Assembly: GCF_015277855.1 (NCBI RefSeq)
Contig: NZ_CP063812.1
Location: 3,658,001 to 3,722,000, forward strand
Reading direction: 5' to 3'
Length of the DNA stretch: 64,000 nucleotides
Source of the DNA: Microbacterium cremeum
GTDB taxonomy: Bacteria; Actinomycetota; Actinomycetes; Actinomycetales; Microbacteriaceae
Below, in pieces: positions 1 through 64,000 of the stretch. The notes below the pieces were generated by a model. It was not told where the DNA came from. It did not search any database and was given only the letters and a program-made list of their open reading frames with translations. Each line of letters opens with the position of its first letter. The stretch's first letter is position 1. Both the position numbers and the translations under genes were made by a program.

Positions 1-398
1 TCGCCGTGGACGTCGTCGCAGCAGTGCTCCAGGAGCGCGCCGCCGCCGGCGCCGCCGTGCTGTTCTCGTCGCACCAGCTCGACGTCGTCGAGCGCCTGTG
101 CGACGACCTCGTCATCATCGCCGGCGGCACGATCCGCGCCGCCGGACCCCGCGACGCCCTGCGCGCCGAGCACTCCACCCGCCGCTACGAGCTCGTCTCG
201 GCGGGCGATGCCGGGTGGCTGCGCACCGAGCCGGGCGTCGAGGTCCTGAGTTTCGACGGCGGCTACGCCGTCTTCGACGCCGACAGCGACGAGACCGCGC
301 AGCGCATCCTGCGCCGCGCGGTCGAGCAGGGCGATGTCGCGAGCTTCGCCCCGCAGCATCCCACCCTCGCCCAGATCTTCAAGGAGGTCATCCAGTGA
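1..398 (+). CDS. ABC transporter ATP-binding protein, C-terminal part (5' end outside window)
   Basis: The frame is open from the window edge, so this is only the last ~130 residues of an ATPase. An H-loop (LFSSHQLDVVERLCDD) and the following AGG turn are visible, typical of the ABC-2 drug or Na+ exporter ATPase family. After it comes the family's accessory C-terminal domain, ending QHPTLAQIFKEVIQ. Walker A, Walker B and the signature motif lie upstream of the window. The stop overlaps the GTG start of the next gene by 4 bp, and an AAGGAGG ribosome site for that gene lies inside this frame (381-387), so the two are translationally coupled. Together they form a membrane exporter whose substrate is not visible. 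Confidence 0.9.
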   Translation, partial: AVDVVAAVLQERAAAGAAVLFSSHQLDVVERLCDDLVIIAGGTIRAAGPRDALRAEHSTRRYELVSAGDAGWLRTEPGVEVLSFDGGYAVFDADSDETAQRILRRAVEQGDVASFAPQHPTLAQIFKEVIQ

Positions 399-1498
399 GC
401 ACCGTCCGACCCGCCGAACGGTCGCTCAGCGCCGCGCAGGGCGTGTGGCTCGTCGCCGAGCGAGAGATCGGCTCGAAGCTGCGCAGCAAGGCGTTCGTCA
501 TCTCGACCGTGATCCTGCTCGTGGGTGCGCTGGCGCTCGTGATCTGGGCCGGCTTCCAGGCGTCGAACTCGAGCGGCACCCCGGTCGCGGTCACCGCCGA
601 CGCCACGCGGTACGTCTCGGCCGTCGACGGCCTCGAGGTCACCGACGTCGCCGACCGCGCCGAGGCCGAAGCGCTCGTCTCGGCCGGCGACGTGGATGCG
701 GCGATCGTCGCCGACGCGTCCTCGCCCACGGGTTTCGCCGTGCTGGCCGACACGAGCGCGCCGACCCAGCTGCTGCTGCAGCTCGCGCAGGTGCCGCCGG
801 TCGAGCTGCTCTCGCCCGACGACGTGAACGCGGCGCTCGGCTACATCGCCGCCATCGGATTCGGCATCGTGTTCCTCTTCGCCGCGTCGATGTTCGGCGG
901 CACCATCGCACAGAGCGTCGTCGAAGAGAAGCAGACGCGTGTGGTCGAGCTGCTCATCTCGGCGATCCCGGTGCGCGTGCTGCTGGCGGGCAAGGTCATC
1001 GGCAACACGATCCTCGCCATGGCGCAGATCCTCCTCCTCGCAGCGATCGCGATCGTCGGGCTCACCGTGACCGATCAGACGGCGCTGCTGCAGGGCCTGG
1101 GCGCGCCGATCGCGTGGTTCGCGGTGTTCTTCCTGTTCGGGTTCATCCTGCTCGCGTCCCTCTTCGCGGCGGCGGCGTCGATGGTGTCGCGCATGGAGGA
1201 CATCGGCTCGACGACGACCCCGCTCACGATGCTCATCATGGCGCCCTACTTCCTGGTGATCTTCTTCAACGACAACCCGCTCGTGCTGGCGGTCATGTCG
1301 TACGTGCCGTTCTCGGCGCCGGTCGGCATGCCGATGCGCATCTTCCTCGGCGAGGCGCAGTGGTGGGAGCCGCTCGTGTCGCTCGCGATCCTCGTCGCCA
1401 CGTGCGTCGCCGCGATCCTCGTCGGCGCGCGCATCTACGAGAACTCGCTGCTGCGCATGGGCGGCCGCGTGAAGCTCTCGGAGGCCCTCGCCCGCTGA
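395..1498 (+). CDS. ABC transporter permease (NatB/ABC-2 type)
   Basis: 367 residues. GTG at 395 was chosen because AAGGAGG at 381-387 precedes it and it overlaps the upstream stop (GTGA). Topology is one membrane segment at about residues 30-55, a ~100-residue extracytoplasmic loop, then five or six C-terminal membrane segments. The EEKQTRVVELLISAIP stretch between segments is typical of ABC-2 permeases of the NatB/YhaP type. It pairs with the ATPase upstream to make an exporter. Na+, peptide or drug export are all possible and the sequence does not decide between them. Confidence 0.88.
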   Translation: MSTVRPAERSLSAAQGVWLVAEREIGSKLRSKAFVISTVILLVGALALVIWAGFQASNSSGTPVAVTADATRYVSAVDGLEVTDVADRAEAEALVSAGDVDAAIVADASSPTGFAVLADTSAPTQLLLQLAQVPPVELLSPDDVNAALGYIAAIGFGIVFLFAASMFGGTIAQSVVEEKQTRVVELLISAIPVRVLLAGKVIGNTILAMAQILLLAAIAIVGLTVTDQTALLQGLGAPIAWFAVFFLFGFILLASLFAAAASMVSRMEDIGSTTTPLTMLIMAPYFLVIFFNDNPLVLAVMSYVPFSAPVGMPMRIFLGEAQWWEPLVSLAILVATCVAAILVGARIYENSLLRMGGRVKLSEALAR

Positions 1499-1504
1499 CG
1501 CAGG

Positions 1505-1552
1505 TGACGGATGCCGCGGCCGACGCCCTGCGCGGGACCGCGGCATCCGTCA
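1505..1552. terminator. Rho-independent-type hairpin after the ABC exporter
   Basis: Perfect 15-bp inverted repeat, TGACGGATGCCGCGG at 1505-1519 against CCGCGGCATCCGTCA at 1538-1552, with an 18-nt loop and followed by TCTTT. It lies 6 nt after the permease stop. The convergent GH15 gene ends downstream, so it may work in both directions. Confidence 0.7.
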
Positions 1553-1557
1553 TCTTT

Positions 1558-1630
1558 CCGCGAGAGTGCACCTGGTGGACGAGAGGTAGGTGGCTTCCCT
1601 CCCTCTCGTCCGCCAGGTGCACTCTCGCGG
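1558..1630. repeat. Long inverted repeat (28-bp arms) between convergent genes
   Basis: Arms at 1558-1585 and 1603-1630 are complementary over 28 positions with one G:T mismatch, around a 17-nt loop. The arm core is GAGAGTGCACCTGG. It comes just after a conventional terminator, so it is a second, longer structure in the same convergent intergenic space. It looks like a dispersed palindromic element (REP-like) or a strong second terminator; only a genome-wide search would tell. Confidence 0.7.
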
Positions 1631-1677
1631 CAGGGGCGGGGCGGGCGCGGCGGGGGCGGGGGCGGGGGGGCGGGGGC
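1631..1677. repeat. G-rich low-complexity tract
   Basis: Nearly pure G/C run of GGGGC/GGGC units with several runs of three or more G on the plus strand, placed between the long inverted repeat and the 3' end of the GH15 gene. It could form a G-quadruplex. Similar G-rich intergenic tracts occur at 10797-10838 and, on the other strand, at 18205-18242. Confidence 0.5.
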
Positions 1678-1678
1678 G

Positions 1679-3469
1679 TCAGCGGCGGAGGGCGGCACGC
1701 CCGGCATGCCCGACGAGGGCGTCGGCCGCGCGCACCAGAGCGAGGTGCGTGAGGGCCTGCGGCGTGTTGCCGGCGTGGCGGCCGCCCTCGACGTCGTACT
1801 CCTCCGAGAGCAGGCCGAGGTCGCTCGCGAGCGCGCACAGCCGATCCATCAGGGCGTTCGCATCGTCGACGCGACCGCTGCTCGCATACTGCTCGACCAG
1901 CCAGAACGAGCACGCCAGGAACGGATGCTCGTCGCCCGAGAGACCGTCGACCCCGGCCTCGGTGCGGTAACGCCGCACGAGCCCGTCGCGCAGGAGGGTG
2001 CGTTCGATCTCGGCGACCGTGCCGAGCATCCGCGGGTCGTCGTACGCGCAGAAGCCCACCTGCGGGATCAGCAGCAGCGAGGCGTCGACCTCCGTCGACC
2101 CGTAGTGCTGCACGAAGTGGCCCCGCGCCGCGTCGTACCCGCGCTGGTCGACTTCGTCGCGGATGCGGTCGCGGGCCTGCGCCCATCGCTCGGCGTCGCC
2201 CTCGAGGCCCGTCTCGCGGACAGCCCGGACGCCCCGGTCGAGGGCGGCCCAGATCATCACGCGGGAGTGGGTGAACATCCGGCTCTCGGCGCGGATCTCC
2301 CAGATGCCGCGGTCGGGGCGGTCGATCCACTCGATCACCTGCGAGAGCAGCGCGCACTGCAGCGGCCACGAGAAGGAGTCTTCGGCGACTCCGGCCCGGC
2401 GCGTGGCCTCCAGCGCCACCATCACCTCGCCGATCACGTCGGCCTGGTACTGGCTCACGGCGCCGTTGCCGATCCGCACCGGTGCGGCGCCGCGGTATCC
2501 CGGGAGGCTCGTGAGCTCGCGCTCGGCCAGATCGCGCTCGCCGGCGAGTCCGTACATGATCTGCACGTCCGCGGGGTCCCCCGCGATCGCGCGGAGGAGC
2601 CAGCCCCGCCAGCGCTCCGCGACATGGGTGAAGCCGTGCTCGAGCAGGGTCTCGAGGGTGAGGGCGGCGTCGCGCAGCCAGACGTAGCGATAGTCCCAGT
2701 TGCGCGACCCGCCGAAGTCCTCCGGCAGCGACGTCGTCGCGGCCGCGACGATCCCCCCGGTGCTCTCGTGCGTGAGCGCCCGCAGCACGAGCAGAGACCG
2801 GACGACGTCGTCGTGGTGCGGGCCGTGGTGGTCGATGCGGTCGGCCCAGTCCTGCCACCACGTTCGCGTCGCGGCGAGCGAGCGGTCGACGTCGAGGGGC
2901 TCGGGCACATCGTGGTGGGACTTGAACCACGTCAGCGAGAGGTCGACGACCTCGCCCGGACCGACCGTGATCGCGGCGGTATGGGCGTGGTCTACCGGGC
3001 GGAGGGCGGCTCCGCGCAGCACCAGCGCATGGGGTCCGGCGATCGCGAGCCCGGTGAGCGGGACGCCGGACACCTGCCGCACCCACGGGAGCGCCTGGGC
3101 GTAGTCGAAGCGCAGGCGGACGGTGTCGGTGAACTCGACCGTGCCGGTGACGCCCACGATCCGGCGGACGACGTCGACGCGGTTGCCGTCGATGGGCATG
3201 AAGTCGTGCACCTCGGCCACGCCCTCGGCGGTCTCCCACCGCGTCACGAGGATGAAGGTGTCGCCGTCGTAGCGCCGGGTGCTCGTCGCTTCAGGGTCGC
3301 TGGGGCGCAGGCTCCAGCATCCGTGGTCCTCCTCGCCGAGCAGCGCCCCGAACACCGAGGGCGAGTCGAAACGCGGCACGCACAGCCAGTCGATGCTGCC
3401 CTCCCGTGAGACCAGCGCCGCGGTGCGGCAGCTGCTGAGCAGGGCGTAGTCCTCGATCGGGGCCGGCAT
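1679..3469 (-). CDS. Glycoside hydrolase family 15 protein (trehalase/glucoamylase-like)
   Basis: 596 residues, the usual length for actinobacterial GH15. The N-terminus PIEDYALLSSCRTAALVS followed by GSIDWLCVPRFDSPSVF is the signature of this group. An N-terminal beta-sandwich is followed by an (alpha/alpha)6 barrel with SRNWDYRYVWLRDA and a late GLSGDEHPFLACSFWLVEQY stretch in the region that holds the second catalytic acid. No signal peptide is seen, so it is cytoplasmic and acts on trehalose or alpha-glucans. Start ATG 3469 is supported by a -10-like CACAAT on the minus strand (3477-3482) ending 7 nt before it, indicating a leaderless mRNA. It is divergent from zwf at 3545. Characterised mycobacterial relatives are trehalases, but specificity cannot be read from the sequence. 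Confidence 0.9.
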   Translation of the reverse strand: MPAPIEDYALLSSCRTAALVSREGSIDWLCVPRFDSPSVFGALLGEEDHGCWSLRPSDPEATSTRRYDGDTFILVTRWETAEGVAEVHDFMPIDGNRVDVVRRIVGVTGTVEFTDTVRLRFDYAQALPWVRQVSGVPLTGLAIAGPHALVLRGAALRPVDHAHTAAITVGPGEVVDLSLTWFKSHHDVPEPLDVDRSLAATRTWWQDWADRIDHHGPHHDDVVRSLLVLRALTHESTGGIVAAATTSLPEDFGGSRNWDYRYVWLRDAALTLETLLEHGFTHVAERWRGWLLRAIAGDPADVQIMYGLAGERDLAERELTSLPGYRGAAPVRIGNGAVSQYQADVIGEVMVALEATRRAGVAEDSFSWPLQCALLSQVIEWIDRPDRGIWEIRAESRMFTHSRVMIWAALDRGVRAVRETGLEGDAERWAQARDRIRDEVDQRGYDAARGHFVQHYGSTEVDASLLLIPQVGFCAYDDPRMLGTVAEIERTLLRDGLVRRYRTEAGVDGLSGDEHPFLACSFWLVEQYASSGRVDDANALMDRLCALASDLGLLSEEYDVEGGRHAGNTPQALTHLALVRAADALVGHAGRAALRR

Positions 3470-3532
3470 CGTCCCGATTGTGGCAAAGAGACGTCCCGCG
3501 CGACAGCCCTGCCGCGGCCGGCCGCGTACGGA

Positions 3533-3545
3533 TAGGTTGGGCGCA
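3533..3545 (+). promoter_or_regulatory. -10 element TAGGTT, probable leaderless start of zwf
   Basis: TAGGTT at 3533-3538 ends 6 nt before the ATG at 3545, so transcription would begin on or beside the start codon. No Shine-Dalgarno sequence is present and no convincing -35 is visible. Confidence 0.5.
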
Positions 3546-4912
3546 TGCCGCCGCAGACCACGCTCCTGATCCTGGGCGCGTCGGGCGACCTCACGTCGAG
3601 GCTGCTGCTGCCGGCGCTCGGCCAGCTGCTCACGCTCGAGCCGCAGCGGCGGATCCGGCTGCGTGGCGCCGGCATGGACGACTGGGACGACGCCCGCTGG
3701 CAGCAGGTCGTGCGCGACGCGTTCGCCTCGGCGGGTTTCGCCGACGCGTTCGAGGCGATCGCCGAGACGACGTACCAGCGCGCCGACATCACCGACCCGG
3801 GCGACCTCACGACGCTGATGGCCGACCCCGGCGACCGGCTCGCCCTGTACTTCGCGGTGCCGCCGGCCGTCGCGGCCGCCGCGTGCGCGGCGCTCGCGGA
3901 CGTCGCGATCCCCGAGGGCACGGTGCTCGCGCTCGAGAAGCCGTTCGGCGTCGACGAGCCCAGCGCGCGCCGACTCAACGCGACGGTGGCGCGGCTCGTG
4001 CCCGAACAGCAGATCTTCCGCGTCGACCACTTCCTCGGGCGGTCGACGACCCTGAACCTGCTGGGGGTGCGGTTCGCGAACCGCGTGTTCGCGCCGGTGT
4101 GGTCGGCGCAGCACATCGCGTCCGTCGTCGTCCGCTACGACGAGACGCTCGGGCTCGAGGGGCGCGCGGGCTACTACGACCACGCCGGCGCGCTCGTGGA
4201 CATGATCCAGAGCCACCTGCTGCAGGTCATGGCGGTACTCGCCATGGAACCGCCCGCGACCCTGCGCGAAAGAGACCTGCGGGATGCCACGGCCGCGGTG
4301 CTGCGGGCGACCCGCGTGTGGGGCGATGACCCCGCGACGGCCTCGCGGCGCGCGCGGTACACGGCGGGCACGGTGGGCGGCCGCCCGCTGCCGGCCTACG
4401 TCGACGAGCCCGGAGTGGACGCCGCGCGCGCCACCGAGACCCTCGCCGAGCTCACGTGCGAGGTGCGCAACGAGCGGTGGGAGGGCGTGCCGTTCACGCT
4501 GCGCTCGGGCAAAGCGCTCGCGGGCAAGGACGGCGAGGTGGTCGTGACGTTCCGGCGCGTCAACCACGTGCCGGACGGTCTCACCGGAGACGCGCCGGGA
4601 TCGGTGCTGCGCTTCTCGCTCGGCCCCGACCGCATGGACCTCGAGCTCAACGTCAACGGCGGCGACGACCCGTTCGAGCTCGAGCGCGCACGGCTCGAGG
4701 CCGATCTCGGCGCCGGCGCGCTCAAGGCGTACGGCGAGGTGCTGTCGGGCATCCTCGACGCCGACGCGGCGCTCGCGGTGCGCGGCGATGCGGCCGAGGA
4801 GTCGTGGCGCATCGTCGACCCGGTGCTCGCCGCCTGGCGCGCGGGCGAGGTCCCGCTCGAGGAGTACGCGGCGGGCTCGCTCGGGCCGGAAGGGTGGCCG
4901 AAACTGCCCTGA
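3545..4912 (+). CDS. zwf: Glucose-6-phosphate dehydrogenase
   Basis: 455 residues. Oxidises glucose 6-phosphate with NAD(P)+ at the entry of the pentose phosphate pathway. GASGDL (residues 11-16) is the nucleotide-binding turn, EKPFG (131-135) follows, and RVDHFLG (159-165) carries the substrate-binding and catalytic Asp-His pair of the RIDHYLGK motif. GYYDHAGALVDMIQSHLLQ is also conserved. At 455 residues it is shorter than the usual 490-510-residue enzymes and may be a second paralogue of the organism's main Zwf. It is divergently transcribed from the GH15 gene, which would supply glucose. The mRNA appears leaderless. Confidence 0.9.
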   Translation: MPPQTTLLILGASGDLTSRLLLPALGQLLTLEPQRRIRLRGAGMDDWDDARWQQVVRDAFASAGFADAFEAIAETTYQRADITDPGDLTTLMADPGDRLALYFAVPPAVAAAACAALADVAIPEGTVLALEKPFGVDEPSARRLNATVARLVPEQQIFRVDHFLGRSTTLNLLGVRFANRVFAPVWSAQHIASVVVRYDETLGLEGRAGYYDHAGALVDMIQSHLLQVMAVLAMEPPATLRERDLRDATAAVLRATRVWGDDPATASRRARYTAGTVGGRPLPAYVDEPGVDAARATETLAELTCEVRNERWEGVPFTLRSGKALAGKDGEVVVTFRRVNHVPDGLTGDAPGSVLRFSLGPDRMDLELNVNGGDDPFELERARLEADLGAGALKAYGEVLSGILDADAALAVRGDAAEESWRIVDPVLAAWRAGEVPLEEYAAGSLGPEGWPKLP

Positions 4913-4991
4913 AGCGGCTCACGAGCCGGCGGACCGGTCGCCGCGGCCATCGAATCGCACGTCGACGAACCGGGGCATCACGGCGGCCGCC

Positions 4992-5459
4992 TCAGCGTTC
5001 GACGAGCACCCCGTCGGCGTCGGCCCACACGTGCCTGCCGGGTGCGAAGACGACGCCCGCGATGGTGACGGGGACGTCGACCTCGCCGACGCCGTCCTTC
5101 GCGCTCTTGCGCGGGTTCGATCCGAGCGCCTTGACCCCCAGCGGCAGGGACGCGATCGCATCCCGGTCGCGGATCGCCCCGTGCACGATGAGGCCTGCCC
5201 ACCCGTTCGCGACGGCCGAGGCGGCGATCAGGTCTCCGACCAGTGCCGACTCGAGCGAGCCCTCGCCGTCGATCACCAGGACGCCGCCGTCGCCGGGCGT
5301 CGCGAGCACGGACTTCACCAGCGCGTTGTCGCGATGGCAGCGCACCGTGCGGATCGGCCCGTGGAAGGCGGTGCGCCCGCCGAAGTCGTGCAGCTGCAGC
5401 GCGAGCGAGTCGAGATCGTCGCCGCGTTCGTCGTAGAGGTCGGCTGTTGCGATGGCCAT
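4992..5459 (-). CDS. rraA: RraA family protein (RNase E activity regulator/aldolase-like)
   Basis: 155 residues, normal length for RraA. The motif GDLIAASAVANGWAGLIVHGAIRD matches the conserved core that in relatives binds RNase E or, in the enzymatic branch, forms the metal and keto-acid site of 4-hydroxy-4-methyl-2-oxoglutarate aldolase. In actinobacteria these proteins are often annotated as RNase E regulators, but an aldolase/decarboxylase role is equally possible. A -10-like TAGCGT on the minus strand (5466-5471) ends 6 nt before the ATG, so the gene is probably leaderless. It is convergent with zwf; no terminator was recognised in the 79-nt gap. Confidence 0.85.
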   Translation of the reverse strand: MAIATADLYDERGDDLDSLALQLHDFGGRTAFHGPIRTVRCHRDNALVKSVLATPGDGGVLVIDGEGSLESALVGDLIAASAVANGWAGLIVHGAIRDRDAIASLPLGVKALGSNPRKSAKDGVGEVDVPVTIAGVVFAPGRHVWADADGVLVER

Positions 5460-5553
5460 GGCGCCACGCTACGCGGCGCGACGCACGGCATGCGGTCGGG
5501 AAGTCCGGGAAGATTCGGCCTGTTTCCGCTGCCGTGAAGTCGTGTCCGCTGCG

Positions 5554-6114
5554 TCAGCCGGATCTCTCGCCGACCGACGAGGGGTTCGCCGGCGGGTTCA
5601 GGTCGGGGTGCAGCGCGCTGAAGAACGAGTAGGTGTCGCCGTCGGGGTCGGCGCCGCGCTCCTTGAACTCGTTCAGGAGTGCGTAGAGGCGGTGCTGGAA
5701 CTCGCTCTTGTGCTCGTCGTTGAGCTTGAGCCCGAGCCACGTCGCGTCGAGATCCTCGTCGGCGACGCCCGCGATCTGCTGGAGGAACGTCTCGACCAGC
5801 ACGTAGGAGCCCCCGGGCATCGATGTGCGCCACGACAGGCCGGTCGCGCGGTACGGCACCTCGCGAGCCCCCTGCGCACCGCTGCGCTCGGGCTCGGCGG
5901 CGAGGAATCCCGTCTGCACGAGCGTGCGAACGTGATGAAGCATCGTGCCGGGGTTGACCCCCAGCAGCTCGGCCAGCTCCTTGTTGGTGCGCGACTCGAA
6001 CGCGCACAGCCGGAGCACGCGCAGGCGCAGCGGCGAGCTCAGCGCGCGCATGCGTGCCTCGGCCTCGGGATCGCCCCGTCGCAGTTCGATGCGCTCCTCG
6101 CGATCCGCGGCCAT
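5554..6114 (-). CDS. Winged-helix (ArsR-like) transcriptional regulator
   Basis: 186 residues from ATG 6114. Residues ~15-80 form a winged helix: SPLRLRVLRLCAFESRTNKELAELL, then NPGTMLHHVRTLVQTGFL as recognition helix and wing. The C-terminal half is a family-specific sensor-like region without recognised ligand residues. A promoter on the minus strand, TTGAGA (6144-6149), 17 bp, TACCCT (6121-6126), ends 6 nt before ATG 6114, which favours this start over an upstream TTG at 6129. The gene is divergent from the MFS transporter and shares two operator-like palindromes with it, so it most likely represses both. Confidence 0.85.
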   Translation of the reverse strand: MAADREERIELRRGDPEAEARMRALSSPLRLRVLRLCAFESRTNKELAELLGVNPGTMLHHVRTLVQTGFLAAEPERSGAQGAREVPYRATGLSWRTSMPGGSYVLVETFLQQIAGVADEDLDATWLGLKLNDEHKSEFQHRLYALLNEFKERGADPDGDTYSFFSALHPDLNPPANPSSVGERSG

Positions 6115-6120
6115 GGGCTC

Positions 6121-6149
6121 AGGGTACAAGAGTGATTGACAGTTCTCAA
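6121..6149 (-). promoter_or_regulatory. Promoter of the ArsR-like regulator (leaderless)
   Basis: Minus-strand TTGAGA at 6144-6149 and TACCCT at 6121-6126 with a 17-bp spacer. The -10 ends 6 nt before the ATG at 6114, so the transcript would start at or next to the start codon. Confidence 0.65.
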
Positions 6150-6151
6150 TC
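6134..6151. promoter_or_regulatory. Operator 1, GATTGA-N6-TCAATC
   Basis: Perfect 6-bp inverted repeat with a 6-nt centre. It covers the -35 hexamers of both divergent promoters (TTGACA at 6136-6141 on plus, TTGAGA at 6144-6149 on minus). A second copy lies exactly 30 bp downstream. Confidence 0.7.
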
Positions 6152-6163
6152 GGTGGCTACACT
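6136..6163 (+). promoter_or_regulatory. Promoter of the MFS transporter (leaderless)
   Basis: TTGACA at 6136-6141, 16-bp spacer, TACACT at 6158-6163, then 7 nt to the ATG at 6171. No ribosome binding site precedes the ATG, so a leaderless transcript is expected. Confidence 0.65.
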
Positions 6164-6181
6164 GATTGACATGTCCCAATC
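6164..6181. promoter_or_regulatory. Operator 2, GATTGA-N6-CCAATC
   Basis: Same half-sites and spacing as operator 1 with one mismatch, and flanked by a further symmetric base pair set (CTGATTG...CAATCAG, 6162-6183). It overlaps the transcription start and the first codons of the MFS gene. The 30-bp distance (about three helical turns) puts both operators on one face of the DNA. Confidence 0.65.
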
Positions 6182-7589
6182 AGAGGAGCCGGAGGGGCTC
6201 GATCCGTCGATCGGCGAAGCCTTCGCCGAGGCCCGCGCCGAGGCGTCGACCCTCACCTCCCGCGCGGGCGCCGACGACGCCGTCGAGGCGGATCAGGATG
6301 CCGCGGCACCCCCGCCTCCCACGCCCGCGCCGAAGGGCTCGCTGTGGCGCGACGCCAACTTCCTCACGATGTGGGGCGGCCAGGCGCTCAGCCAGTTCGG
6401 GGCGCAGATCACCGAGCTCGCCCTCCCCGTGCTCGCGGTGCTCATCCTCAACGCGACCGAGTGGGAGGTGGGTCTGCTGAACGCGGCGCAGGTCGCGGCG
6501 TTCCTCGTGGTCGGGCTGCCGGCCGGCGCATGGATCGACCGCATGCGCAAGCGCCACGTCATGATCTGGGCCGACGCGGTGCGCGCCGTCGCCCTCTCGA
6601 CGCTGCCGGTGCTGGCAATCCTGGGCGTGCTGGAGATCTGGCACATGATCGTCGTCGCACTCGTCATGGGCGTCGCGACCGTGTTCTTCGACGTGTCGAA
6701 CCAGAGCCTCATCCCCTCGCTCGTGCGCTCCAACCAGATCGCCGAGGCGAACGGAAAGCTGCAGTCCACCGAGCAGCTGGCGGGCCTGGCCGGTCCGGCT
6801 TTCGGCGGGTGGCTCGTCGGCGTGCTGGCGGCGCCGGTCGCGATCTTCATCACGGTCGGCACGTACGTGGCCTCGTTCATCGCGCTGCTGTTCACGCGCG
6901 ATCACGAGACGCTCCGCGCACCCGAGGAGCACAAGCCGCTCGCCCATGAGATCGGCGAAGGCCTGCGCTGGGTGTTCGACAACCCCCTGCTGCGGCGCAT
7001 CGTCGGCACCACGGGCGTCGCGAACTTCTTCGGCACGATCGCCACGACGCTCCTGCCGATCTTCGCCCTGCGCGAGCTCGGGCTGACGCCGCAGATGCTC
7101 GGCGTGGTGTTCTCGCTGTCGGCGGTCGGGGGCCTCCTCGGCGCGATCGCGACGCCGCGAATCGTCGCGCGCCTCGGCGAGGCGCGCGCCATCCCGGTCA
7201 GCGCGATCGCGTTCTCGCTGGCCCCGTTCTTCCTGCCGGCCATATCGCTCGTGCCCGCCCTGGCGTTCCCGCTGCTGGTCATCCAGTTCTTCCTGATGAG
7301 CTTCACGATCCTGCTGTACAACATCACGCAGGTGACCTTCCGCCAGCGCATCACGCCACCGCGCCTCCTCGGTCGCATGAACGCGTCGATCCGCTTCGTA
7401 GTGTGGGGCGTCATGCCGATCGGCGCCCTGCTCGCGGGCGCGCTCGGCACGTGGATCGGCACGGTCCCCACGCTGTGGCTCGCTGCGACGGGCGAACTGC
7501 TGGCGTGCCTCTTCGTCGTCATCGGACCGTTCTGGGGACTGCGCGAACTGCCCGACGCCCACGCCGAGCACGCGTCCGAGTCGCCCTGA
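6171..7589 (+). CDS. MFS transporter (enterobactin/multidrug exporter-like)
   Basis: 472 residues. A ~55-residue hydrophilic, Ala/Pro-rich N-terminus is followed by 12 predicted membrane segments beginning near FLTMWGGQALSQFGAQITELALP, the hallmark of the EntS-like MFS_3 group. The loop 2-3 motif is present as GAWIDRMRKRHVMIWAD. Such proteins export siderophores or drugs; the substrate is unknown here. The start was taken as ATG 6171 because the promoter -10 ends 7 nt upstream. It is divergent from, and probably repressed by, the ArsR-like regulator. Confidence 0.88.
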   Translation: MSQSEEPEGLDPSIGEAFAEARAEASTLTSRAGADDAVEADQDAAAPPPPTPAPKGSLWRDANFLTMWGGQALSQFGAQITELALPVLAVLILNATEWEVGLLNAAQVAAFLVVGLPAGAWIDRMRKRHVMIWADAVRAVALSTLPVLAILGVLEIWHMIVVALVMGVATVFFDVSNQSLIPSLVRSNQIAEANGKLQSTEQLAGLAGPAFGGWLVGVLAAPVAIFITVGTYVASFIALLFTRDHETLRAPEEHKPLAHEIGEGLRWVFDNPLLRRIVGTTGVANFFGTIATTLLPIFALRELGLTPQMLGVVFSLSAVGGLLGAIATPRIVARLGEARAIPVSAIAFSLAPFFLPAISLVPALAFPLLVIQFFLMSFTILLYNITQVTFRQRITPPRLLGRMNASIRFVVWGVMPIGALLAGALGTWIGTVPTLWLAATGELLACLFVVIGPFWGLRELPDAHAEHASESP

Positions 7590-7673
7590 TCCGCCGCGGC
7601 GGACACCGCGCGAAACCGGTAACCCGCCGGGAGACATCGCGCAACCTCTGCCGCGGCGACGCCTCGCCGTGCT

Positions 7674-7685
7674 TAGGTTGCAGCA
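7674..7685 (+). promoter_or_regulatory. -10 element TAGGTT before the type III PKS gene
   Basis: TAGGTT at 7674-7679 ends 5 nt before ATG 7685, the same sequence and nearly the same spacing as before zwf. A 14-bp palindrome (7590-7603), directly after the MFS stop, may terminate the upstream gene. Confidence 0.45.
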
Positions 7686-8839
7686 TGACGGCCCGCATCG
7701 TGTCGATCGGCACCGCTGTTCCCCCCACGAGGATCGCGCAGGAGAACGTGCGCGACCTCTTCGCGGGCCAGCCCGGTCTCGACCGCCTCACGCGCCGACG
7801 CGTCCACGCCGCGTTCGGCGCCTCCGCGATCGAGCACCGGCACACCGTGCTCACCGAGCTCGGCGATCCCGGGTCGCGCGACGGGTCGGCCCCGCGGTTC
7901 CTCGACGGCGCGCGCACCCTCCTTGCCCCGACGACCGGCGAGCGCAACGACCTCTACACCCGCGTCGCGCCGCCGCTGTCGGCGGCCGCCGCCACTCAGG
8001 CGCTGACGGATGCCGGCATCGCGGCATCCGTCGTCACCCACGTCGTCACCGTCTCGTGCACGGGCTTCTTCGCCCCGGGGCCCGACTACCGGCTCGTGCG
8101 CGACCTCGGCCTGCCCGCCACGGTCGAGCGCTACCACCTGGGCTTCATCGGCTGCGCGGCCGCCCTGCCCGCGCTCCGGCTGGCCGCGCGGCTCGCGCGC
8201 GCCCAGCCCGACGCCGTCGTGCTCGTGGTGTGCACCGAACTCTGCTCGCTGCACGTGCGCGCCTCGGACGACCCGCAGCAGATCGTCGCGGCATCCGTCT
8301 TCGCCGACGGCGCGGCCGCCGCCGTCGTGACCGCCGCCGACGTCGGGCGCGCCGGCGGCCTCGAGCTCGACCGGTTCGGCACCGCTCTGACCGACGAGGG
8401 CGAGAGTGACATGGTGTGGACGATCGGCGACCACGGGTTCGAGATGGTGCTGTCGGCCGAGGTGCCCCGCATCATCGGGCGCGAGATCCGCGGCGCGGTC
8501 GACCGGTTCGTCGGCGATGACCGGCCGCCGGACGTGTGGGCCGTGCACCCCGGCGGACGCAGCGTGCTCGACCGCGTCGAGTCGGGGCTCGCCCTCGCCC
8601 CGGAGGCTCTCGACGCCTCGCGCACGGTGCTGCGGGACTACGGCAACATGTCGAGCGTCACGATCCTGTTCATCCTGCGCGCCCTGCTGCGCGACGACGC
8701 GGTGGCAGACGGGGCCCGCGTCGCCGGGCTCGCGTTCGGCCCGGGCCTGACCGTCGAGTCCGCGATGCTGACCAAGCGCGCGCAGGTGCCGTCCGCCGCT
8801 GCCGCGGGGACGCCCGCCGCCGTCGCGGTCCCGGCATGA
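7685..8839 (+). CDS. Type III polyketide synthase (alkylresorcinol/pyrone synthase-like)
   Basis: 384 residues, normal for chalcone-synthase-fold enzymes. The catalytic triad is visible: Cys125 in VSCTGFFAPG, His288 in WAVHPGG and Asn321 in YGNMSS. GFIGCAAALPALRLA is also conserved. Such enzymes extend fatty acyl starters with malonyl-CoA to alkylresorcinols or alkylpyrones. Methyltransferase and flavin oxidoreductase genes follow within one operon, and a UbiA-type prenyltransferase converges from downstream. This resembles the Streptomyces srsABC phenolic-lipid operon (synthase, methylase, hydroxylase). A membrane phenolic lipid or quinone is therefore the likely product. Confidence 0.9.
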   Translation: MTARIVSIGTAVPPTRIAQENVRDLFAGQPGLDRLTRRRVHAAFGASAIEHRHTVLTELGDPGSRDGSAPRFLDGARTLLAPTTGERNDLYTRVAPPLSAAAATQALTDAGIAASVVTHVVTVSCTGFFAPGPDYRLVRDLGLPATVERYHLGFIGCAAALPALRLAARLARAQPDAVVLVVCTELCSLHVRASDDPQQIVAASVFADGAAAAVVTAADVGRAGGLELDRFGTALTDEGESDMVWTIGDHGFEMVLSAEVPRIIGREIRGAVDRFVGDDRPPDVWAVHPGGRSVLDRVESGLALAPEALDASRTVLRDYGNMSSVTILFILRALLRDDAVADGARVAGLAFGPGLTVESAMLTKRAQVPSAAAAGTPAAVAVPA

Positions 8840-8849
8840 CGGGCGTGCG

Positions 8850-9554
8850 ATGACGCTCACGGCCCGCGACGAGGCTCTCACCGAGCTGATGGACGACCCC
8901 GACTGCGACCCCGCGCGCCTGGACGCGACGCTGCGCCGCTTCGACACCGTGAACCGGCTCGTCGCGGGGTGGGGCACGGTGTACCGGTCGACGCTGGGCC
9001 CGTACCTCGCATCGCTCTCGCGACCGGCCCGCGTCCTCGACCTCGGATCGGGTGGGGGCGACATCGTCGTGCGCCTGGCCGATGCCGCCCGGCGCGACGG
9101 CCTCGACGTCGCCTGGACGGGTGCGGATCCCGACGCGCGTTCGCACCGGGCCGCGCTCGCACGCCGGCGCCCGCCCGAGGTGACGTTCCGGTGCACGGAT
9201 GCCGCGGCCCTCGTCGCCGAGGGCGATGCGTTCGATGCGGTGCTGTCGAACCACGTGCTGCATCACCTGGGCGACCAGCTGCCGGCGTTCCTGTCGGCTT
9301 CGTCCCTGCTCTCGCGCGGCATCGTGCTGCACAGCGACATCGCCCGCAGCCGGCTCGCGTACGGACTGTACGCCGTGGGCATCACACCGCTCGCGCCCGG
9401 CACGTTCCTGCGCACCGACGGCCTGCGCTCGATCCGCCGCAGCTACACGCGCAGCGAGCTCGCCGAGGTGCTCGCCCGCGAGATGCCCGGCGTGTGGTCG
9501 GTGTCCGAGCCGGTGCCGTTCCGCCTGCTGGTGCAGGGGCCGGGGCGTGGCTGA
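8850..9554 (+). CDS. Class I SAM-dependent methyltransferase
   Basis: 234 residues. VLDLGSGGGD is SAM-binding motif I, GADPD the acidic loop, and FDAVLSNHVLHHL motif IV. It starts 10 nt after the PKS stop and its stop lies 8 bp inside the next gene, so it belongs to the same operon. It probably O- or C-methylates the PKS-derived resorcinol or quinone. The Streptomyces SrsB methylase is a different, membrane-type enzyme, so this would be a functional analogue rather than an orthologue. Confidence 0.88.
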   Translation: MTLTARDEALTELMDDPDCDPARLDATLRRFDTVNRLVAGWGTVYRSTLGPYLASLSRPARVLDLGSGGGDIVVRLADAARRDGLDVAWTGADPDARSHRAALARRRPPEVTFRCTDAAALVAEGDAFDAVLSNHVLHHLGDQLPAFLSASSLLSRGIVLHSDIARSRLAYGLYAVGITPLAPGTFLRTDGLRSIRRSYTRSELAEVLAREMPGVWSVSEPVPFRLLVQGPGRG

Positions 9555-10701
9555 GGTCACCGTCGTCGGCGCCGGGCCGGTCGGCCTGCTGCTCGCCGGC
9601 GACCTCGCCCGGCGCGGAGTCGACGTCGAGGTGCTGGAGCGTCGAGCCGCGGCCGGCGGCGGAACGCGGGCGATCGGCATCCACGCTCCCGTGCTCGCGG
9701 CGCTCGAGGACGCCGGCGTCACCGAGCGGCTGCTCGAGGACGCCGTGCGCGTCCGCCGCGGCGAGGCGCGCAGCGGAGGCCGCCTGCTCGGCGTGGTGCG
9801 GTTCGACCGGGTGGCGACGAGGTTCCCGTTCGTCGCGACGCTGCCGCAGGCGGCGACCGAGGCCGTGCTCGCCGCCGATGCGCCCGAACCGCGACGCGGC
9901 GCGAACGTCATGGCCGTGCTGCCCGCGGCGGGCGGCGTGCGGGTGCGCGCGGGCCTCGGCGGGCGGCCGATCGAGCTCGACAGCCGGTTCGTCGTCGTCG
10001 CCGCCGGGGCCGGCGGGCGCGGCCTGGTGTACCGGCCCGAGGCGCTGCGCCCGCGGGAGTACCGCGACCGGTACCTGATGACGGATGCCGCGGCCGGCGC
10101 CCGCACCGACGACCGCGCCGCCGACGCCGAGGTCGCGGTCGTGCACCTCGATCCGGGCGGCGTGCTCGAGTCCTTCCCGCTGCCCGGCGGCGTGCGGCGG
10201 TTCGTCGCGTGGGACGACCCGCGGGCCTCGGCGGATCCGGCCTCGCGGGTGCGGCGCTTGCGCGCCGCGCTGGAGCGCCGGGGCGAGTCGGCCGCCGACG
10301 CCGTCGAGGACGCGACGTCCTTCGGCGTGCGCCGTTTCGTCGCGCCGCGCCTGCGCAACGGACGGGTGTTCGTGATCGGCGACACCGCGCACGAGGTGAG
10401 CCCGATCGGCGGTCAGGGCATGAACCTCGGCCTGCTGGACGCCGCGACGCTCGCGCCGCTGCTGGCGCGGTGGGTGCGCACCGGCGAGGCCCCCGAGCCC
10501 GAGCTGCAGCGGTGGGAGCGCCGGCGCGTGCGCTCCGCACGGGCGGCGGCGCGGCTGGCGTGGGCGAACACGGCGCTGGGCCGCGCGATGCCGGGGGTCC
10601 TCGACGGCGCGCGGCGCACCACGGTGCGCGCGATGCTCGCGGCTCCGTTCGACCGAGTGTTCGCCCGCGCCTACGCCATGGGCTTCGACGCCGACGCCTG
10701 A
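9547..10701 (+). CDS. FAD-dependent oxidoreductase (aromatic hydroxylase-like)
   Basis: 384 residues from GTG 9547, which overlaps the methyltransferase by 8 bp. The N-terminal GAGPVGLLLAGDLARRGVDV is the FAD dinucleotide fold, followed by the adenine-binding acidic residue in VLERRA. FVIGDTAHEVSPIGGQGMN near residue 290 is the GD motif of group A flavin monooxygenases. It likely hydroxylates or oxidises the phenolic lipid to a quinol or quinone. The start places the GxGxxG at residue 8, as is usual in the family. Confidence 0.88.
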   Translation: MAEVTVVGAGPVGLLLAGDLARRGVDVEVLERRAAAGGGTRAIGIHAPVLAALEDAGVTERLLEDAVRVRRGEARSGGRLLGVVRFDRVATRFPFVATLPQAATEAVLAADAPEPRRGANVMAVLPAAGGVRVRAGLGGRPIELDSRFVVVAAGAGGRGLVYRPEALRPREYRDRYLMTDAAAGARTDDRAADAEVAVVHLDPGGVLESFPLPGGVRRFVAWDDPRASADPASRVRRLRAALERRGESAADAVEDATSFGVRRFVAPRLRNGRVFVIGDTAHEVSPIGGQGMNLGLLDAATLAPLLARWVRTGEAPEPELQRWERRRVRSARAAARLAWANTALGRAMPGVLDGARRTTVRAMLAAPFDRVFARAYAMGFDADA

Positions 10702-11030
10702 GCCCGGGCGCCGCTCGCGGCGGCGGGCCGGGCGGGGCGCGGCTCCGGGCTGGGGCGGGGCGGGGCTCGCGGCGGGTGGCTCGCGGCGGGTGGGCCGGGG
10801 CGGGTGGGTCGGGGCGAGGGGGTCGGGGCGAGGCGAGGTCGCCCGAGGCAGTCGAGAAACCACATCCCCGTCGAGAAACCACACGCCGGGGCGAGTCTCA
10901 ACCTCCGCGTGGTTTCTCAACCTCTACGTGGTTTCTCAACCTCCGCGTGGTTCCTCAACCCCCAGGGCGAGTCTCAACCTCCGCGTGGTTCCTCAACCTC
11001 CGCATGGTTCCTCAACCTCCGTGGGGTTCC
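10702..11030. other. Gene-free interval filled with two kinds of tandem repeat
   Basis: This 329-nt space lies between the convergent flavin oxidoreductase and UbiA genes. Its left half is G-rich low-complexity DNA and its right half is a 19-bp tandem array that reaches the UbiA stop codon. The open frames across it are not credible coding sequence, because the repeat period is not a multiple of three and all frames give similar low-complexity peptides. Confidence 0.8.
10797..10838 (+). repeat. 14-bp G-rich tandem repeat, three units
   Basis: Units GGGGCGGGTGGGTC (10797-10810), GGGGCGAGGGGGTC (10811-10824) and GGGGCGAGGCGAGG (10825-10838). Further G-rich sequence with two copies of CTCGCGGCGGGTGG precedes them. 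It could form a quadruplex on the plus strand. Confidence 0.7.
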
Positions 11031-11035
11031 TCAAC
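10851..11035. repeat. 19-bp tandem repeat array, eight direct and two inverted units
   Basis: CTCAAC recurs at 10897, 10916, 10935, 10954, 10973, 10992, 11011 and 11030, exactly 19 bp apart. The common unit is CTCAACCTCCGCGTGGTTT, with variants ending TTC, and a divergent fourth unit that ends GGGCGAGT. Upstream, GTCGAGAAACCAC occurs at 10851 and 10870, also 19 bp apart, which is the same core (GAGAAACCAC) in opposite orientation. The last partial unit overlaps the UbiA stop codon at 11031-11033. No spacers are present, so it is not a CRISPR array. Confidence 0.9.
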
Positions 11036-11891
11036 GCCCGGCGAGCATGCCGCCCGACACGACGAGCTGCGCGGCGAGAAGCAGTGCTGCGAGCATCACG
11101 AGGCGGAAGAGCATGCGCGACGGAGGCCGGGTCGCCACGAGCCATGCGGTCGCCCCGGCGACCACCACGACGGCGGCGAAGAACACCCACGACACCGGTG
11201 CCACCGCGGCGAGCTCGCCGCCGGCGGCACCGAGGAGCACCGCGAGCGCGCCGGTCGCCACGGCGAGCGCGGCGACGACCGCCGAAGCACGGGCACCGAG
11301 GCGATGCGGCAGCCCCCGCACCCCGGTCCGCGCATCGTCGGAGAGGTCGGGCAGCACGTTCGTGAGGTGCACCGCGGCACCGAGCGCGGCGCCCGCGATC
11401 CACGCCCATCCGGCCGCGAACGCCGGGGGCTCGGCCGAGAGCGTCGCGAGCGACGGGAACACGCCGAAGCTGACCAGGAACGGCGCGATCGACCACGCCG
11501 TCGACTTCAGGCCCACGTTGTACGCCCACGCCGAACCGAGCGTCAGGGCGTGTGCCGCCAGCATCCGCCATCCCAGCGGAGCCGACAGCGCCAGCGCGGC
11601 GGCGAGGGCGACGGATGCCGCGATCCACGCCGCCCGCACCGACGCGTCGCCGCGGGCCAGGGGCTTGTCACTGCGCCCCACGGCGCGATCCCGCGGCGCG
11701 TCGACGGCGTCGTTCGAGATGCCGACCGAGAGCTGGCCCGCGAAGACCGCGAGCGTCAGCAGCGCGAGGCGCCAGGGCGGGAGCCCGATCGCCAGGCCGA
11801 GGGCGAAGGCGAGCGCCGTGACGACGAGCGTGGGTCCCGGGTGGGACGATCCCCACAGGGCTCGGAGCGTGCGCACGCTCGATGCTCTCAC
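11031..11891 (-). CDS. UbiA family prenyltransferase
   Basis: 286 residues from GTG 11891; the exact start is uncertain and could lie upstream. The two aspartate-rich motifs of UbiA enzymes are present: NDAVDAPRDRAVGRSDKP (motif 1, metal-diphosphate binding) and NVLPDLSDDARTGVRGLPHR (motif 2). Eight or nine hydrophobic segments place it in the membrane. It transfers a prenyl chain onto an aromatic acceptor. Its closeness to the PKS/methyltransferase/flavoenzyme operon suggests that the acceptor is the phenolic lipid, but it is convergent, separated by the repeat array, and could instead serve another pathway. Confidence 0.85.
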   Translation of the reverse strand: MRASSVRTLRALWGSSHPGPTLVVTALAFALGLAIGLPPWRLALLTLAVFAGQLSVGISNDAVDAPRDRAVGRSDKPLARGDASVRAAWIAASVALAAALALSAPLGWRMLAAHALTLGSAWAYNVGLKSTAWSIAPFLVSFGVFPSLATLSAEPPAFAAGWAWIAGAALGAAVHLTNVLPDLSDDARTGVRGLPHRLGARASAVVAALAVATGALAVLLGAAGGELAAVAPVSWVFFAAVVVVAGATAWLVATRPPSRMLFRLVMLAALLLAAQLVVSGGMLAGR

Positions 11892-11920
11892 GCACCGCCC
11901 CGCCGAGCCCCACCCCGAGT

Positions 11921-12003
11921 GCGAAAACACCAGTCCGTCACCACGACACGCCGACGACGGATGCCCCACCCCGGCGTGTCCCGTCACCGACCGGTGTTTC
12001 CGC
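11921..12003. repeat. Imperfect inverted repeat between UbiA and clpB
   Basis: Arms 11921-11952 and 11973-12003 pair well at both ends (GACACGCC with GGCGTGTC, and the AACACC region with GGTGTTT) but are mismatched in the middle. Like the 1558-1630 element it begins beside a GAGTGC sequence. It may be a clpB terminator or a dispersed palindromic element. Confidence 0.5.
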
Positions 12004-12026
12004 AAGGCGGAACCCACCCGGCGGGC

Positions 12027-14240
<2,214 letters not shown>

Positions 14241-14270
14241 TCGTTCTCCTGGAAGTCTGTGCTCACGAAA

Positions 14271-14291
14271 CTTGAGTCGTGCGGGCTCAAG
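14271..14291. promoter_or_regulatory. HAIR operator (HspR binding site) of clpB
   Basis: CTTGAGT-N7-GCTCAAG, one mismatch from the HspR-associated inverted repeat CTTGAGT-N7-ACTCAAG. It ends 31 nt upstream of the clpB ATG. HspR with DnaK represses chaperone genes through this element in actinobacteria, so clpB should be heat-inducible. The dodecin gene is divergent from the same interval. Confidence 0.85.
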
Positions 14292-14443
14292 TTTAGCAAA
14301 GCGAACGCTGCGGCGGTAGGGGCGGATGCCGCAGGCCGGGCGCAGCGCCCTGCGGGCCGGTGACCGCGGGCCGCGCACGGGGAGGGGTTGATCGCCCGCG
14401 CACGCAGGACGATCCTGGAGCCACGCGAACAAGGGAGTTCATC

Positions 14444-14656
14444 ATGAGCAACACGTCGGTCGCACGCGTCACCACCATCACCGCCCGGTCGCCCGAGAGC
14501 TTCGAGGCGGCGCTCAAGGAAGGCATCGCCCGCTCCCACGCGACGTTGCGCAACGTCAGCGGAGCGTGGGTCAAGGAACAGACGGTCGAGTGCGACGACG
14601 GCGCCATCACGACGTTCCAGGTCGTGCTGGAAGTGACCTTCGTCCTCGACGACTGA
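14444..14656 (+). CDS. Dodecin family protein
   Basis: 70 residues, the typical dodecin length. SVARVTTITARSPESFEAAL, GIARSHATLRNVSGAWV and VVLEVTFVLDD match the beta-alpha-beta-beta dodecin fold. Dodecins form hollow dodecamers that bind flavins or CoA in the cytoplasm and act as flavin buffers. An AAGGGAG ribosome site (14432-14438) precedes ATG 14444. It is convergent with the SulP gene. Confidence 0.92.
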   Translation: MSNTSVARVTTITARSPESFEAALKEGIARSHATLRNVSGAWVKEQTVECDDGAITTFQVVLEVTFVLDD

Positions 14657-14680
14657 GCGCCCGGCCGGCCGCCGGGCTCA
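14655..14680. terminator. Hairpin between dodecin and SulP genes
   Basis: TGAG and GCCCGGC (14659-14665) pair with GCCGGGC (14671-14677) and CTCA around a 5-nt loop, directly at the dodecin stop and overlapping the SulP 3' end. Placement suggests a bidirectional terminator. Confidence 0.6.
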
Positions 14681-16345
14681 GGAGCGGTTGCGCTCGTCGC
14701 GCGCGTCGTCGTACGCGCGCCGCAGCGCCGCGCCCACCCACTCGGTGCCGCGGTAGATGTTGTCGTCGCCGATGTCGACGGCCAGCCCGCCGGCCTCGAG
14801 CTGCCGCACGACGACCTCCTCGCTGACCACGACCTTCAGGCTCGAGCCCACCCGCGCCAGATCGCGCGCATAGCGGCGCAGCACCTCGACGAACGCGAGC
14901 CCGACGTCGTCGGTGCCGCGCAGCCGCACGATGACGACGGAGTTCTGCGACTCGGCCGTGACCTCGGGAAGCTGGCGCTCGAACGTCGGCGCGCTGGCGA
15001 AGAAGAGACTGCCGTAGGGCTGGAGGACGACGATCTCGCGGGGCGGGATGGCGTGCGGCGGGTCGATCTCGCGCATCCGGCCGTCGGCGGCGAACACCAC
15101 GCGGCGCACGCGGAGGTGGTTGGACTGCTGCGCGACGAACAGGATGATGCCGAGCCCGACGCCCGCCAGGACGGCGAACTGCAGCGGGATGACGAGCATC
15201 AGCACGAACGTCACCGCCATGACGACGGTGGGAAGGGGCCCGCTCTTGACCACCGAATACACGCGACTGGGCTTCACCGCCGTCACCCCGACGACGATCA
15301 GCAGGCCCGCCAGCGCCGGCATCGCGATGAACGCGACGAGGTCGGACGCGAACAGGATCACCAGCGACATGACTCCGGCCGCGAGGAAGTACACCAGCCG
15401 GGTCTGCGCGCCGGCGGTCACCACCAGCGACGATCCCGACGACGATCCGCCCACCGGCATCCCGCGGAACAGCCCCGACAGCAGGTTGCCGGCGCCCTGA
15501 CCGATCAGGTCGCGCGAGACGTCGGCGGGTTTGCCGTCCCGTGAGGCGATGCCCGCCGAGACACCCGCCCCCTGGACGAGCGCCACGAACGTCAGCGACA
15601 CCGCGGGGATCGCCACGAAGAGGAGGTCGTCGAGGCTGGGCAGCACGGGGGCCGGCAGCGAGCCCGGCACGTCGACGAGATCGTGCAGGACGATGACCGG
15701 ATGCGGCACCCACAGGTTCAGCAGAACGGCACAGATCGATCCGACGACGACCGCGACGACGAGGCTGAGCGCGCCGACCCGCGTGTGCTGGAGCAGCACG
15801 ATGATCAGGATCGTGATGGCGCCCACCACGAGCGACGGCACGCTCCACTCCAGGACGTGCGTCGCGAGGTCGAGCGTCTTCGCGATGCGGTTCACGCCGC
15901 GCGAGGCGTAGCCGGTGAGGTTCGACAGCTGGCCCAGCACGATGTTGACCCCGACGGCGGTGACGAACCCGGTCATCACGGCGGTGGGGACGAACCTCAC
16001 CAGCCGCCCGCCGCCCAGGAGCCCGAGCACGACCAGCAGCACGCCGCTGAGCATCGCGAGCGTGAACAGCGCGCGGTCGGGGTCGGCGCGGGTCTGCAGA
16101 TCGGCGTCAGCGACGATGAGCGCCATCGCGCCGGTGACCTGCACGGTCATGAGCGCGCTGCTGGTGAACAGCGCGGCCCCGACCATGCCGAACAGATGGC
16201 CGTAGAGGCCGGCGAGCGGGTTGACGCCCGCCAGCAGGCCCTGCGCGAGCCCGTCGGGCACGCTCTCGACGCCGAGCGTGACGCCCGCCACGAGGTCGCG
16301 GCGCAGCGTCTTGCGCGAGAACCACGTGCGCGGATCCAGACTCAC
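14678..16345 (-). CDS. SulP family inorganic anion transporter with STAS domain
   Basis: 555 residues. It begins with a short cytoplasmic helix, then ESVPDGLAQGLLAGVNPLAGLYGHL, the conserved first-segment region of SLC26/SulP transporters. About 12-14 membrane segments run to residue ~420, including GGSSSGSSLVVTAGAQTR. A C-terminal STAS domain (~435-545) contains SVVIVRLRGTDDVGLAFVEVL. SulP proteins move sulfate, bicarbonate or other anions; the substrate is not determined here. No carbonic anhydrase is fused or adjacent. It is divergent from the DUF7144 gene across a 193-nt gap. Confidence 0.9.
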   Translation of the reverse strand: MSLDPRTWFSRKTLRRDLVAGVTLGVESVPDGLAQGLLAGVNPLAGLYGHLFGMVGAALFTSSALMTVQVTGAMALIVADADLQTRADPDRALFTLAMLSGVLLVVLGLLGGGRLVRFVPTAVMTGFVTAVGVNIVLGQLSNLTGYASRGVNRIAKTLDLATHVLEWSVPSLVVGAITILIIVLLQHTRVGALSLVVAVVVGSICAVLLNLWVPHPVIVLHDLVDVPGSLPAPVLPSLDDLLFVAIPAVSLTFVALVQGAGVSAGIASRDGKPADVSRDLIGQGAGNLLSGLFRGMPVGGSSSGSSLVVTAGAQTRLVYFLAAGVMSLVILFASDLVAFIAMPALAGLLIVVGVTAVKPSRVYSVVKSGPLPTVVMAVTFVLMLVIPLQFAVLAGVGLGIILFVAQQSNHLRVRRVVFAADGRMREIDPPHAIPPREIVVLQPYGSLFFASAPTFERQLPEVTAESQNSVVIVRLRGTDDVGLAFVEVLRRYARDLARVGSSLKVVVSEEVVVRQLEAGGLAVDIGDDNIYRGTEWVGAALRRAYDDARDERNRS

Positions 16346-16538
16346 AGGCCCACGCTAGCGAAGCGCCTCCCCCCGGCGCCGCCCTGCAGGGCCCCCGAGC
16401 GGACCCTCCGAGAGGATTTCACGCGACCTGCGTGACGCGCAGACACTCAGCCTTCTCTCAGAATCGAAGGTGACGCAGGGTTCCACATCGGCGCTCTGCA
16501 GGAGCGCAGTGACTCCGCCAACCTGAAAGGGATCCTCC

Positions 16539-16943
16539 ATGACCGACAACGACACCACCGTCACCGGCTGGGTGGGATGGGGCGTGTTCGCCGCCGTCGT
16601 CCTCATCATCTCCGGAATCATCAACATCTTCCACGGCCTGCAGGCCCTCATCGGGCCCGACACGGCCTACTTCCTCGGCGAGGCGGGCCTGTTCTCGCTC
16701 GACATCGAAGCGTGGGGCTGGTTCCACCTGATCCTCGGTGTGCTGATCCTCCTGGTCGGCCTCGCCCTGTGGGGCGGCGCGACGTGGGCACGCGTCATCG
16801 CGGTCATCCTGGTCGCGCTGAACGCCATCGCGCAGCTCACGCTGATCGCGGCGCAGCCGTGGCTCTCGCTCGCCGTCCTCGCGCTCGACATCCTCGTGAT
16901 CTACGCGCTCACGGTGCACGGTCGCGAGCTCAAGGCGCGCTGA
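16539..16943 (+). CDS. DUF7144-type small membrane protein
   Basis: 134 residues with four hydrophobic segments: VGWGVFAAVVLIISGIINI, GWFHLILGVLILLVGLAL, WARVIAVILVALNAIAQL and WLSLAVLALDILVIYAL. The layout and the WGWFHL.LG motif fit the actinobacterial DUF7144 family of unknown function. AAAGGGA lies about 8 nt before the ATG. It is monocistronic and convergent with the GlxA-type regulator; function unknown. Confidence 0.75.
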   Translation: MTDNDTTVTGWVGWGVFAAVVLIISGIINIFHGLQALIGPDTAYFLGEAGLFSLDIEAWGWFHLILGVLILLVGLALWGGATWARVIAVILVALNAIAQLTLIAAQPWLSLAVLALDILVIYALTVHGRELKAR

Positions 16944-16980
16944 ACCACGCCGCACTGACGGGCACCGCCTGACGCGCCCG

Positions 16981-18003
16981 TCACGCGACGAGAACGGATG
17001 CCTCGGCTCCCGCTTCGGCGGGGGCCGAGGCATCCGTCATGTCGTGCTCTTCGTCGGTGCAGCGGAAACGCGCGCGGTACGCGGTGGGGGTCGTGCCCAG
17101 CACGCGTGCGAAGTTCTGCCGCAGCACCGCGGCCGAGCCGAAGCCGCTCTCGTAGGCGATACGGTCGAGGCCGAGGTCGGTCTTCTCGAGCAGTCGCTGC
17201 GCGTGGATGATGCGCTGACGCGCCAGCCACGCCGCCGGAGTCGCGCCGTGGTCGGCCTTGAACCGGCGGGCGAAGGTGCGCGGCGACATGTGGGCCTTGG
17301 CGGCGAGCTGGTCGACGGTGAGGTCGAGGCGCAGGTTGTCGAGCATCCAGTCCGTGACCGGCGCGAGCGAGAGCGACGTGGTGGCCGGCAGCGGCTTGTC
17401 GATGAACTGCGCCTGCCCGCCGTCGCGCTGCGGGGGCACGACCATGCGCCGGGCGATCTTGTTGGTGAGCTCCGCGCCGATCTCCTGCCGCAGCAGGTGC
17501 AGGCAGGCGTCGAGACCCGCCGCGGTTCCGGCGCTCGTGATGATGCGACCGTCCTGCACGTAGAGCACGTCGGGGTCGACGTCGATCTGCGGATACATCC
17601 CCATCATGGTGGGCGCGTACATCCAGTGGGTCGTCGCGCGTCGCCCGTCGAGCACGCCCGCGGCGGCGAGGATGAACGACCCGCTGCACACGCTCAGCAC
17701 CCACGCGTCTCGTGCGACCGCCGCGCGCACGACGTCGAGCACACGCGGATCGGTGCGCTGCCAGTACTCGCGCGGGGTGGGGCACACCACGACGAGGTCG
17801 GCCTCGTAGGCGAACGACAGGTCGGCGTCGACGTTGATCGAGAACCCCATCTTGGACTGCACGACCCCGGGGTCGGCCGTGACGACACGGAAGTCGAAGT
17901 TCGGGACGCCGTCGTCCGAGCGATCGAGGCCGAACGCCTCGCAGGCCACGCCGAACTCGAACGGCGCGAAGCCGTCCATCACGATGCAGGCGACTGTCTT
18001 CAC
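16981..18003 (-). CDS. GlxA family transcriptional regulator (DJ-1/PfpI domain plus AraC HTH)
   Basis: 340 residues from GTG 18003, preceded by AGGAGGT. Residues ~1-190 form a DJ-1/PfpI-like domain with the nucleophile-elbow-like VLSVCSGSFILAAAG. Residues ~215-320 hold two AraC helix-turn-helices (LAAKAHMSPRTFARRFK and IAYESGFGSAAVLRQNF). Such regulators sense small metabolites through the PfpI-like domain. It is divergent from a small membrane protein gene, and a 16-bp palindrome lies between them. A long hairpin is built into the last codons of this gene. Confidence 0.9.
   Translation of the reverse strand: MKTVACIVMDGFAPFEFGVACEAFGLDRSDDGVPNFDFRVVTADPGVVQSKMGFSINVDADLSFAYEADLVVVCPTPREYWQRTDPRVLDVVRAAVARDAWVLSVCSGSFILAAAGVLDGRRATTHWMYAPTMMGMYPQIDVDPDVLYVQDGRIITSAGTAAGLDACLHLLRQEIGAELTNKIARRMVVPPQRDGGQAQFIDKPLPATTSLSLAPVTDWMLDNLRLDLTVDQLAAKAHMSPRTFARRFKADHGATPAAWLARQRIIHAQRLLEKTDLGLDRIAYESGFGSAAVLRQNFARVLGTTPTAYRARFRCTDEEHDMTDASAPAEAGAEASVLVA
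16994..17037. terminator. Terminator-like hairpin inside the 3' end of the GlxA-type gene
   Basis: Arms at 16994-17013 and 17018-17037 pair over 20 bp with one G:T pair, closed by a TTCG tetraloop (17014-17017). The outer part is ACGGATGCCTCGGC against GCCGAGGCATCCGT. It lies entirely within the last ~20 codons of the regulator and about 50 nt after the stop of the convergent membrane protein gene, so it probably terminates that transcript. Confidence 0.65.
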
Positions 18004-18046
18004 GTGTACCTCCTGGCTGGCAGTTTTCCTGCGAGACGTGTCTATC

Positions 18047-18062
18047 CTGCCACTAGTGGCAG
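18047..18062. promoter_or_regulatory. 16-bp palindrome CTGCCACTAGTGGCAG
   Basis: A perfect palindrome in the 86-nt gap between the GlxA-type regulator and the divergent 38-residue protein gene. It lies about 15 nt upstream of the latter's -10 element. It is a candidate operator for autoregulation by the AraC/GlxA protein. Confidence 0.55.
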
Positions 18063-18089
18063 TCGTGGCACAAGCGTAGCGTTTCTGCC

Positions 18090-18206
18090 ATGTTCATGGT
18101 GATCCTCTTCGCAGCCCTTTCCGCACTGGCGGTCGCCTCGACCGTCGTCCAGCTCCGCACCGACGGCTACCGCCGGACGCCGATCGATCCCACCCGCCTT
18201 CCCTGA
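18090..18206 (+). CDS. Small single-span membrane protein (38 aa)
   Basis: Reads MFMVILFAALSALAVASTVV, then a polar tail rich in Arg and Pro (QLRTDGYRR...). One membrane helix (residues 2-20) is followed by a positively charged cytoplasmic tail. A -10-like TAGCGT (18077-18082) ends 7 nt before the ATG, so the mRNA is probably leaderless. Codon use is GC3-rich as in neighbouring genes. Similar tiny proteins are common in Microbacteriaceae and have no assigned function. Confidence 0.65.
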   Translation: MFMVILFAALSALAVASTVVQLRTDGYRRTPIDPTRLP

Positions 18207-18242
18207 CCCACCCGGCCCCGACCCACCCGGCCCCGACCCACC
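18205..18242. repeat. 15-bp C-rich tandem repeat, two and a half units
   Basis: GACCCACCCGGCCCC at 18205-18219 and 18220-18234, then GACCCACC. The complement is the same kind of G-rich sequence as at 10797-10838. It fills the space between the 38-residue protein gene and the convergent glycosyltransferase. Confidence 0.75.
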
Positions 18243-18256
18243 GCCGGCGCGCCGGG

Positions 18257-19510
18257 TCAAGCGGTGACGCGGGCGTAGACCTCGATCATCGCGGCCGTCC
18301 GCGACGATTGCCGGAAGCGCTCGCGGATCGCCGGGTCGGGCACGCGCGGCGTGCCGGCCGAGATGGCGGATGCCGCGGCCCGCAGCGCGTCGGCGAGGGC
18401 GGCGACCGATGGGTCCGGCGTGACGCCGTCGCCGACGGTCCAGCAGCCCGTGCCGAGCTCGGCGGCGAGATCGGGGTCGCTCACGATCGCCGGCGTGCCC
18501 AGCGACGCGGCCTCGAAGATCGTCATGCCCTGCGTCTCGAATCCGATCGAGGTCTGCACGACGGCATCCGCGGCCGCGATCCGGCGCAGGGTCTGCGCGT
18601 ACGGCATCCGCCCCGCGAACACGACCGTCGCCCGCGGACGCAGCCTCTCGACGAGCCGGCGGGCCGCGCGCAGCTGCCCGCCGCCGCCGATCACCTCGAC
18701 GTCGGCGTCGACGCCCGACAGGTCGAGCGCCTCAAGGAACGGCAGCAGCCGCTTCTCGGGGCTCATGCGCCCCAGCCACACGAACCGCGGCCTCCGTGCC
18801 TTATCGGGGTGGGCGAGCTCGGCCAGGACCTCGTCGAGGATGTCGTCGTCGATGCCGTTCCAGATCACGTCGACGACCGGGGTCGTCGACGGCGCCTCGA
18901 GAGAGGGCGCCAGGCCGCGGCGGCCCCGCGGAGCGACGCCATGGGCCTCGAGCCGTCGGGCGAAGTGCGACGACGGCGCGGTCACGGCATCGGATTGCGC
19001 GGCGAATCGCCGCAGGTACGCCCAGCCGTCCGAACCCGTCCCCGAAGCGCGCAGCGCGCGGCGCTGCCACGCGTTGAGCGCGCGCAGCACGAGCTTCGGG
19101 AAGGGGGCGGTCGCCTCGATCCCCACGTCCACGCGGTTGTGCATCGTGTGCACCACCGGCAGACCGTGCCGCGCGGCGAAGCGGTGGCCGATGAAGGCGC
19201 CCCAGAAGTCGGCCTGCACGTGCACGACGTCCACCGGCGGGCGCGCGGCGAGCGCAGCATCCACCCGCCGATCGGTCCGTCGGCCCGGCCACGACATCGA
19301 GTACTCCCGATCCGGCGTGATCGGGATCGACGGGATGTCGACGTAGACCTCGTCGGGGGCGATCGAGCGCCCGCGGGCTCCGTGCACGGCCGGAGCGACC
19401 ATCGTCACGGTGTGACCGGCCTTCTCGAGGAAGCGTCGCTGCAGCCGCATCGAGACCTGAGCCCCGCCGAGGGTCTCGGCGTGCTGGTCGCCGAACATCA
19501 CGACGTGCAT
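18257..19510 (-). CDS. Glycosyltransferase family 4 protein
   Basis: 417 residues with a GT-B fold. The N-terminal Rossmann half starts MHVVMFGDQHAETLGGAQVS; the C-terminal half has FVWLGRMSPEKRLLPFLEAL and the nucleotide-sugar site E-x7-E pattern within SIGFETQGMTIFEAASLGTP. No signal peptide; peripheral membrane association is likely. It starts 6 nt after the stop of the preceding GT4 gene, so the two form an operon. The pair probably adds successive sugars to a lipid or wall carrier such as a glycolipid or lipoglycan; exact sugars are unknown. Confidence 0.87.
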   Translation of the reverse strand: MHVVMFGDQHAETLGGAQVSMRLQRRFLEKAGHTVTMVAPAVHGARGRSIAPDEVYVDIPSIPITPDREYSMSWPGRRTDRRVDAALAARPPVDVVHVQADFWGAFIGHRFAARHGLPVVHTMHNRVDVGIEATAPFPKLVLRALNAWQRRALRASGTGSDGWAYLRRFAAQSDAVTAPSSHFARRLEAHGVAPRGRRGLAPSLEAPSTTPVVDVIWNGIDDDILDEVLAELAHPDKARRPRFVWLGRMSPEKRLLPFLEALDLSGVDADVEVIGGGGQLRAARRLVERLRPRATVVFAGRMPYAQTLRRIAAADAVVQTSIGFETQGMTIFEAASLGTPAIVSDPDLAAELGTGCWTVGDGVTPDPSVAALADALRAAASAISAGTPRVPDPAIRERFRQSSRTAAMIEVYARVTA

Positions 19511-19516
19511 CGGGCG

Positions 19517-20728
19517 CTACTCGGGCAGCGGCTCGTCGCGGTACAGCGCCTCGAACGTGTCGAGCGTGCGGCGCATGTCGTGCACCTTGACGCCCTCGAG
19601 CGAGGCGCGCTGCATGCGCAGGCGCTCTTCGGGCGACTGGGTCAGCACCGTGGTGAGCTTCGCGGTCAGGTCGTCGACGTCGCCCGGCCGGAACAGGTAG
19701 CCGTTCTCGCCGTCGTGCACCAGGTGCGGCAGGGCCACGGCGTCGGCCGCCACGATCGGCAGACCCGAGGCCATCGCCTCCATCGTGGCGATCGACTGCA
19801 GCTCGGCGATCGAGGCGATCACGAACAGGCTGGCGTGGGTGAGGTAGCTGCGCAGCTCTTCGTCGGTGGTGTGGCCGTGGAAGAACACGCGGTCCGAGAG
19901 CCCGAGCTCGGCGGTCAGCTGCTCGAGGTTGCGGCGCTGGTCGCCGTTGCCCACGATGTCGAAGCGCACGTCGAGCGCGGGGTCGAGCTGTGCGATCGCG
20001 CGCAGGACCACGTCGATCTGCTTCTCGGTGGTGAGCCGGCCGACGAACACCAGGCGGTGCGCGTCGCGCGGCGTGAGGTCGGCGCTGTAGTTGCTCGCGT
20101 CGATGCCGCAGCTGACCGGGATGACGCCCTCGATCTCGATCGTCGACTCGAGGAAGTCGGCGGCCCGGCGGGTCGGAGTGGTGACCGCGCGCGTGAGGTC
20201 GAACGTGCGCTTCGCGTCGGCCCACGCGATCTTGACGGCCACCTTGTTGAGCGAGTCGGGCAGCGTGGTGAAGTCGAGGATGTTCTCGGCCATCACGTGG
20301 TTGGTCGCGATGATCGGGATGCCGCGCTTGCGGGCTTCGCGGGCCAGTCCGCGTCCGATCACGATGTGGGACTGGATGTGAACGACGTCGGGCTTCACCT
20401 CGTCGAGCGCGCGACGCGCGTAGTGCTTCGACATCCACGGCAGCACGAAGGTGAGCCAGTCGTGCGGATACCAGCGCCACGACGGCAGCCGGTGCATCGT
20501 CATCGGCTGCCCTTCGATCGTCTCGGGGAAGGTGCCGTGGTTGCGGTGGCCGGCGCTGGGGGCCATCACGTGGACGTCGTGGCCGCGCGCGACAAGACCG
20601 GCGGCGAGGCGCTCGGCGAAGCGCGCGGCGCCGTTGACGTGGGGGAGGAAGGTGTCGGCGCCGATGAGGATGGTGAGAGGACGCGGTTTCGCGGCGTCGG
20701 TGGCGTCGGGCGTCGCAGGATCGGTCAC
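19517..20728 (-). CDS. Glycosyltransferase family 4 protein (PimB/MgtA-like)
   Basis: 403 residues from GTG 20728; the start is uncertain because no good ribosome site is seen. It has LTILIGADTFLPHVNGAARFAERLAAGL and HIQSHIVIGRGLA in the N-terminal domain, then RLVFVGRLTTEKQID and SIAELQSIATMEAMASGLPIV with the E-x7-E nucleotide-sugar motif. This arrangement is typical of actinobacterial GDP-mannose- or UDP-sugar-dependent enzymes that act on phosphatidylinositol or diacylglycerol glycolipids. First gene of a two-gene operon with the GT4 at 18257-19510. Confidence 0.87.
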   Translation of the reverse strand: MTDPATPDATDAAKPRPLTILIGADTFLPHVNGAARFAERLAAGLVARGHDVHVMAPSAGHRNHGTFPETIEGQPMTMHRLPSWRWYPHDWLTFVLPWMSKHYARRALDEVKPDVVHIQSHIVIGRGLAREARKRGIPIIATNHVMAENILDFTTLPDSLNKVAVKIAWADAKRTFDLTRAVTTPTRRAADFLESTIEIEGVIPVSCGIDASNYSADLTPRDAHRLVFVGRLTTEKQIDVVLRAIAQLDPALDVRFDIVGNGDQRRNLEQLTAELGLSDRVFFHGHTTDEELRSYLTHASLFVIASIAELQSIATMEAMASGLPIVAADAVALPHLVHDGENGYLFRPGDVDDLTAKLTTVLTQSPEERLRMQRASLEGVKVHDMRRTLDTFEALYRDEPLPE

Positions 20729-20815
20729 GGGATAGGGGGCCTGTCTGTGCGGCGGGCGAGCGTCGGTCAGGGGGTGGGGTGACGCGCATCCACTGTACCC
20801 GAGGGGGTTCTCACG

Positions 20816-20855
20816 CCCTGGGAACGCCCAGGGGCGCGCCACGTACGCTGGAGAC
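20816..20855 (+). promoter_or_regulatory. Promoter region with inverted repeat, probable leaderless start
   Basis: TACGCT at 20844-20849 ends 6 nt before the ATG at 20856. A 7-bp inverted repeat CCCTGGG-AACG-CCCAGGG (20816-20833) occupies the place where the -35 region would be and may be an operator. Confidence 0.45.
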
Positions 20856-21503
20856 ATGCCCCGACTCCAGGCCGATGCGGATCCGAACCTCTGGGTACCG
20901 GTGACCGAGTCCTTCGGCTTCCGAGGCCGCCGCCACCGCAAGGCGGCTATCCGGATGCTGCTGTCACAGGCCGGCGCCGCGCTCGGTGACCCGAACGCCC
21001 CGGCGATCGGCTCGGCGAGCGGCGCGTCGACGGCCGCGGCGACCGGCAGGCGCGGCGGCGGCGTCGCCGCGTGGGCGATGAGTCAGGCGGCACCGCTCCT
21101 GATGCGCAAAGCCGCGGGCCGCGTGCTGGTGTGGACGTTCAAGTCCGACCCGGAGCTCGTCGTGGTGATGGCGCAGATCCAGCAGGCGACCAACGACCTC
21201 CGCGCCGCGCGGGCGATGATGCCGATGGAGTACGACGACACCGAGTCGTTCCGCAATCCGCACCTGGGCGTCGGCGAGAAGCTCGAGCTGGCGCTTCCGC
21301 CCGATCCGCGCACTCCCCCGTTCGCCACCTACACGTGGGACACCGGCACGCACTTCGTGACGGTGACCGCGGTCTGCTCCGACCGCGAGCGCTTCGGCAC
21401 GGTGATCGGCTCGGTGGACGACCTGGCACGGACCCTCCGCGTGGTCGACGACCTCACCGTCGACGCCTCGCCCGACGTGCTGCGCATCGAGCCGCGCGGC
21501 TGA
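20856..21503 (+). CDS. Uncharacterised protein (215 aa)
   Basis: I do not recognise a family. The N-terminus is basic (GFRGRRHRKAAIRML) and leads into a Gly/Ala-rich stretch, then AWAMSQAAPLLMRKAAGRVLVW, which could be an amphipathic or weak membrane helix. The C-terminal 100 residues look like a small globular alpha/beta domain (GEKLELALPPDPRTPPFATYTW, FVTVTAVCSDRERFGTVIGS). No signal peptide or metal motif is seen. Probably leaderless. It stands alone between two divergent or co-directional membrane-related genes. Confidence 0.65.
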   Translation: MPRLQADADPNLWVPVTESFGFRGRRHRKAAIRMLLSQAGAALGDPNAPAIGSASGASTAAATGRRGGGVAAWAMSQAAPLLMRKAAGRVLVWTFKSDPELVVVMAQIQQATNDLRAARAMMPMEYDDTESFRNPHLGVGEKLELALPPDPRTPPFATYTWDTGTHFVTVTAVCSDRERFGTVIGSVDDLARTLRVVDDLTVDASPDVLRIEPRG

Positions 21504-21605
21504 GCCCGCGACGCGTGACGGCTCGCTCGATTCGCATGAGCCGACCGGGCCGCCGCAGCGATACGGTGGGCGCAGACCAGCCGCATCGCCGTCAGGAGGC
21601 CTCAC

Positions 21606-22277
21606 ATGGGCGCCGTCATCGGAGACATCCTCCCCCTCGCACTCGGTGTCGCGATCAGCCCGGTGCCGATCATCGCCGCGATCCTCATGCTTCTCTCGCC
21701 CCGCGCGCGCGTCACGAGCGTCGGGTTCCTGCTGGGCTGGGTGGCCGGCATCGTGGTCGCGGTCACGGTGTTCACGCTGCTGTCCTCGGTGCTGCCCGAC
21801 AGCGACGCCGACGACTCGAAGCCGATCACAGGCATCATCCAGATCGCGCTCGGCGCGCTGCTCCTGCTGGTCGCGCTGCGCCAGTGGCGCAGCCGGCCGA
21901 AGGCCGGTGAAGAGCCGGCGCTGCCGAAGTGGATGCACGCGATCGACGACGTCACCTTCGCGAAGGCGCTCGGCCTCGGGTTCCTGCTGTCGGCGGTCAA
22001 CCCCAAGAACCTGCTGCTGGCCGCCGCCGGCGGCACCGACATCGGATCGGCGGGACTCGACACCGGCTCGATCGTGCTGGTGGTCGCGGTGTTCACGCTG
22101 ATCGCGGCATCCACGATCCTCATCCCGGTCGTCGGCTATCTCATCGCCGCCGAGAAGCTGAAGGCGCCGCTGGCGGCACTGCGCGGCTGGCTCGCCAAGG
22201 AGAACGCGGTCATCATGGCCGTGCTGCTGCTGGTCATCGGCGTGAACCTCATCGGCAAGGGCATCGCCGCCTTCTGA
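21606..22277 (+). CDS. GAP/Sap family membrane protein
   Basis: 223 residues with six hydrophobic segments. LPLALGVAISPVPIIAAILML in helix 1 and LGLGFLLSAVNPKNLLLAAAG in helix 4 are the duplicated P-containing motifs of the LysE-like GAP family, whose mycobacterial members help export peptidolipid or sulfolipid. CAGGAGGCCTCAC precedes the ATG. An AGCGATACGGTGG sequence at ~21558 matches the promoter sequence before the next gene. The exported molecule is unknown. Confidence 0.85.
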   Translation: MGAVIGDILPLALGVAISPVPIIAAILMLLSPRARVTSVGFLLGWVAGIVVAVTVFTLLSSVLPDSDADDSKPITGIIQIALGALLLLVALRQWRSRPKAGEEPALPKWMHAIDDVTFAKALGLGFLLSAVNPKNLLLAAAGGTDIGSAGLDTGSIVLVVAVFTLIAASTILIPVVGYLIAAEKLKAPLAALRGWLAKENAVIMAVLLLVIGVNLIGKGIAAF

Positions 22278-22304
22278 GCCGGGGCCGCCTGTGCGCCGGA
22301 GCGA

Positions 22305-22318
22305 TACGGTGGAACGCG
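22305..22318 (+). promoter_or_regulatory. -10 element TACGGT before the FGE gene
   Basis: TACGGT (22305-22310) in the context AGCGATACGGTGG ends 7 nt before GTG 22318. The same 13-nt sequence occurs upstream of the GAP-family gene, which supports a real promoter element. Confidence 0.5.
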
Positions 22319-23244
22319 TGACCTCCCCCGCGCGCCGACCCGAACACGACATGGTGCTCCTCGACGGCGGGACGTTCCGCATGGGCTCGGAGGACTTCTA
22401 CCCCGACGAGCGCCCCGTGCACGAGCGCGAGGTGGCGCCCTTCCGGATCGACCGGTACGCCGTGACCAACGAGCAGTACACGGCGTTCGTCGACGACACC
22501 GGGTACGTCACGGTCGCCGAGCGCGAGCTCGATCCGGCCGCGTTCGCGGGAGCCGACCCGGCCGACCTCGTGCCGGGAGCGATGGTCTTCACGCCGACCC
22601 CCGGGCCGGTCGACCTCGGCGACTGGCGCAACTGGTGGCGCTGGCAGCCGGGCGCCTATTGGCGCCGGCCGTTCGGCCCCGACTCGTCGATCGACGAGCG
22701 GATGCGGCACCCCGTCGTCCACATCGCCTTCGAGGATGCCGTCGCCTACGCCGACTGGGCGGGTCTGCGTCTGCCCACCGAGGCCGAGCACGAGTACGCG
22801 GCACGCGGCGGACTCGACGGCGCGCGGTTCGCGTGGGGCGACGAGCCCTACCCCGGCGGGGTTCCGCAGGCGAACTCGTGGCTCGGCCGCTTCCCCTACG
22901 ACAACCAGGGGGTGGGGGATGCCGCGCCCGTCGGCTCGTACCCCGCCAACGGCTTCGGGCTGTACGACATGACCGGCAACGTGTGGGAATGGACCACCGA
23001 CTACTACACGCCGCGGCACCTGCGCCTGTCCGACAAGCCGGTCGACGCGGGCAAGCGCGAGAACCTCCTGGCCGCCGCGAGCGCGCAGGAGGGCTTCCCC
23101 ACCATCCCGCGGCGCGTGCTCAAAGGCGGGTCGCACCTGTGCTCGCCGGAGTACTGCCTGCGCTTCCGTCCGGCCGCGCGCTCACCGCAGGCCGAGGACA
23201 CCGGGATGTCGCACATCGGGTTCCGCTGCGTTCAGGACGCCTGA
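22318..23244 (+). CDS. Formylglycine-generating enzyme family protein
   Basis: 308 residues from GTG 22318, set by the -10 element 7 nt upstream. The SUMF1/FGE-sulfatase fold is clear: MVLLDGGTFRMGSED, VTNEQYTAFV, RLPTEAEHEYAARGG, GLYDMTGNVWEWT and GGSHLCSPEYCLRFRPAAR. Cys275 and Cys280 match the copper-binding cysteine pair of true FGEs, so it may convert a sulfatase Cys to formylglycine with O2 rather than being one of the many Cys-less FGE-like proteins. No sulfatase is encoded in this window, so its target must lie elsewhere. Confidence 0.9.
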   Translation: MTSPARRPEHDMVLLDGGTFRMGSEDFYPDERPVHEREVAPFRIDRYAVTNEQYTAFVDDTGYVTVAERELDPAAFAGADPADLVPGAMVFTPTPGPVDLGDWRNWWRWQPGAYWRRPFGPDSSIDERMRHPVVHIAFEDAVAYADWAGLRLPTEAEHEYAARGGLDGARFAWGDEPYPGGVPQANSWLGRFPYDNQGVGDAAPVGSYPANGFGLYDMTGNVWEWTTDYYTPRHLRLSDKPVDAGKRENLLAAASAQEGFPTIPRRVLKGGSHLCSPEYCLRFRPAARSPQAEDTGMSHIGFRCVQDA

Positions 23245-23307
23245 CCCCGCCCGGATTCACGCGCACTGCATTATGTGCGCCGACGCGCGGCACGGCAGAC
23301 TGACCCC

Positions 23308-24783
23308 GTGGACCTCCTTCTCAGCGCCAACCTGTCCTGGGGCGTCGCGGTGCTCGTGCACCTGGTCATCCTCGTCGTCGCGCTCATCTACATCCCCCGC
23401 GGCCGCAAGCCGACCGCGGCGATGGCGTGGCTGCTGCTGATCGCGATCCTGCCCGGCATCGGCATCTTCCTCTATCTCGTCATCGGCAACTTCCGGCTTC
23501 CTGCGCGTCGCCGGGGCGAGCAGGCCCGCATCGACGCGATGATCCGCAGCAACGTCGCCGACAAGCAGCTCGAGAAGACCGACGCCGACTGGCCGCGGTG
23601 GTTCCAGCGGGTGGTGCAGCAGAACGAGACGCTGACGGCCCTGCCGGCCTCGTGGGGCAACGAGGCCGCCCTGTACGGCGACTACCAGGCGTCGATCGAC
23701 GCGATGACGGCCGAGATCGAGACCGCCCAGCACTTCGTGCACGTCGAGTTCTTCATCGTCGCGTGGGACGACACGACGCGCGGCTTCTTCGCCGCGATGG
23801 AGCGCGCCGTCGCGCGGGGCGTGACCGTGCGCCTGCTCGCCGACCACTTCTCGACGAAGCGCCTCCCCAACGCCAAGCAGACGCTCGCCGAGCTCGACCG
23901 CATCGGCGTGAAGTGGGCGTGGATGCTGCCGGTCATGCCGTTCCAGGGCAAGTACCAGCGCCCCGATCTGCGCAACCACCGCAAGATCGTCGTGGTCGAC
24001 GGCCGGGTCGGCTTCATGGGGTCGCAGAACCTCATCGACCGCACGTACGACTCGCCCAAGAACATCAAGCGCGGCCTCAAGTGGCAGGAGCTCATGACCC
24101 GGCTCACCGGACCGGTCGTCGCCGAGGTCAACACCGTCTTCATGTCGGACTGGCTCATCGAGACCGGCGAGGACCTCTCGTCGACCGAGCACGTGCCGGC
24201 GACCGAGGTCGCCCAGTCGACCGCCCCGGACACGCTGATGTGCCAGGTGGTGCCGAGCGGGCCGGGCTACGACACCGAGAACAACCTGCGCCTGTTCCTC
24301 TCGCTCATCTACGGCGCGACCGAGAAGGTCATCCTGACGAGCCCGTACTTCGTCCCCGACGAGGCGATGGTCTACGCCATCACGAGCGCGTGCCAGCGCG
24401 GCGTCGAGGTGCAGCTGTTCGTGTCAGAGATCGGCGACCAGTTCATGGTGTGGCACGCCCAGCGGTCGTACTACAGCGCGCTGCTCGAGGCCGGCGTGCG
24501 CATCTTCCTCTACCCGGCGCCGTTCATCCTGCACTCGAAGCACTTCTCGATCGACGACGACATCGCCGTGATCGGCTCGAGCAACATGGACATCCGCTCG
24601 TTCAGCCTCAACAGCGAGGTCTCGCTGCTCGTGCGCGGCGAGACCTTCGTCGCGGCGATGCGGGACGTCGAGCAGGGCTATCGCGACGCCGGGCGCGAGC
24701 TGATGCTCGAGGAGTGGCGCCGCGAGCCCAAGAAGGCCACGTTCCTCGACGGCGTGATGCGACTCACCTCGGCGCTCAACTGA
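23308..24783 (+). CDS. cls: Cardiolipin synthase
   Basis: 491 residues from GTG 23308. Two N-terminal membrane segments (PLDc_N region) precede two phospholipase D HKD motifs: HRKIVVVDGRVGFMGSQN and HSKHFSIDDDIAVIGSSNMD. It condenses two phosphatidylglycerols (or PG with a CDP-DG-derived headgroup) to cardiolipin at the membrane. A -10-like CAGACT (23296-23301) ends 6 nt before the GTG. A strong terminator follows the stop. Confidence 0.92.
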   Translation: MDLLLSANLSWGVAVLVHLVILVVALIYIPRGRKPTAAMAWLLLIAILPGIGIFLYLVIGNFRLPARRRGEQARIDAMIRSNVADKQLEKTDADWPRWFQRVVQQNETLTALPASWGNEAALYGDYQASIDAMTAEIETAQHFVHVEFFIVAWDDTTRGFFAAMERAVARGVTVRLLADHFSTKRLPNAKQTLAELDRIGVKWAWMLPVMPFQGKYQRPDLRNHRKIVVVDGRVGFMGSQNLIDRTYDSPKNIKRGLKWQELMTRLTGPVVAEVNTVFMSDWLIETGEDLSSTEHVPATEVAQSTAPDTLMCQVVPSGPGYDTENNLRLFLSLIYGATEKVILTSPYFVPDEAMVYAITSACQRGVEVQLFVSEIGDQFMVWHAQRSYYSALLEAGVRIFLYPAPFILHSKHFSIDDDIAVIGSSNMDIRSFSLNSEVSLLVRGETFVAAMRDVEQGYRDAGRELMLEEWRREPKKATFLDGVMRLTSALN

Positions 24784-24790
24784 GATCGAC

Positions 24791-24831
24791 GGATGCCGCG
24801 GGCCGCGGTGCGACCGCGGCCCGCGGCATCC
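24791..24831. terminator. Bidirectional terminator between cls and the lipoprotein gene
   Basis: Perfect 19-bp arms, 24791-24809 and 24813-24831, with a 3-nt GCG loop. It occupies almost the whole 49-nt gap between two convergent stop codons. Confidence 0.85.
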
Positions 24832-24832
24832 C

Positions 24833-25972
24833 TCACTCGTCCTCGCCGTCCTCGCCGTCCTCGGTTGTCGGCGAGGGCTCCGGCTCCACGCGCTCGAGCT
24901 CGGCCAGCGCCTCCTGGAAGGCGTGCACGGTGGCCGCGTCGACGGCGCCGGTGGGTTCGACACCGAGTTCGGCCTGCAGCTCCTTCACGGCCTCGGTGAG
25001 CTCGGGCGTCCACACACCGTCGACCGGGCCGTCCCAGAACCCGGCGAGCTTCAGCGTCTGCTGCACCGCGGCCGTGGAGGCGACCGAGTCCTGTGCGGCG
25101 GTCTCGCCGATCGCGACGAGCTCGGCCTGGAGCGCCTCGGCGGTCGCCTTGTCGACCGTGCCGGTGACGGGAAGTCCCGCGGCGGCCTGAAGATCCTCGA
25201 CGGCCTGCGTCGTCAGGGGTCCGTAGACGCCGTCGACCGCGCCGCCGTAGTAGCCGGCGGTCGTGAGCTCCTGCTGCAGCGCCGAGGTGTACGCGCGCGC
25301 GGCCGCGATCGCCTGCACCTGCTGCTCGCCGGAGAGGCATCCGGTGTCGGCGAACAGCGACAGCCACGCCATCTCGAGAGCGACCGCGGCGCTGTTGAAC
25401 TGCTCGGCGGCGTCGACGAGCGGCGTGCCGTCGCCGATCCCCTCCTGGGCCTGCGCGAAGTCGGCCTCGGCCTGTGTCACGCGGTCGACCGAGGCGGCGG
25501 GCGCGAGCGGCGTGGGCTCGGGCATCGGCTCGTCCGCGGTCCCCGCGGGGGCGTCGGGATCGATCAGCGCGAGCGCCTCCTGCGCGTCGGCGAGCTCCTG
25601 CTGGGCGGTCACGACCGCCTGCTGCGCCTCGGCGATCGCCTCGGCGCTGTTCACGGCCTCGTCGTGCGGTCCGGCGAGATCGGCACCGGCGACCCGGACG
25701 TCGCCGACAGTGGGGGCGGTGGCGTTCAGCACGTCGCCGTAGCGGTCGAGCGCGCGGATGTAGTCCTCGCCCGCCTGGCAGAACCCGCTCATGGCGGCGG
25801 ACTCCGCGGCCACGGCCTCTGCGACTGCCTTCTCCTTCGCCGTCACCTTGGCCCGCGCGATGTCGACGTCGCTCACGTCGGCGGCGCATCCGGCCAGGAC
25901 GACGACCGCGAGCACGAGAGCCGCTCCCGTCATGGTGCGGCGCATCGGCGCCCGGCTGCGATCGTTCCCCAT
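24833..25972 (-). CDS. Lipoprotein with two peptidoglycan-binding domains
   Basis: 379 residues. A signal peptide with lipobox LAGC puts the lipidated Cys at residue 29, so it sits on the outer face of the membrane. Residues ~35-160 are Ala/Glu-rich and probably helical or coiled-coil. Two PG_binding_1 domains follow (~230-285 and ~300-355), each with the GxxDGVxxPxTxxAVxxLQ pattern (GGAVDGVYGPLTTQAV and DGPVDGVWTPELTEAV). The tail is acidic (EDGEDGEDE). No catalytic domain is seen, so it may anchor or sense the cell wall. Confidence 0.87.
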   Translation of the reverse strand: MGNDRSRAPMRRTMTGAALVLAVVVLAGCAADVSDVDIARAKVTAKEKAVAEAVAAESAAMSGFCQAGEDYIRALDRYGDVLNATAPTVGDVRVAGADLAGPHDEAVNSAEAIAEAQQAVVTAQQELADAQEALALIDPDAPAGTADEPMPEPTPLAPAASVDRVTQAEADFAQAQEGIGDGTPLVDAAEQFNSAAVALEMAWLSLFADTGCLSGEQQVQAIAAARAYTSALQQELTTAGYYGGAVDGVYGPLTTQAVEDLQAAAGLPVTGTVDKATAEALQAELVAIGETAAQDSVASTAAVQQTLKLAGFWDGPVDGVWTPELTEAVKELQAELGVEPTGAVDAATVHAFQEALAELERVEPEPSPTTEDGEDGEDE

Positions 25973-26228
25973 GCGTATGACCTCCCCATCGGGGAGCTCG
26001 GACGCTCCCCCGCCACATTCTGTCGGTGCGCGCCCGCGCGCGCTTCACGCGATCTGGGGGAACCGCGCTCGCGCGGTTCCCGCGCACCGCGCGGGGCGGC
26101 CGGCAGCAGGGTCGGCACTGTTCACCCCCTTTTCACGCGGATAAGAGGATGCCGCGGGCGAGAGCGCGCGCTAGGTTCGGTACCAATGACGGGCGCTGGG
26201 CCCGTTCCATAGATTGGCACCGCACACC

Positions 26229-26612
26229 ATGGGCTTTTGGGACTTCCTCCTCTGGATCTTCTGGGTTTTCGTCTTCGTCGCCTACTTGATGGTCGTGTTC
26301 TCGATCATCGCCGACATCTTCCGCGACCATGAGCTGAACGGCTGGCTCAAGGCGATCTGGATCCTCTTCCTCATCTTCGTACCGTTCCTGACCGCCCTGA
26401 TCTACCTGATCGCGCGCGGTTCGGGCATGCAGAAGCGATCGCTCGCGCAGGCTCAGGCGATCCAGTCGGCCCAGGCCGAGTACATCCGTCAGACCGCGGG
26501 GTCCGCCCCGAGCGCCGCGGACGACATCGCCAAGGCGAAGTCGCTGCTGGACGCCGGCACGATCACGCAGGCCGAGTTCGACGCGCTCAAGGCCAAGGCG
26601 CTGTCGGCCTAG
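26229..26612 (+). CDS. Membrane protein with SHOCT domain (PLDc_N-like)
   Basis: 127 residues. Two membrane helices (FLLWIFWVFVFVAYLMVVFS and AIWILFLIFVPFLTALIYLI) are followed by a linker and a C-terminal SHOCT motif (KAKSLLDAGTITQAEFDALK). SHOCT is a short oligomerisation-like motif found at protein ends. First gene of a three-gene operon. ATG 26229 was chosen because the helix begins right after it; an in-frame ATG five codons upstream is possible. Function unknown. Confidence 0.82.
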   Translation: MGFWDFLLWIFWVFVFVAYLMVVFSIIADIFRDHELNGWLKAIWILFLIFVPFLTALIYLIARGSGMQKRSLAQAQAIQSAQAEYIRQTAGSAPSAADDIAKAKSLLDAGTITQAEFDALKAKALSA

Positions 26613-26634
26613 TCAGCGAGTGAAAGGAAAAGAC

Positions 26635-27054
26635 ATGACGACCTTCGATTACGGTCCGATCGAGTTCTACGCGATCGGCTTCGACGGCGACCGGCCGGGT
26701 CCCGACGTGCTCGCGGCGATCGACGACCTCGTGGCATCGGGCACCGTGAACCTGCTCGACCTGGTGTTCGCGCGGCGCTCCCCCGAGGGTGAGCTCGAGA
26801 TCCTCGAACTCTCCGACACCATCGACGACGGCGGCGTTCCGGCCCTCGACCTGGCCGGCCTCGCCGGCGAGGAAGACATCGCGACGCTCGCCGAGGGCCT
26901 CGAGCCGGGCTCGTCCGCGGCGATCCTCGTGGTCGAGCTGCTGTGGGCGAAGTCGTTCGCGGCCGCGCTCTACGACGCCGGCGGCACGGTCATCGCCCGC
27001 CACGGCATCCCCGCACCGATCGTGAACGCGTTCCTCGCAGAGAACGCCAGCTGA
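26635..27054 (+). CDS. DUF6325-type (DUF1269-like) protein
   Basis: 139 residues, beginning MTTFDYGPIEFYAIGFDGDR and preceded by GAAAGGAAA. It contains VLAAIDDLVASGTVNLLDLVFARR and LEPGSSAAILVVELLWAKSF, the pattern of the DUF1269/DUF6325 group, whose members have a ferredoxin-like alpha/beta fold and no known enzyme activity. Middle gene of the SHOCT operon. Soluble, probably cytoplasmic and membrane-associated through its neighbours. Confidence 0.78.
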   Translation: MTTFDYGPIEFYAIGFDGDRPGPDVLAAIDDLVASGTVNLLDLVFARRSPEGELEILELSDTIDDGGVPALDLAGLAGEEDIATLAEGLEPGSSAAILVVELLWAKSFAAALYDAGGTVIARHGIPAPIVNAFLAENAS

Positions 27055-27065
27055 AGGAGGTAGAC

Positions 27066-27419
27066 ATGCTCGGCAGATTCGGACGCCCCGGTCTCATCGG
27101 GATGGCGGCGCGCACCGCCGTCGTCGCCGGAACGGCGACCGCCGTCTCGGGCGGCATCGCACGCCACCAGCAGGAGAAGGCGTTCCAGCAGCAGGAAGCG
27201 CAGGCCTACGAGGCCCAGCAGCAGCAGGCTGCCATGGAAGCCGCTGCCGCCCAGGCCGTCGCAGCGCAGATGCCTGCGCAGGCACCGGCGCCGGCGGCAC
27301 CGGCGGCAGGCGCGGGCGATGAGCTCATGGCGCAGCTGAGCCAGCTGGGCCAGCTGCACGCGCAGGGCATCCTCTCCGACGACGAGTTCGCCGCCGCGAA
27401 GGCCAAGTTGCTCGCCTGA
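27066..27419 (+). CDS. SHOCT domain protein, Gln/Ala-rich
   Basis: 117 residues. A short hydrophobic N-terminus (LIGMAARTAVVAGTATAVSG) is followed by a Gln/Ala-rich linker and a terminal SHOCT motif (QLGQLHAQGILSDDEFAAAK). AAGGAGG at 27054-27060 lies 6 nt before the ATG. Third gene of the operon; shares the SHOCT motif with the first gene, so the proteins may assemble together. Confidence 0.82.
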   Translation: MLGRFGRPGLIGMAARTAVVAGTATAVSGGIARHQQEKAFQQQEAQAYEAQQQQAAMEAAAAQAVAAQMPAQAPAPAAPAAGAGDELMAQLSQLGQLHAQGILSDDEFAAAKAKLLA

Positions 27420-27431
27420 GAATCCCGACAC

Positions 27432-27468
27432 CGAGAGGGCCGCACCGTCGAGAGGTGCGGCCCTCTCG
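27432..27468. terminator. Terminator of the SHOCT operon
   Basis: Perfect 15-bp arms CGAGAGGGCCGCACC (27432-27446) and GGTGCGGCCCTCTCG (27454-27468) around a 7-nt loop, between convergent genes. Confidence 0.85.
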
Positions 27469-27481
27469 ACGTTCCCGGCCG

Positions 27482-28309
27482 TCAGCCCCCGGGGCGGGCG
27501 TCACCACCGTTGCCGAGGTCGTCCCACCCCTCGACGTCGGCCTCGTGCGGCGGCGCGACGGCGCCGCCGTTCACCGCACGGCCGTGGTGATCCGCGTCGC
27601 GGCCGGCCGTGCTCGCGGCGAGGTCGTCGATCTTGGCCATCAGCATCCGCACCTGCGCGTTGGTGGCCGGCTCGTGCTCGTGGCCGCCGGCGGCACGTTC
27701 GAGCACCCACGACGCCAGCGACGCGGTGATGATGCCGGCGAGCGCCACACCGCCGAACATGAGCGCAGAGGCGACCACACGCCCGGAATCCGTCACGGGG
27801 ATGTAGTCGCCGTATCCGGTCGTCGTCACGGTGACGCACGCCCACCAGATCGCGATGCCGAACGACGTGATGGTCGCATCGGGAGCGTGCCGCTCGACTT
27901 CGAGCACCGCGAGCGACGACACGTAGATGAGGATCGCGGATGCGCCGATTCCGTACACCATGATGCGCACGCGCAGCCGGTCGCCGGCGGTGGACCTGAT
28001 GCCGGGCAGCAGCGTGAGCACCCGCAGCAGCCGCACCAGCCTGAGCACCGGGACCAGCGCGAACGCGAGATCGGCGAGGTGCGTGCGGAACCACACCATC
28101 TTGCGGTCGGCCATGAACAGCCGCACGAGGTAGTCGACGATGAACATCGCCCACGTGACGAGCACGATCGTCGATGCGACGGCACGCTCCGGCCCGACCA
28201 GGTCGGCGATCACCCGCCACGAGTACGCGAGGAGGTACGCGAAGCCCGCGATCATCAGCGGGATCTCGGTGCGCCTACGCCACGTCTCCTCGTTCACACG
28301 CTGGATCAT
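27482..28309 (-). CDS. Voltage-gated-like potassium channel
   Basis: 275 residues. Six membrane segments with an S4-like helix bearing Arg90, Arg93 and Arg96 (VLRLVRLLRVLTLLPGIR) and the K+ selectivity filter TTTGYGD (162-168). A cytoplasmic tail follows after WVLE, with a helix (VRMLMAKIDDLAAS) that could tetramerise. It conducts K+ across the plasma membrane. The start ATG 28309 lies 37 nt after the stop of the AI-2E gene on the same strand, so co-transcription is possible. Confidence 0.9.
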   Translation of the reverse strand: MIQRVNEETWRRRTEIPLMIAGFAYLLAYSWRVIADLVGPERAVASTIVLVTWAMFIVDYLVRLFMADRKMVWFRTHLADLAFALVPVLRLVRLLRVLTLLPGIRSTAGDRLRVRIMVYGIGASAILIYVSSLAVLEVERHAPDATITSFGIAIWWACVTVTTTGYGDYIPVTDSGRVVASALMFGGVALAGIITASLASWVLERAAGGHEHEPATNAQVRMLMAKIDDLAASTAGRDADHHGRAVNGGAVAPPHEADVEGWDDLGNGGDARPGG

Positions 28310-28346
28310 CCCGCACCGGCGGCCCGGCTTCGCCGAGCCGCGCCGG

Positions 28347-29462
28347 TCACGCGCGCGGCGCGCCCGGACGCACGTCGCGCCCGGCGGCCGGCGCGGCACG
28401 CGCCGGGGTGGCGGAGCGATCGCCCGACAGCCATCGCATCCACAGCGCCTGGGGATCGCCCTCGAGCACGAGTGCCCGCGCCGACAGTGTCAGCGGGATC
28501 GAGAGGATGGCCCCGAGCGGGCCGATGACGAAGGTCCAGAAGATGACGGCGAAGAAGCTCAGCGTGAGGCTGAGGTCGACGGCGTCGCTGACGAACTTCG
28601 GCTGCACGAGCACCTGCAGCACCACGTTCACGACCGAGTAGATCGCGATCACGGCGAGCAGCATCGGCCAGCCGCCGACGACGAACCCGAGCACCGCCGG
28701 CGGGATGAGCCCCAGCACGAACCCGATGTTGGGCACGAAGTTCGTCACGAACGCGAGGATCGCCCACACGACGGGGGCGGGCACGCCGAGGGCCCACAGC
28801 GCGAAGCCGTCGATGACCGCCACGATGGCGCCGAACGACGCGTTGACGATGTAGTACCGACGGATGCCGGTGTTCAGGCGCCCGATCCGGGCCAGCACCG
28901 GACGATGCCCGTCGCCGAACACGCGCCCGGCATCGCGGTAGCGGGCCGCATCGACGGCCATGAAGATGATGTACGCGAACACGAAGAAGAGCGCCGTCGC
29001 GACGCCGATCGCGGCGGCGCCGAGGCTCGACGCCAGCTGGAGGAGCGTCTGCGGGTCGAGGACGGAGGCTGCGGCATCCGACGCCTCCTCGTCGAGGCCG
29101 ACCGACTGGAGCCACGCGATCAGGTCGCCGACGCCGGCACGGAGCTGGTCGGCGTACTGCCCCACCAGCTGCGCGAACTGCGTGCCGGCGATCCACAGCA
29201 GCACGCCCATGGCGACCAGCACCAGATAGCCGACGACGATGACCGCGGTGGTGCCCGCCCACCGCGGCCACCCGCGCCGTTCGAGGGGGCGGCGGACCGG
29301 CTCGCAGATGACGACGAGGACGATCGCGAGCACCAGCGGGCCGAAGATCTCGCGGGCGAAGAAGATCCCGGCCAGCACGACCACCGCGGCCGCGAGCCCG
29401 AGGAGCACGCGAAGGCCCGGAGACAGCACGGGGGTGGCAGAGGGCGGGTCGGAGCGCTTCAC
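28347..29462 (-). CDS. AI-2E family transporter
   Basis: 371 residues from GTG 29462. About eight membrane segments in the family's arrangement: helices 1-2 (VLLGLAAAVVVLAGIFFARE, GPLVLAIVLVVICEP), a long loop, then FVPNIGFVLGLIPPAVLGFV and a final IFWTFVIGPLGAILSIPLTL. The PNIG/GPLGAILSIPLT motifs are diagnostic. Family members export autoinducer-2 or act as Na+/H+ antiporters; the role here is open. The C-terminal 40 residues are Ala/Arg/Pro-rich and disordered. Confidence 0.9.
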   Translation of the reverse strand: MKRSDPPSATPVLSPGLRVLLGLAAAVVVLAGIFFAREIFGPLVLAIVLVVICEPVRRPLERRGWPRWAGTTAVIVVGYLVLVAMGVLLWIAGTQFAQLVGQYADQLRAGVGDLIAWLQSVGLDEEASDAAASVLDPQTLLQLASSLGAAAIGVATALFFVFAYIIFMAVDAARYRDAGRVFGDGHRPVLARIGRLNTGIRRYYIVNASFGAIVAVIDGFALWALGVPAPVVWAILAFVTNFVPNIGFVLGLIPPAVLGFVVGGWPMLLAVIAIYSVVNVVLQVLVQPKFVSDAVDLSLTLSFFAVIFWTFVIGPLGAILSIPLTLSARALVLEGDPQALWMRWLSGDRSATPARAAPAAGRDVRPGAPRA

Positions 29463-29523
29463 GAGTTCAGGGTAGGGGTCGCGGCGACCACGGCGACGGG
29501 GGCGCGCTGAGCCCCCTCATCGG

Positions 29524-29625
29524 TCACGCCTCGACCGGGAAGACCCGTGACCAGTCGTCGCGCACGCTCACGACGGTGAACCCGTGTGCGCCGGCCTCCA
29601 CGAGCGCGCTCTCGGGGACGGTCAT
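29524..29625 (-). CDS. Possible small protein (33 aa)
   Basis: Reads MTVPESALVEAGAHGFTVVS followed by VRDDWSRVFPVEA. Nearly every third codon base between this ATG and the stop is G or C, and that bias drops sharply just upstream of the ATG, which argues for real coding from this point. A TACACG sequence on the minus strand lies 8 nt before the ATG and could be a -10 for a leaderless mRNA. I know no family. It could also be the remnant of a longer gene. It is divergent from DUF2252. Confidence 0.35.
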   Translation of the reverse strand: MTVPESALVEAGAHGFTVVSVRDDWSRVFPVEA

Positions 29626-29673
29626 CGAAGAGCCGTGTATCGCTCGGGCAATCGCGGGGTCCACAATGACCCC

Positions 29674-31053
29674 ATGAGCGATTCCGCGGCTGCCGGATCC
29701 TGGGCGGTGCCGGCGAGCGTTTCGGAGCGCGTGGCCGAGGGCCGAGCCGCGCGGCGGCACACGCCACGGCGTGCGCTCGCGCGCCTCAGCGGCGCCGGCC
29801 GCGACCCGCTCGGCATCCTCGAGCGGCAGAACGCGACGCGGATCGCCGAGCTCGTCCCGCTGCGCATCGAGCGGATGTCGGCGAGCCCGTTCGCTTTCTA
29901 CCGCGGCACCGCGGCCCTGCAGGCGGCGGATCTCGGGCGCGACCCGCACAGCGGCATCCTCGTCCCCTCCTGCGGCGACGCGCACGTCGCCAACTTCGGG
30001 TTCTACGCCTCGCCGCAGCGCACTCTCGTATTCGATCTGAACGACTTCGACGAGGCGGCGTGGGCGCCCTGGGAGTGGGACGTCAAGCGCCTCGTCACCA
30101 GCCTCGTGATCGGCGGGCAGGCGAGCTCGCGCGACGACGCGGTGGTGACGGATGCCGCGCTGGCGGCCGTGCGGACGTACGCGCGCGCGATGGACTCGCA
30201 TGCGCGCCGCAGCCCGCTGCTGCGGTTCTTCGAGCACTTCGACGTGCACGCGTTCGCCGACGACGCCGACCGGAAGACGCGGCGCGTGCTCAAGGAGGCG
30301 ATGCGCGACGCACGCAGGCGCACGGCCGAGCGCGCCACGCGACGGCTCACCGAGACGCTCGCCGACGGACGCATGGTCTTCGTCGAGCATCCGCCGGCGA
30401 TGGTGCACGGCGACGTGGTGAGCCGGGAGCGCCTGCACGAGAACGTGCGGCGCTACACCGCCTCGGCCAACATCGACGTCCGCATGGTGCTCAGCCACTA
30501 CACGGAGTCGGATCTTGCGCGCCGCGTCGTCGGCGTCGGCAGCGTGGGCACCCTGTGCGGACTGGTGCTGTTCCAGGACGGCGACGGCAACACCCTGCTG
30601 CTGCAGGCCAAGCAGGCCGGCGAGAGCGTGCTGGTGGCGCACGGCGGGATCGAGCAGCCGCGCGCGGCGACGGACCACATCGCCGCGCACGGGCACGGCG
30701 GTCGCGTCGTCGCGCTGCAGCGCATCCTGCAGGCGGTGTCGGACCCGTTCCTCGGCCATCTGCGGTCCGAGACCGGCGACTTCTACGTGCGGCAGTTCCA
30801 CGACATGAAGGGGTCCGTCGAAACCGAGGTGCTCGAGGACCGCCCGTTCCGGGCGTACGCCGAGGCGTGCGCCGCGACGCTCGCGCGGGCGCATTCGCAA
30901 TCCCCGCAGGCGGCGCTGGTGGCGGGGTACATCGGCACCGGCCGCGTCGTCGGCGAGGCCCTGCTCGAGTGGGCGTACGCGTACGCGGCACTGTCGCGCA
31001 GCGACTACGACTCGTTCGTCGCGGCGCACCGCGGGACCGCCGACCCGGCGTAG
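29674..31053 (+). CDS. DUF2252 family protein
   Basis: 459 residues, usual length. The family core is seen as FAFYRGTAAL, CGDAHVANFGFY and FDLNDFDEAAWAPWEWDVKRL, then HGDVVSRERLHENVRRY and QFHDMKGS. The HGD/DFD pattern resembles the aminoglycoside phosphotransferase/kinase fold, so a phosphotransfer role has been suggested for the family, but no reaction is established. Cytoplasmic. CACAAT (29662-29667) ends 6 nt before ATG 29674, suggesting a leaderless mRNA. Confidence 0.87.
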   Translation: MSDSAAAGSWAVPASVSERVAEGRAARRHTPRRALARLSGAGRDPLGILERQNATRIAELVPLRIERMSASPFAFYRGTAALQAADLGRDPHSGILVPSCGDAHVANFGFYASPQRTLVFDLNDFDEAAWAPWEWDVKRLVTSLVIGGQASSRDDAVVTDAALAAVRTYARAMDSHARRSPLLRFFEHFDVHAFADDADRKTRRVLKEAMRDARRRTAERATRRLTETLADGRMVFVEHPPAMVHGDVVSRERLHENVRRYTASANIDVRMVLSHYTESDLARRVVGVGSVGTLCGLVLFQDGDGNTLLLQAKQAGESVLVAHGGIEQPRAATDHIAAHGHGGRVVALQRILQAVSDPFLGHLRSETGDFYVRQFHDMKGSVETEVLEDRPFRAYAEACAATLARAHSQSPQAALVAGYIGTGRVVGEALLEWAYAYAALSRSDYDSFVAAHRGTADPA

Positions 31054-31066
31054 CGACGAGGCGCGC

Positions 31067-31672
31067 TCAGGTTCGCTCGACCCGCAGGCGCAGCGAGGCG
31101 ACCAGCATCTCGAGGCCGATCTCGAAGGCCCGGTCGCTGCGTTCGCGGCCGGTCGCGGCATCCGCCATCAGCCGCGCCAGGGTCGTCGTCGGGGTGTCGG
31201 CGCTCCAGATCTCGTCGGGCGAGGTGACGTCGAGGCCGAAGCCCATCGCGAACGCGTCGACGACCGCCACGATCGCGAGCACCTCGTCGTCGGGCAGGCC
31301 GGCATCGACCAGGGCGGTCGCGAGCCGATCGTAGTTCGCGATGACGCCGGGATCGGTGATGGTCTTGCCGACCAGGAGCGGCACGATGAGCGGATGGTCG
31401 GCGTAGAGGCGTCGCAGCCCGCGCACGGTGCCGACGACGATCTCGTCCCACTCCCCCGAGACCGGGTCGGGAAGATACCGCTCGCCCAGCCGCGCGCGCA
31501 TGAGCTCGACGATGGCGTCCCTGCCGTCCACGTGGTTGTACAGGGAGGACGGCGTGACGCCGAGGCGGCGTGCGAGCGCGTTGACCCCGAAGGTCTCGCC
31601 GGAATCGGCGAGCTCGATGGCGGCGTCGGCGATCAGATCCACCGACAGCAGGTTCACGCGGGGGCGCGGCAT
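31067..31672 (-). CDS. TetR family transcriptional regulator
   Basis: 201 residues. The N-terminal helix-turn-helix is FGVNALARRLGVTPSSLYNHV; the C-terminal part with DHPLIVPLLVGKTITDPG fits the TetR_C drug-binding class. A promoter on the minus strand (TTGCAC at 31718-31723, 16 bp, TAGGCT at 31696-31701) and a GGAAGG ribosome site lie upstream. It is divergent from an MFS transporter/amidohydrolase operon and a perfect palindrome lies between them, so it most likely represses that operon until its substrate appears. Confidence 0.9.
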   Translation of the reverse strand: MPRPRVNLLSVDLIADAAIELADSGETFGVNALARRLGVTPSSLYNHVDGRDAIVELMRARLGERYLPDPVSGEWDEIVVGTVRGLRRLYADHPLIVPLLVGKTITDPGVIANYDRLATALVDAGLPDDEVLAIVAVVDAFAMGFGLDVTSPDEIWSADTPTTTLARLMADAATGRERSDRAFEIGLEMLVASLRLRVERT

Positions 31673-31695
31673 CCGGTTCCTTCCGTCTCTCGGTC

Positions 31696-31723
31696 AGCCT
31701 AGGGCCGGCCTCCGCCCGTGCAA
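31696..31723 (-). promoter_or_regulatory. Promoter of the TetR gene
   Basis: Minus-strand TTGCAC (31718-31723) and TAGGCT (31696-31701) with a 16-bp spacer, giving a leader of about 20 nt with a ribosome site. Confidence 0.6.
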
Positions 31724-31760
31724 TCCGGTCTTCCCAGAACCGACATGTTCCTGCAACAAT

Positions 31761-31779
31761 AAACGAATACCGTTCGTTT
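31761..31779. promoter_or_regulatory. TetR operator AAACGAA-N5-TTCGTTT
   Basis: A perfect 7-bp inverted repeat with a 5-nt centre, extendable by one T/A pair each side (31760-31780). It lies 62 nt upstream of the MFS start. Its AT-rich half-sites stand out against the surrounding GC-rich DNA. Confidence 0.8.
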
Positions 31780-31841
31780 AACCGGCCGCGACGCCGGTCC
31801 CCCGCACACCGCCGTGCACCAGACGACAGGAAGACACTCGC

Positions 31842-33131
31842 ATGAACGACCTCGAAGCACGGGTCCCGCTCCGCGTCCGCACGGGCGCGGCGACCTTCGC
31901 GATCGGCATCGCCGGCTACCTCGGCGTGAACCTCTCGCCCTACATGATCACCGCCCTCCAGGAGGGCTTCGGCACCGACGTGCTCACGGCGAGCTGGATC
32001 GTCACGGCGACGCTGCTGGCGACCGCCGTCACGGGCCTGGTCACCGCGCCGTGGTGCGCGGGCCGGCACCGCCGTCTCGTCGCGCGCATCGGCCTCGCCG
32101 CGGGCGTCGCGGGGTTCCTCGTGGCAGCTCTCGTGGGCGTGCCCGCGCTCGCCGTCGCCGGACTCCTCGTCGGCGGCGTCGGCGCGGGCGGCGCGGTCGC
32201 CGCCGCCGGAGCCGCGCTCGCGGCGTTCCGCAACCCGGATCGCGTCGCGGGGTTCAACGGACTCGCCAACCGCGGCGTGATCACGATCGTGCTCGCCGTC
32301 GTGCCGCTGATCGGGCTCGCGCCCATCGACGTCTTCGGCGCGCTGGCGCTGTTCTGCCTCATCGGCTTCGTCGCCGTCGGCTGGCTCCCCGTGGCCCCGG
32401 TGATCGACCCGCAGGCCGGTGCCGCCGTCGCCGAGGCGGTGCCGATCGAGGTTCCCGCGACCGGAACCGTCCGCGTCCGGGCGCGCACGACCTCTCGGGC
32501 CGTGACGATCGCCGGTTTCGCACTGCTCGTCACGTTCGCACTGTGGGCCGTGAGCGAGGACTCGCTGTGGGCGATGGCAGGCGTCATGGGCGCCGAACGC
32601 GCCGGACTCACGCCGGAGGGACTCGGGCTCGCACTCAGCGGCAGCACGGCCGGCGGCCTCCTCGGCTCGGTGCTGCTGATGATCGTCGGCAACCGGCTCG
32701 GACGCGCCGTGCCCCTGGTCGTGCTGCTCGTCGCCGGCGGGGCGCTGAAGATCTCGCTGGGCTTCGTGACCGACCAGACCGCGTTCATCACGATCTTCAT
32801 CGTGTGGAACACCATCTACGCGATCGCGTTCATGTACTTCGTCTCGACGTCGGCCGCGCTCGATGCCGACGGCCGCTGGTCGGGGCCGCTCCTCGCGGTC
32901 TACCTCGTCGGGTCGGCGCTCACGCCGGTGATCGGCGCGGCGCTGGTCGAGCTGTTCGGCTATCAGGGCTTCGTCGCGGTCCTCGGGACGGCGAGCTTCG
33001 TGCTCGCGATCCCGGCAGCGATCGTCGCCACGATCTCGAGGCGGGTCGAGAAGGATGCCGCGGCCGCCGCCGCGACGGACTCCGCGGCCGACGGTGTCGA
33101 GGCCGACGCCGCCGAGGAGGTCGGGGCGTGA
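31842..33131 (+). CDS. MFS transporter
   Basis: 429 residues with 12 predicted membrane helices starting at FAIGIAGYLGVNLSPYMITAL. The central loop (~185-225) is hydrophilic, and the last ~30 residues are Ala/Asp/Glu-rich and cytoplasmic. ACAGGAAG precedes the ATG. The stop overlaps the amidohydrolase GTG by 4 bp. As the TetR target with a co-translated amidohydrolase, it probably imports (or exports) the amide or cyclic compound that the hydrolase cleaves. Confidence 0.87.
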   Translation: MNDLEARVPLRVRTGAATFAIGIAGYLGVNLSPYMITALQEGFGTDVLTASWIVTATLLATAVTGLVTAPWCAGRHRRLVARIGLAAGVAGFLVAALVGVPALAVAGLLVGGVGAGGAVAAAGAALAAFRNPDRVAGFNGLANRGVITIVLAVVPLIGLAPIDVFGALALFCLIGFVAVGWLPVAPVIDPQAGAAVAEAVPIEVPATGTVRVRARTTSRAVTIAGFALLVTFALWAVSEDSLWAMAGVMGAERAGLTPEGLGLALSGSTAGGLLGSVLLMIVGNRLGRAVPLVVLLVAGGALKISLGFVTDQTAFITIFIVWNTIYAIAFMYFVSTSAALDADGRWSGPLLAVYLVGSALTPVIGAALVELFGYQGFVAVLGTASFVLAIPAAIVATISRRVEKDAAAAAATDSAADGVEADAAEEVGA

Positions 33132-34753
33132 GCGCGACGCTGTACACCGGGGGCCGCATCTTCACGGCCGGCGACGAGCCGTGGGCCGACGCGCTCGTCG
33201 TGGACGACGAGACGGTGGTGTTCGCCGGAGACCTGGCGCGCGCACGCGCGGCGGCCGGACCCGACTGCGCCCGCGTCGACCTCGCGGGACGCCTGCTGCT
33301 GCCCGGCTTCACCGACGCCCACACGCATCTCGTCATGATGGGCGAGGCGCTCGGGCGGGTCGGCCTCACGGACGCGCGGAGCCTCGACGAGATCCAGGCC
33401 CGGCTGCGCGCCGCGCGCGCTGCCGACCCCGGTGCCGCGCGCGTGCTGGGACGCGGCTGGCTGTTCGACTCGGTACCCGGCGGCGCGCCGACCGCGGCGA
33501 TGCTCGACGCGGCGGTCGCCGACGTGCCGGTGTACCTCGACGCGAACGACTACCACTCGTGCTGGGTCAACTCCGCGGCGCTCGCAGAACTCGGCATCAC
33601 GCGCGAGACCCCCGACCCGCTGGGCGGCCGCCTCGGCCGCGACGCCGACGGCGAGCCCGACGGCATGCTGTACGAGACCGCGGCGCAGGCGCACGCGTGG
33701 GCGTTCCTCGCAGCGGCGGCCGGGGACGCGGACCGCGACGAGGCCGTCGAGCGTACGCTCGCCGCGTATCTCGCCACGGGTGTCACGGGAGTCGTCGACA
33801 TGGCCTTCGACGAGCTCGGCCTCGCCGCCTTCCAGCGCGCCGCCGCGCGCCGCGACGGCCGCCTGCCGCTGCGCGTCGCGGCCCACTGGTTCATCGAGAA
33901 CACCGGCGACGAGGCGGCCAACCTCGCACAGGTCGCCCGCGCGGCAGAGCTCGCCGAGAGCATCAGGTCGCCGTGGCTGCGCATCGCGGGGATCAAGCTC
34001 GTGGTCGACGGCGTGATCGATGCGTGCACCGCCGCGATGCGGCATCCGTATGCCGACGGCTCGAACGCCGAACCCATCTGGTCGCTCGACGACCTGAAGC
34101 CGGTCGTCGCCGCGGCGGACGCCGCCGGACTCCAGGTGGCGCTCCACGCCATCGGCGACCTCGCCAGCGACATCGCGCTCGATGCGCTCGAGCACGCGTC
34201 CGAGGTCAACGGCCCCCGTGCACGCCGCCATCGGATCGAGCACCTCGAGTACGCCGCACCCGGCACCGCCGAGCGGATGGCCCGGCTCGGGGTGACCGCC
34301 TCGATGCAGCCCGTGCACGCCGACCCCGCGATCTTCGGCAACTGGGCGGCCATGCTCGGCGACGATCGCGTCGACCGCGCGTTCGCGTGGCCCGAGTACG
34401 TCGCGGCCGGCGCGCTCCTGGCGTTCTCGACCGACGCGCCGACGGCGCCGCACGAGGCCCTGCCCAACATGTACATCGCCGCGACCCGGGGCTCGGCGCT
34501 CGATCCGTCGTTCGCGCCGCGGCATCCGCAGTTTGCGCTGCCGCTCGAGCAGGCGCTCGGGCACGCGACGAGGGATGCCGCAGCCTCGGTCGGCGAGGGC
34601 GACCGGCGCGGCCGGCTCGCGGCGGGCATGGCCGCCGATTTCGCGGTCGTCGACGTGGATCCGTTCACCGCCGGCGCCGAGTCCCTGCTGCGAGCCCGCG
34701 TCGTGCGGACGGTGGTCGCCGGTCGCGCCGAGTACGACACCGGCGAGCTCTGA
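33128..34753 (+). CDS. Amidohydrolase (YtcJ-like, metal-dependent)
   Basis: 541 residues from GTG 33128, which overlaps the MFS stop (GTGA). DAHTHLVMMGEA is the first metal-binding HxH; VALHAIGDLASDIALDALE, HRIEHLEY and AFSTDAPTAPHEALPNMYIA carry further metal ligands and the catalytic Asp. LLPGFTDAHTH and a late GMAADFAVVDVDPF strand are typical of the composite beta-sandwich domain of Amidohydro_3 proteins. Cytoplasmic, one or two zinc ions expected; substrate unknown, probably an amide or lactam delivered by the MFS partner. Confidence 0.88.
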   Translation: MSATLYTGGRIFTAGDEPWADALVVDDETVVFAGDLARARAAAGPDCARVDLAGRLLLPGFTDAHTHLVMMGEALGRVGLTDARSLDEIQARLRAARAADPGAARVLGRGWLFDSVPGGAPTAAMLDAAVADVPVYLDANDYHSCWVNSAALAELGITRETPDPLGGRLGRDADGEPDGMLYETAAQAHAWAFLAAAAGDADRDEAVERTLAAYLATGVTGVVDMAFDELGLAAFQRAAARRDGRLPLRVAAHWFIENTGDEAANLAQVARAAELAESIRSPWLRIAGIKLVVDGVIDACTAAMRHPYADGSNAEPIWSLDDLKPVVAAADAAGLQVALHAIGDLASDIALDALEHASEVNGPRARRHRIEHLEYAAPGTAERMARLGVTASMQPVHADPAIFGNWAAMLGDDRVDRAFAWPEYVAAGALLAFSTDAPTAPHEALPNMYIAATRGSALDPSFAPRHPQFALPLEQALGHATRDAAASVGEGDRRGRLAAGMAADFAVVDVDPFTAGAESLLRARVVRTVVAGRAEYDTGEL

Positions 34754-34754
34754 G

Positions 34755-35171
34755 TCAGCCGGGCGCCGGAGGGTGGGCGGCGAGCCATTCGCTCGCCGCC
34801 CGCTTGGGCGCCTTGAGCAGCCAGGCATCGGTGATCACCTCGCGCAGGTGATCGACCTCGATCGCGTCGAGGCGCACCAGCACGGCCGGGAATCCGTCGA
34901 AGTGCGGGATGGTGAAGAACACCTCGGGGTAGGTCTCGAGGAGGGCATCCTTGACCGGGAGCCCGTCGGTGCGCACGCCGACCACCTCCCCCGGAGGCCA
35001 CTCGCGGCCCAGCGCGGAGAGCTGCTCGAGATCGCGGCCGCTCGGACCGCGCTGCCACACGAACGCACCCGACGTCACGCGCCAGGTCGCGCCGCCGCGG
35101 TGCCCGTCGATGCGCTCCTCCACGCCGGGGAGCCCCGCCGCGATCGCGCGCACGTCGTCAAGAGTCGCCAC
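34755..35171 (-). CDS. MmcQ/YjbR family protein
   Basis: 138 residues from GTG 35171. ATLDDVRAIAAGLPGVEE and VKDALLETYPEVFFTIPHFDGFPAVLVRL, then DAWLLKAPKR, match the YjbR fold (CyaY-like double-wing). Members are described as DNA-binding-like proteins without a proven reaction. It is convergent with the amidohydrolase and lies just beyond the end of the sugar operon; no functional link to either is visible. Confidence 0.87.
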   Translation of the reverse strand: MATLDDVRAIAAGLPGVEERIDGHRGGATWRVTSGAFVWQRGPSGRDLEQLSALGREWPPGEVVGVRTDGLPVKDALLETYPEVFFTIPHFDGFPAVLVRLDAIEVDHLREVITDAWLLKAPKRAASEWLAAHPPAPG

Positions 35172-35233
35172 GCACCCATCATGCGCCGCAACGCCCGCGC
35201 AGGCGAGGGGCAACGGCGCCCGCCCGCGCCGGG

Positions 35234-36202
35234 TCAGGCCAGCGGCTCGACCTGGAAGGTGAGGACGCGGCCCTGGCGGAAGGGCTCGACGAGCTCGAAG
35301 TTCTCGAACGCGATGCCGCCGGGGATCGGCGCCTCGCTCATCCAGTACGTGTGGCGGCCGTTGACCTGCGCGATCAGACGCGAATCGGGATCGGCGGCCC
35401 GCCACGTCTGCACGGCACGATCGCCGACGTAGTGCCAGTGCTCGCGGGTGCCCTGCGCGTACTCGGCGCGGTGCGGCTCGGCCTCGTCGGGCGTCGCCGA
35501 GACCACCACCTCGGAACCCGCGCGGGCCAGCTCGTCCACGCCGAAGGCCGCGTGGTCGGCGAAGTGGATGCCGCGGTAGCCGGGCCAGAGCCTGCCCGCG
35601 GTCGCCACACGGCCTTCGGCGAGGTGGAGGGTACGCAGCCGCGCCCAATTGCCCATCGTGGCGGTGAGGACGCACGCCTCGAGCTCGACCGACGAGTCGC
35701 GGCGGTAGGCGGCCACCGTCAGCTCGTGCGGCCGGTCGGCGCGGAACCGTACGCGCACCCACACGTCGGCGCCGTTCGCGAACGGCTCGACCAGCACGTC
35801 GACGGTCAGCGTCTCGACGCCGTCGATGACGGCCACCGTGCCCCGCGCCGGGTCGCGCGGGTCGCGGGGCGCGGCGTCAGCGGCGTCGTCGGCCGCCCAC
35901 ATGCGCAGTCCCGGCACGTCGTCCAGACGGCTGCGCTCGAGCTCGCTGTACCCGCGCTCGCTGTCCCCGGCGGGGATGGGCTCGACGGCGATGAAGTTGA
36001 GCAGTCGCTCGCGGGGCTGGCCCAGGTACGGCGTGAAGATGCGCAGGAGCCCGCGCGGGCCGCTCAGCGGGTGCAGGCCGAGCTGGATGCCGCCCGGATG
36101 TCCCCAGCGGGGCTCCCGCGGCCCCCCGCCGGGCGCCGGTCGCAGCCAGCGCCCGTCGACCACGGCCTCGGTCCAGTCGCGGCCCTCGGAATCCGTCGGC
36201 AC
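35234..36202 (-). CDS. Uncharacterised protein of the D-arabinose operon (322 aa)
   Basis: 322 residues from GTG 36202, with GAGGAGA 6 nt upstream. No signal peptide, so cytoplasmic. I do not recognise a family. It is rich in beta-strand-like stretches (VWVRVRFRADRPHELTVAAY, SSVELEACVLTATMGNWARL) and ends GGIAFENFELVEPFRQGRVL, which recalls the closing strands of concanavalin-like jelly rolls. YWMSEAPIPGG and the acidic pairs could belong to a sugar site. It is the last gene after isomerase, GH116 and kinase, 28 nt downstream of the isomerase stop, so it is likely an intracellular oligosaccharide- or sugar-handling protein such as a hydrolase or mutarotase-like enzyme. Confidence 0.7.
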   Translation of the reverse strand: MPTDSEGRDWTEAVVDGRWLRPAPGGGPREPRWGHPGGIQLGLHPLSGPRGLLRIFTPYLGQPRERLLNFIAVEPIPAGDSERGYSELERSRLDDVPGLRMWAADDAADAAPRDPRDPARGTVAVIDGVETLTVDVLVEPFANGADVWVRVRFRADRPHELTVAAYRRDSSVELEACVLTATMGNWARLRTLHLAEGRVATAGRLWPGYRGIHFADHAAFGVDELARAGSEVVVSATPDEAEPHRAEYAQGTREHWHYVGDRAVQTWRAADPDSRLIAQVNGRHTYWMSEAPIPGGIAFENFELVEPFRQGRVLTFQVEPLA

Positions 36203-36230
36203 GGATCTTCTCCTCTTCGATCGGGTGCGC

Positions 36231-37868
36231 TCAGAGCCCGTCGACGCGGCCGACGAGGTTGACCTTTATGCCCATGCGGTCGAGCATCGCGGCTTTCGCG
36301 ACGAGCGCACGGTCGGCCGTGTCGGCATCGGGCGCGTACACGAGCTGCGCGTGGTTGGCCTTGTGGCGGGCCATGAACTGGTCGCGGCTGATGTCGTGCA
36401 GCACGACGTGCGCGATCGGCCATTCGGGGTTGGTGGCGTCCTTGCGGCGCTGCGTCTCGTCCTCGGGCAGCTCGACGACCGTGCCGCGGAAGATGTCGGC
36501 CTGCAGGATGCCGTCCGCGATGAACACGCGCGAGAGCACCACCTCGCCGGGCCGGGACACCCCGTTGATCGTCGAGCCGCCGGCGGGGAAGAACACCGGC
36601 CCCTGCCGCCAGCCCTCCGCTTTGTCCCACCCGCCCAGGTGCGAGCCGGGGACCGAGCCCGAGATCTCGTACACCCACACGAACCGGCCGTCGTGCTCCT
36701 CGCCCCACCGCACGTCGTGCAGCGTGTTGTCGGGCAGGAGTCCCATCGCGGTCCACACCCGGTCGGTCACGAGCGCGTCGACCGCGACGCCTTCGTCGGC
36801 CTCGTTGAAGTGCGGGAACGCGCGGTCCGCGAACAGCTCGCGGCGCCCGTCGCGCGAGTACACGGGCGGGCGCTCGGTGGAGTTGAGCACGCCCTCGGCG
36901 AGATCGGATGCCGGAACCAGATCCTTCAGCCCCTGCTGGTACTGGATGCCCACGGCGTCCAGGCCGAAGTCGTCGGCGATCCGCAGGGCGGCGATGTACA
37001 TCTTCATCTGCCAGCGCACCTGGCCCACGGTGAGCTCGGTGGCCTCGTCGGTGCCGAAGCGGAACGTCATGCCCCGCTCGACCAGCCAGTCGCGCGCGGC
37101 GTCGGCCTCGGCATCCGTCACCGTCAGCATCTCGGCGTACAGCGCCGACTGGCTCAGCCGTTCCTTGTAGATGCCGGTCCTGTTGAGCAGCTCGTCGTCG
37201 AAGATGGCGTTGTACATGCCCATGCAGCCCTCGTCGAACACGCCGATGATGGCCTTGTCGGCCAGCAGCTGGTCGCCCAGCGCCCGGCCGAGCTCGACCT
37301 CGGGGGTGTCGGGCAGCTCGGGAAGGGCACGCACGTGCGACGCGTCGTGCGTGATGCGCCCGGTCTCGGTCCACTCCTTCAGGCCCGCCCGGAACCACTC
37401 GTCGGTGAAGTCGACCGACCAGATCGTGGCGTAGTCCTTGCCCATCTTGGTCAGGCCCGCATTGAGCCCGAGCAGTCCGACCAGGCCGGGCCAGTCCCCC
37501 GCGAAGTTCGCGACGGTCACGATCGGGCCCCGGTGCGTCCGCAGCCCCGCGAGCACGTGGTGCGAGTACTGCCACACCGCCTCGGCGACGATCAGCGGCG
37601 CGTCGGCGGGGATGGTCTTGAACACCTCGAGCCCCATGCGCTGGCTCGAGATGAACCCGTGTCCGGTCTCGGGGTCGACATCGTTCGCGCGGATCACCTG
37701 CCAGCCGAGCTCGCCGAGCACCCGGGTCACCGCCGCCTCGAGCTCGACCTGGGTGGGCCAGCCGGCCGCATTCGCCGACTCGCGCAGATCGCCCGACGCG
37801 ATGAGATACGCGGTCCGGGGCGGGGTGGCCAGCTGAGCGCGCGGTGCGGGGAGCGTGTAGGTCGTCAT
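36231..37868 (-). CDS. L-fucose/D-arabinose isomerase family protein
   Basis: 545 residues from ATG 37868, overlapping the GH116 stop by 4 bp and preceded by AGGAGAC. The fucose-isomerase superfamily is indicated by GHGFISSQRMGLEVFKTIP, FDEGCMGMYNAIFDDELLN (metal-ligand Glu and Asp region), DAVGIQYQQGLKDL and a C-terminal domain with HVVLHDISRDQFMARHKANH. FucI-type enzymes convert L-fucose to L-fuculose and also D-arabinose to D-ribulose, because the two sugars share C2-C4 configuration. With GH183/172/116-type enzymes around it, D-arabinose is the likely substrate here. Cytoplasmic, Mn2+-dependent by family. Confidence 0.87.
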   Translation of the reverse strand: MTTYTLPAPRAQLATPPRTAYLIASGDLRESANAAGWPTQVELEAAVTRVLGELGWQVIRANDVDPETGHGFISSQRMGLEVFKTIPADAPLIVAEAVWQYSHHVLAGLRTHRGPIVTVANFAGDWPGLVGLLGLNAGLTKMGKDYATIWSVDFTDEWFRAGLKEWTETGRITHDASHVRALPELPDTPEVELGRALGDQLLADKAIIGVFDEGCMGMYNAIFDDELLNRTGIYKERLSQSALYAEMLTVTDAEADAARDWLVERGMTFRFGTDEATELTVGQVRWQMKMYIAALRIADDFGLDAVGIQYQQGLKDLVPASDLAEGVLNSTERPPVYSRDGRRELFADRAFPHFNEADEGVAVDALVTDRVWTAMGLLPDNTLHDVRWGEEHDGRFVWVYEISGSVPGSHLGGWDKAEGWRQGPVFFPAGGSTINGVSRPGEVVLSRVFIADGILQADIFRGTVVELPEDETQRRKDATNPEWPIAHVVLHDISRDQFMARHKANHAQLVYAPDADTADRALVAKAAMLDRMGIKVNLVGRVDGL

Positions 37869-40417
37869 GGGGTCTCCTGTGGTGAGGGGTCTGGGACGGG
37901 GGCGGCGGTGCGGGTCACGCTCTCGCCCGCCGCGACGATGAGAGGGCCGGATGCCGTGCGCCCTCGCACGACGAGACGGTCGAGCGTCAATCGGCCGCCG
38001 TCGACGTGCAGCGTGACGTCGTCGCCGTCGAGTTCGACGCGGCCCCATGCGTCGCCGGTCGTGAAGAGGGCGCGCATGGGCTGGTCACCGGCGGGGTCGA
38101 ACGAGAGGGTGCGCGTCGGCGCGTCCCACTGGGCGCCGGTGAAGGCGAGCAGCAGCGCCCACGAGGCGAGGGACCGGGCGTAGTGGTTTCCGCACTCGAT
38201 CTCGTTCCAGGGACTCCGCGTCGTCCCGTCGTAGCGGGCGCGCAGCGTGCGCTCGATCTCGAGGGCCTCGTCGGTCATGCCGGCGTAGGCGAGGGATGCC
38301 GCGACCTGATGCTCGACGCCGGTCCATACCTCGTCCGAGTAGACGAACGGGATCGCCGGCCGGCCGCCGAGGGGCCACGACGCCAGCAGCAGCCCGCCCT
38401 CGTCGTTCAGTGCGTACACCCGCTGCGTGCTCTCGTGCGCCGTGAGGTCGCCGCGGTGGTTGTGGGTCACGATCGCGCCGAGCGCCCGCCGCAGCCGCTC
38501 GCGCGGCAGCAGGTCGCCCAGGCCGTTGATCCACGCGTGGAACTGGCCGAGCAGCTGGTCCGACAGGACGCCCTCGCCGTATTGGTAGCGGTGGGCGTCG
38601 ACGTCGTCGATCACCTGTCGGTAGTACTGGCCGTTCCACAGCATGTCGTCCATGCCGCGGGAGACGCGGTCGGCGCGGTCGAGCCAGTCCGCCGCGCGAT
38701 GCGTCTCGCCGAGGTGCGCCGCCAGGCGCGCGCCCGCTCGGAGCGCTGCCGCGAACATGCCGTTGGCGAGCGGGTCGACCCCGTGGAACTCGATGTCGTA
38801 GGTGTTGTGCAGCTCGCCGTCGAGGAGCCCGTCGCCGTCGCGATCCCACTCGCGGATGGCGTACTCGAGGCTGCGCGCGGCCGCCGGCCACGACTCCCGC
38901 AGGAAGCCGTCGTCGCCCGAGAAGCGCCATTCGCGATGCAGCCGCAGGAACGTGCCGAGCTGACCGTCGACCGCGGGTCCCATGAACCACGACTCGCCGC
39001 CGAAGACGCGGTTGCCGCGGAACTTCTGGGCGCCCGCATCGTCGGTCTCGAGCAGGAACTCGGCGCGGCGCGCGCTGCGCTCCAGCGAAGGGAAGAGCCA
39101 GGCCACCGTCTGCGCATACGACCACACGTGCGTGCACGTGCCCTCGCACGACCCGGCGTGGTCGAACGACCCCTCCCACGCGGCGAACACCGGGCCGTCG
39201 CCGAGCTCGAGGTTCGGGCTCTCGACGACGAACGCCGTCGTCGAGCGGGCCGCGGCGATGTTGGCGCCGATCGCGTCGGCGACCACAGGGTCGAGGCTGC
39301 CGCCGTACAGCGCCTCGACGAACGCGAGCGTCGTCGCCTCGAGCGCGGGCAGTTCACGATGGAGATGGGATGCCGCAGCCCACGCATCGGGCCACAGCGT
39401 TGCGTAATGGTTGCGCATGACCCCTTCGTCCGGAGTGCGCGCGTCGGCCACGATGTGCCCGCGCCACGAGCGGTGCCGATTCGGGAAGCTCCATGCCAGC
39501 ACGAACTCGAAGTCGCGGCTCTCGCCGGGTTCGAGCTCATGGACGATGCCGAGCGAACCGGTGCGCAGTCGCGGGAGCTTGCCGAACAGCTCTTCCTCGG
39601 CCATGGGCGTCTCGCTCGCCGAGTCCGCGAACAGCCCGCGCGGCCGGTCTTCGAGAGTCAGGCGCGGCTCGGGCTCGAGAAGCCCGTCTGCCGAGAGATC
39701 GTTCCAGAACAGCCGCGGCCCGTCGGGCCAGAACCCGGTGACCCACTGCGGCTTGACGGTGGTCGAGGCATCCGTCGTCGTGAGGCTCAGGGTGCCGTAG
39801 CCCAGGTCGTCCTCGGGAAGACGGATGCCGAAATCCAGACCCCGGACCCCGTCCTCCTCGCGCCACCGCACGGTCTGCTGCGCCCTCATGCCGAACGGGC
39901 CCTCGCCGCGGCCGGCGGTGTGGCTCATGCTGCCGACGACGGTCGCCCGCACCCGGCCCGTGCCGGGGTTGGTCACGCGGTACCTCAGCACGGCCGCGGG
40001 AATGCCGGAGGAATCGGGATCGAGCGGCACCAGCGGGGTGAACGCGCGCAGCGACACGGTGACCGGCAGCACGTCGTCGTCGAAGTCGATGTCGACGACC
40101 GGGTACTCGCCGTGCATCGTCGCGGCGCGCAGCCGCGGCAGGCCGGCCTGGCGCTCGAACGGGTAGCCGGCATCCCAGTCGCGCCGCCCGGTCAGCTGTG
40201 CCTCGAGCACGCGCGTCACGGCAGCACCGGCCTCGGGCGCGGCGTGGATCGCGAAGAACGAGTACGGGTTGAGGCGTCCCTTGTCGGGCAGGTTCTCGAG
40301 TTCCCAGTCGCGCAGCTCGCCGCGGGCGCCGAGCGAGACGTTGCCGGTGCCGACGCCGCCCAGCGGGAACGCCGCGCGCTCAGCGGTGTGCGGGATGCCG
40401 CGTGCCCGGCGCCTCAT
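37865..40417 (-). CDS. Glycoside hydrolase family 116 protein
   Basis: 850 residues. The N-terminal beta-sandwich begins AAFPLGGVGTGNVSLGARGEL, the opening of GH116 proteins. The C-terminal (alpha/alpha)6 barrel has CEGTCTHVWSYAQTVAWLFP, HNTYDIEFHG (acid/base Asp region), YSDEVWTGVEHQVAASLAYAG and ECGNHYARSLASWALL. No signal peptide, so it works inside the cell. GH116 contains beta-glucosidases and also exo-beta-D-arabinofuranosidases found in D-arabinan degraders, and the latter fits this operon. It overlaps both the kinase upstream and the isomerase downstream by 4 bp (ATGA), which means tight translational coupling. Confidence 0.9.
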   Translation of the reverse strand: MRRRARGIPHTAERAAFPLGGVGTGNVSLGARGELRDWELENLPDKGRLNPYSFFAIHAAPEAGAAVTRVLEAQLTGRRDWDAGYPFERQAGLPRLRAATMHGEYPVVDIDFDDDVLPVTVSLRAFTPLVPLDPDSSGIPAAVLRYRVTNPGTGRVRATVVGSMSHTAGRGEGPFGMRAQQTVRWREEDGVRGLDFGIRLPEDDLGYGTLSLTTTDASTTVKPQWVTGFWPDGPRLFWNDLSADGLLEPEPRLTLEDRPRGLFADSASETPMAEEELFGKLPRLRTGSLGIVHELEPGESRDFEFVLAWSFPNRHRSWRGHIVADARTPDEGVMRNHYATLWPDAWAAASHLHRELPALEATTLAFVEALYGGSLDPVVADAIGANIAAARSTTAFVVESPNLELGDGPVFAAWEGSFDHAGSCEGTCTHVWSYAQTVAWLFPSLERSARRAEFLLETDDAGAQKFRGNRVFGGESWFMGPAVDGQLGTFLRLHREWRFSGDDGFLRESWPAAARSLEYAIREWDRDGDGLLDGELHNTYDIEFHGVDPLANGMFAAALRAGARLAAHLGETHRAADWLDRADRVSRGMDDMLWNGQYYRQVIDDVDAHRYQYGEGVLSDQLLGQFHAWINGLGDLLPRERLRRALGAIVTHNHRGDLTAHESTQRVYALNDEGGLLLASWPLGGRPAIPFVYSDEVWTGVEHQVAASLAYAGMTDEALEIERTLRARYDGTTRSPWNEIECGNHYARSLASWALLLAFTGAQWDAPTRTLSFDPAGDQPMRALFTTGDAWGRVELDGDDVTLHVDGGRLTLDRLVVRGRTASGPLIVAAGESVTRTAAPVPDPSPQETP

Positions 40418-41931
40418 GCCGACACCGCCTGCGGCGCGCGGCGCTGGTCGGCGGCGAGCTCATGCACGAGGTGCTTGGTGGTGTCGTAGAGCCGGACGTA
40501 GCGCGCGAACAGCTCGTCGTAGAAGGACGTCAGCTCGGGATCCGGGCGCACCACGGTGTCGACGGGGTTCCAGTCGCCGATGCGCGGAGGATCGGCCGAG
40601 ACCGCGCACGCCGCGAGGAACGCCGCGCCGTAGCTCGCGCCGATCGTCGTCCGCGGCACCTCCTGCACGAGCCCGGTCGCATCCGAGACGACCTGCAGCC
40701 ACAGCGAGCCCTGCGTGCCGCCGCCCACCGCGACGATGCGACGGATGTCGGCACCCGCGGCACGCATCGTCTCGACGTTGTGCCGCACGCCGAGCGCGGT
40801 CGCCTCGAGAGCGGCGCGGTAGAGATCGCCGCGCGTGTGGTCGAGGGTCAGGCCCGCGACGACGCCGCGGGCGTCCGGGTCGAGGATCGGCGTCCGCTCG
40901 CCGGCGAAGTAGGGCAGCATCGCGAGTCCGTGCGCACCGGGACCGGACGCCTCCGCCTCGGCGAGCAGCGTCGGATAGTCGGCGCCCGTGAGGTCGCGCA
41001 GCCACGCGGTCAGCGCGCCGGAGGTCGCGAGGCCTCCGGCGAGGTTGCGCGTGCCGGGGAACGCCCCTGCCGTGGTCCACATCGAGGGGGTGCGCAGCGT
41101 CCGCGTGCCGGTCGCGATCAGGAACATGGTGGTGCCGTACATCAGCATGAGGTCGCCGTCCCGGTGCGCCCCGGCGCTCACCGCTTCGGTCCAGGCGTCG
41201 ACGGTGCCCACGATGACCGGCGTGCCGGCGGGGATGCCGGTGACGGCGGCTGCGGCATCCGTCACGGCACCGGCGATGTCGCCCGCCCATGCCAGCGCCG
41301 GCGCCTCGATGCCGGGCGCGAACCGCTGCCACCAGGAGTCGTGCCAGGCTGCGGCCTCGACGTCGTACAGCGGCGAGACCTGGCTCGCGGACTGGTGGTC
41401 GAGCACGTAGGCGCCGGTGAGACGGCGGACGAGCCACGACGCCGGCATGAACAGCCGGCGCGCGCGGGCGTACGCCGCGGGCTCTTCGTCGGCGATCCAC
41501 CGGATCTTGGGCCCGGCGGCCTGGGAAGTGAGCATCGAGCCGCCGACGCGGGTGATCTCGTCGATGCCCAGCTCGGCGTTCATCCGGGCGATCTGCTCGC
41601 CCGTGCGCATGTCGACCCCGTAGAGGATCGCGGGGCGCACCGGCTCGTCGTGAGCGTCGGCGAGCAGCACGCAGGGGCCCATGCCGCTCACGCCGACCGC
41701 GGTGATCTCGGGCTCGACCCCGTCGGCGCGTGCGGTCAGCTGCAGTTCACGAGCGAGCCCGACGAACTCGTCCCACCAGACCCGCCCGTCCATCTCGACG
41801 AAACCCGGCTTCGGGCGCGACACGTCGTGCGCGACGGTCGCGCTCGCCAGGATGTGCCCCGACCCGTCGACGAGCACGCCCTTGCTGCTGGACGTGCCGA
41901 TGTCGACACCGAGCGTGCACGTGACGGCCAT
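40414..41931 (-). CDS. FGGY family carbohydrate kinase (probable D-ribulokinase)
   Basis: 505 residues. GVDIGTSSSKGVLVDGSG (residues 8-25) is the phosphate-binding loop; VSGMGPCVLLAD, LMLMYGTTMFLIATG and IRRIVAVGGGTQGSLWLQVVSDATG are conserved in FGGY kinases. Overall closest in style to xylulokinases. In this operon the isomerase would yield D-ribulose, so D-ribulose 5-phosphate is the expected product, feeding the pentose phosphate pathway. First gene of the kinase/GH116/isomerase/unknown operon, with GAGGAGGATCG before the ATG and a LacI operator within its promoter. Confidence 0.88.
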   Translation of the reverse strand: MAVTCTLGVDIGTSSSKGVLVDGSGHILASATVAHDVSRPKPGFVEMDGRVWWDEFVGLARELQLTARADGVEPEITAVGVSGMGPCVLLADAHDEPVRPAILYGVDMRTGEQIARMNAELGIDEITRVGGSMLTSQAAGPKIRWIADEEPAAYARARRLFMPASWLVRRLTGAYVLDHQSASQVSPLYDVEAAAWHDSWWQRFAPGIEAPALAWAGDIAGAVTDAAAAVTGIPAGTPVIVGTVDAWTEAVSAGAHRDGDLMLMYGTTMFLIATGTRTLRTPSMWTTAGAFPGTRNLAGGLATSGALTAWLRDLTGADYPTLLAEAEASGPGAHGLAMLPYFAGERTPILDPDARGVVAGLTLDHTRGDLYRAALEATALGVRHNVETMRAAGADIRRIVAVGGGTQGSLWLQVVSDATGLVQEVPRTTIGASYGAAFLAACAVSADPPRIGDWNPVDTVVRPDPELTSFYDELFARYVRLYDTTKHLVHELAADQRRAPQAVSA

Positions 41932-41969
41932 CGATCCTCCTCGATCATGACGGGCTGACGAACGCGTTC

Positions 41970-41998
41970 ACTCTAGACGAAATCGATTTCATGATCAA
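41970..41998 (-). promoter_or_regulatory. Promoter of the kinase/GH116/isomerase operon with LacI operator in the spacer
   Basis: Minus strand TTGATC (41993-41998), 17 bp, TAGAGT (41970-41975). The spacer contains the palindrome GAAATCGATTTC at 41979-41990, 2 nt from the -35 and 3 nt from the -10. Bound repressor would block RNA polymerase. Confidence 0.8.
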
Positions 41999-42039
41999 CC
42001 GCGCGAAACGGGGGTCGATCTGAAACCGCGGCGTTCGGC

Positions 42040-43029
42040 TCAGACCCGCTGCGAGGCACGAGCCGGCTGGACCTCGTTGCGCAGCACGACGGTGCGCGCC
42101 GGCTGGTCGTCGCCGTTGATGCGTTCGAGGAGCATCTTGGCCGCCGTCACGCCCATGTGCCGTGCGGGCAGTCGCACCACCGTCACCGCGGTCGGAGAGA
42201 GCGTCGTGAAAGGCAGTGAGCCGACCACCGCGACGCCGATCTTGGGAGGGGTGAGCCCGTGCTCGGTGAGCACCTGGATGGCGCCGACCCCCAGGAGGTT
42301 GTTGCCGGCGACGACCGCGTCAGGCGGATCGGGCAGAGCCAGCAGCTCCTCCATGACCTCGCGTCCGCCGTCGACGCGGAAGGTCGAGTAGCGCAGCAGC
42401 TCGTCGGGATCGGAGTCGGGGAAGTGGCGCGCCAGCACGGCGCGCCAGCCCTGCGCACGTTCGTAGGCGGTCTCGATGTGCTGCGGGCCGGTGATGCAGG
42501 CGATCCGGCGATAGCCCGCCTGCACCAGGTTCTCGGTAGCGGCCTGGCCCGCCGTGCGGTTCGACATCACGACACCGTCGATGTCGTAGCCCGTGCCGCG
42601 GTCGACCGCGACCACGGGGCGGCCGATCGCCATGAGATCGTCGAGATTCGTGTGGTCGGACGCTGCGGCGAGGATCACGCCGGCCATGTGCTCCGAGATC
42701 GCGATCTGGAGGTACGTCGCCTCCTTCTCGATCTGCGAGTCGGTGTTGCACAGCACGACCGAGTAGCCCGCCTGGGACGCGACATCCTCGACACCGCGGG
42801 CCATCTCGGTGAAGTAGGGGTTCTCGATGTCGGGGATCACGAGCGCGATCACCTCGGACGCCTGCTTGCGCAGCGTGCGAGCGGTGCGGTTCGGAGTGAA
42901 CCTCAGCGAACGCGCCGCCTCTCGGACGGCGAGCGCCTTCTCATCCGACACGCCCATGCCGTTGAAGACCCGCGAGACCGTCGCAGGAGACACGCCGGCG
43001 AGCTTCGCGACCTCGTAGATCGTGGCCAT
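42040..43029 (-). CDS. LacI family transcriptional repressor
   Basis: 329 residues. N-terminal helix-turn-helix ATIYEVAKLAGVSPATVSRV followed by the hinge and a periplasmic-binding-protein-like sugar domain (IALVIPDIENPYFTEMARGVED, RPVVAVDRG, RRIACITGP, DAVVAGNNLLGVGAI). It lies between the two divergent catabolic operons. LacI proteins bind symmetric operators with a central CG, and four GAAATCGATTTC-type sites occur at the promoters around it, one of them in its own divergent intergenic region. The inducer is probably D-arabinose, D-ribulose or an arabinan oligosaccharide. Confidence 0.93.
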   Translation of the reverse strand: MATIYEVAKLAGVSPATVSRVFNGMGVSDEKALAVREAARSLRFTPNRTARTLRKQASEVIALVIPDIENPYFTEMARGVEDVASQAGYSVVLCNTDSQIEKEATYLQIAISEHMAGVILAAASDHTNLDDLMAIGRPVVAVDRGTGYDIDGVVMSNRTAGQAATENLVQAGYRRIACITGPQHIETAYERAQGWRAVLARHFPDSDPDELLRYSTFRVDGGREVMEELLALPDPPDAVVAGNNLLGVGAIQVLTEHGLTPPKIGVAVVGSLPFTTLSPTAVTVVRLPARHMGVTAAKMLLERINGDDQPARTVVLRNEVQPARASQRV

Positions 43030-43059
43030 GGCACCTCGCTCCCGCGCGCCCGGCCTTCG

Positions 43060-43103
43060 TTGACATGCCGGTCAGCCAACAATACAGTGTTGAAATCGAT
43101 TCC
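43060..43103 (+). promoter_or_regulatory. Promoter of the GH172 operon with downstream LacI operator
   Basis: TTGACA (43060-43065), 17 bp, TACAGT (43083-43088), close to consensus. The operator GAAATCGATTCC (43092-43103, one mismatch from the palindrome) covers the expected transcription start. It also lies in the lacI upstream region, allowing autoregulation. Confidence 0.8.
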
Positions 43104-43151
43104 AGAAGTGCGCCGGGTTCTGGCGTGCCGACACGAGGATGTGCCTTCCCG

Positions 43152-44294
43152 ATGAGCTCACCCCAATTCCCGTCCCCGGACCTCTCGTCGATCGCCGGGC
43201 TGCGCCCGCTGCAGACGCGTTCGATCTCTCCGGAGAACTTCGACGGCGCCGCCGGCGGCGGCGGCCGCGCGACCGAGGGCACGGGTGCCTCGTGCGCTCG
43301 CGACCTCGGCCCGGGTTGGAAGATCTCGCCGAGCGTCGACATCAAGGCGGGCGAGACCTTCGATCTCGCGACCATCGACGGTCCCGGCAAGATCACGCAC
43401 ATCTGGATCACGACGCACACCGACAACTGGCGCACCCTGATCCTGCGGGCGTACTGGGACGGCGCCGCCGAACCTGCGGTCGAGGTGCCGTACGGCGACT
43501 TCTTCTGCAACGGGTGGGGCGTGTTCGCCCAGGTGAACTCGCAGACGATCGCCGCCAACCCGCACGGCGGATTCAACTCGTACTGGCCCATGCCGTTCCG
43601 TTCGGGCGCGCGCCTGACGGTCGAGAACACCTCGGTCGTCGACGTCCGCGTGTACTACCAGGTGACGTACGAGCTCGGCGGCGACTACTCGCAGGACGGC
43701 TACTTCCACGCGCAGTGGCGCCGCTCCAACCCTCTCGAGGAGCTCGTGCCGCACACGATTCTGGAGGGCATCGAGGGCCAGGGGCAGTACGTCGGCACCT
43801 ACATCGCGTGGGGTGTGAACTCCAACGGCTGGTGGGGCGAGGGCGAGATCAAGTTCTATCTCGACGACGACACCGACTACCCCACCATCTGCGGCACCGG
43901 CACCGAGGACTACTTCGGCGGCGCGTGGAACTTCGACATCCCCGGCAAGGGGTACACCGAGTTCTCGACTCCGTACCTCGGCATGCCGCAGGTGATCCGC
44001 CCCGACGGCCTCTACGTGAGCCAGCAGCGTTTCGGCATGTACCGCTGGCACCTGCTCGACCCGATCTTCTTCGCGACCGGCATCCCGAAGGTCGACATCC
44101 AGGCTCTCGGCTGGCGGAGCGGCTGGCGCTACCTGCCGCTTCGCGACGACATCTCGTCGACCGCGATGTTCTACCTCGACCGGCCGACCGCACGCCGGCC
44201 GAGAACGCCTACGGTCGACGATCTGGAGGTGCACCTAGGCACCGCCCCGGTGCCCGACATCGGCGCCACACCCCCGCGCGCACCTCAGGACTGA
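43152..44294 (+). CDS. DUF2961/GH172 family glycoside hydrolase
   Basis: 380 residues from ATG 43152, with GAGGA at 43135-43139. No signal peptide. The double jelly-roll GH172 family is indicated by SISPENFDGAAGGGG, IDGPGKITHIWITTHTDNWR, GEGEIKFYLDDDTDYPTICG, and TGTEDYFGGAW (conserved Glu). Characterised members are exo-alpha-D-arabinofuranosidases, alpha-D-fructofuranosidase and difructose-anhydride enzymes. In this locus exo-alpha-D-arabinofuranosidase activity on imported D-arabinan fragments is most likely. Family members form trimer-based assemblies. First gene of a three-gene operon with two DUF4185-like genes. Confidence 0.92.
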   Translation: MSSPQFPSPDLSSIAGLRPLQTRSISPENFDGAAGGGGRATEGTGASCARDLGPGWKISPSVDIKAGETFDLATIDGPGKITHIWITTHTDNWRTLILRAYWDGAAEPAVEVPYGDFFCNGWGVFAQVNSQTIAANPHGGFNSYWPMPFRSGARLTVENTSVVDVRVYYQVTYELGGDYSQDGYFHAQWRRSNPLEELVPHTILEGIEGQGQYVGTYIAWGVNSNGWWGEGEIKFYLDDDTDYPTICGTGTEDYFGGAWNFDIPGKGYTEFSTPYLGMPQVIRPDGLYVSQQRFGMYRWHLLDPIFFATGIPKVDIQALGWRSGWRYLPLRDDISSTAMFYLDRPTARRPRTPTVDDLEVHLGTAPVPDIGATPPRAPQD

Positions 44295-44295
44295 G

Positions 44296-45498
44296 GTGGT
44301 GCCCGCACTCCGCTCGAGTCGGACGCACTTCGGGACCGCAGCGGTCGCGGCATCCGTTCTCGTCCTCTCCGCGTGCGCGCAGAGCTCGCCCGATCCGGAC
44401 GTGGCCTTCGGCGACGCGCTGCCGGGAGCATCGCTGCGCGCGAGCGTCGGCGACGCGGTGACGGTGGTGGGCGTCTCGGACGGCGACCTGTGGCCGAGCT
44501 GCTGGTCGGACGACGACGCGCTCTATGCCGCGAACGGCGACGGCGCAGGGTTCGGCAACGAGTTCTTCGACATCGCTGTCAACCGCATCACCGGGTCGCC
44601 GACCGACGCGAACGGACTCGAGGGCGAGTTCCTCGCGGGCGGCGACGGCGTCGGCCAGGTGTGGTGGGGCGAGGGCTTCACCCGCAAGCCGACCGGAATG
44701 CTGTGCGTCGCCGGCACGATCTATCTCGCGGTGCAGGACCTCAAGCTCGACTTCAACGAGGCGCCGGCCGCGACGATCGCGCGCAGCGACGACCACGGCA
44801 AGACCTGGACATGGGAGGCGAGCGCCCCGATGTTCGACGACGGCGTCTTCACGACCGTGTGGTTCGCCGACTACGGCCGGGACGCCGAACATGCCCCCGA
44901 CCCGGCATACGCCTACGCGTACGGTCTCGACGGCAACTGGCGGGACTCGTTCGACGATTCGGTCGCCGATCCCACCGAGCTGTTCCTCGCCCGGGTTCCG
45001 GTGGAGTCGGTTCAGGATGCCTCGACCTGGCGGTTCTACGCGGGCGAGCCGGGTGACGCCGAGCCGACCTGGACCGACGACATCGCAGCCAAGCGCCCCG
45101 TGCTGATCGACGAGCGGGTCCAGCACCCGGGTGATGGCGACGCCGAGGACGGGCAGACCGTCGGTGCGCAGAACCTCACTGTCATCTCGCAGGGCGGAGT
45201 GACGTACCTGCCGAAGCTCGACCGGTACGTGTACGCGTCGTGGACCGAGCTGACGTTCGAGTTCTACGAGGCGCCCGCGCCGTGGGGACCGTGGACGCTG
45301 TTCCTGTCGGAGGACTTCGGCCCGTACCCGTGGACGGACGATCGCTACGGCGGCTACGGCACCACGATCCCGTCGAAGTTCGTCTCGGACGACAACCTCT
45401 CGATGTGGGTGCAGTCGAACGTGTGCCCCTGTGCACCCGCCGGCATGTCGTCGTACTGGTTCGGGTTGCGATCCCTGCACCTGTCGCAGGAGGGCTGA
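44296..45498 (+). CDS. DUF4185-like lipoprotein, subfamily B
   Basis: 400 residues from GTG 44296, one base after the GH172 stop. The signal peptide ends in the lipobox LSAC with Cys27, so it is anchored outside. The body looks like a five-bladed beta-propeller: GDLWPSCWSDDDALYAANGDG, FTRKPTGML, YLAVQDL, ARSDDHGKTWTW, PMFDDGVFTTVWF, DPTELFLARV. It is clearly homologous to the next protein. DUF4185 founded GH183 endo-D-arabinanases, but this subfamily is diverged from the three other copies and its activity is inferred. I place it as a surface enzyme acting on arabinan. Confidence 0.78.
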   Translation: MVPALRSSRTHFGTAAVAASVLVLSACAQSSPDPDVAFGDALPGASLRASVGDAVTVVGVSDGDLWPSCWSDDDALYAANGDGAGFGNEFFDIAVNRITGSPTDANGLEGEFLAGGDGVGQVWWGEGFTRKPTGMLCVAGTIYLAVQDLKLDFNEAPAATIARSDDHGKTWTWEASAPMFDDGVFTTVWFADYGRDAEHAPDPAYAYAYGLDGNWRDSFDDSVADPTELFLARVPVESVQDASTWRFYAGEPGDAEPTWTDDIAAKRPVLIDERVQHPGDGDAEDGQTVGAQNLTVISQGGVTYLPKLDRYVYASWTELTFEFYEAPAPWGPWTLFLSEDFGPYPWTDDRYGGYGTTIPSKFVSDDNLSMWVQSNVCPCAPAGMSSYWFGLRSLHLSQEG

Positions 45499-47129
45499 TG
45501 GAGGCATCCCGGTTTCCTCTCATCGACGGTGTTCCGGTGAACTCGGATGCCACGCCCCTGCGCCTGCGCGTCGCACATGTCGATCAGGCCGACACGGTGT
45601 GGGCCGACGGCGACGGTGACCTGTGGCCGTCGGCGTGGGCCGACGACGGTGCACTGTACACCGCGGCGGGTGACGGCACCGGGTTCGCGAGGCACGGGTG
45701 GCACGACATCCTCGTGGGGCGGATAGACGGTACGCCCGAGACGGGGCTGACCGGCACACCCCTCGCCGCCGGAGACGCGGTCGCACCGGTGTGGGGTGCG
45801 CCCCGGTTCAATCGCAAGCCGACGGGCATGGTGGCGGTGGACGGCGACGGCGACGGATGCGACGAGCTGTATCTCGCCGTGCAGGATCTGCGGTGCGGCG
45901 ACGAGCCGGGCGTGTTCGACGAGGCGCCGACGGCGACCGTCGTACGCTCGTCGGACTACGGTCGCACCTGGACGTGGCCCGGTGCACCCCTGTTCACCGA
46001 TCACGTGTTCACGACCGTGATGTTCCTCGATCTCGGTCAGTCGAACGGCGGCAGTCCGTGGGTCTACGCGTACGGCATCGACGGCAACTGGCGCACGTCG
46101 TTCACCCGCATCGTGCCCGATCCGACCGAGCTGTTCCTCGCGCGGGTGGCCGCGGCATCCGTCCAGCGACGCTCCGCGTGGGAGTTCTTCGCGGGGCGCG
46201 ACGACGACGGGATGCCTCGCTGGAGCCGTGACATCGGAGACAAGCGGCCCGTGCTCGTCGACGAGCGGGTGATGTACCCCGAACCCGCACCCGACGGCAG
46301 CCGCTCGGGCTTCACCACGATCGCCCAGGGAGGGATCGTGTGGAACCCGGGACTCGGACGCTACCTCTATTCGTCCTGGAGCGAGTACACCCACGAGTTC
46401 TTCGAGGCGCCCGCACCGTGGGGACCCTGGCGGCACCTGCATTCGGCCGACTACGGGATGTTCCCGTGGCAGGGCCCCCGTTCGCCGCTCGCGAAGCACG
46501 GCGGGTACGCGCCGACGATGCCGTCGAAGTTCCTCTCCCCCGACGGGCGCGACCTGTGGCTGCAGAGCAACTGGTTCTTCGGCGCCGCATCGCGCGGCGG
46601 CCGCGCGTACACCTTCGGCCTGCGTCGCGTGCGCTTCGATCCGGGGACGGATGCCGTCGCTCCCGACTCCGACGGCAACCTCGCGCTATCGCCCGACACG
46701 TGGCCGTTCGTCTCGCGCGTGGCCGACGGACAGACGTCGGTGCTCAACGACGGCCGCCGCGACCTCGCCGAGGACTCTTCGCGCGGTCCGGGCGCCGGCG
46801 ACGACATGTGGGGCTACCAGTGGCCGTCGCCGCGCCGCTTCGACCATGTCGTGTATGTGCCGGGCCCGCAGGATTCGCTGGGCGGGTGGTTCGCCGACGG
46901 GCCGCGGCTCGAGGTGCGCGTGGACGGAGAGTGGCGGGCGGTCGAGGCATCCGTCGCCCCGCCCTATCGCAACGACTTCACGGCGCTCGAAGAGGACGAA
47001 TACGCGCTCGACTTCGCCGAGGTGTGCGCCGACGGCGTCCGGATCATCGGCACGCCGGGCGGCCACCTGCGGTACACGTCGATCGCCGAGCTCGAGGTGT
47101 GGCTGATCTCTGGGGAGGAGCACGGATGA
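45498..47129 (+). CDS. DUF4185-like protein, subfamily B, with C-terminal discoidin-like domain
   Basis: 543 residues; ATG 45498 overlaps the preceding stop (TGATG). No signal peptide, so cytoplasmic. Residues ~1-400 parallel the upstream lipoprotein (GDLWPSAWADDGALYTAAGDG, RFNRKPTGMV, ARSSDYGRTWTW-like, DPTELFLARVAAASVQ, KRPVLVDERV). Residues ~410-540 form a separate beta-rich domain (DMWGYQWPSPRRFDHVVYVP ... YTSIAELEVWLI) like F5/8 type C/CBM32 sugar-binding modules. It is probably an intracellular enzyme that works with GH172 on imported oligosaccharides. Confidence 0.78.
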   Translation: MEASRFPLIDGVPVNSDATPLRLRVAHVDQADTVWADGDGDLWPSAWADDGALYTAAGDGTGFARHGWHDILVGRIDGTPETGLTGTPLAAGDAVAPVWGAPRFNRKPTGMVAVDGDGDGCDELYLAVQDLRCGDEPGVFDEAPTATVVRSSDYGRTWTWPGAPLFTDHVFTTVMFLDLGQSNGGSPWVYAYGIDGNWRTSFTRIVPDPTELFLARVAAASVQRRSAWEFFAGRDDDGMPRWSRDIGDKRPVLVDERVMYPEPAPDGSRSGFTTIAQGGIVWNPGLGRYLYSSWSEYTHEFFEAPAPWGPWRHLHSADYGMFPWQGPRSPLAKHGGYAPTMPSKFLSPDGRDLWLQSNWFFGAASRGGRAYTFGLRRVRFDPGTDAVAPDSDGNLALSPDTWPFVSRVADGQTSVLNDGRRDLAEDSSRGPGAGDDMWGYQWPSPRRFDHVVYVPGPQDSLGGWFADGPRLEVRVDGEWRAVEASVAPPYRNDFTALEEDEYALDFAEVCADGVRIIGTPGGHLRYTSIAELEVWLISGEEHG

Positions 47130-47296
47130 ATGTGCGTGTGGAGTCGGCCGTGGACGCGCTTCCCGTGCGCTGCAGTCGCTTGCGCACGCTGCAGCATCTG
47201 CAGCCGCGGCAGTGCGCGGTGACCATGCGCGGCACGTTCCGACGCTCGCTACGTCTTGCGACGGCGCGAACGTCAGAAGCTGCCGCGCCCGCACCG

Positions 47297-47330
47297 CGCC
47301 CGCACCGCGCCCGCCAGTGCGGTGCGGGCG
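47297..47330. terminator. Terminator between convergent DUF4185 operons
   Basis: Perfect 12-bp arms CGCCCGCACCGC (47297-47308) and GCGGTGCGGGCG (47319-47330) with a 10-nt loop, 6 nt before the stop codon of the minus-strand gene. The rest of 47130-47335 holds no supported gene. Confidence 0.75.
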
Positions 47331-47335
47331 GCTCG

Positions 47336-48415
47336 TCAGACGAGGCCCTGGATACGGAACTGCTCCGAGTGGTACACGCTGTTGTCGGCCGTCTTCCACT
47401 GGCTCACGCTCAGGTGAAGATCCGAGAGGGTCGATCCCGGGATGATGTAGCCGCCGTACAGCTGGGCCACGTGCGACGCATCCTCCATCCCCCACTCAGT
47501 GCCGCTCAGCAGGGTCGTCTTGGTCGCGGTGTAGAGGTTGTCGGTCGGCGTGTTCAGCACCATCGCGTCGATCCGGTACGCCGCCGCGTTGAACCACACG
47601 AGGATCCATTTGCCTCCGAGCGGACGCAGGCACATCTCGCCGAACGAGCCCGGCAGCACCTCGGTGACCGGCTTGCCCCAACCCCACGAGCCGTCCCAGC
47701 CCCACGCCTGGTACGCCGAGAGCGAGGTCATGTTGTTGGAGGGCACGCGGTAGAGCACGATGCCCTTGTCGCGCTGGAAGCCGGTGCCGTAGATGTACAC
47801 GTAGCCGTCGTTCCCTTCACCCCACGTGATGCACTGAAACCTGCCGCCGGCCATGTCGGCGGGGAACTGCAGCCCGGTGTGCTGCCACGTCGCGCCGTTG
47901 TCGTCGGACTTCCACAGCTCCGTCCAGCGCACCGCGCCGAAGTGCGGGCCGTTGACGATCGCGTGCAGGTACATACGGGAGCCGATGGTGATGACGTCCG
48001 ACGGGATGACCGTCGTGAAGTACCAGTCGTGCGGGTAGTACCACAGCTGCGGTGCGGTGCCCTGCGTGTTGCCGCCCGCACCGGCGCACCCGTTGAAGGT
48101 GATGCCCGCGGGCAGGTTCGTCGTCGATGAGTAGAGGGCGACCGGCGAGCGCCAGTTCGTTCCGCCGACGGTGTCGGCCCACGTGTCACCGAACATGAAG
48201 AGCATCCGGCCGTCCGGCGTGCGCACGGGGATGCCGAGGTCGGTCGCGCCGATCCCGTACTGGACAGGGCTCTGGGTGCCGGCGAGGACCTTGATCCTCG
48301 ATACCGACAGCTGGGCGGCGGCCGCCGGGACGGCCGTCGACGCCACGAGGGCGGCGCCGAGTGCGACGCCTCCCTGCAGCAGGGTCCTGCGACTCACACG
48401 GGGCGTGGTCTCCAT
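47336..48415 (-). CDS. DUF4185 protein (GH183-type endo-D-arabinanase candidate), Tat-exported
   Basis: 359 residues from ATG 48415. The twin-arginine signal SRRTLLQGGVALGAALVAS lies near residue 8, with cleavage expected after ~AAAA (residue 35). The mature protein is a single beta-propeller with ATDLGIPVRTPDGRMLFMFGDTW (57-79), the conserved family start, and later SDDNGATWQH and YGGYIIPGSTLSDLHLSVSQW. DUF4185 proteins of this subgroup include endo-D-arabinanases (GH183) of mycobacteria and arabinogalactan degraders. Last gene of the ABC transporter operon; secreted folded through Tat, unlike its Sec-exported neighbour. Confidence 0.85.
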   Translation of the reverse strand: METTPRVSRRTLLQGGVALGAALVASTAVPAAAAQLSVSRIKVLAGTQSPVQYGIGATDLGIPVRTPDGRMLFMFGDTWADTVGGTNWRSPVALYSSTTNLPAGITFNGCAGAGGNTQGTAPQLWYYPHDWYFTTVIPSDVITIGSRMYLHAIVNGPHFGAVRWTELWKSDDNGATWQHTGLQFPADMAGGRFQCITWGEGNDGYVYIYGTGFQRDKGIVLYRVPSNNMTSLSAYQAWGWDGSWGWGKPVTEVLPGSFGEMCLRPLGGKWILVWFNAAAYRIDAMVLNTPTDNLYTATKTTLLSGTEWGMEDASHVAQLYGGYIIPGSTLSDLHLSVSQWKTADNSVYHSEQFRIQGLV

Positions 48416-48490
48416 CGACTTCTTCCTCTCGTATCGCTCGGAGCGCGACGAGCAGGATGCCCGCCGAGCCGGGGTGAGGGGGTGAGACTC

Positions 48491-48521
48491 CGCCGGCCGG
48501 CTCCGGGCGAGCCGGCCGGCG
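48491..48521. terminator. Hairpin between two DUF4185 genes
   Basis: Perfect 12-bp arms 48491-48502 and 48510-48521, 7-nt loop, within the 119-nt gap. It may attenuate the distal gene or stabilise the upstream message. Confidence 0.55.
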
Positions 48522-48534
48522 GGGTCGCGTCCCC

Positions 48535-50577
48535 TCAGGGTTTGTCGGGCTTGCCGGGCTTCTCGGGCTTCCCGGGCTTGTCGGGGAACTCGGGGCGCGG
48601 GGGCCGCGGGTCGTAGTGCACCGCCGTCAAGGTGTGCGCGCAGCCCTCGCACGAGGTGAGGATCGCACGTTCGGCCGAGGCATCCGTCGTCACGACCAGC
48701 TGCGAGTCCGCACGGTATGCGTCGCGCCGCACCGTCGCGGCGAACGTGATCGTGAGCGTCTCGCCCGCCGGGATCGCGTCAGCCCACCGCAGCGTCGAGC
48801 CGTCGAGGACGGCGGCGCCGATCGACGCGCTGACCGATGCGGGATTCAGCGTCGCGTCGTCGACGAGCCCTGCGAGATCGACCGCGAGCTCCACGGCCTC
48901 GGGGCCGGCGCTGTCGGTCGCGGCGGTCACCGTGTAGGTCACCACGTCGTCGCGCACGACGTCGGTGCCCAGCGCCGGATCGGACGTGACCGACACCGTG
49001 AGGCCCGGCAGCTGCTCCTTCGCCTTGACGAGCGACAGGTCGTCGATCTGCACCCAGCGGTCGCCGTTGAGATGGCTGCCGACGAAGGCCTGCACCGCGG
49101 TGCGGTTGCCGCTGTGGAAGGTCACCGAGTAGCGGGTGTAGGCACCGACCGCCTCGAAGGATGCCTCGGCGATGGTCGCCGCGCCGGCACCCAGTTCGCG
49201 CACGCCGATCGAGCCGGCCGCCGGGGTCCCGCCGGTGACGACGAAACCGGTGAGGGTGTAAGTGGTGTTCGGCTCGACCGCGACGTCCTGGTGGATGTCG
49301 ATCCAGCCGGCGTTGGAGCGCATCCAGCCCTGCTTCGACCCACCGTGGGCCCACGCGTGATTGGTGTCGATCCCGCAGTTGCCGGTGCAGGCCCACGGTG
49401 CCGGCATCGTGCCGTCTGCCGCACGCTCGAAGCCGCCGTTCTGGATGAGGTTCGGGTTCACCACTGCGCCGTTCTCATCGATCTCGGCGCGCATCAAGTA
49501 GACGTTGTACGGATCCCACTGCGACAGCGCGAAGTAGAGGTCGCCGCCGTCCGACCACGGGTGGATGTATCCGCCGTACAGCCCGGGGTAGTCCGCGAAG
49601 CTCGCGAGCCGCTGCCGTTCGCTCCACGGTCCCTCCGGCGACGGCGCGGTCCGCAGCACGATGTCGAGGTTCTCGTCGAGGTAGGTCATGAGCCACCCGC
49701 CGGTGTGCTCGCTGTACTGCACCGACAGCTCGGCGACATTCGGCGGCACGATCGGTGCGGCCGCGGTGTCGTCGCCGATGACCCACGACGAGCCGTTCCA
49801 GTACGAGTACGCCGACTTGTCGAGCAGCTGCGCCTCGGGCACGCGGGCGACGTGCGCCGCTCCGAGCCGGCCGTTGGGGGTGCCGAACATGTACACGTAG
49901 CCGTCGTGGCGCTCGAAGGCGACCATCTGGAACGGATGCTGTCCGTCGGCGGTGTTCGTCCACTGCGGGCCGTCCGTCGAGTTCCAGGTCTCGCCGTTGT
50001 CGTCGGAGTACGCGATGCGGCTGAAGTTGGTGTCCCATTCCCCGGGCGGACCCCACTGGCGCACCGACATGAACGCGAGATACTGCCGTTCTCCCACTGC
50101 GATGCCCGCGGTCGGGATCGTGGTGATCTCCTCGCCGTTGATCTTGAGCGACGGGATGATCTCACCGGCGTGGCCGGGCACGTCCTCCACCGCGGAGTCG
50201 AACGTCATGCCGTCCGACAGGTCGGTGTCTGTGCTGCGCAGCAGCACGTTGGAACGCCAGTCGCCGCCTCCGCCACCCGGCCCGCCCCAGTCGCCGAAGG
50301 TGTCGCCGAGCGCGGTCAGGATCTCGCCGTGGCCGTTGTCCCACATGATGCCGAGATCGGTGCCCGTGACCCGCCAGCGGGTGTCGGTCGCACTGACGGA
50401 CTTGGGTCCGGTCATCTTGCTGACGAGCACCGCCGGCGAATGGTCGGCGGGCAGCGGCAGCGCGGCCTTCACCACGGGTGCCGGGGCCGCGGCGGCAGCA
50501 CCCAGCGGTGCGACCGCGCCGATGGCCAGCGCGCCGATCGCCGCGAGCGCGGCGGTGTTCCTTCGTAGTCGTCGCAT
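48535..50577 (-). CDS. Modular secreted DUF4185 protein with CBM-like and DUF11-like domains
   Basis: 680 residues. Sec signal peptide (cleavage near residue 31). DUF4185/GH183 propeller ~45-370 with GTDLGIMWDNGHGEILTALGD and DTFGDWGG. A CBM4/9-like carbohydrate-binding domain ~376-515 starts NLIQNGGFERAADG and ends WVQIDDLSLV. A DUF11-like beta domain ~525-645 follows. The tail after residue 657 is Lys-Pro-Gly-Glu repeats (KPGKPEKPGKPDKP), probably wall-spanning. There is no LPXTG signal, so it is secreted or loosely wall-bound. Likely an endo-D-arabinanase with its own substrate-binding module. It lies 78 nt after the permease gene in the same orientation. Confidence 0.87.
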   Translation of the reverse strand: MRRLRRNTAALAAIGALAIGAVAPLGAAAAAPAPVVKAALPLPADHSPAVLVSKMTGPKSVSATDTRWRVTGTDLGIMWDNGHGEILTALGDTFGDWGGPGGGGGDWRSNVLLRSTDTDLSDGMTFDSAVEDVPGHAGEIIPSLKINGEEITTIPTAGIAVGERQYLAFMSVRQWGPPGEWDTNFSRIAYSDDNGETWNSTDGPQWTNTADGQHPFQMVAFERHDGYVYMFGTPNGRLGAAHVARVPEAQLLDKSAYSYWNGSSWVIGDDTAAAPIVPPNVAELSVQYSEHTGGWLMTYLDENLDIVLRTAPSPEGPWSERQRLASFADYPGLYGGYIHPWSDGGDLYFALSQWDPYNVYLMRAEIDENGAVVNPNLIQNGGFERAADGTMPAPWACTGNCGIDTNHAWAHGGSKQGWMRSNAGWIDIHQDVAVEPNTTYTLTGFVVTGGTPAAGSIGVRELGAGAATIAEASFEAVGAYTRYSVTFHSGNRTAVQAFVGSHLNGDRWVQIDDLSLVKAKEQLPGLTVSVTSDPALGTDVVRDDVVTYTVTAATDSAGPEAVELAVDLAGLVDDATLNPASVSASIGAAVLDGSTLRWADAIPAGETLTITFAATVRRDAYRADSQLVVTTDASAERAILTSCEGCAHTLTAVHYDPRPPRPEFPDKPGKPEKPGKPDKP

Positions 50578-50655
50578 GTTCGCGCCTTCCTGTCATCCGC
50601 CACGTCGGTGTGGCGGAGGTCTTCGCCGGTGCGCCGCATTCGCGGGGGCGAGCCG

Positions 50656-51477
50656 CTACTTCATGCCCGCCAGTCGCACACCGTTCACGATGTACCGCTG
50701 GAAGATGAGCACCAGCACGATCGTGGGCAGGGCAGCGAGGGTCGACCCGGCCATGAGCAGACCCCACTCGTTCCCCCGCTCGGAGCGGAAGCCGGCGAGG
50801 TACTGCATGATCTGCTGGAGCCCCGGATCCTGGATCGTCAGGATCGGCCACACGTACGCGTTCCAGTACGCGAGGTAGGAGCCCACCCCGACCACCACGA
50901 ACACGCCCTGCGACTGCGGGAGGAAGATCGACCAGAAGATCCGCCACCGGCTCGCGCCGTCGATGAGCGCCGCCTCTTCGAGCGCGATCGGCGTGTTCAG
51001 GTAGAACTGGCGGATGAAGAACATCTGCGCCGCGGCCGCGACGCCCGGGATGATCAGGACCGCGAGGGTGTTCAGCATCCCCAGATTCGAGACCACGACG
51101 AACGACGTCAGCAGGATGGCCATTCCGGGGATGAACATCGGGGTGATGCAGTAGATCCACCAGAACCGCTTGAGCTTGAAGTCCAGGCGTGCGAACGCGT
51201 AAGCGGCGAACGAGTTGACGGTGAGGCTCAGCAGCGTGAAGATGACCGCGCCGATGAAGGTGAGCACCATGGCCTGCACGAAGGCCGGGTCGCTGAGGAT
51301 GTCGAGGTAGTTCTGCCAGATCCACATGTCCGGGAAGAACTGGAACGGGGTCCGCACGACCTCGCTCTTGCCCTTGAATCCCGAGATCACCATCCAGGCA
51401 AGCGGCAGCATGGTGCTGACCACGATGAGGGTGGCGAGGACGACGGTGGCGACACGGCGCCGGATGGAAGTCTTCAT
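50656..51477 (-). CDS. Carbohydrate ABC transporter permease (MalG-like)
   Basis: 273 residues with six membrane helices. EEAALIDGASRWRIFWSIFLPQ is the EAA loop that docks the ATPase. A short N-terminus before the first helix is typical of MalG-type CUT1 permeases. It starts 15 nt after the stop of the partner permease. With the substrate-binding lipoprotein it imports sugars, here probably D-arabinan oligosaccharides. Confidence 0.92.
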   Translation of the reverse strand: MKTSIRRRVATVVLATLIVVSTMLPLAWMVISGFKGKSEVVRTPFQFFPDMWIWQNYLDILSDPAFVQAMVLTFIGAVIFTLLSLTVNSFAAYAFARLDFKLKRFWWIYCITPMFIPGMAILLTSFVVVSNLGMLNTLAVLIIPGVAAAAQMFFIRQFYLNTPIALEEAALIDGASRWRIFWSIFLPQSQGVFVVVGVGSYLAYWNAYVWPILTIQDPGLQQIMQYLAGFRSERGNEWGLLMAGSTLAALPTIVLVLIFQRYIVNGVRLAGMK

Positions 51478-51491
51478 GGGTGTCGGGGTCC

Positions 51492-52487
51492 CTACGCGTC
51501 GATCGCCTTGTCGGAGCGGATCAGCCGGAAGATGATCACGCTGATCGTGCCCAGCACGAAGAACAGGATGAGTGCGGCAGTGAGCGAGAAGCTGGTCGCG
51601 TAGGGCGTGGGGTCCTTGAACGTGTTGAAGATGAAGAGATTCGGGGTCATCGTGGCGTTGGTCGGCCCGCCGCCGGTCATGATGAGGGGGAGCTCGAACT
51701 GCTGCATCCCGGCGATCGTGGCCGTCACGAGCAGGTACAGCAGCACGTTCCTCATGAGCGGGATGGTGATGAACCAGGTGCGCTGGAGGTAGTTGGCGCC
51801 CTCGAGCTGGGCGGCCTCGTAGTAGCTCTGCGGGATGTCGTACATGCCCGCGAGCATGATGAGCGTCGTGATCCCGAAGGCGAGCCAGATGCCCGGCACC
51901 GAGATCGCCGGCAGCGCGAGGTCGGGATCCGACAGGAAGGCGTACGGCCCGAGGCCGACGAAGCTCAGGAGCCAGTTGATGATGCCTCCGTCGGCGCGGT
52001 ACATGAAGACGAAGATGATCGAGGCGACCACGGCCGAGACCACCGTCGGAACGTAGACCGTCGTCTTGAGCAGCCCGGCGAGCTTGATGCCGCACGTGCG
52101 GATGAAGCTCGCCATGAGGAACGCGATGATCATGATCGCCGGCACCGTGTACACGACGTACATGGCGCCGATGCCGATCGACCGCCAGAACTGCGGGTCC
52201 TCCAGCACGTACTGGTAGAACTGCAGGCCGACGAACACCGGATCCTCGTAGAAGCTGATCTCGAACGTCGACAGGTAGAAGGAGTACGCCAGCGGCCACC
52301 ACACGAAGATGCCCAGCAGGATCACCATCGGCGCGATCATCAGATACGCCGTCCTGTTGGCCATCAGGTGCTTGCTGATCCGCTCTTGCGTCTTGCGGCG
52401 GCGGCGGCCCTTGACGGGCGGCTCGGGCTGCAGCGCGACGCTCGCAGCGGTGCCCATGTGCGTCGTCGTCTGCGGCGACATCGTCAT
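51492..52487 (-). CDS. Carbohydrate ABC transporter permease (MalF-like)
   Basis: 331 residues. A ~45-residue cytoplasmic N-terminus rich in Arg/Lys precedes six membrane helices (AYLMIAPMVILLGIFVWWPL first). EAAQLEGANYLQRTWFITIP is the EAA loop. CUT1 family, partner of the downstream permease. No ATPase gene lies in the locus, so it must share a MsmK-type ATPase encoded elsewhere. Confidence 0.92.
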   Translation of the reverse strand: MTMSPQTTTHMGTAASVALQPEPPVKGRRRRKTQERISKHLMANRTAYLMIAPMVILLGIFVWWPLAYSFYLSTFEISFYEDPVFVGLQFYQYVLEDPQFWRSIGIGAMYVVYTVPAIMIIAFLMASFIRTCGIKLAGLLKTTVYVPTVVSAVVASIIFVFMYRADGGIINWLLSFVGLGPYAFLSDPDLALPAISVPGIWLAFGITTLIMLAGMYDIPQSYYEAAQLEGANYLQRTWFITIPLMRNVLLYLLVTATIAGMQQFELPLIMTGGGPTNATMTPNLFIFNTFKDPTPYATSFSLTAALILFFVLGTISVIIFRLIRSDKAIDA

Positions 52488-52521
52488 GGCGGTCTCCTTC
52501 GACTCGTGTCGGGTTCAGGCG

Positions 52522-52553
52522 GGTGGGGCGGATGCCGCGGCATCCGCCCCACC
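52522..52553. terminator. Perfect 32-bp palindrome between binding-protein and permease genes
   Basis: GGTGGGGCGGATGCCG joined directly to its complement, 16-bp arms without a loop in the DNA, 8 nt after the binding-protein stop. Such intra-operon hairpins commonly lower read-through into permease genes and protect the 3' end of the abundant binding-protein message. Confidence 0.7.
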
Positions 52554-52561
52554 GTCCGGTG

Positions 52562-53899
52562 TCAGCTTCCCGACCCGGTTCCTGCCAGCTTCTGCTTCTG
52601 GATGATGTCTTCGATCTCGACCTGCGCCTCCTGCATGGCCGCGGGGATGTCACCGCCCTTCATCGCCTTCTCGATCGCGGTCGAGAACGCGAGGCTGACG
52701 TCCCACGGGTAGGCGGGCTCGGCCTTGGCGTAGGGCACGATCTGCTCGGTGATCGTGGCGAGGAACGGGTTCGCGCTCGCCTCGTCCGTCGCCGCGAGGG
52801 CCTCGGTCACCGAGACACGAGCCGGGTACTTCGAGAAGCCGGTGGCGGTGAAGAAGTCCACCAGGCGGTCGGTGTCGTCGGCGAGCAGCCACTGCACGAA
52901 CTCGGCCGCGCCTTCCTGCGCCTTGGACTTGGAGTCGACCGTCAGCGTCCAGCCGCCCAGCGTCGAGGTGGGCAGCGTGGCGTCGCCGTTGTGCGACGGG
53001 AAGGGCGCCACGCGGGTGTTCTCCCACACCTGTGCCCAGTCGGGGTTGGCCGAGAGCTGGCCGAGGGCCCACGAGCCGCACGCGCTCATCGCGACCTTGC
53101 CCTCGCCGAAGAACGAGCAGTCGGCGTACGGGTACGTCGCCTCCTGCGGCATGAGCTTCTCCTGGTAGAGCGTCTGGTAGAACGCGGCGAGGTCCTCGTA
53201 CGCGGGGTCGTCGGCGGATGCCTCGGACCAGTCTCCGCGGAGCGGGAGGTCGCCGGCGACGTTGTACTGCAGTCCCCAGCTCGACCAGCCCAGGTCGGGG
53301 GCGGTCTGAGCGATGTTCATTCCGAGCACGCCGTCGCCCGTGAGGGTGCGGGCGTCTTCGATGAGCTCGTCCCAGCTGGTCGCGGGCGCGTCGATGCCGG
53401 CCGCCTCGAACAGGTCGGCGCGATAGAACAGCACCGTCGACGGCTCCACCAGGAGCGGGTACGCGTAGATCCCGTCGTCGACCGTGACGAAGGGCTCGAT
53501 GTTCTCGGCGATGTCCTCGAACGCCGACGCATCCATCAATTGGGTGAGGTCGGCGAGCTGCCCGTTCGCCTGCATCGGCTTGATGTTGCCGTAGTTCGTG
53601 GTCTTGACGTCGGGTGCCTTGCCGGCGGCCTGGGCGGCCTTCAGCTTCTGGTCCCACGTGTCGGCCGGCACGACGAGGTGCTCCACCTCGACATCGTCGC
53701 TCTGCGCGTTGAACTCCTTGACCTGCTCCTTGAACCACGCCTGCTGGTAGTCCTCGAACTGCTGCTGCCAGAAGATGACCTTGGTCTTGCCGTCCTCGGT
53801 GGTCGGTGCGCCACCTCCGCCGGCGCAGCCCGCCAGGAGCGTGCCCGCGGCCGCCGCCGCGACGGCGGCGAGCATGAGCCTGCTGTTTCTCTTGTGCAT
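52562..53899 (-). CDS. ABC transporter sugar-binding lipoprotein (CUT1)
   Basis: 445 residues from ATG 53899, with AGGAGGGACGA upstream. Signal peptide with lipobox LAGC, lipidated Cys25, then a Gly-rich linker. The solute-binding fold shows KVIFWQQQFEDYQQAWFKEQVKEF, YAYPLLVEPSTVLFYRADLFEAAG and GKVAMSACGSWALGQL. It captures oligosaccharides at the outer membrane face for the two permeases downstream. First gene of a five-gene operon (binding protein, two permeases, two DUF4185 enzymes) driven by a promoter with a LacI operator in its spacer. Confidence 0.93.
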   Translation of the reverse strand: MHKRNSRLMLAAVAAAAAGTLLAGCAGGGGAPTTEDGKTKVIFWQQQFEDYQQAWFKEQVKEFNAQSDDVEVEHLVVPADTWDQKLKAAQAAGKAPDVKTTNYGNIKPMQANGQLADLTQLMDASAFEDIAENIEPFVTVDDGIYAYPLLVEPSTVLFYRADLFEAAGIDAPATSWDELIEDARTLTGDGVLGMNIAQTAPDLGWSSWGLQYNVAGDLPLRGDWSEASADDPAYEDLAAFYQTLYQEKLMPQEATYPYADCSFFGEGKVAMSACGSWALGQLSANPDWAQVWENTRVAPFPSHNGDATLPTSTLGGWTLTVDSKSKAQEGAAEFVQWLLADDTDRLVDFFTATGFSKYPARVSVTEALAATDEASANPFLATITEQIVPYAKAEPAYPWDVSLAFSTAIEKAMKGGDIPAAMQEAQVEIEDIIQKQKLAGTGSGS

Positions 53900-54205
53900 T
53901 CGTCCCTCCTCAGGAACACGACTCTTCGGTGAGTCGGAGCTGTGGCCGGTCAAGGAAGCCCGGTCTGACGTATCGAGCGATCGGCGGCCTCGGTGGATCG
54001 CCGGTGATCTCGTCTCGGGTCAGAGTAGGCGAAATCGATTTCAAGTGCAATGGGCGGCGAGTCGCCTCGTAGTCCTGTCTGGGTCGTGGAGAGCAACATC
54101 GGCGAGCGAAACGGCCGGAAATGCCCGCCGAACGGCGTCGCTCGATGCTCCGAGCCCGCGCGGGCCGGTCTGTATCGATTTCACAACGGGGCCCGGCATC
54201 CGTCG
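53900..54205. other. 306-nt gene-free interval upstream of the ABC operon
   Basis: Holds the ABC operon promoter and operator at 54022-54050 and a ~115-nt transcribed leader down to the ATG at 53899. In 54051-54205 I see only a degenerate half-operator (ATCGATTTC at 54174-54182, with three mismatches in the other half) beside the end of the 387-residue DUF4185 gene. No small gene is supported. Confidence 0.6.
54022..54050 (-). promoter_or_regulatory. Promoter of the ABC/DUF4185 operon with LacI operator in the spacer
   Basis: Minus strand TTGCAC (54045-54050), 17 bp, TACTCT (54022-54027). The perfect GAAATCGATTTC palindrome (54031-54042) lies 2 nt from the -35 and 3 nt from the -10, the same geometry as at the kinase promoter. 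Confidence 0.82.
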
Positions 54206-55369
54206 TCACGACGCCTTCTCGAGATCGGCCGAGAACCAGAACACGTTGTAGGGGCCCCACAGTGACAGCGAGAAGTGGATGCGGCGTCCGCCCTCGGTGA
54301 CGTATCGCGGATTCAGGTACGGCGAGTACAGCCCTGGGTAGTCCGAGCGGGAAGCCAGCAGGACGGGGTCGTTCCACGGTCCCCACGGCGTGATCCCCTC
54401 GCGGAGGTAGGCGTTCCCGTCGTCCGAGTAGGTCATGAGCCAGCGGTCGAGGTACTCCGAGAACATGACCGACAGCTCGCCGATCGTCCCGTCGACGACG
54501 AGCTCGGCATCCGTCATGTCGGACGACCAGACCGGGGCGCCGTCTCCACCCGTGCCGGCGAAGTACGAGTAGGCGGCGAGGTCCTCCACCGCCGCCACGG
54601 TCGCCGGCACGCGCATGAGCGCAACGCCGCCGAAGCGACCGGACGGGATGGTCCAGAAGTACACGTACTCGTCGCCGCCGTCCGAGACGATCACCGGCGC
54701 CACCTGGATGAAGTTCGAATCCCCCGGCCAGCGCGGGGCATCCAGCACGGTCCAGGTCTCGCCCTGGTCGATGGACTTCGCAAGCCCTGCATAGTTCGCG
54801 TCCCACGCCCCGGGTTCACCCCAGTACGCCACCGACATGTACGAGATGTAGAGCGTGTCGCCGATCGCGAAGCCGTGGGTGGGGATCTTCGTGACCTCGC
54901 CCTCGCCGTCGTTCGGGTCGTGCTCGCCCTCGACGAGCGCCTCGGCCCACCCGATGTCGTCGGCCGGCGCCCAGCCATCGAACGTGATGCCGTCGGACGG
55001 ATCGACGTCGGTCGTCCAGGCCGAGACGTTGGAGCGCCAGATGCCGCCCTGACCGCCGATCGCCTCGGGGTCCCGTTCGCCGAACGTGTCGCCGAAGAAG
55101 AAGTACGTGCGGTCTCCGAGGTTCGTCATCGACCCGAGGTCGGTGCCGGCGACCGCGGCCTTCTCGGTGTCGTTCATGCCGTCGGGTCCGGTCAGCTGCG
55201 CGATCTGGGTGACGTTCGACACGTCCGCCAGCACGAACGGCGTGTCAGTCCCGGCGTCGACGTCGACCACGGGGGTCGCCGGCGATCCGGAGCATGCCGC
55301 GAGCAGCACGGTGAGAGAAGCGGATGCCGCGACCGCCGCGGCACGGGCGCGGGAGCGCGATACGGACAT
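54206..55369 (-). CDS. DUF4185 lipoprotein (GH183-type endo-D-arabinanase candidate)
   Basis: 387 residues, AGGAGGATC before ATG 55369. Signal peptide with lipobox LAAC, Cys26, so membrane-anchored outside. The propeller has VAGTDLGSMTNLGDRTYFFFGD then TFGERD, SIDQGETWTVLD, WNDPVLLASRSDYPGLYSPY and GPYNVFWFSADL. It is closest to the 359- and 680-residue DUF4185 proteins (subfamily A). Monocistronic, with its own LacI operator at 55420-55431. Probably an endo-D-arabinanase that stays near the sugar-binding lipoprotein. Confidence 0.87.
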   Translation of the reverse strand: MSVSRSRARAAAVAASASLTVLLAACSGSPATPVVDVDAGTDTPFVLADVSNVTQIAQLTGPDGMNDTEKAAVAGTDLGSMTNLGDRTYFFFGDTFGERDPEAIGGQGGIWRSNVSAWTTDVDPSDGITFDGWAPADDIGWAEALVEGEHDPNDGEGEVTKIPTHGFAIGDTLYISYMSVAYWGEPGAWDANYAGLAKSIDQGETWTVLDAPRWPGDSNFIQVAPVIVSDGGDEYVYFWTIPSGRFGGVALMRVPATVAAVEDLAAYSYFAGTGGDGAPVWSSDMTDAELVVDGTIGELSVMFSEYLDRWLMTYSDDGNAYLREGITPWGPWNDPVLLASRSDYPGLYSPYLNPRYVTEGGRRIHFSLSLWGPYNVFWFSADLEKAS

Positions 55370-55419
55370 GATCCTCCTCGATCGTCGGTTGCCACGATAC
55401 GTCGGAGAGGGTCGAATAC

Positions 55420-55431
55420 GAAATCGATTTC
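55420..55431. promoter_or_regulatory. LacI operator GAAATCGATTTC upstream of the DUF4185 lipoprotein
   Basis: Perfect 12-bp palindrome 51 nt upstream of ATG 55369, with flanks ACG and ATG as at the kinase site. The hexamers at the matching promoter positions are poor (GCGGAC and TTCGAC), so the exact promoter is less certain here. Confidence 0.72.
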
Positions 55432-55556
55432 ATGTCCGCGCCGGGCCGGGACGCCGTCAGAGGCCCCAGCCGCGGACACGCCGGACGAGGGCGGTGGGTG
55501 CCCTGCCGTGAGCCGGGCGGCCCCTGGAGCTCAGCCGCGGCGGACGGCTGGGCGAT

Positions 55557-55591
55557 GGTGGTGAGGCGGCAACCAGGGCCGCCTCACCACC
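55557..55591. terminator. Terminator of the giant surface protein gene
   Basis: Perfect 14-bp arms GGTGGTGAGGCGGC (55557-55570) and GCCGCCTCACCACC (55578-55591) around a 7-nt loop, 3 nt beyond the stop codon of the minus-strand gene. Confidence 0.8.
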
Positions 55592-55594
55592 GCC

Positions 55595-58500
55595 TCACGC
55601 GCGGTGCCGGCGGCGCACCGCGAGCAGTGCGGCGCCCAGCGCGAGCAGCATGGCGGCGAGACCGCCGGGCACGAGCCAGCCGGCTCCTCCCGTGGTCGCG
55701 AGCGGTTCGGTGACGACCACCCGGGCACACGCGGCCGTGTCGTCGTCGGGGCACGAGTCTCCACCGTCGACCGATCGCCACGGGCCCACGGGGTTCGTGA
55801 CGGTGGCACGGTTCACGGTCTCGCCCGCGCGGTCGAACCGCACGTCGACCGTCATCGTGGCCGCTTCGCCCACGGCCAGATCCGCAACCTGCCAGACCAC
55901 GGTGCCGCCGTCCACGCGAGCCTCCGGGTTCGCCGCGACGAACGCGGCGCCCTGCGGGAGGGAGTCGGTGACGGTCAGGTCGGACGCGTCGATCTGCCCG
56001 GAGTTGCGCACCGTGATGGTGTAGCGGACGGTCTCGCCGACGAGCGCCGCCGTACGGTCCGCCGTCTTCTCGATCTCGAGCTGGCCGACGTCGAACCGGT
56101 TCGTGATCACGACGGTCGCGACATCCTCGGTCATCTCGGGGTCGGGCACCGTGACGACGCCGTCCTCGGGAGACATCGTGACCGCGGTCGCGAGACCCTG
56201 ATCGGTCTCGGTCACCGCGCACTCGGCGCCCACGACGATCCCGTCGATGCGGGCCCGGTAGCCGTTCTCCTCCGAGAGGGTCACGATGCCGCCGCCCGCG
56301 AGCGGAACGGTGAGCGTCGCGTCGTCCTTGACCCACGTGCAGACCGCCTGCGCCTCGAACGGACCGGCACCGAACTCCTGGACGCCGTCGCCGATGCGCT
56401 CCTTCTCGATGACGAGACCCCCGATGCGGAAGTCGTTCGTCACGAGCGCCGTCACGGCGCCGAGGGGCTGACCTTCCTCGGGGCCGACGATGACGACCGC
56501 GGGCGGGTTCTCAGTCTCCGTCGCACCTCCGGTGAGCACCTCGGCCACCTCGCACACCGTCCCGGCGGGGAACTGCGCGGGCACGAGCGAGGGCTCGTCG
56601 GGCACGATGGCGAGGTCCGGCTCGGTGTAGATCACGTCACCGTCGTAGGTGCACGACACCGCCGCGCTGAACGGGCCGTCGCCGTACTCCGCCGCACCGT
56701 CGCCCACCACGGTCTTGAGCACCGAGAGGGTGCCCGCCTCGTAGCGGTTCGTGGCGACGACCTCGGCGGCGGCTCCCACCGCGACCGTCGCAGAGCCGTC
56801 GCCGGCATCGGTCACGCCCTCACCGCTGAACGTCGTCGCGTCGGCGTCGTCGGCATCCGTCTCGCGCACCTCGCACGTCGATCCGACGGGGATCGTGCCC
56901 GCCGTCACCGCGTGGGTCTCACCCTCTGCGAGCGAGAACGAGCGATCGGATGCCGCGAGCTCGACCTCATCGCCGATCGACGTCGTGCACGACAGCGCGA
57001 ACGCGAAGGGACCGAAGGACCCGACGTCCGCGAGCGTGTCGACGTGCTTGGCGATGCTCAGTCCGCCGAACTCGTACACGTTGCCCAGCGTCGCGACCTG
57101 CGCGGCGGGAACCTCGTCGCCGCCGATCTGCGTCACGGGCAGCACAGGGTTGACCACGGTACGGCTCGTCTCGCCGAAGCGGCCGGCCGGGCCCTGCTCC
57201 GCCACCGAGCACTCCGCGCCCAGCGGGATGCCGTCGATGCGCGCGGCGTACCCGCTGCCGGCGTCGAGGGTGACGGATGCCGCCGGCCCGAGGTCGAGCG
57301 TCGCTCCGGCGACCGTGCACGCGACGTCGGCGACGAAGGCGTCGGCCGCGTAGCGCGCGGCCGGGCCGCTCACCTGCTTCTGCACCTCGATGGGACCGCT
57401 GACCAGCGTGACGCCGGCCTTCACCGGTGCGCGCCGCAACGTGCCCCCGTCGGAGAGGACGGCCTGCGCGCCGAACTGGTTCCACGCGAACTGCTCGGTC
57501 ACCGGCACCTCGATCGGCGCCAGGTCCGGATCGTCGGCCGTCGCGGGCGCGTTGATCGTCTGATACCGAACGGTCACCGCCCCGCCGGGCGCGAGCGAGC
57601 CGGCCGTGGACGTCGTGAAGTCGACCAGCACGCGCAGGCCCGTCACCGTCGTCCAGTCGCCGCTGAACGCGTCGCTGTCGGTCCAGGAGTCGGCGTCGCA
57701 CGTCGGGTCGGCGGGCCACGTCGTGCTGCTGCCCGAGCCGACGCATACGTCGGCTCCGGTGGTGACCTGCCAGCGCACGGTCGTGCCCGCGGGCACGGCG
57801 ATGTCGAGCCCGGCCGCACCGTCGAACACGGGACGGTAGGTCGACCCGCGCGAGCCGCCGGTGGCGAGCATGCGGTCGCCCGGGGTCGGGAGCGGCTCGA
57901 CAAGCGTCATCGAACGGTACGACGAGGTGCCGCTGTTGACGGCCTCGAGCTTCCACGCGTCCGTGGCGCCCACGACGGTGTTGGCCGCACACGGCGTGCG
58001 GTAGTAGCCCTCGGCGTCGGTGAGGCACGGACCGTCGGGACGCACCGTGTTGACAGCGCCGTCGACGACGTCGCCGTCGATCTCACCCCTGACCCCCTTG
58101 AACGTCGCCAGCGAGGCGCCCGGGATCGGCTCGACGAAGTTGGTCGTGCCGCACTCGTTCACGCCCGCTCCGGCCAGGATTCCCTGGCCGTTGCCCGACG
58201 TGTTGGCGCACGACGACAGCTCCTGAGCGGTCGTCACGACGAACTGGTTGGTCGCGCGCTCCCCCTGCGTGAGGCCGGGCTTGAGCACGATGCCGAGCGT
58301 GATCGTGAACGTCTCACCGGGCGCCATGCGGCGGCCGCCCTCCGGCCACGTGAACGCGATCCGGTGGGTCGCCGCGTCGTACTCGTACGCGACATCGGTC
58401 GACAGCAGGCCTCCGTCCGATGTCTCGAAGGCCGGCTCCTCGGCGAAGTCGGGCTCGAGCGAGGTCGGCAGCGTGTCGATCACGTGCTCCACCGTGAGGT

Positions 58501-61500
58501 AGCCGGTGCCGGCGTTCGTGAACTCGAGCGTCCACGGGTTCGTGGTCGCCGCTTCCACCGTGTGCACGTTGTTCTCGGGCGTCTTGGCGACGTCGAGCGC
58601 AGCCGTTCCGGTCGTGAGCGCGATGTCGTCAGCCGCGTCGGCGGTGGCCGCCGGGTAGACGTCGCCGTCCGCGCGGGCCGACTCCGTGTTCACCTCGTTC
58701 TCGACGGTGCTCGGGAACGCGATGGCCTCGTCGGTGCCGCGCACCGTCTCGAGCAGGTGCACGGTGAGGTCGGCGGTCGCGGTCCAGTGCGCGGGCGGGG
58801 CGGTGCGCGAGAACACACCGCCGTCCTCCCGTGTGAACACGAGACGGATGCCGATCACATCGTCGAGCGGCGCGTCGGGCAGTGCCGCGGTCGCCGCCGG
58901 CACGCCCTCGATCCATTCATCGCCCACGAGCACGTCCACCCGAACCCGGTCCGCGCCGCCGGGGAACTCCACTGCGTCGAGCGACGCGAGACGGAAGCGG
59001 CTCCAGAACGCGGGGTCGCTGTCCTCCACCGTCACCCGCTGCGTCGCCACGGTGGACTCGCCGTCCGTGGCCTGCAGACGCACGCCGACGGGCTCGTGCC
59101 GATCACGTTCGAGCAGGGTCGCGGGCGTGATCGTCTTCGCGGCGGTCACATCGAGAAGGCCCGTCACGAGCTGGACGTCGTCGCCGGCCGTGTCGTACGG
59201 CGTCGCCGTCGCGAACAGCACCGGGTCGTACGACTGTGCGAACGCGTCGTTCGTCGTGACGACGGGCTCGGTCGCGTTCTCGCCCGTGCTGCGCTCGGTG
59301 ACGCGCAGGCGCGTCGTGAGCGTCATCCCGAGCTTCGCGTCCGTGGCGATCGTGCCGCCCGCCGTCTCGGGGCCGGTCCCCTGATAGAGGACGCTGACGC
59401 CCACCACATCGGCGAGCTGTGCGCCCGTGAGCGCGGCCGCAGCCGTGATGCTGAGACTCTGCGTGCTGAGCGTGCCGTCGGACCCGCGCTTCCAGAGCGT
59501 GACGGTGGAGGCCGTCGAGTCCACGCCGGCGTTGCCCGGGATCGCGAACGCGATGCCGATGAGGTCGATGCGCTCGAAGGGGTTGGTGGCCGGGTCGTAC
59601 GAGACCCCCGCATAGGGGTTCGCCTCCCAGCCGTCCGCCGGCGAGACGCAGTCCTCGACGGCCGCGTCGGTGCACGCCATCGGGTCGGTCACCCGCAGGT
59701 ACGAGGCTCGCGAGGCGGAGTCGTTGTGCGCGTCGATGGTCCAGACGATCTGCGGGTAGCCGTCGGCCGGCACCTCGCCGGGGACGGGGATCGGCACGAC
59801 GTCGCGATCGGCGGACTTCGCGACCACGACCGCCGGCGGCTGGTCGATCAGCGTGATGTCGTCGCGCGCGCCGTGCGGCCCGACAGGCTCTCCGTGCTGA
59901 ACGCCGCTGACGCCCACGGTGTTCCAGATCGTGGCCGGGTCGGCGTCGTTGTAGCCGTGGGTCGCGGTCACCCATGGCCCTTCGGCGTCCGCCACGCGCA
60001 CGACGTTGCGCAGGCGCCAGACGAGGTCGAACACGCGGAGGCTTCCGACGGCGCTCGTGGTGACGCCCGATCCGGGAGCCGGACGCAGCGGGTCTGCGCT
60101 CGCCGCGCGTGCGGCATCGTTCGGTACTGCCGTGATGCGCACGCCCGTGGTGCCCGCCGACTGCGCGGCAGTGAGGGCGTGGCCCTTGAAGCTCGCGCCG
60201 TTCATCCACGAGCCCGACGGCGCCGGCACGGTCGTCCATGATCCGCCGATGAAGAGTTCGATGCTCGACACCGAGTCCCACTTCCATCGGGCGTCGTTCG
60301 ACGGCCGGATCTCGCGGAGGTCGAACGCCTGGAAGACCGTCTCGGCGGGCATCGTCTCGCCGCCGTTCGGGTCGGCGATCGTCACCGACTCGAAGCCGGT
60401 GGCCGTCACGGCCCAGCTGAGACGACTGGTCGCCGAGGCGCCCGACTGCGAGCTGAGCGAGGAGGGCGTCCAGGTCTTGTCGGCCATGAGCGTGCCGTCG
60501 CCGTCGAATGCGACGATCTCGGCGGGTGCGGCATCCGTCACCTCATCACTGGAGATGCGGGTTCCGCCGGCCACGATGCCCTCGGCCTGCGCCGTCGCGA
60601 CGTTCTCGTAGCGCACGGGGTCGCCACCGGGGGTGGCCGTCGGGTCACCACCGTCTCGGAGCGCGGCACGCGCCTCGAACACCGTGTTCGGACTCACCGT
60701 GGTGCCGGCGGGGAAGCCTGCCGCATTCGAGAAGGTGTAGCGGAGCCCCGTCACCGTTGCGGGGTCGATGCCGGGCGCGAGTTCTGCCAGGTCGCCCGAG
60801 AAGACCTCTGTGGCACCTGCGGGGGCGACGACCGTCACCTGCTGCCAGCCCGAGGGCGTGAGCGCCTCGACAGTGAGCGTCGAACCCGAGAGCACTTGGG
60901 TCGGAGCGATGCCGACCGGAGTGAACGCGTTCCAGAAGTCGTCGGCCTCGGCCTCGCGCCAGACGTCCTCGACCACGATCGTGCTCGGGTCGACGAACGC
61001 GGAGTCCGTCGTCGACGTCGTGGGCAGCTGCACCACGACCGTGCCGCCTGCCGTCACGGGCGCGGCGGGCGAGAGCTTCTTGTCGAGCGCGATGCGGATG
61101 TCGGGGTAGTAGACCGCGAGCGGCGCGGTCGCGGAATCGGATGCCGAGCCGGCCGGGTTCTCGCCCGACACGACGACCGTGTTCGGCAGCTGGATGGGGC
61201 TGCGGGCTTCGGACTCGACGACGTCGGCCGCGGTTCCGATCCGGTACGACGCGTTGAACACCGCGCCGGGCGCGATCGACCCCTCGAGCGTGAGCGCGAA
61301 GCCGGTGAGGTGCGCACCGGCGGGAGCGGCGGGCACGCCCGGGGTCTCTCCGTCGCCGAACGCCGTGTCGACGACCGTGCCGTCGCTGAAGGTCCAGCTG
61401 ACCGCGCCGGACGCGGCGCCGGCGGGGTACGCGAGCGGGCCCGTGAATCCGTCGAACGTGACGCCGTCGGTGAAGTACTCCGCGTCGGTGAGCGTCAGCG

Positions 61501-62788
61501 TCGAGAGCGGCCCGTTCGAGTCGTTGCGGGCGCCGATCGTCGCAGTCGCCGCGGTGCCCGCCGGAATGCGTGCGGGGGCGATGGACTTCGTGGCCTCGAT
61601 CGCGACCGTGAGACCGCCGATGGCATACGGGGCGATGGCGGTCTCGGTGACCGGCTCGGCGTCGGGCGCGGTCGCCGTGCCCGAGACGCGGTTGGTCACC
61701 TCAGCGCCCGCGATCAGCGAGTCGCCGGTGTTGCGGTCGGCTGAGCGCTGCGCGACGCCGACCTCGACCGAGCCTGCTGCGCCGGCAGCGGCGAGCGCCG
61801 CGCCCTGCGAGCTCGTGAAGGTGAAACGCAGTCCCCCGACATCACCCGGGTCGACGCCGTCGGGAAGACGGATGCCGCCGATCGCGGTGGCCTCGCCGGA
61901 CACCCACGTCCACGAGCCGGCGTTGTAGACGTACGCGTCGACGGCGACGCGGTCGGCGCCCTCGGGCGCGGTGACGGCCCCGAAGCCGGTGAAGTCCACG
62001 AGGCGGAACGGGTTCGAGGCGTCGAGCCCCGCAGCGGCGTCGTCGGCCGCAGCGGGATCCTGCAGGCTCAGGGACGCGGCATCCACGTTCGACGCATTCG
62101 CGACCGACAACGCGATAGTCGACGCGGCGCCCGGCTGGAACTGCTGCGACGCCGGCTGCCACTGCTTACCGACGGTGACGTCGATCACCCGCGGGATCTC
62201 GACCGTCACGGTCGCGGTGTCCGCCACGGAGTCGGCGGTCGTCGCGGTCGCGGCAGCGGTGTTCGGCACCGCCACGCCGTTCGACGGCCACGTGGGCGGC
62301 AGGTCCTGCGGCACCTTGAGCGTCAGCGTGACCTGGTACGTGTCACCGGCACGGATGCCGATGCCGCCGCCGTCGAGCGGCTGCTGGAATACGGCATCCA
62401 GTGCGCATTCCGCGGTGACCGTCGCGTCACACCCGACGAGCTCGAGCGTCGCGGGCTGCGACGTGGGGCGAACACCGGCGCCGAGGATCTCGAACCCCGC
62501 GAACGCCGGCGGGATCTCGTCGGCCAGCTGGGCGTCGACGCAGTCGGAGTCGTCGCAGCCGACGGTGATCGTGTAAGTGAATTCGTCGCCGGGCTGATGC
62601 GTGGCCTGCTCGACGCCGTCGACGACCTTGCGCACGGTGAGCGCGGCGTCTGCCGCCGCGGCCGGCGGCGCGACCAGGATGGTGGCGAACAGGCTCAGGA
62701 TTGCGGTGGCGACCGCGATGGTCATGCCGCGCCGGCGGAGGGCTCTGTCGTCGCGCTCGGTGCGGCGAAGAACGGAAGTGCTGGACAT
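55595..62788 (-). CDS. Giant LATTG-anchored surface protein with DUF11 and DUF5979 repeats
   Basis: 2397 residues from ATG 62788 (AGAGGA 6 nt upstream). Sec signal peptide with cleavage near residue 46. Residues ~50-1790 are about eight DUF11/isopeptide-type beta domains, many opening with a Lys before a Pro/Thr strand (VGKQWQP, ATKSIAPARI, KTWTPSS, AAKTITPATL, VAKTPENN). Residues ~1797-2230 hold four DUF5979-like repeats, each with a Cys pair and an EC.V.E motif, followed by a last DUF11 domain. LATTG (2363-2367), a hydrophobic helix and RRRHRA form a sortase signal of the LAXTG type used by class E sortases. It likely projects from the wall as an adhesin or fibril. No sortase gene lies in the window. 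Confidence 0.88.
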   Translation of the reverse strand: MSSTSVLRRTERDDRALRRRGMTIAVATAILSLFATILVAPPAAAADAALTVRKVVDGVEQATHQPGDEFTYTITVGCDDSDCVDAQLADEIPPAFAGFEILGAGVRPTSQPATLELVGCDATVTAECALDAVFQQPLDGGGIGIRAGDTYQVTLTLKVPQDLPPTWPSNGVAVPNTAAATATTADSVADTATVTVEIPRVIDVTVGKQWQPASQQFQPGAASTIALSVANASNVDAASLSLQDPAAADDAAAGLDASNPFRLVDFTGFGAVTAPEGADRVAVDAYVYNAGSWTWVSGEATAIGGIRLPDGVDPGDVGGLRFTFTSSQGAALAAAGAAGSVEVGVAQRSADRNTGDSLIAGAEVTNRVSGTATAPDAEPVTETAIAPYAIGGLTVAIEATKSIAPARIPAGTAATATIGARNDSNGPLSTLTLTDAEYFTDGVTFDGFTGPLAYPAGAASGAVSWTFSDGTVVDTAFGDGETPGVPAAPAGAHLTGFALTLEGSIAPGAVFNASYRIGTAADVVESEARSPIQLPNTVVVSGENPAGSASDSATAPLAVYYPDIRIALDKKLSPAAPVTAGGTVVVQLPTTSTTDSAFVDPSTIVVEDVWREAEADDFWNAFTPVGIAPTQVLSGSTLTVEALTPSGWQQVTVVAPAGATEVFSGDLAELAPGIDPATVTGLRYTFSNAAGFPAGTTVSPNTVFEARAALRDGGDPTATPGGDPVRYENVATAQAEGIVAGGTRISSDEVTDAAPAEIVAFDGDGTLMADKTWTPSSLSSQSGASATSRLSWAVTATGFESVTIADPNGGETMPAETVFQAFDLREIRPSNDARWKWDSVSSIELFIGGSWTTVPAPSGSWMNGASFKGHALTAAQSAGTTGVRITAVPNDAARAASADPLRPAPGSGVTTSAVGSLRVFDLVWRLRNVVRVADAEGPWVTATHGYNDADPATIWNTVGVSGVQHGEPVGPHGARDDITLIDQPPAVVVAKSADRDVVPIPVPGEVPADGYPQIVWTIDAHNDSASRASYLRVTDPMACTDAAVEDCVSPADGWEANPYAGVSYDPATNPFERIDLIGIAFAIPGNAGVDSTASTVTLWKRGSDGTLSTQSLSITAAAALTGAQLADVVGVSVLYQGTGPETAGGTIATDAKLGMTLTTRLRVTERSTGENATEPVVTTNDAFAQSYDPVLFATATPYDTAGDDVQLVTGLLDVTAAKTITPATLLERDRHEPVGVRLQATDGESTVATQRVTVEDSDPAFWSRFRLASLDAVEFPGGADRVRVDVLVGDEWIEGVPAATAALPDAPLDDVIGIRLVFTREDGGVFSRTAPPAHWTATADLTVHLLETVRGTDEAIAFPSTVENEVNTESARADGDVYPAATADAADDIALTTGTAALDVAKTPENNVHTVEAATTNPWTLEFTNAGTGYLTVEHVIDTLPTSLEPDFAEEPAFETSDGGLLSTDVAYEYDAATHRIAFTWPEGGRRMAPGETFTITLGIVLKPGLTQGERATNQFVVTTAQELSSCANTSGNGQGILAGAGVNECGTTNFVEPIPGASLATFKGVRGEIDGDVVDGAVNTVRPDGPCLTDAEGYYRTPCAANTVVGATDAWKLEAVNSGTSSYRSMTLVEPLPTPGDRMLATGGSRGSTYRPVFDGAAGLDIAVPAGTTVRWQVTTGADVCVGSGSSTTWPADPTCDADSWTDSDAFSGDWTTVTGLRVLVDFTTSTAGSLAPGGAVTVRYQTINAPATADDPDLAPIEVPVTEQFAWNQFGAQAVLSDGGTLRRAPVKAGVTLVSGPIEVQKQVSGPAARYAADAFVADVACTVAGATLDLGPAASVTLDAGSGYAARIDGIPLGAECSVAEQGPAGRFGETSRTVVNPVLPVTQIGGDEVPAAQVATLGNVYEFGGLSIAKHVDTLADVGSFGPFAFALSCTTSIGDEVELAASDRSFSLAEGETHAVTAGTIPVGSTCEVRETDADDADATTFSGEGVTDAGDGSATVAVGAAAEVVATNRYEAGTLSVLKTVVGDGAAEYGDGPFSAAVSCTYDGDVIYTEPDLAIVPDEPSLVPAQFPAGTVCEVAEVLTGGATETENPPAVVIVGPEEGQPLGAVTALVTNDFRIGGLVIEKERIGDGVQEFGAGPFEAQAVCTWVKDDATLTVPLAGGGIVTLSEENGYRARIDGIVVGAECAVTETDQGLATAVTMSPEDGVVTVPDPEMTEDVATVVITNRFDVGQLEIEKTADRTAALVGETVRYTITVRNSGQIDASDLTVTDSLPQGAAFVAANPEARVDGGTVVWQVADLAVGEAATMTVDVRFDRAGETVNRATVTNPVGPWRSVDGGDSCPDDDTAACARVVVTEPLATTGGAGWLVPGGLAAMLLALGAALLAVRRRHRA

Positions 62789-63133
62789 GCGGGTCCTCTG
62801 GATCGGGTGGAGCATGACCCGTCCCCTGACGGGTCATCGACCGAGGGCCGCGACTCGGGGCGTGCCCGCGAGTCGCCCCGCCAGTCGGGTGCCGCGGCGC
62901 GTCGGGTGCTCCGCGACCTGGCGGGGACGAGCTCGCGTCCTCGGGTCGGGCCTGCACAGGGCGAACCGCAGGTACGTCGGATGTCCCGTGGACATGTCCC
63001 AGAGATCCCAGTGACCCCAGTGACCGTCGTGGAGCACCACGGCCGCGCGAGCCGAAGCCCGCGAAACCGGATGACGTCCCCCCGCGCGTTCCCCCCGCGC
63101 ATCGGCGTCACGGTCGCGACGCCGTCTTCCTTT
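62789..63133. other. 345-nt gene-free interval upstream of the giant surface protein
   Basis: Contains an inverted repeat close to the gene (62814-62837), the palindrome GGACATGTCC (62990-62999) inside two ATGTCCC direct repeats (62981-62987, 62994-63000), and a 9-bp tandem repeat CCCAGTGAC (63007-63015, 63016-63024). No credible small gene was seen. The density of short symmetric motifs suggests regulated expression of the surface protein. Confidence 0.55.
62814..62837. promoter_or_regulatory. Inverted repeat ATGACCCGT-N6-ACGGGTCAT
   Basis: Perfect 9-bp arms with a CCCCTG centre, 26 nt upstream of ATG 62788. It could be an operator or a 5'-leader hairpin of the surface protein gene. Confidence 0.55.
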
Positions 63134-63751
63134 CTAGCCCTGTCTTCGCGAGTTCGGCGAAACCTCACCCGCCGCTTCACCCCGCCCTTCACCCCGTGGG
63201 CTCGGCGTGCCCCGGCGGACGACTCCGGCGCGCGACAGCATCGCGGTGAACGCCAGCGCAGCAGCGGCGGCGGCGACCTCGCCGAGGAGGCGACCCACCA
63301 GCGTCGCGATCAGGATCGGCGCGCTGAGGTGCTCGCTCGAGAAGACGGGGAGCGAGACGACGAACAGCGCGACGCCCGCCACGGCTGCGGCGAGGAGCAC
63401 GCGCCACCACTGGGGGCGGCGCCGCGTGCGCCACGGCATCAGCGCGTCGAACACGACCGCGGCGGTGACCATGGGCACCGCCGCAAGCGGGCCGACGGGG
63501 GACACTGCCGCCGTGAGGAGACCCGTGATCACCGCGGTGACGATCGCCGTGCCCGCCACCGCCGTGACGAGCCGAGCCAGAAACGGCATGAGGCTGTGGA
63601 CGCCGGCGATCAGGGCATATGCCGGGGGCGCGGTCACGACGAGCATGGTGGTCAGGGGCACGACCGCGAGGAACAGCAGTGTCTGCAGCGCCGCGAACGC
63701 TCCCGCCACCAGGAGCGCGCGCGTCGGCATTCCCCGCCGGCGTTCAGCCAT
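63134..63751 (-). CDS. Multi-span membrane protein, ECF S-component-like
   Basis: 205 residues with about six hydrophobic segments (LLVAGAFAALQTLLFLAVVPL, AYALIAGVHSLMPFLARLV, AIVTAVITGLLTAAVSPVGP, WRVLLAAAVAGVALFVVSLP, LIATLVGRLLGEVAAAAAAL). Size and layout resemble S-components of ECF vitamin transporters, but no substrate motif is recognised and the assignment is tentative. The C-terminal tail is hydrophilic and Arg/Gly-rich. ATG 63751 overlaps the stop of the LuxR-type gene by 8 bp, so the two are co-translated. Confidence 0.65.
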   Translation of the reverse strand: MAERRRGMPTRALLVAGAFAALQTLLFLAVVPLTTMLVVTAPPAYALIAGVHSLMPFLARLVTAVAGTAIVTAVITGLLTAAVSPVGPLAAVPMVTAAVVFDALMPWRTRRRPQWWRVLLAAAVAGVALFVVSLPVFSSEHLSAPILIATLVGRLLGEVAAAAAALAFTAMLSRAGVVRRGTPSPRGEGRGEAAGEVSPNSRRQG

Positions 63752-64000
63752 GATCCGCCAGGAGGTGCCGGGCCGCCGCCGCCGCGACCGCCTCCTCGCG
63801 GCCGGCGACGCCCAGCTTGCGATACACGCTCTTCACCTGCGTCTTGATGGTGTTCGGCGAGACGCCGAGGTCTGTTGCGATCAGCGTCAGCGGCCTGCCC
63901 GAGGCGAGCGCCCGCAGCACGATCTGCTCTCGTTCGGTGAGCGCCGGAGCGCCGATCGACTCGGGGAGGGCCGACTCGACAGGGGGGATCTCGCACGAGT
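63744..64000 (-). CDS. LuxR family transcriptional regulator, C-terminal part (5' end outside window)
   Basis: The last 85 codons are present. ALTEREQIVLRALASGRPLT and then LIATDLGVSPNTIKTQVKSV plus YRKLGV form a complete LuxR/GerE helix-turn-helix, followed by GREEAVAAAARHLLADHG. The frame stays open to the window edge, so the sensor or receiver part is outside. It overlaps the membrane protein start by 8 bp (ATGGCTGA). It may control the adjoining surface protein gene. Confidence 0.82.
   Translation of the reverse strand, partial: SCEIPPVESALPESIGAPALTEREQIVLRALASGRPLTLIATDLGVSPNTIKTQVKSVYRKLGVAGREEAVAAAAARHLLADHG

What the first reader, a model, noticed from the sequence alone, without database searches (positions are those of the whole stretch)
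35234..55369. Complete D-arabinan (arabinogalactan/lipoarabinomannan) utilisation locus
Seen: five DUF4185-type proteins, one DUF2961/GH172, one GH116, a CUT1 sugar importer, a FucI-type isomerase, an FGGY kinase and a LacI repressor in 20 kb. Known: GH183 (from DUF4185) contains endo-D-arabinanases, GH172 exo-alpha-D-arabinofuranosidases and GH116 exo-beta-D-arabinofuranosidases acting on mycobacterial arabinan, including enzymes from Microbacterium; FucI enzymes isomerise D-arabinose to D-ribulose. Inferred: the locus turns the wall arabinan of mycolate-containing bacteria into D-ribulose 5-phosphate. Enzymes, import, intracellular trimming, sugar entry and regulation are all present, giving a testable whole pathway.
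Basis: partly seen in the sequence, partly recalled or inferred. Interest (0 to 1): 0.88.

Follow-up and report, generated by a model that had tools for sequence, protein, structure and literature searches.

The report
Microbacterium locus for eating D-arabinan
This is a gene cluster with which a Microbacterium most likely digests the arabinose polymer in the cell walls of mycobacteria and their relatives; a closely related cluster was published in 2023, but this copy adds an unstudied branch of the cutting enzymes, one of which seems to work inside the cell, and a clear DNA switch in front of its operons.

Summary
In detail: all the genes named lie at 35234-55369. The reading is supported but not new. 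The locus is the counterpart of the D-arabinan locus of Microbacterium arabinogalactanolyticum (Shimokawa 2023, PMC10509167): GH172 91%, FucI 84%, GH183 EndoMA2-type 81%, GH116 74% and GH183 EndoMA1-type 54% identical, with the catalytic and specificity residues kept. Of 366 genomes of the genus, 71 hold the GH172 orthologue and all 71 also hold the FucI isomerase.

Three things go beyond what I read of that paper. (1) Two of the five DUF4185 proteins (44299-45498 and 45498-47129) fall under Pfam's cut-off. They form a separate GH183 branch with the catalytic Asp pair kept and the third catalytic residue changed from Glu to Gln. One is a lipoprotein; the other has no signal peptide and is probably cytoplasmic. 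The paper's MIAR_33220, called functionally elusive, appears to belong here. (2) A palindromic operator, GAAATCGATTTC, stands at four places before the transcription units and nowhere else in the genome at up to one mismatch. (3) FucI-kinase-LacI cassettes with that operator also occur without arabinan enzymes, so the arabinan genes look like an add-on to a D-arabinose cassette. Activities and induction were not tested here.

The parts
35234..36202 (-). UNK: conserved protein without Pfam family or visible signal peptide, last gene of the FGGY-GH116-FucI run; weakly modelled beta-supersandwich (galactose-mutarotase-like) fold
36231..37868 (-). FucI-type isomerase, proposed D-arabinose isomerase
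   Evidence: PF02952; hhalign to E. coli FucI probability 96.5 with E/D/H metal-ligand positions matched by eye
37865..40417 (-). GH116 exo-beta-D-arabinofuranosidase, counterpart of ExoMA2, no visible signal peptide
   Evidence: (74% identity; E431, H446, R483, D557 kept)
40414..41931 (-). FGGY kinase, proposed D-ribulokinase
41979..41990 (.). operator GAAATCGATTTC before the FGGY-GH116-FucI-UNK run
42040..43029 (-). LacI-family repressor
43092..43103 (.). operator GAAATCGATTCC (one base off) shared by lacI and GH172
43152..44294 (+). GH172 exo-alpha-D-arabinofuranosidase, counterpart of ExoMA1, no visible signal peptide
   Evidence: (91% identity; N253 kept)
44299..45498 (+). D4A: divergent GH183-branch protein with lipoprotein signal (LVLSAC); start 44296 or 44299; counterpart of the uncharacterised gene next to EndoMA1 in M. 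arabinogalactanolyticum (probably MIAR_33220)
45498..47129 (+). D4B: second divergent GH183-branch protein, with a C-terminal extension (probably discoidin/CBM32-like), no visible signal peptide
47336..48415 (-). E47: GH183 endo-D-arabinanase, counterpart of EndoMA2, Tat-like signal by eye
   Evidence: 81% identity
48535..50577 (-). E48: GH183 endo-D-arabinanase of EndoMA1 type with the CBM-like domain plus a DUF7927 domain, signal peptide by eye
   Evidence: 54% identity to EndoMA1
50656..51477 (-). sugar importer permease B (CUT1-type)
51492..52487 (-). sugar importer permease A (CUT1-type)
52562..53899 (-). solute-binding lipoprotein of the importer
54031..54042 (.). operator GAAATCGATTTC before the SBP-permeases-E48-E47 run
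54206..55369 (-). E54: GH183 lipoprotein, probably the counterpart of MIAR_33320
   Evidence: 65% identity
55420..55431 (.). operator GAAATCGATTTC before E54

Best explanation
A D-arabinan utilisation locus of Microbacterium that feeds on arabinogalactan and lipoarabinomannan of other, mycolate-walled bacteria. Secreted or surface-anchored GH183 enzymes (E47, E48, E54, probably D4A) cut the polymer; the SBP and two permeases import oligosaccharides with an ATPase encoded elsewhere; in the cytoplasm GH172 removes alpha- and GH116 removes beta-D-arabinofuranose, possibly helped by D4B; the FucI isomerase and FGGY kinase turn D-arabinose into D-ribulose 5-phosphate. The LacI repressor binds GAAATCGATTTC at four sites that cover all transcription units and is released by D-arabinose or a product of it. 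Shown here: genes, residues, one confident fold, operator, conservation. Shown by others in the orthologous locus: four enzyme activities and induction. Inferred: isomerase, kinase and importer substrates, activity of D4A and D4B, operator binding and repressor ligand. The confidence is for the locus as a whole; the D4 roles are rated apart.
For: Residue-level match to characterised enzymes: GH172 91% with N253; GH116 74% with E431/H446/R483/D557; E47, E48 and E54 keep D33, D51, R198, E243 and Y293 of EndoMA1. Same core order as the M. arabinogalactanolyticum contig (L120). GH172 orthologue goes with FucI in 71 of 71 genomes. Operator: the only matches with up to 1 mismatch in the 3.98-Mb genome are the four sites here; 0 of 100 shuffles of the window reach the count; the exact site occurs 173 times in 69 loci, against 0 for each of 200 draws of shuffled palindromes. 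No PF04602 arabinan-synthesis protein in the own genome, while the control C. glutamicum rings (other synthesis families not searched), so the substrate is probably foreign. Published activities and induction: PMC10509167.
Against: FucI occurs in 90 genomes without the GH172 orthologue, 55 of them with the exact operator, so isomerase, kinase and repressor do not by themselves point to arabinan. Importer proteins are only 40-47% identical to those of M. arabinogalactanolyticum, so the imported product may differ. No ATPase gene in the locus. 10 of 69 related loci lack the kinase gene, not counting a 6-kb contig. Trp138 of EndoMA1 is kept in E48 and E54 but falls in a gap in E47. No activity or expression was measured on this strain.
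Confidence: 0.92

Rival explanations
1. The locus serves another furanoside, such as an alpha-fructan or difructose anhydride, since GH172 contains an alpha-D-fructofuranosidase (alphaFFase1).
For: alphaFFase1 (7v1v) matches the GH172 at E 1e-33; D4B's fold search also lists levan enzymes.
Against: The ExoMA1 match is far stronger (8ic8, E 2e-245), with Asn, not Gly, at position 253 (role from PMC10509167); GH116 has the ExoMA2 residues; no fructan family turned up among the locus proteins scanned.
Confidence: 0.03
2. The locus remodels the cell's own wall arabinan, as GH183 enzymes of mycobacteria may do.
For: GH183 homologues occur in mycobacteria with their own arabinan (PMC10115798, passages).
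Against: No PF04602 protein in the genome, control positive; catabolic isomerase and kinase, importer and repressor are present.
Confidence: 0.02
3. About D4A and D4B only (not exclusive of the main reading): they are not active glycosidases but sugar-binding or vestigial GH183 relatives, because the third catalytic residue is Gln.
For: E243Q and E243A nearly abolished EndoMA1 activity (PMC10509167); Gln in 40 of 41 D4 rows; MIAR_33220 gave no soluble protein.
Against: Both catalytic Asp are invariant in 41 of 41 rows and the subsite Arg is kept in 40; in DgGH4185b the Glu mutant broadly kept activity (PMC10115798); size and pI of the native secreted endo-D-arabinanase led its finders to MIAR_33220.
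Confidence: 0.25

Closest known systems
D-arabinan degradation PUL of Microbacterium arabinogalactanolyticum JCM 9171 (MIAR_33170-33320), Shimokawa et al. 2023, PMC10509167
   Same: Same core order (FucI-GH116-FGGY-LacI facing GH172, D4A), same enzyme families, orthologues at 54-91% identity, operator before FGGY and between lacI and GH172, and two more exact sites about 12-14 kb further on the contig.
   Different: Window adds D4B (that genome has only the D4A-type match); its EndoMA1-type gene lies after the importer, not after D4A, and carries a DUF7927 domain; importer proteins are only 40-47% identical; UNK lies at the opposite end.
PUL42 of Dysgonomonas gadei, Al-Jourani et al. 2023, PMC10115798
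   Same: GH183, GH172 and an abundant predicted fucose isomerase for D-arabinan (passages).
   Different: Bacteroidota; not compared by sequence here except through PDB hits.
MIAR_33220 (uncharacterised DUF4185 protein)
   Same: By gene order, length 366 aa and pI 4.34 it is probably the D4A counterpart (69% identity).
   Different: I saw no locus tags. The paper says homologues are absent from the putative PULs of other Microbacterium species, whereas D4A occurs in 18 of 69 genus loci.

Membership tests
GH183 (classical) for E47, E48, E54 | PF13810 over the curated cut-off | tested here: met
   237, 417, 269 bits; cut-off 39.5
GH183 (classical) for E47, E48, E54 | Asp nucleophile, Asp acid/base, Glu and Arg of EndoMA1 (D33, D51, E243, R198) | tested here: met
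   present in the three; in the whole alignment D33, E243, R198 in 224 of 224 rows, D51 in 220, 4 rows read X
GH183 for D4A, D4B | PF13810 over the curated cut-off | tested here: not met
   32.8 and 28.0 bits; 36 of 41 D4 rows match at E<0.001, bits for the other rows not shown
GH183 for D4A, D4B | five-bladed propeller closest to EndoMA1 | tested here: met
GH183 for D4A, D4B | catalytic Asp pair, 18 residues apart as in EndoMA1 | tested here: met
   41 of 41 rows; 23 of 23 in the alignment with D4A. Correspondence to D33/D51 rests on spacing and on the PF13810 match, as the hhalign alignment starts after them
GH183 for D4A, D4B | third acidic residue E243 | tested here: not met
   Gln in 40 of 41, Leu in 1, by profile alignment
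GH172 exo-alpha-D-arabinofuranosidase (ExoMA1 type) | DUF2961 and Asn253 | tested here: met
GH116 exo-beta-D-arabinofuranosidase (ExoMA2 type) | E431, D557, R483, H446 | tested here: met
L-fucose/D-arabinose isomerase family | family profile and Mn ligands E337, D361, H528 (numbers recalled) | tested here: met
   PF02952 over cut-off; hhalign 96.5%, the three positions matched by eye in the printed alignment; N-terminal domains not recognised by Pfam
CUT1 sugar importer | SBP, two permeases, ATPase | tested here: inconclusive
   SBP and permeases found; no ATPase among the 14 genes; a shared ATPase elsewhere was not looked for
D-arabinan PUL | induction by D-arabinose and arabinan | not testable with these tools
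   reported for the orthologous locus

The most novel reading that the evidence does not exclude
D4A and D4B belong to a functionally distinct GH183 branch with altered distal subsites (Glu to Gln at position 243, cleft Trp not kept, cleft Tyr variable), spread over Actinomycetota and some Bacillota and Chloroflexota, often beside GH172 or joined to the EndoMA1-type carbohydrate-binding domain. In Microbacterium one copy lost its export signal and became an intracellular enzyme that trims a linkage or decorated end of imported oligo-D-arabinofuranosides that GH172 and GH116 leave behind.
Probability: 0.35. Interest if true: 0.6.

Novelty: new member of a known kind. Interest (0 to 1): 0.42.

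Why it matters
Enzymes that take apart mycobacterial D-arabinan are wanted as analytical tools for lipoarabinomannan and arabinogalactan. The work here suggests that the published pathway recurs in about a fifth of Microbacterium species (71 of 366 genomes hold the GH172 orthologue), gives a sharp predicted operator from which the regulon can be read in other genomes, and points to one untested enzyme branch with a natural change at a residue that is essential in EndoMA1.

Tried and rejected

Rows left out: of 55 D4 loci, 50 had a D4B-type segment of 330 or more residues, 2 of these (L120, L143) held stops in the segment and were dropped, and 40 of the remaining 48 went into A2 with the window. 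FucI and GH183 rows with stops were dropped. G299 was not fetched, so 69 of the 70 other genomes with the GH172 orthologue were compared. Several loci are cut by contig ends or by my 20-kb limit (among them L038, L100-L102, L104-L106) and L103 has split genes, so absences there are not proof.

Full report
WHAT IS THERE. The window is bases 3658001-3722000 of a complete 3.98-Mb genome. Genomes of the same genus include G021, whose contig has the same length as one of Microbacterium barkeri (191155 bases), and G012, whose contig has the same length as one of M. arabinogalactanolyticum JCM 9171 (1251348 bases), so the genus is Microbacterium by inference. Between 35234 and 55369 lie 14 genes in five predicted units: FGGY-GH116-FucI-UNK (minus), lacI (minus), GH172-D4A-D4B (plus, facing lacI), SBP-permease-permease-E48-E47 (minus) and E54 (minus). 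Families are from Pfam.

THE KNOWN PART. PMC10509167 (I read parts 1-4 of 8, abstract to the start of Methods, and passages of the rest) describes a D-arabinan locus in M. arabinogalactanolyticum with GH116 (ExoMA2), GH172 (ExoMA1), four DUF4185 genes (two characterised as EndoMA1 and EndoMA2), an ABC importer, and a putative isomerase and kinase, with genes induced by D-arabinose and mycobacterial wall extract. The same contig was found by my scan (L120). Identities of the window proteins to that strain: GH172 90.8%, FucI 83.6%, E47 81.3%, FGGY 75.2%, GH116 73.9%, D4A 69.3%, E54 65.4%, E48 53.5%, permease A 47.4%, SBP 39.8%. The functional residues checked in GH172 and GH116 are kept. E47, E48 and E54 keep D33, D51, R198, E243 and Y293 of EndoMA1; the stacking Trp138 is kept in E48 and E54 and falls in a gap in E47. 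FucI is far from E. coli FucI but aligns over 378 columns with the E, D and H metal positions (recalled numbers) matched.

HOW WIDESPREAD. GH172 orthologues (81% identity or more) occur in 71 of 366 genomes of the genus, counting the window's own (87 of 366 have any match). All 71 have FucI; FucI occurs in 161 of 366. In 69 fetched loci, at the identity thresholds set in the script: LacI 68, FucI 66, GH116 59, FGGY 58, E54 47, UNK 33, E47 28, EndoMA1-type 20, D4A 18, E48-type 11, D4B 9 (8 full length). Eight of the 69 carry another GH116 type (31-36% identity), six of these with another importer (23-29%).

THE OPERATOR. Three exact copies of GAAATCGATTTC and one one-off copy stand 48-132 bases from the gene starts, covering all five units, the one-off copy being shared by lacI and GH172. 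In the genome no other place matches the 14-base pattern with up to one mismatch; five more match with two; the reversed control matches nowhere. In the 69 loci a site (up to 1 mismatch) lies within 300 bases upstream of FGGY in 56 of 58, of LacI in 68 of 68, of GH172 in 69 of 69, of SBP in 56 of 62 and of E54 in 42 of 67; for SBP and E54 the script took the best hit in reach, which in some loci is a paralogue. The exact core occurs 173 times in these loci, and none of 200 draws of shuffled palindromes (not all different) occurs. No site is present in six loci with the second GH172 type. Genus-wide, the exact site is in 70 of 71 genomes with the GH172 orthologue (the exception, G299, is 76% complete), in 55 of 90 with FucI only and in 2 of 205 with neither. 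At the shared lacI-GH172 promoter the site read toward lacI is one base off in 67 of 68 loci, always at the same position (A, C or G in place of T when read toward GH172). The paper reports milder induction of GH172 (3.5- and 6.0-fold, against more than 10-fold for the DUF4185 genes and GH116), which would fit a weaker operator; against this simple link, two of those DUF4185 genes lie downstream of GH172 in the same direction in that strain. The word LacI does not occur in the main text of the paper.

FUCI WITHOUT ARABINAN GENES. Four FucI-only loci were read, out of the 55 that also have the exact site: each has FucI-FGGY-LacI with the operator just before FGGY and no hit to GH172, GH116, GH183 or D4 in 20 kb. 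So isomerase, kinase and repressor make a separate cassette, and the arabinan genes look like an addition to it.

LINK TO AN OPEN POINT. In M. arabinogalactanolyticum the D4A counterpart is the second gene after GH172 and lies directly before EndoMA1; it is 366 residues with pI 4.34. This fits MIAR_33220, chosen by its finders by size (300-400 residues) and pI (4.3-4.6), insoluble when expressed, and called elusive because its homologue is not in the putative PULs of other Microbacterium species. The 18 of 69 loci with D4A change that. The equation D4A = MIAR_33220 is inferred; I saw no locus tags.

LIMITS. No activity, expression or localisation was measured. Loci compared are from related genomes, not independent samples. 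Only one arabinan-synthesis family (PF04602) was looked for. Paper searches (listings only, apart from the two papers named) cover open-licence papers; I make no claim that D4 or the operator is unpublished beyond those searches and the text read. Supplementary files were not seen.

Noticed in passing
window 55595-62815 (-): A 2406-residue surface protein with DUF5979 and DUF11 domains and a C-terminal LATTG sortase-like signal (by eye) lies next to E54; no sign that it belongs to the locus.
   Followed up: no
G000:C1:1017270-1017581 (L005): A sixth, weak DUF4185 match (32.7 bits, below the cut-off) elsewhere in the genome.
   Followed up: partly
L042, L044-L046, L048, L052, L053, L069, L078, L083: Ten loci without the FGGY kinase gene although an exact operator not tied to another listed gene is still there; the kinase must be elsewhere or replaced.
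   Followed up: no
L054, L082, L098-L101: Variant arabinan loci with another GH116 type (31-34%) and another importer (23-29%), but the same kinase and repressor genes, the isomerase where in reach, and the same operator.
   Followed up: partly
L138, L141, L142 (Flexivirga), L153, L161 (Actinocatenispora): Other arrangements of GH172 with D4 genes; the Flexivirga loci also have a variant GH116 and FucI, while the Actinocatenispora loci gave no hit to these.
   Followed up: partly
window 35234-36202 and relatives in 33 of 69 loci: UNK: conserved, probably cytoplasmic protein without any known family, at either end of the locus; possibly mutarotase-like.
   Followed up: partly
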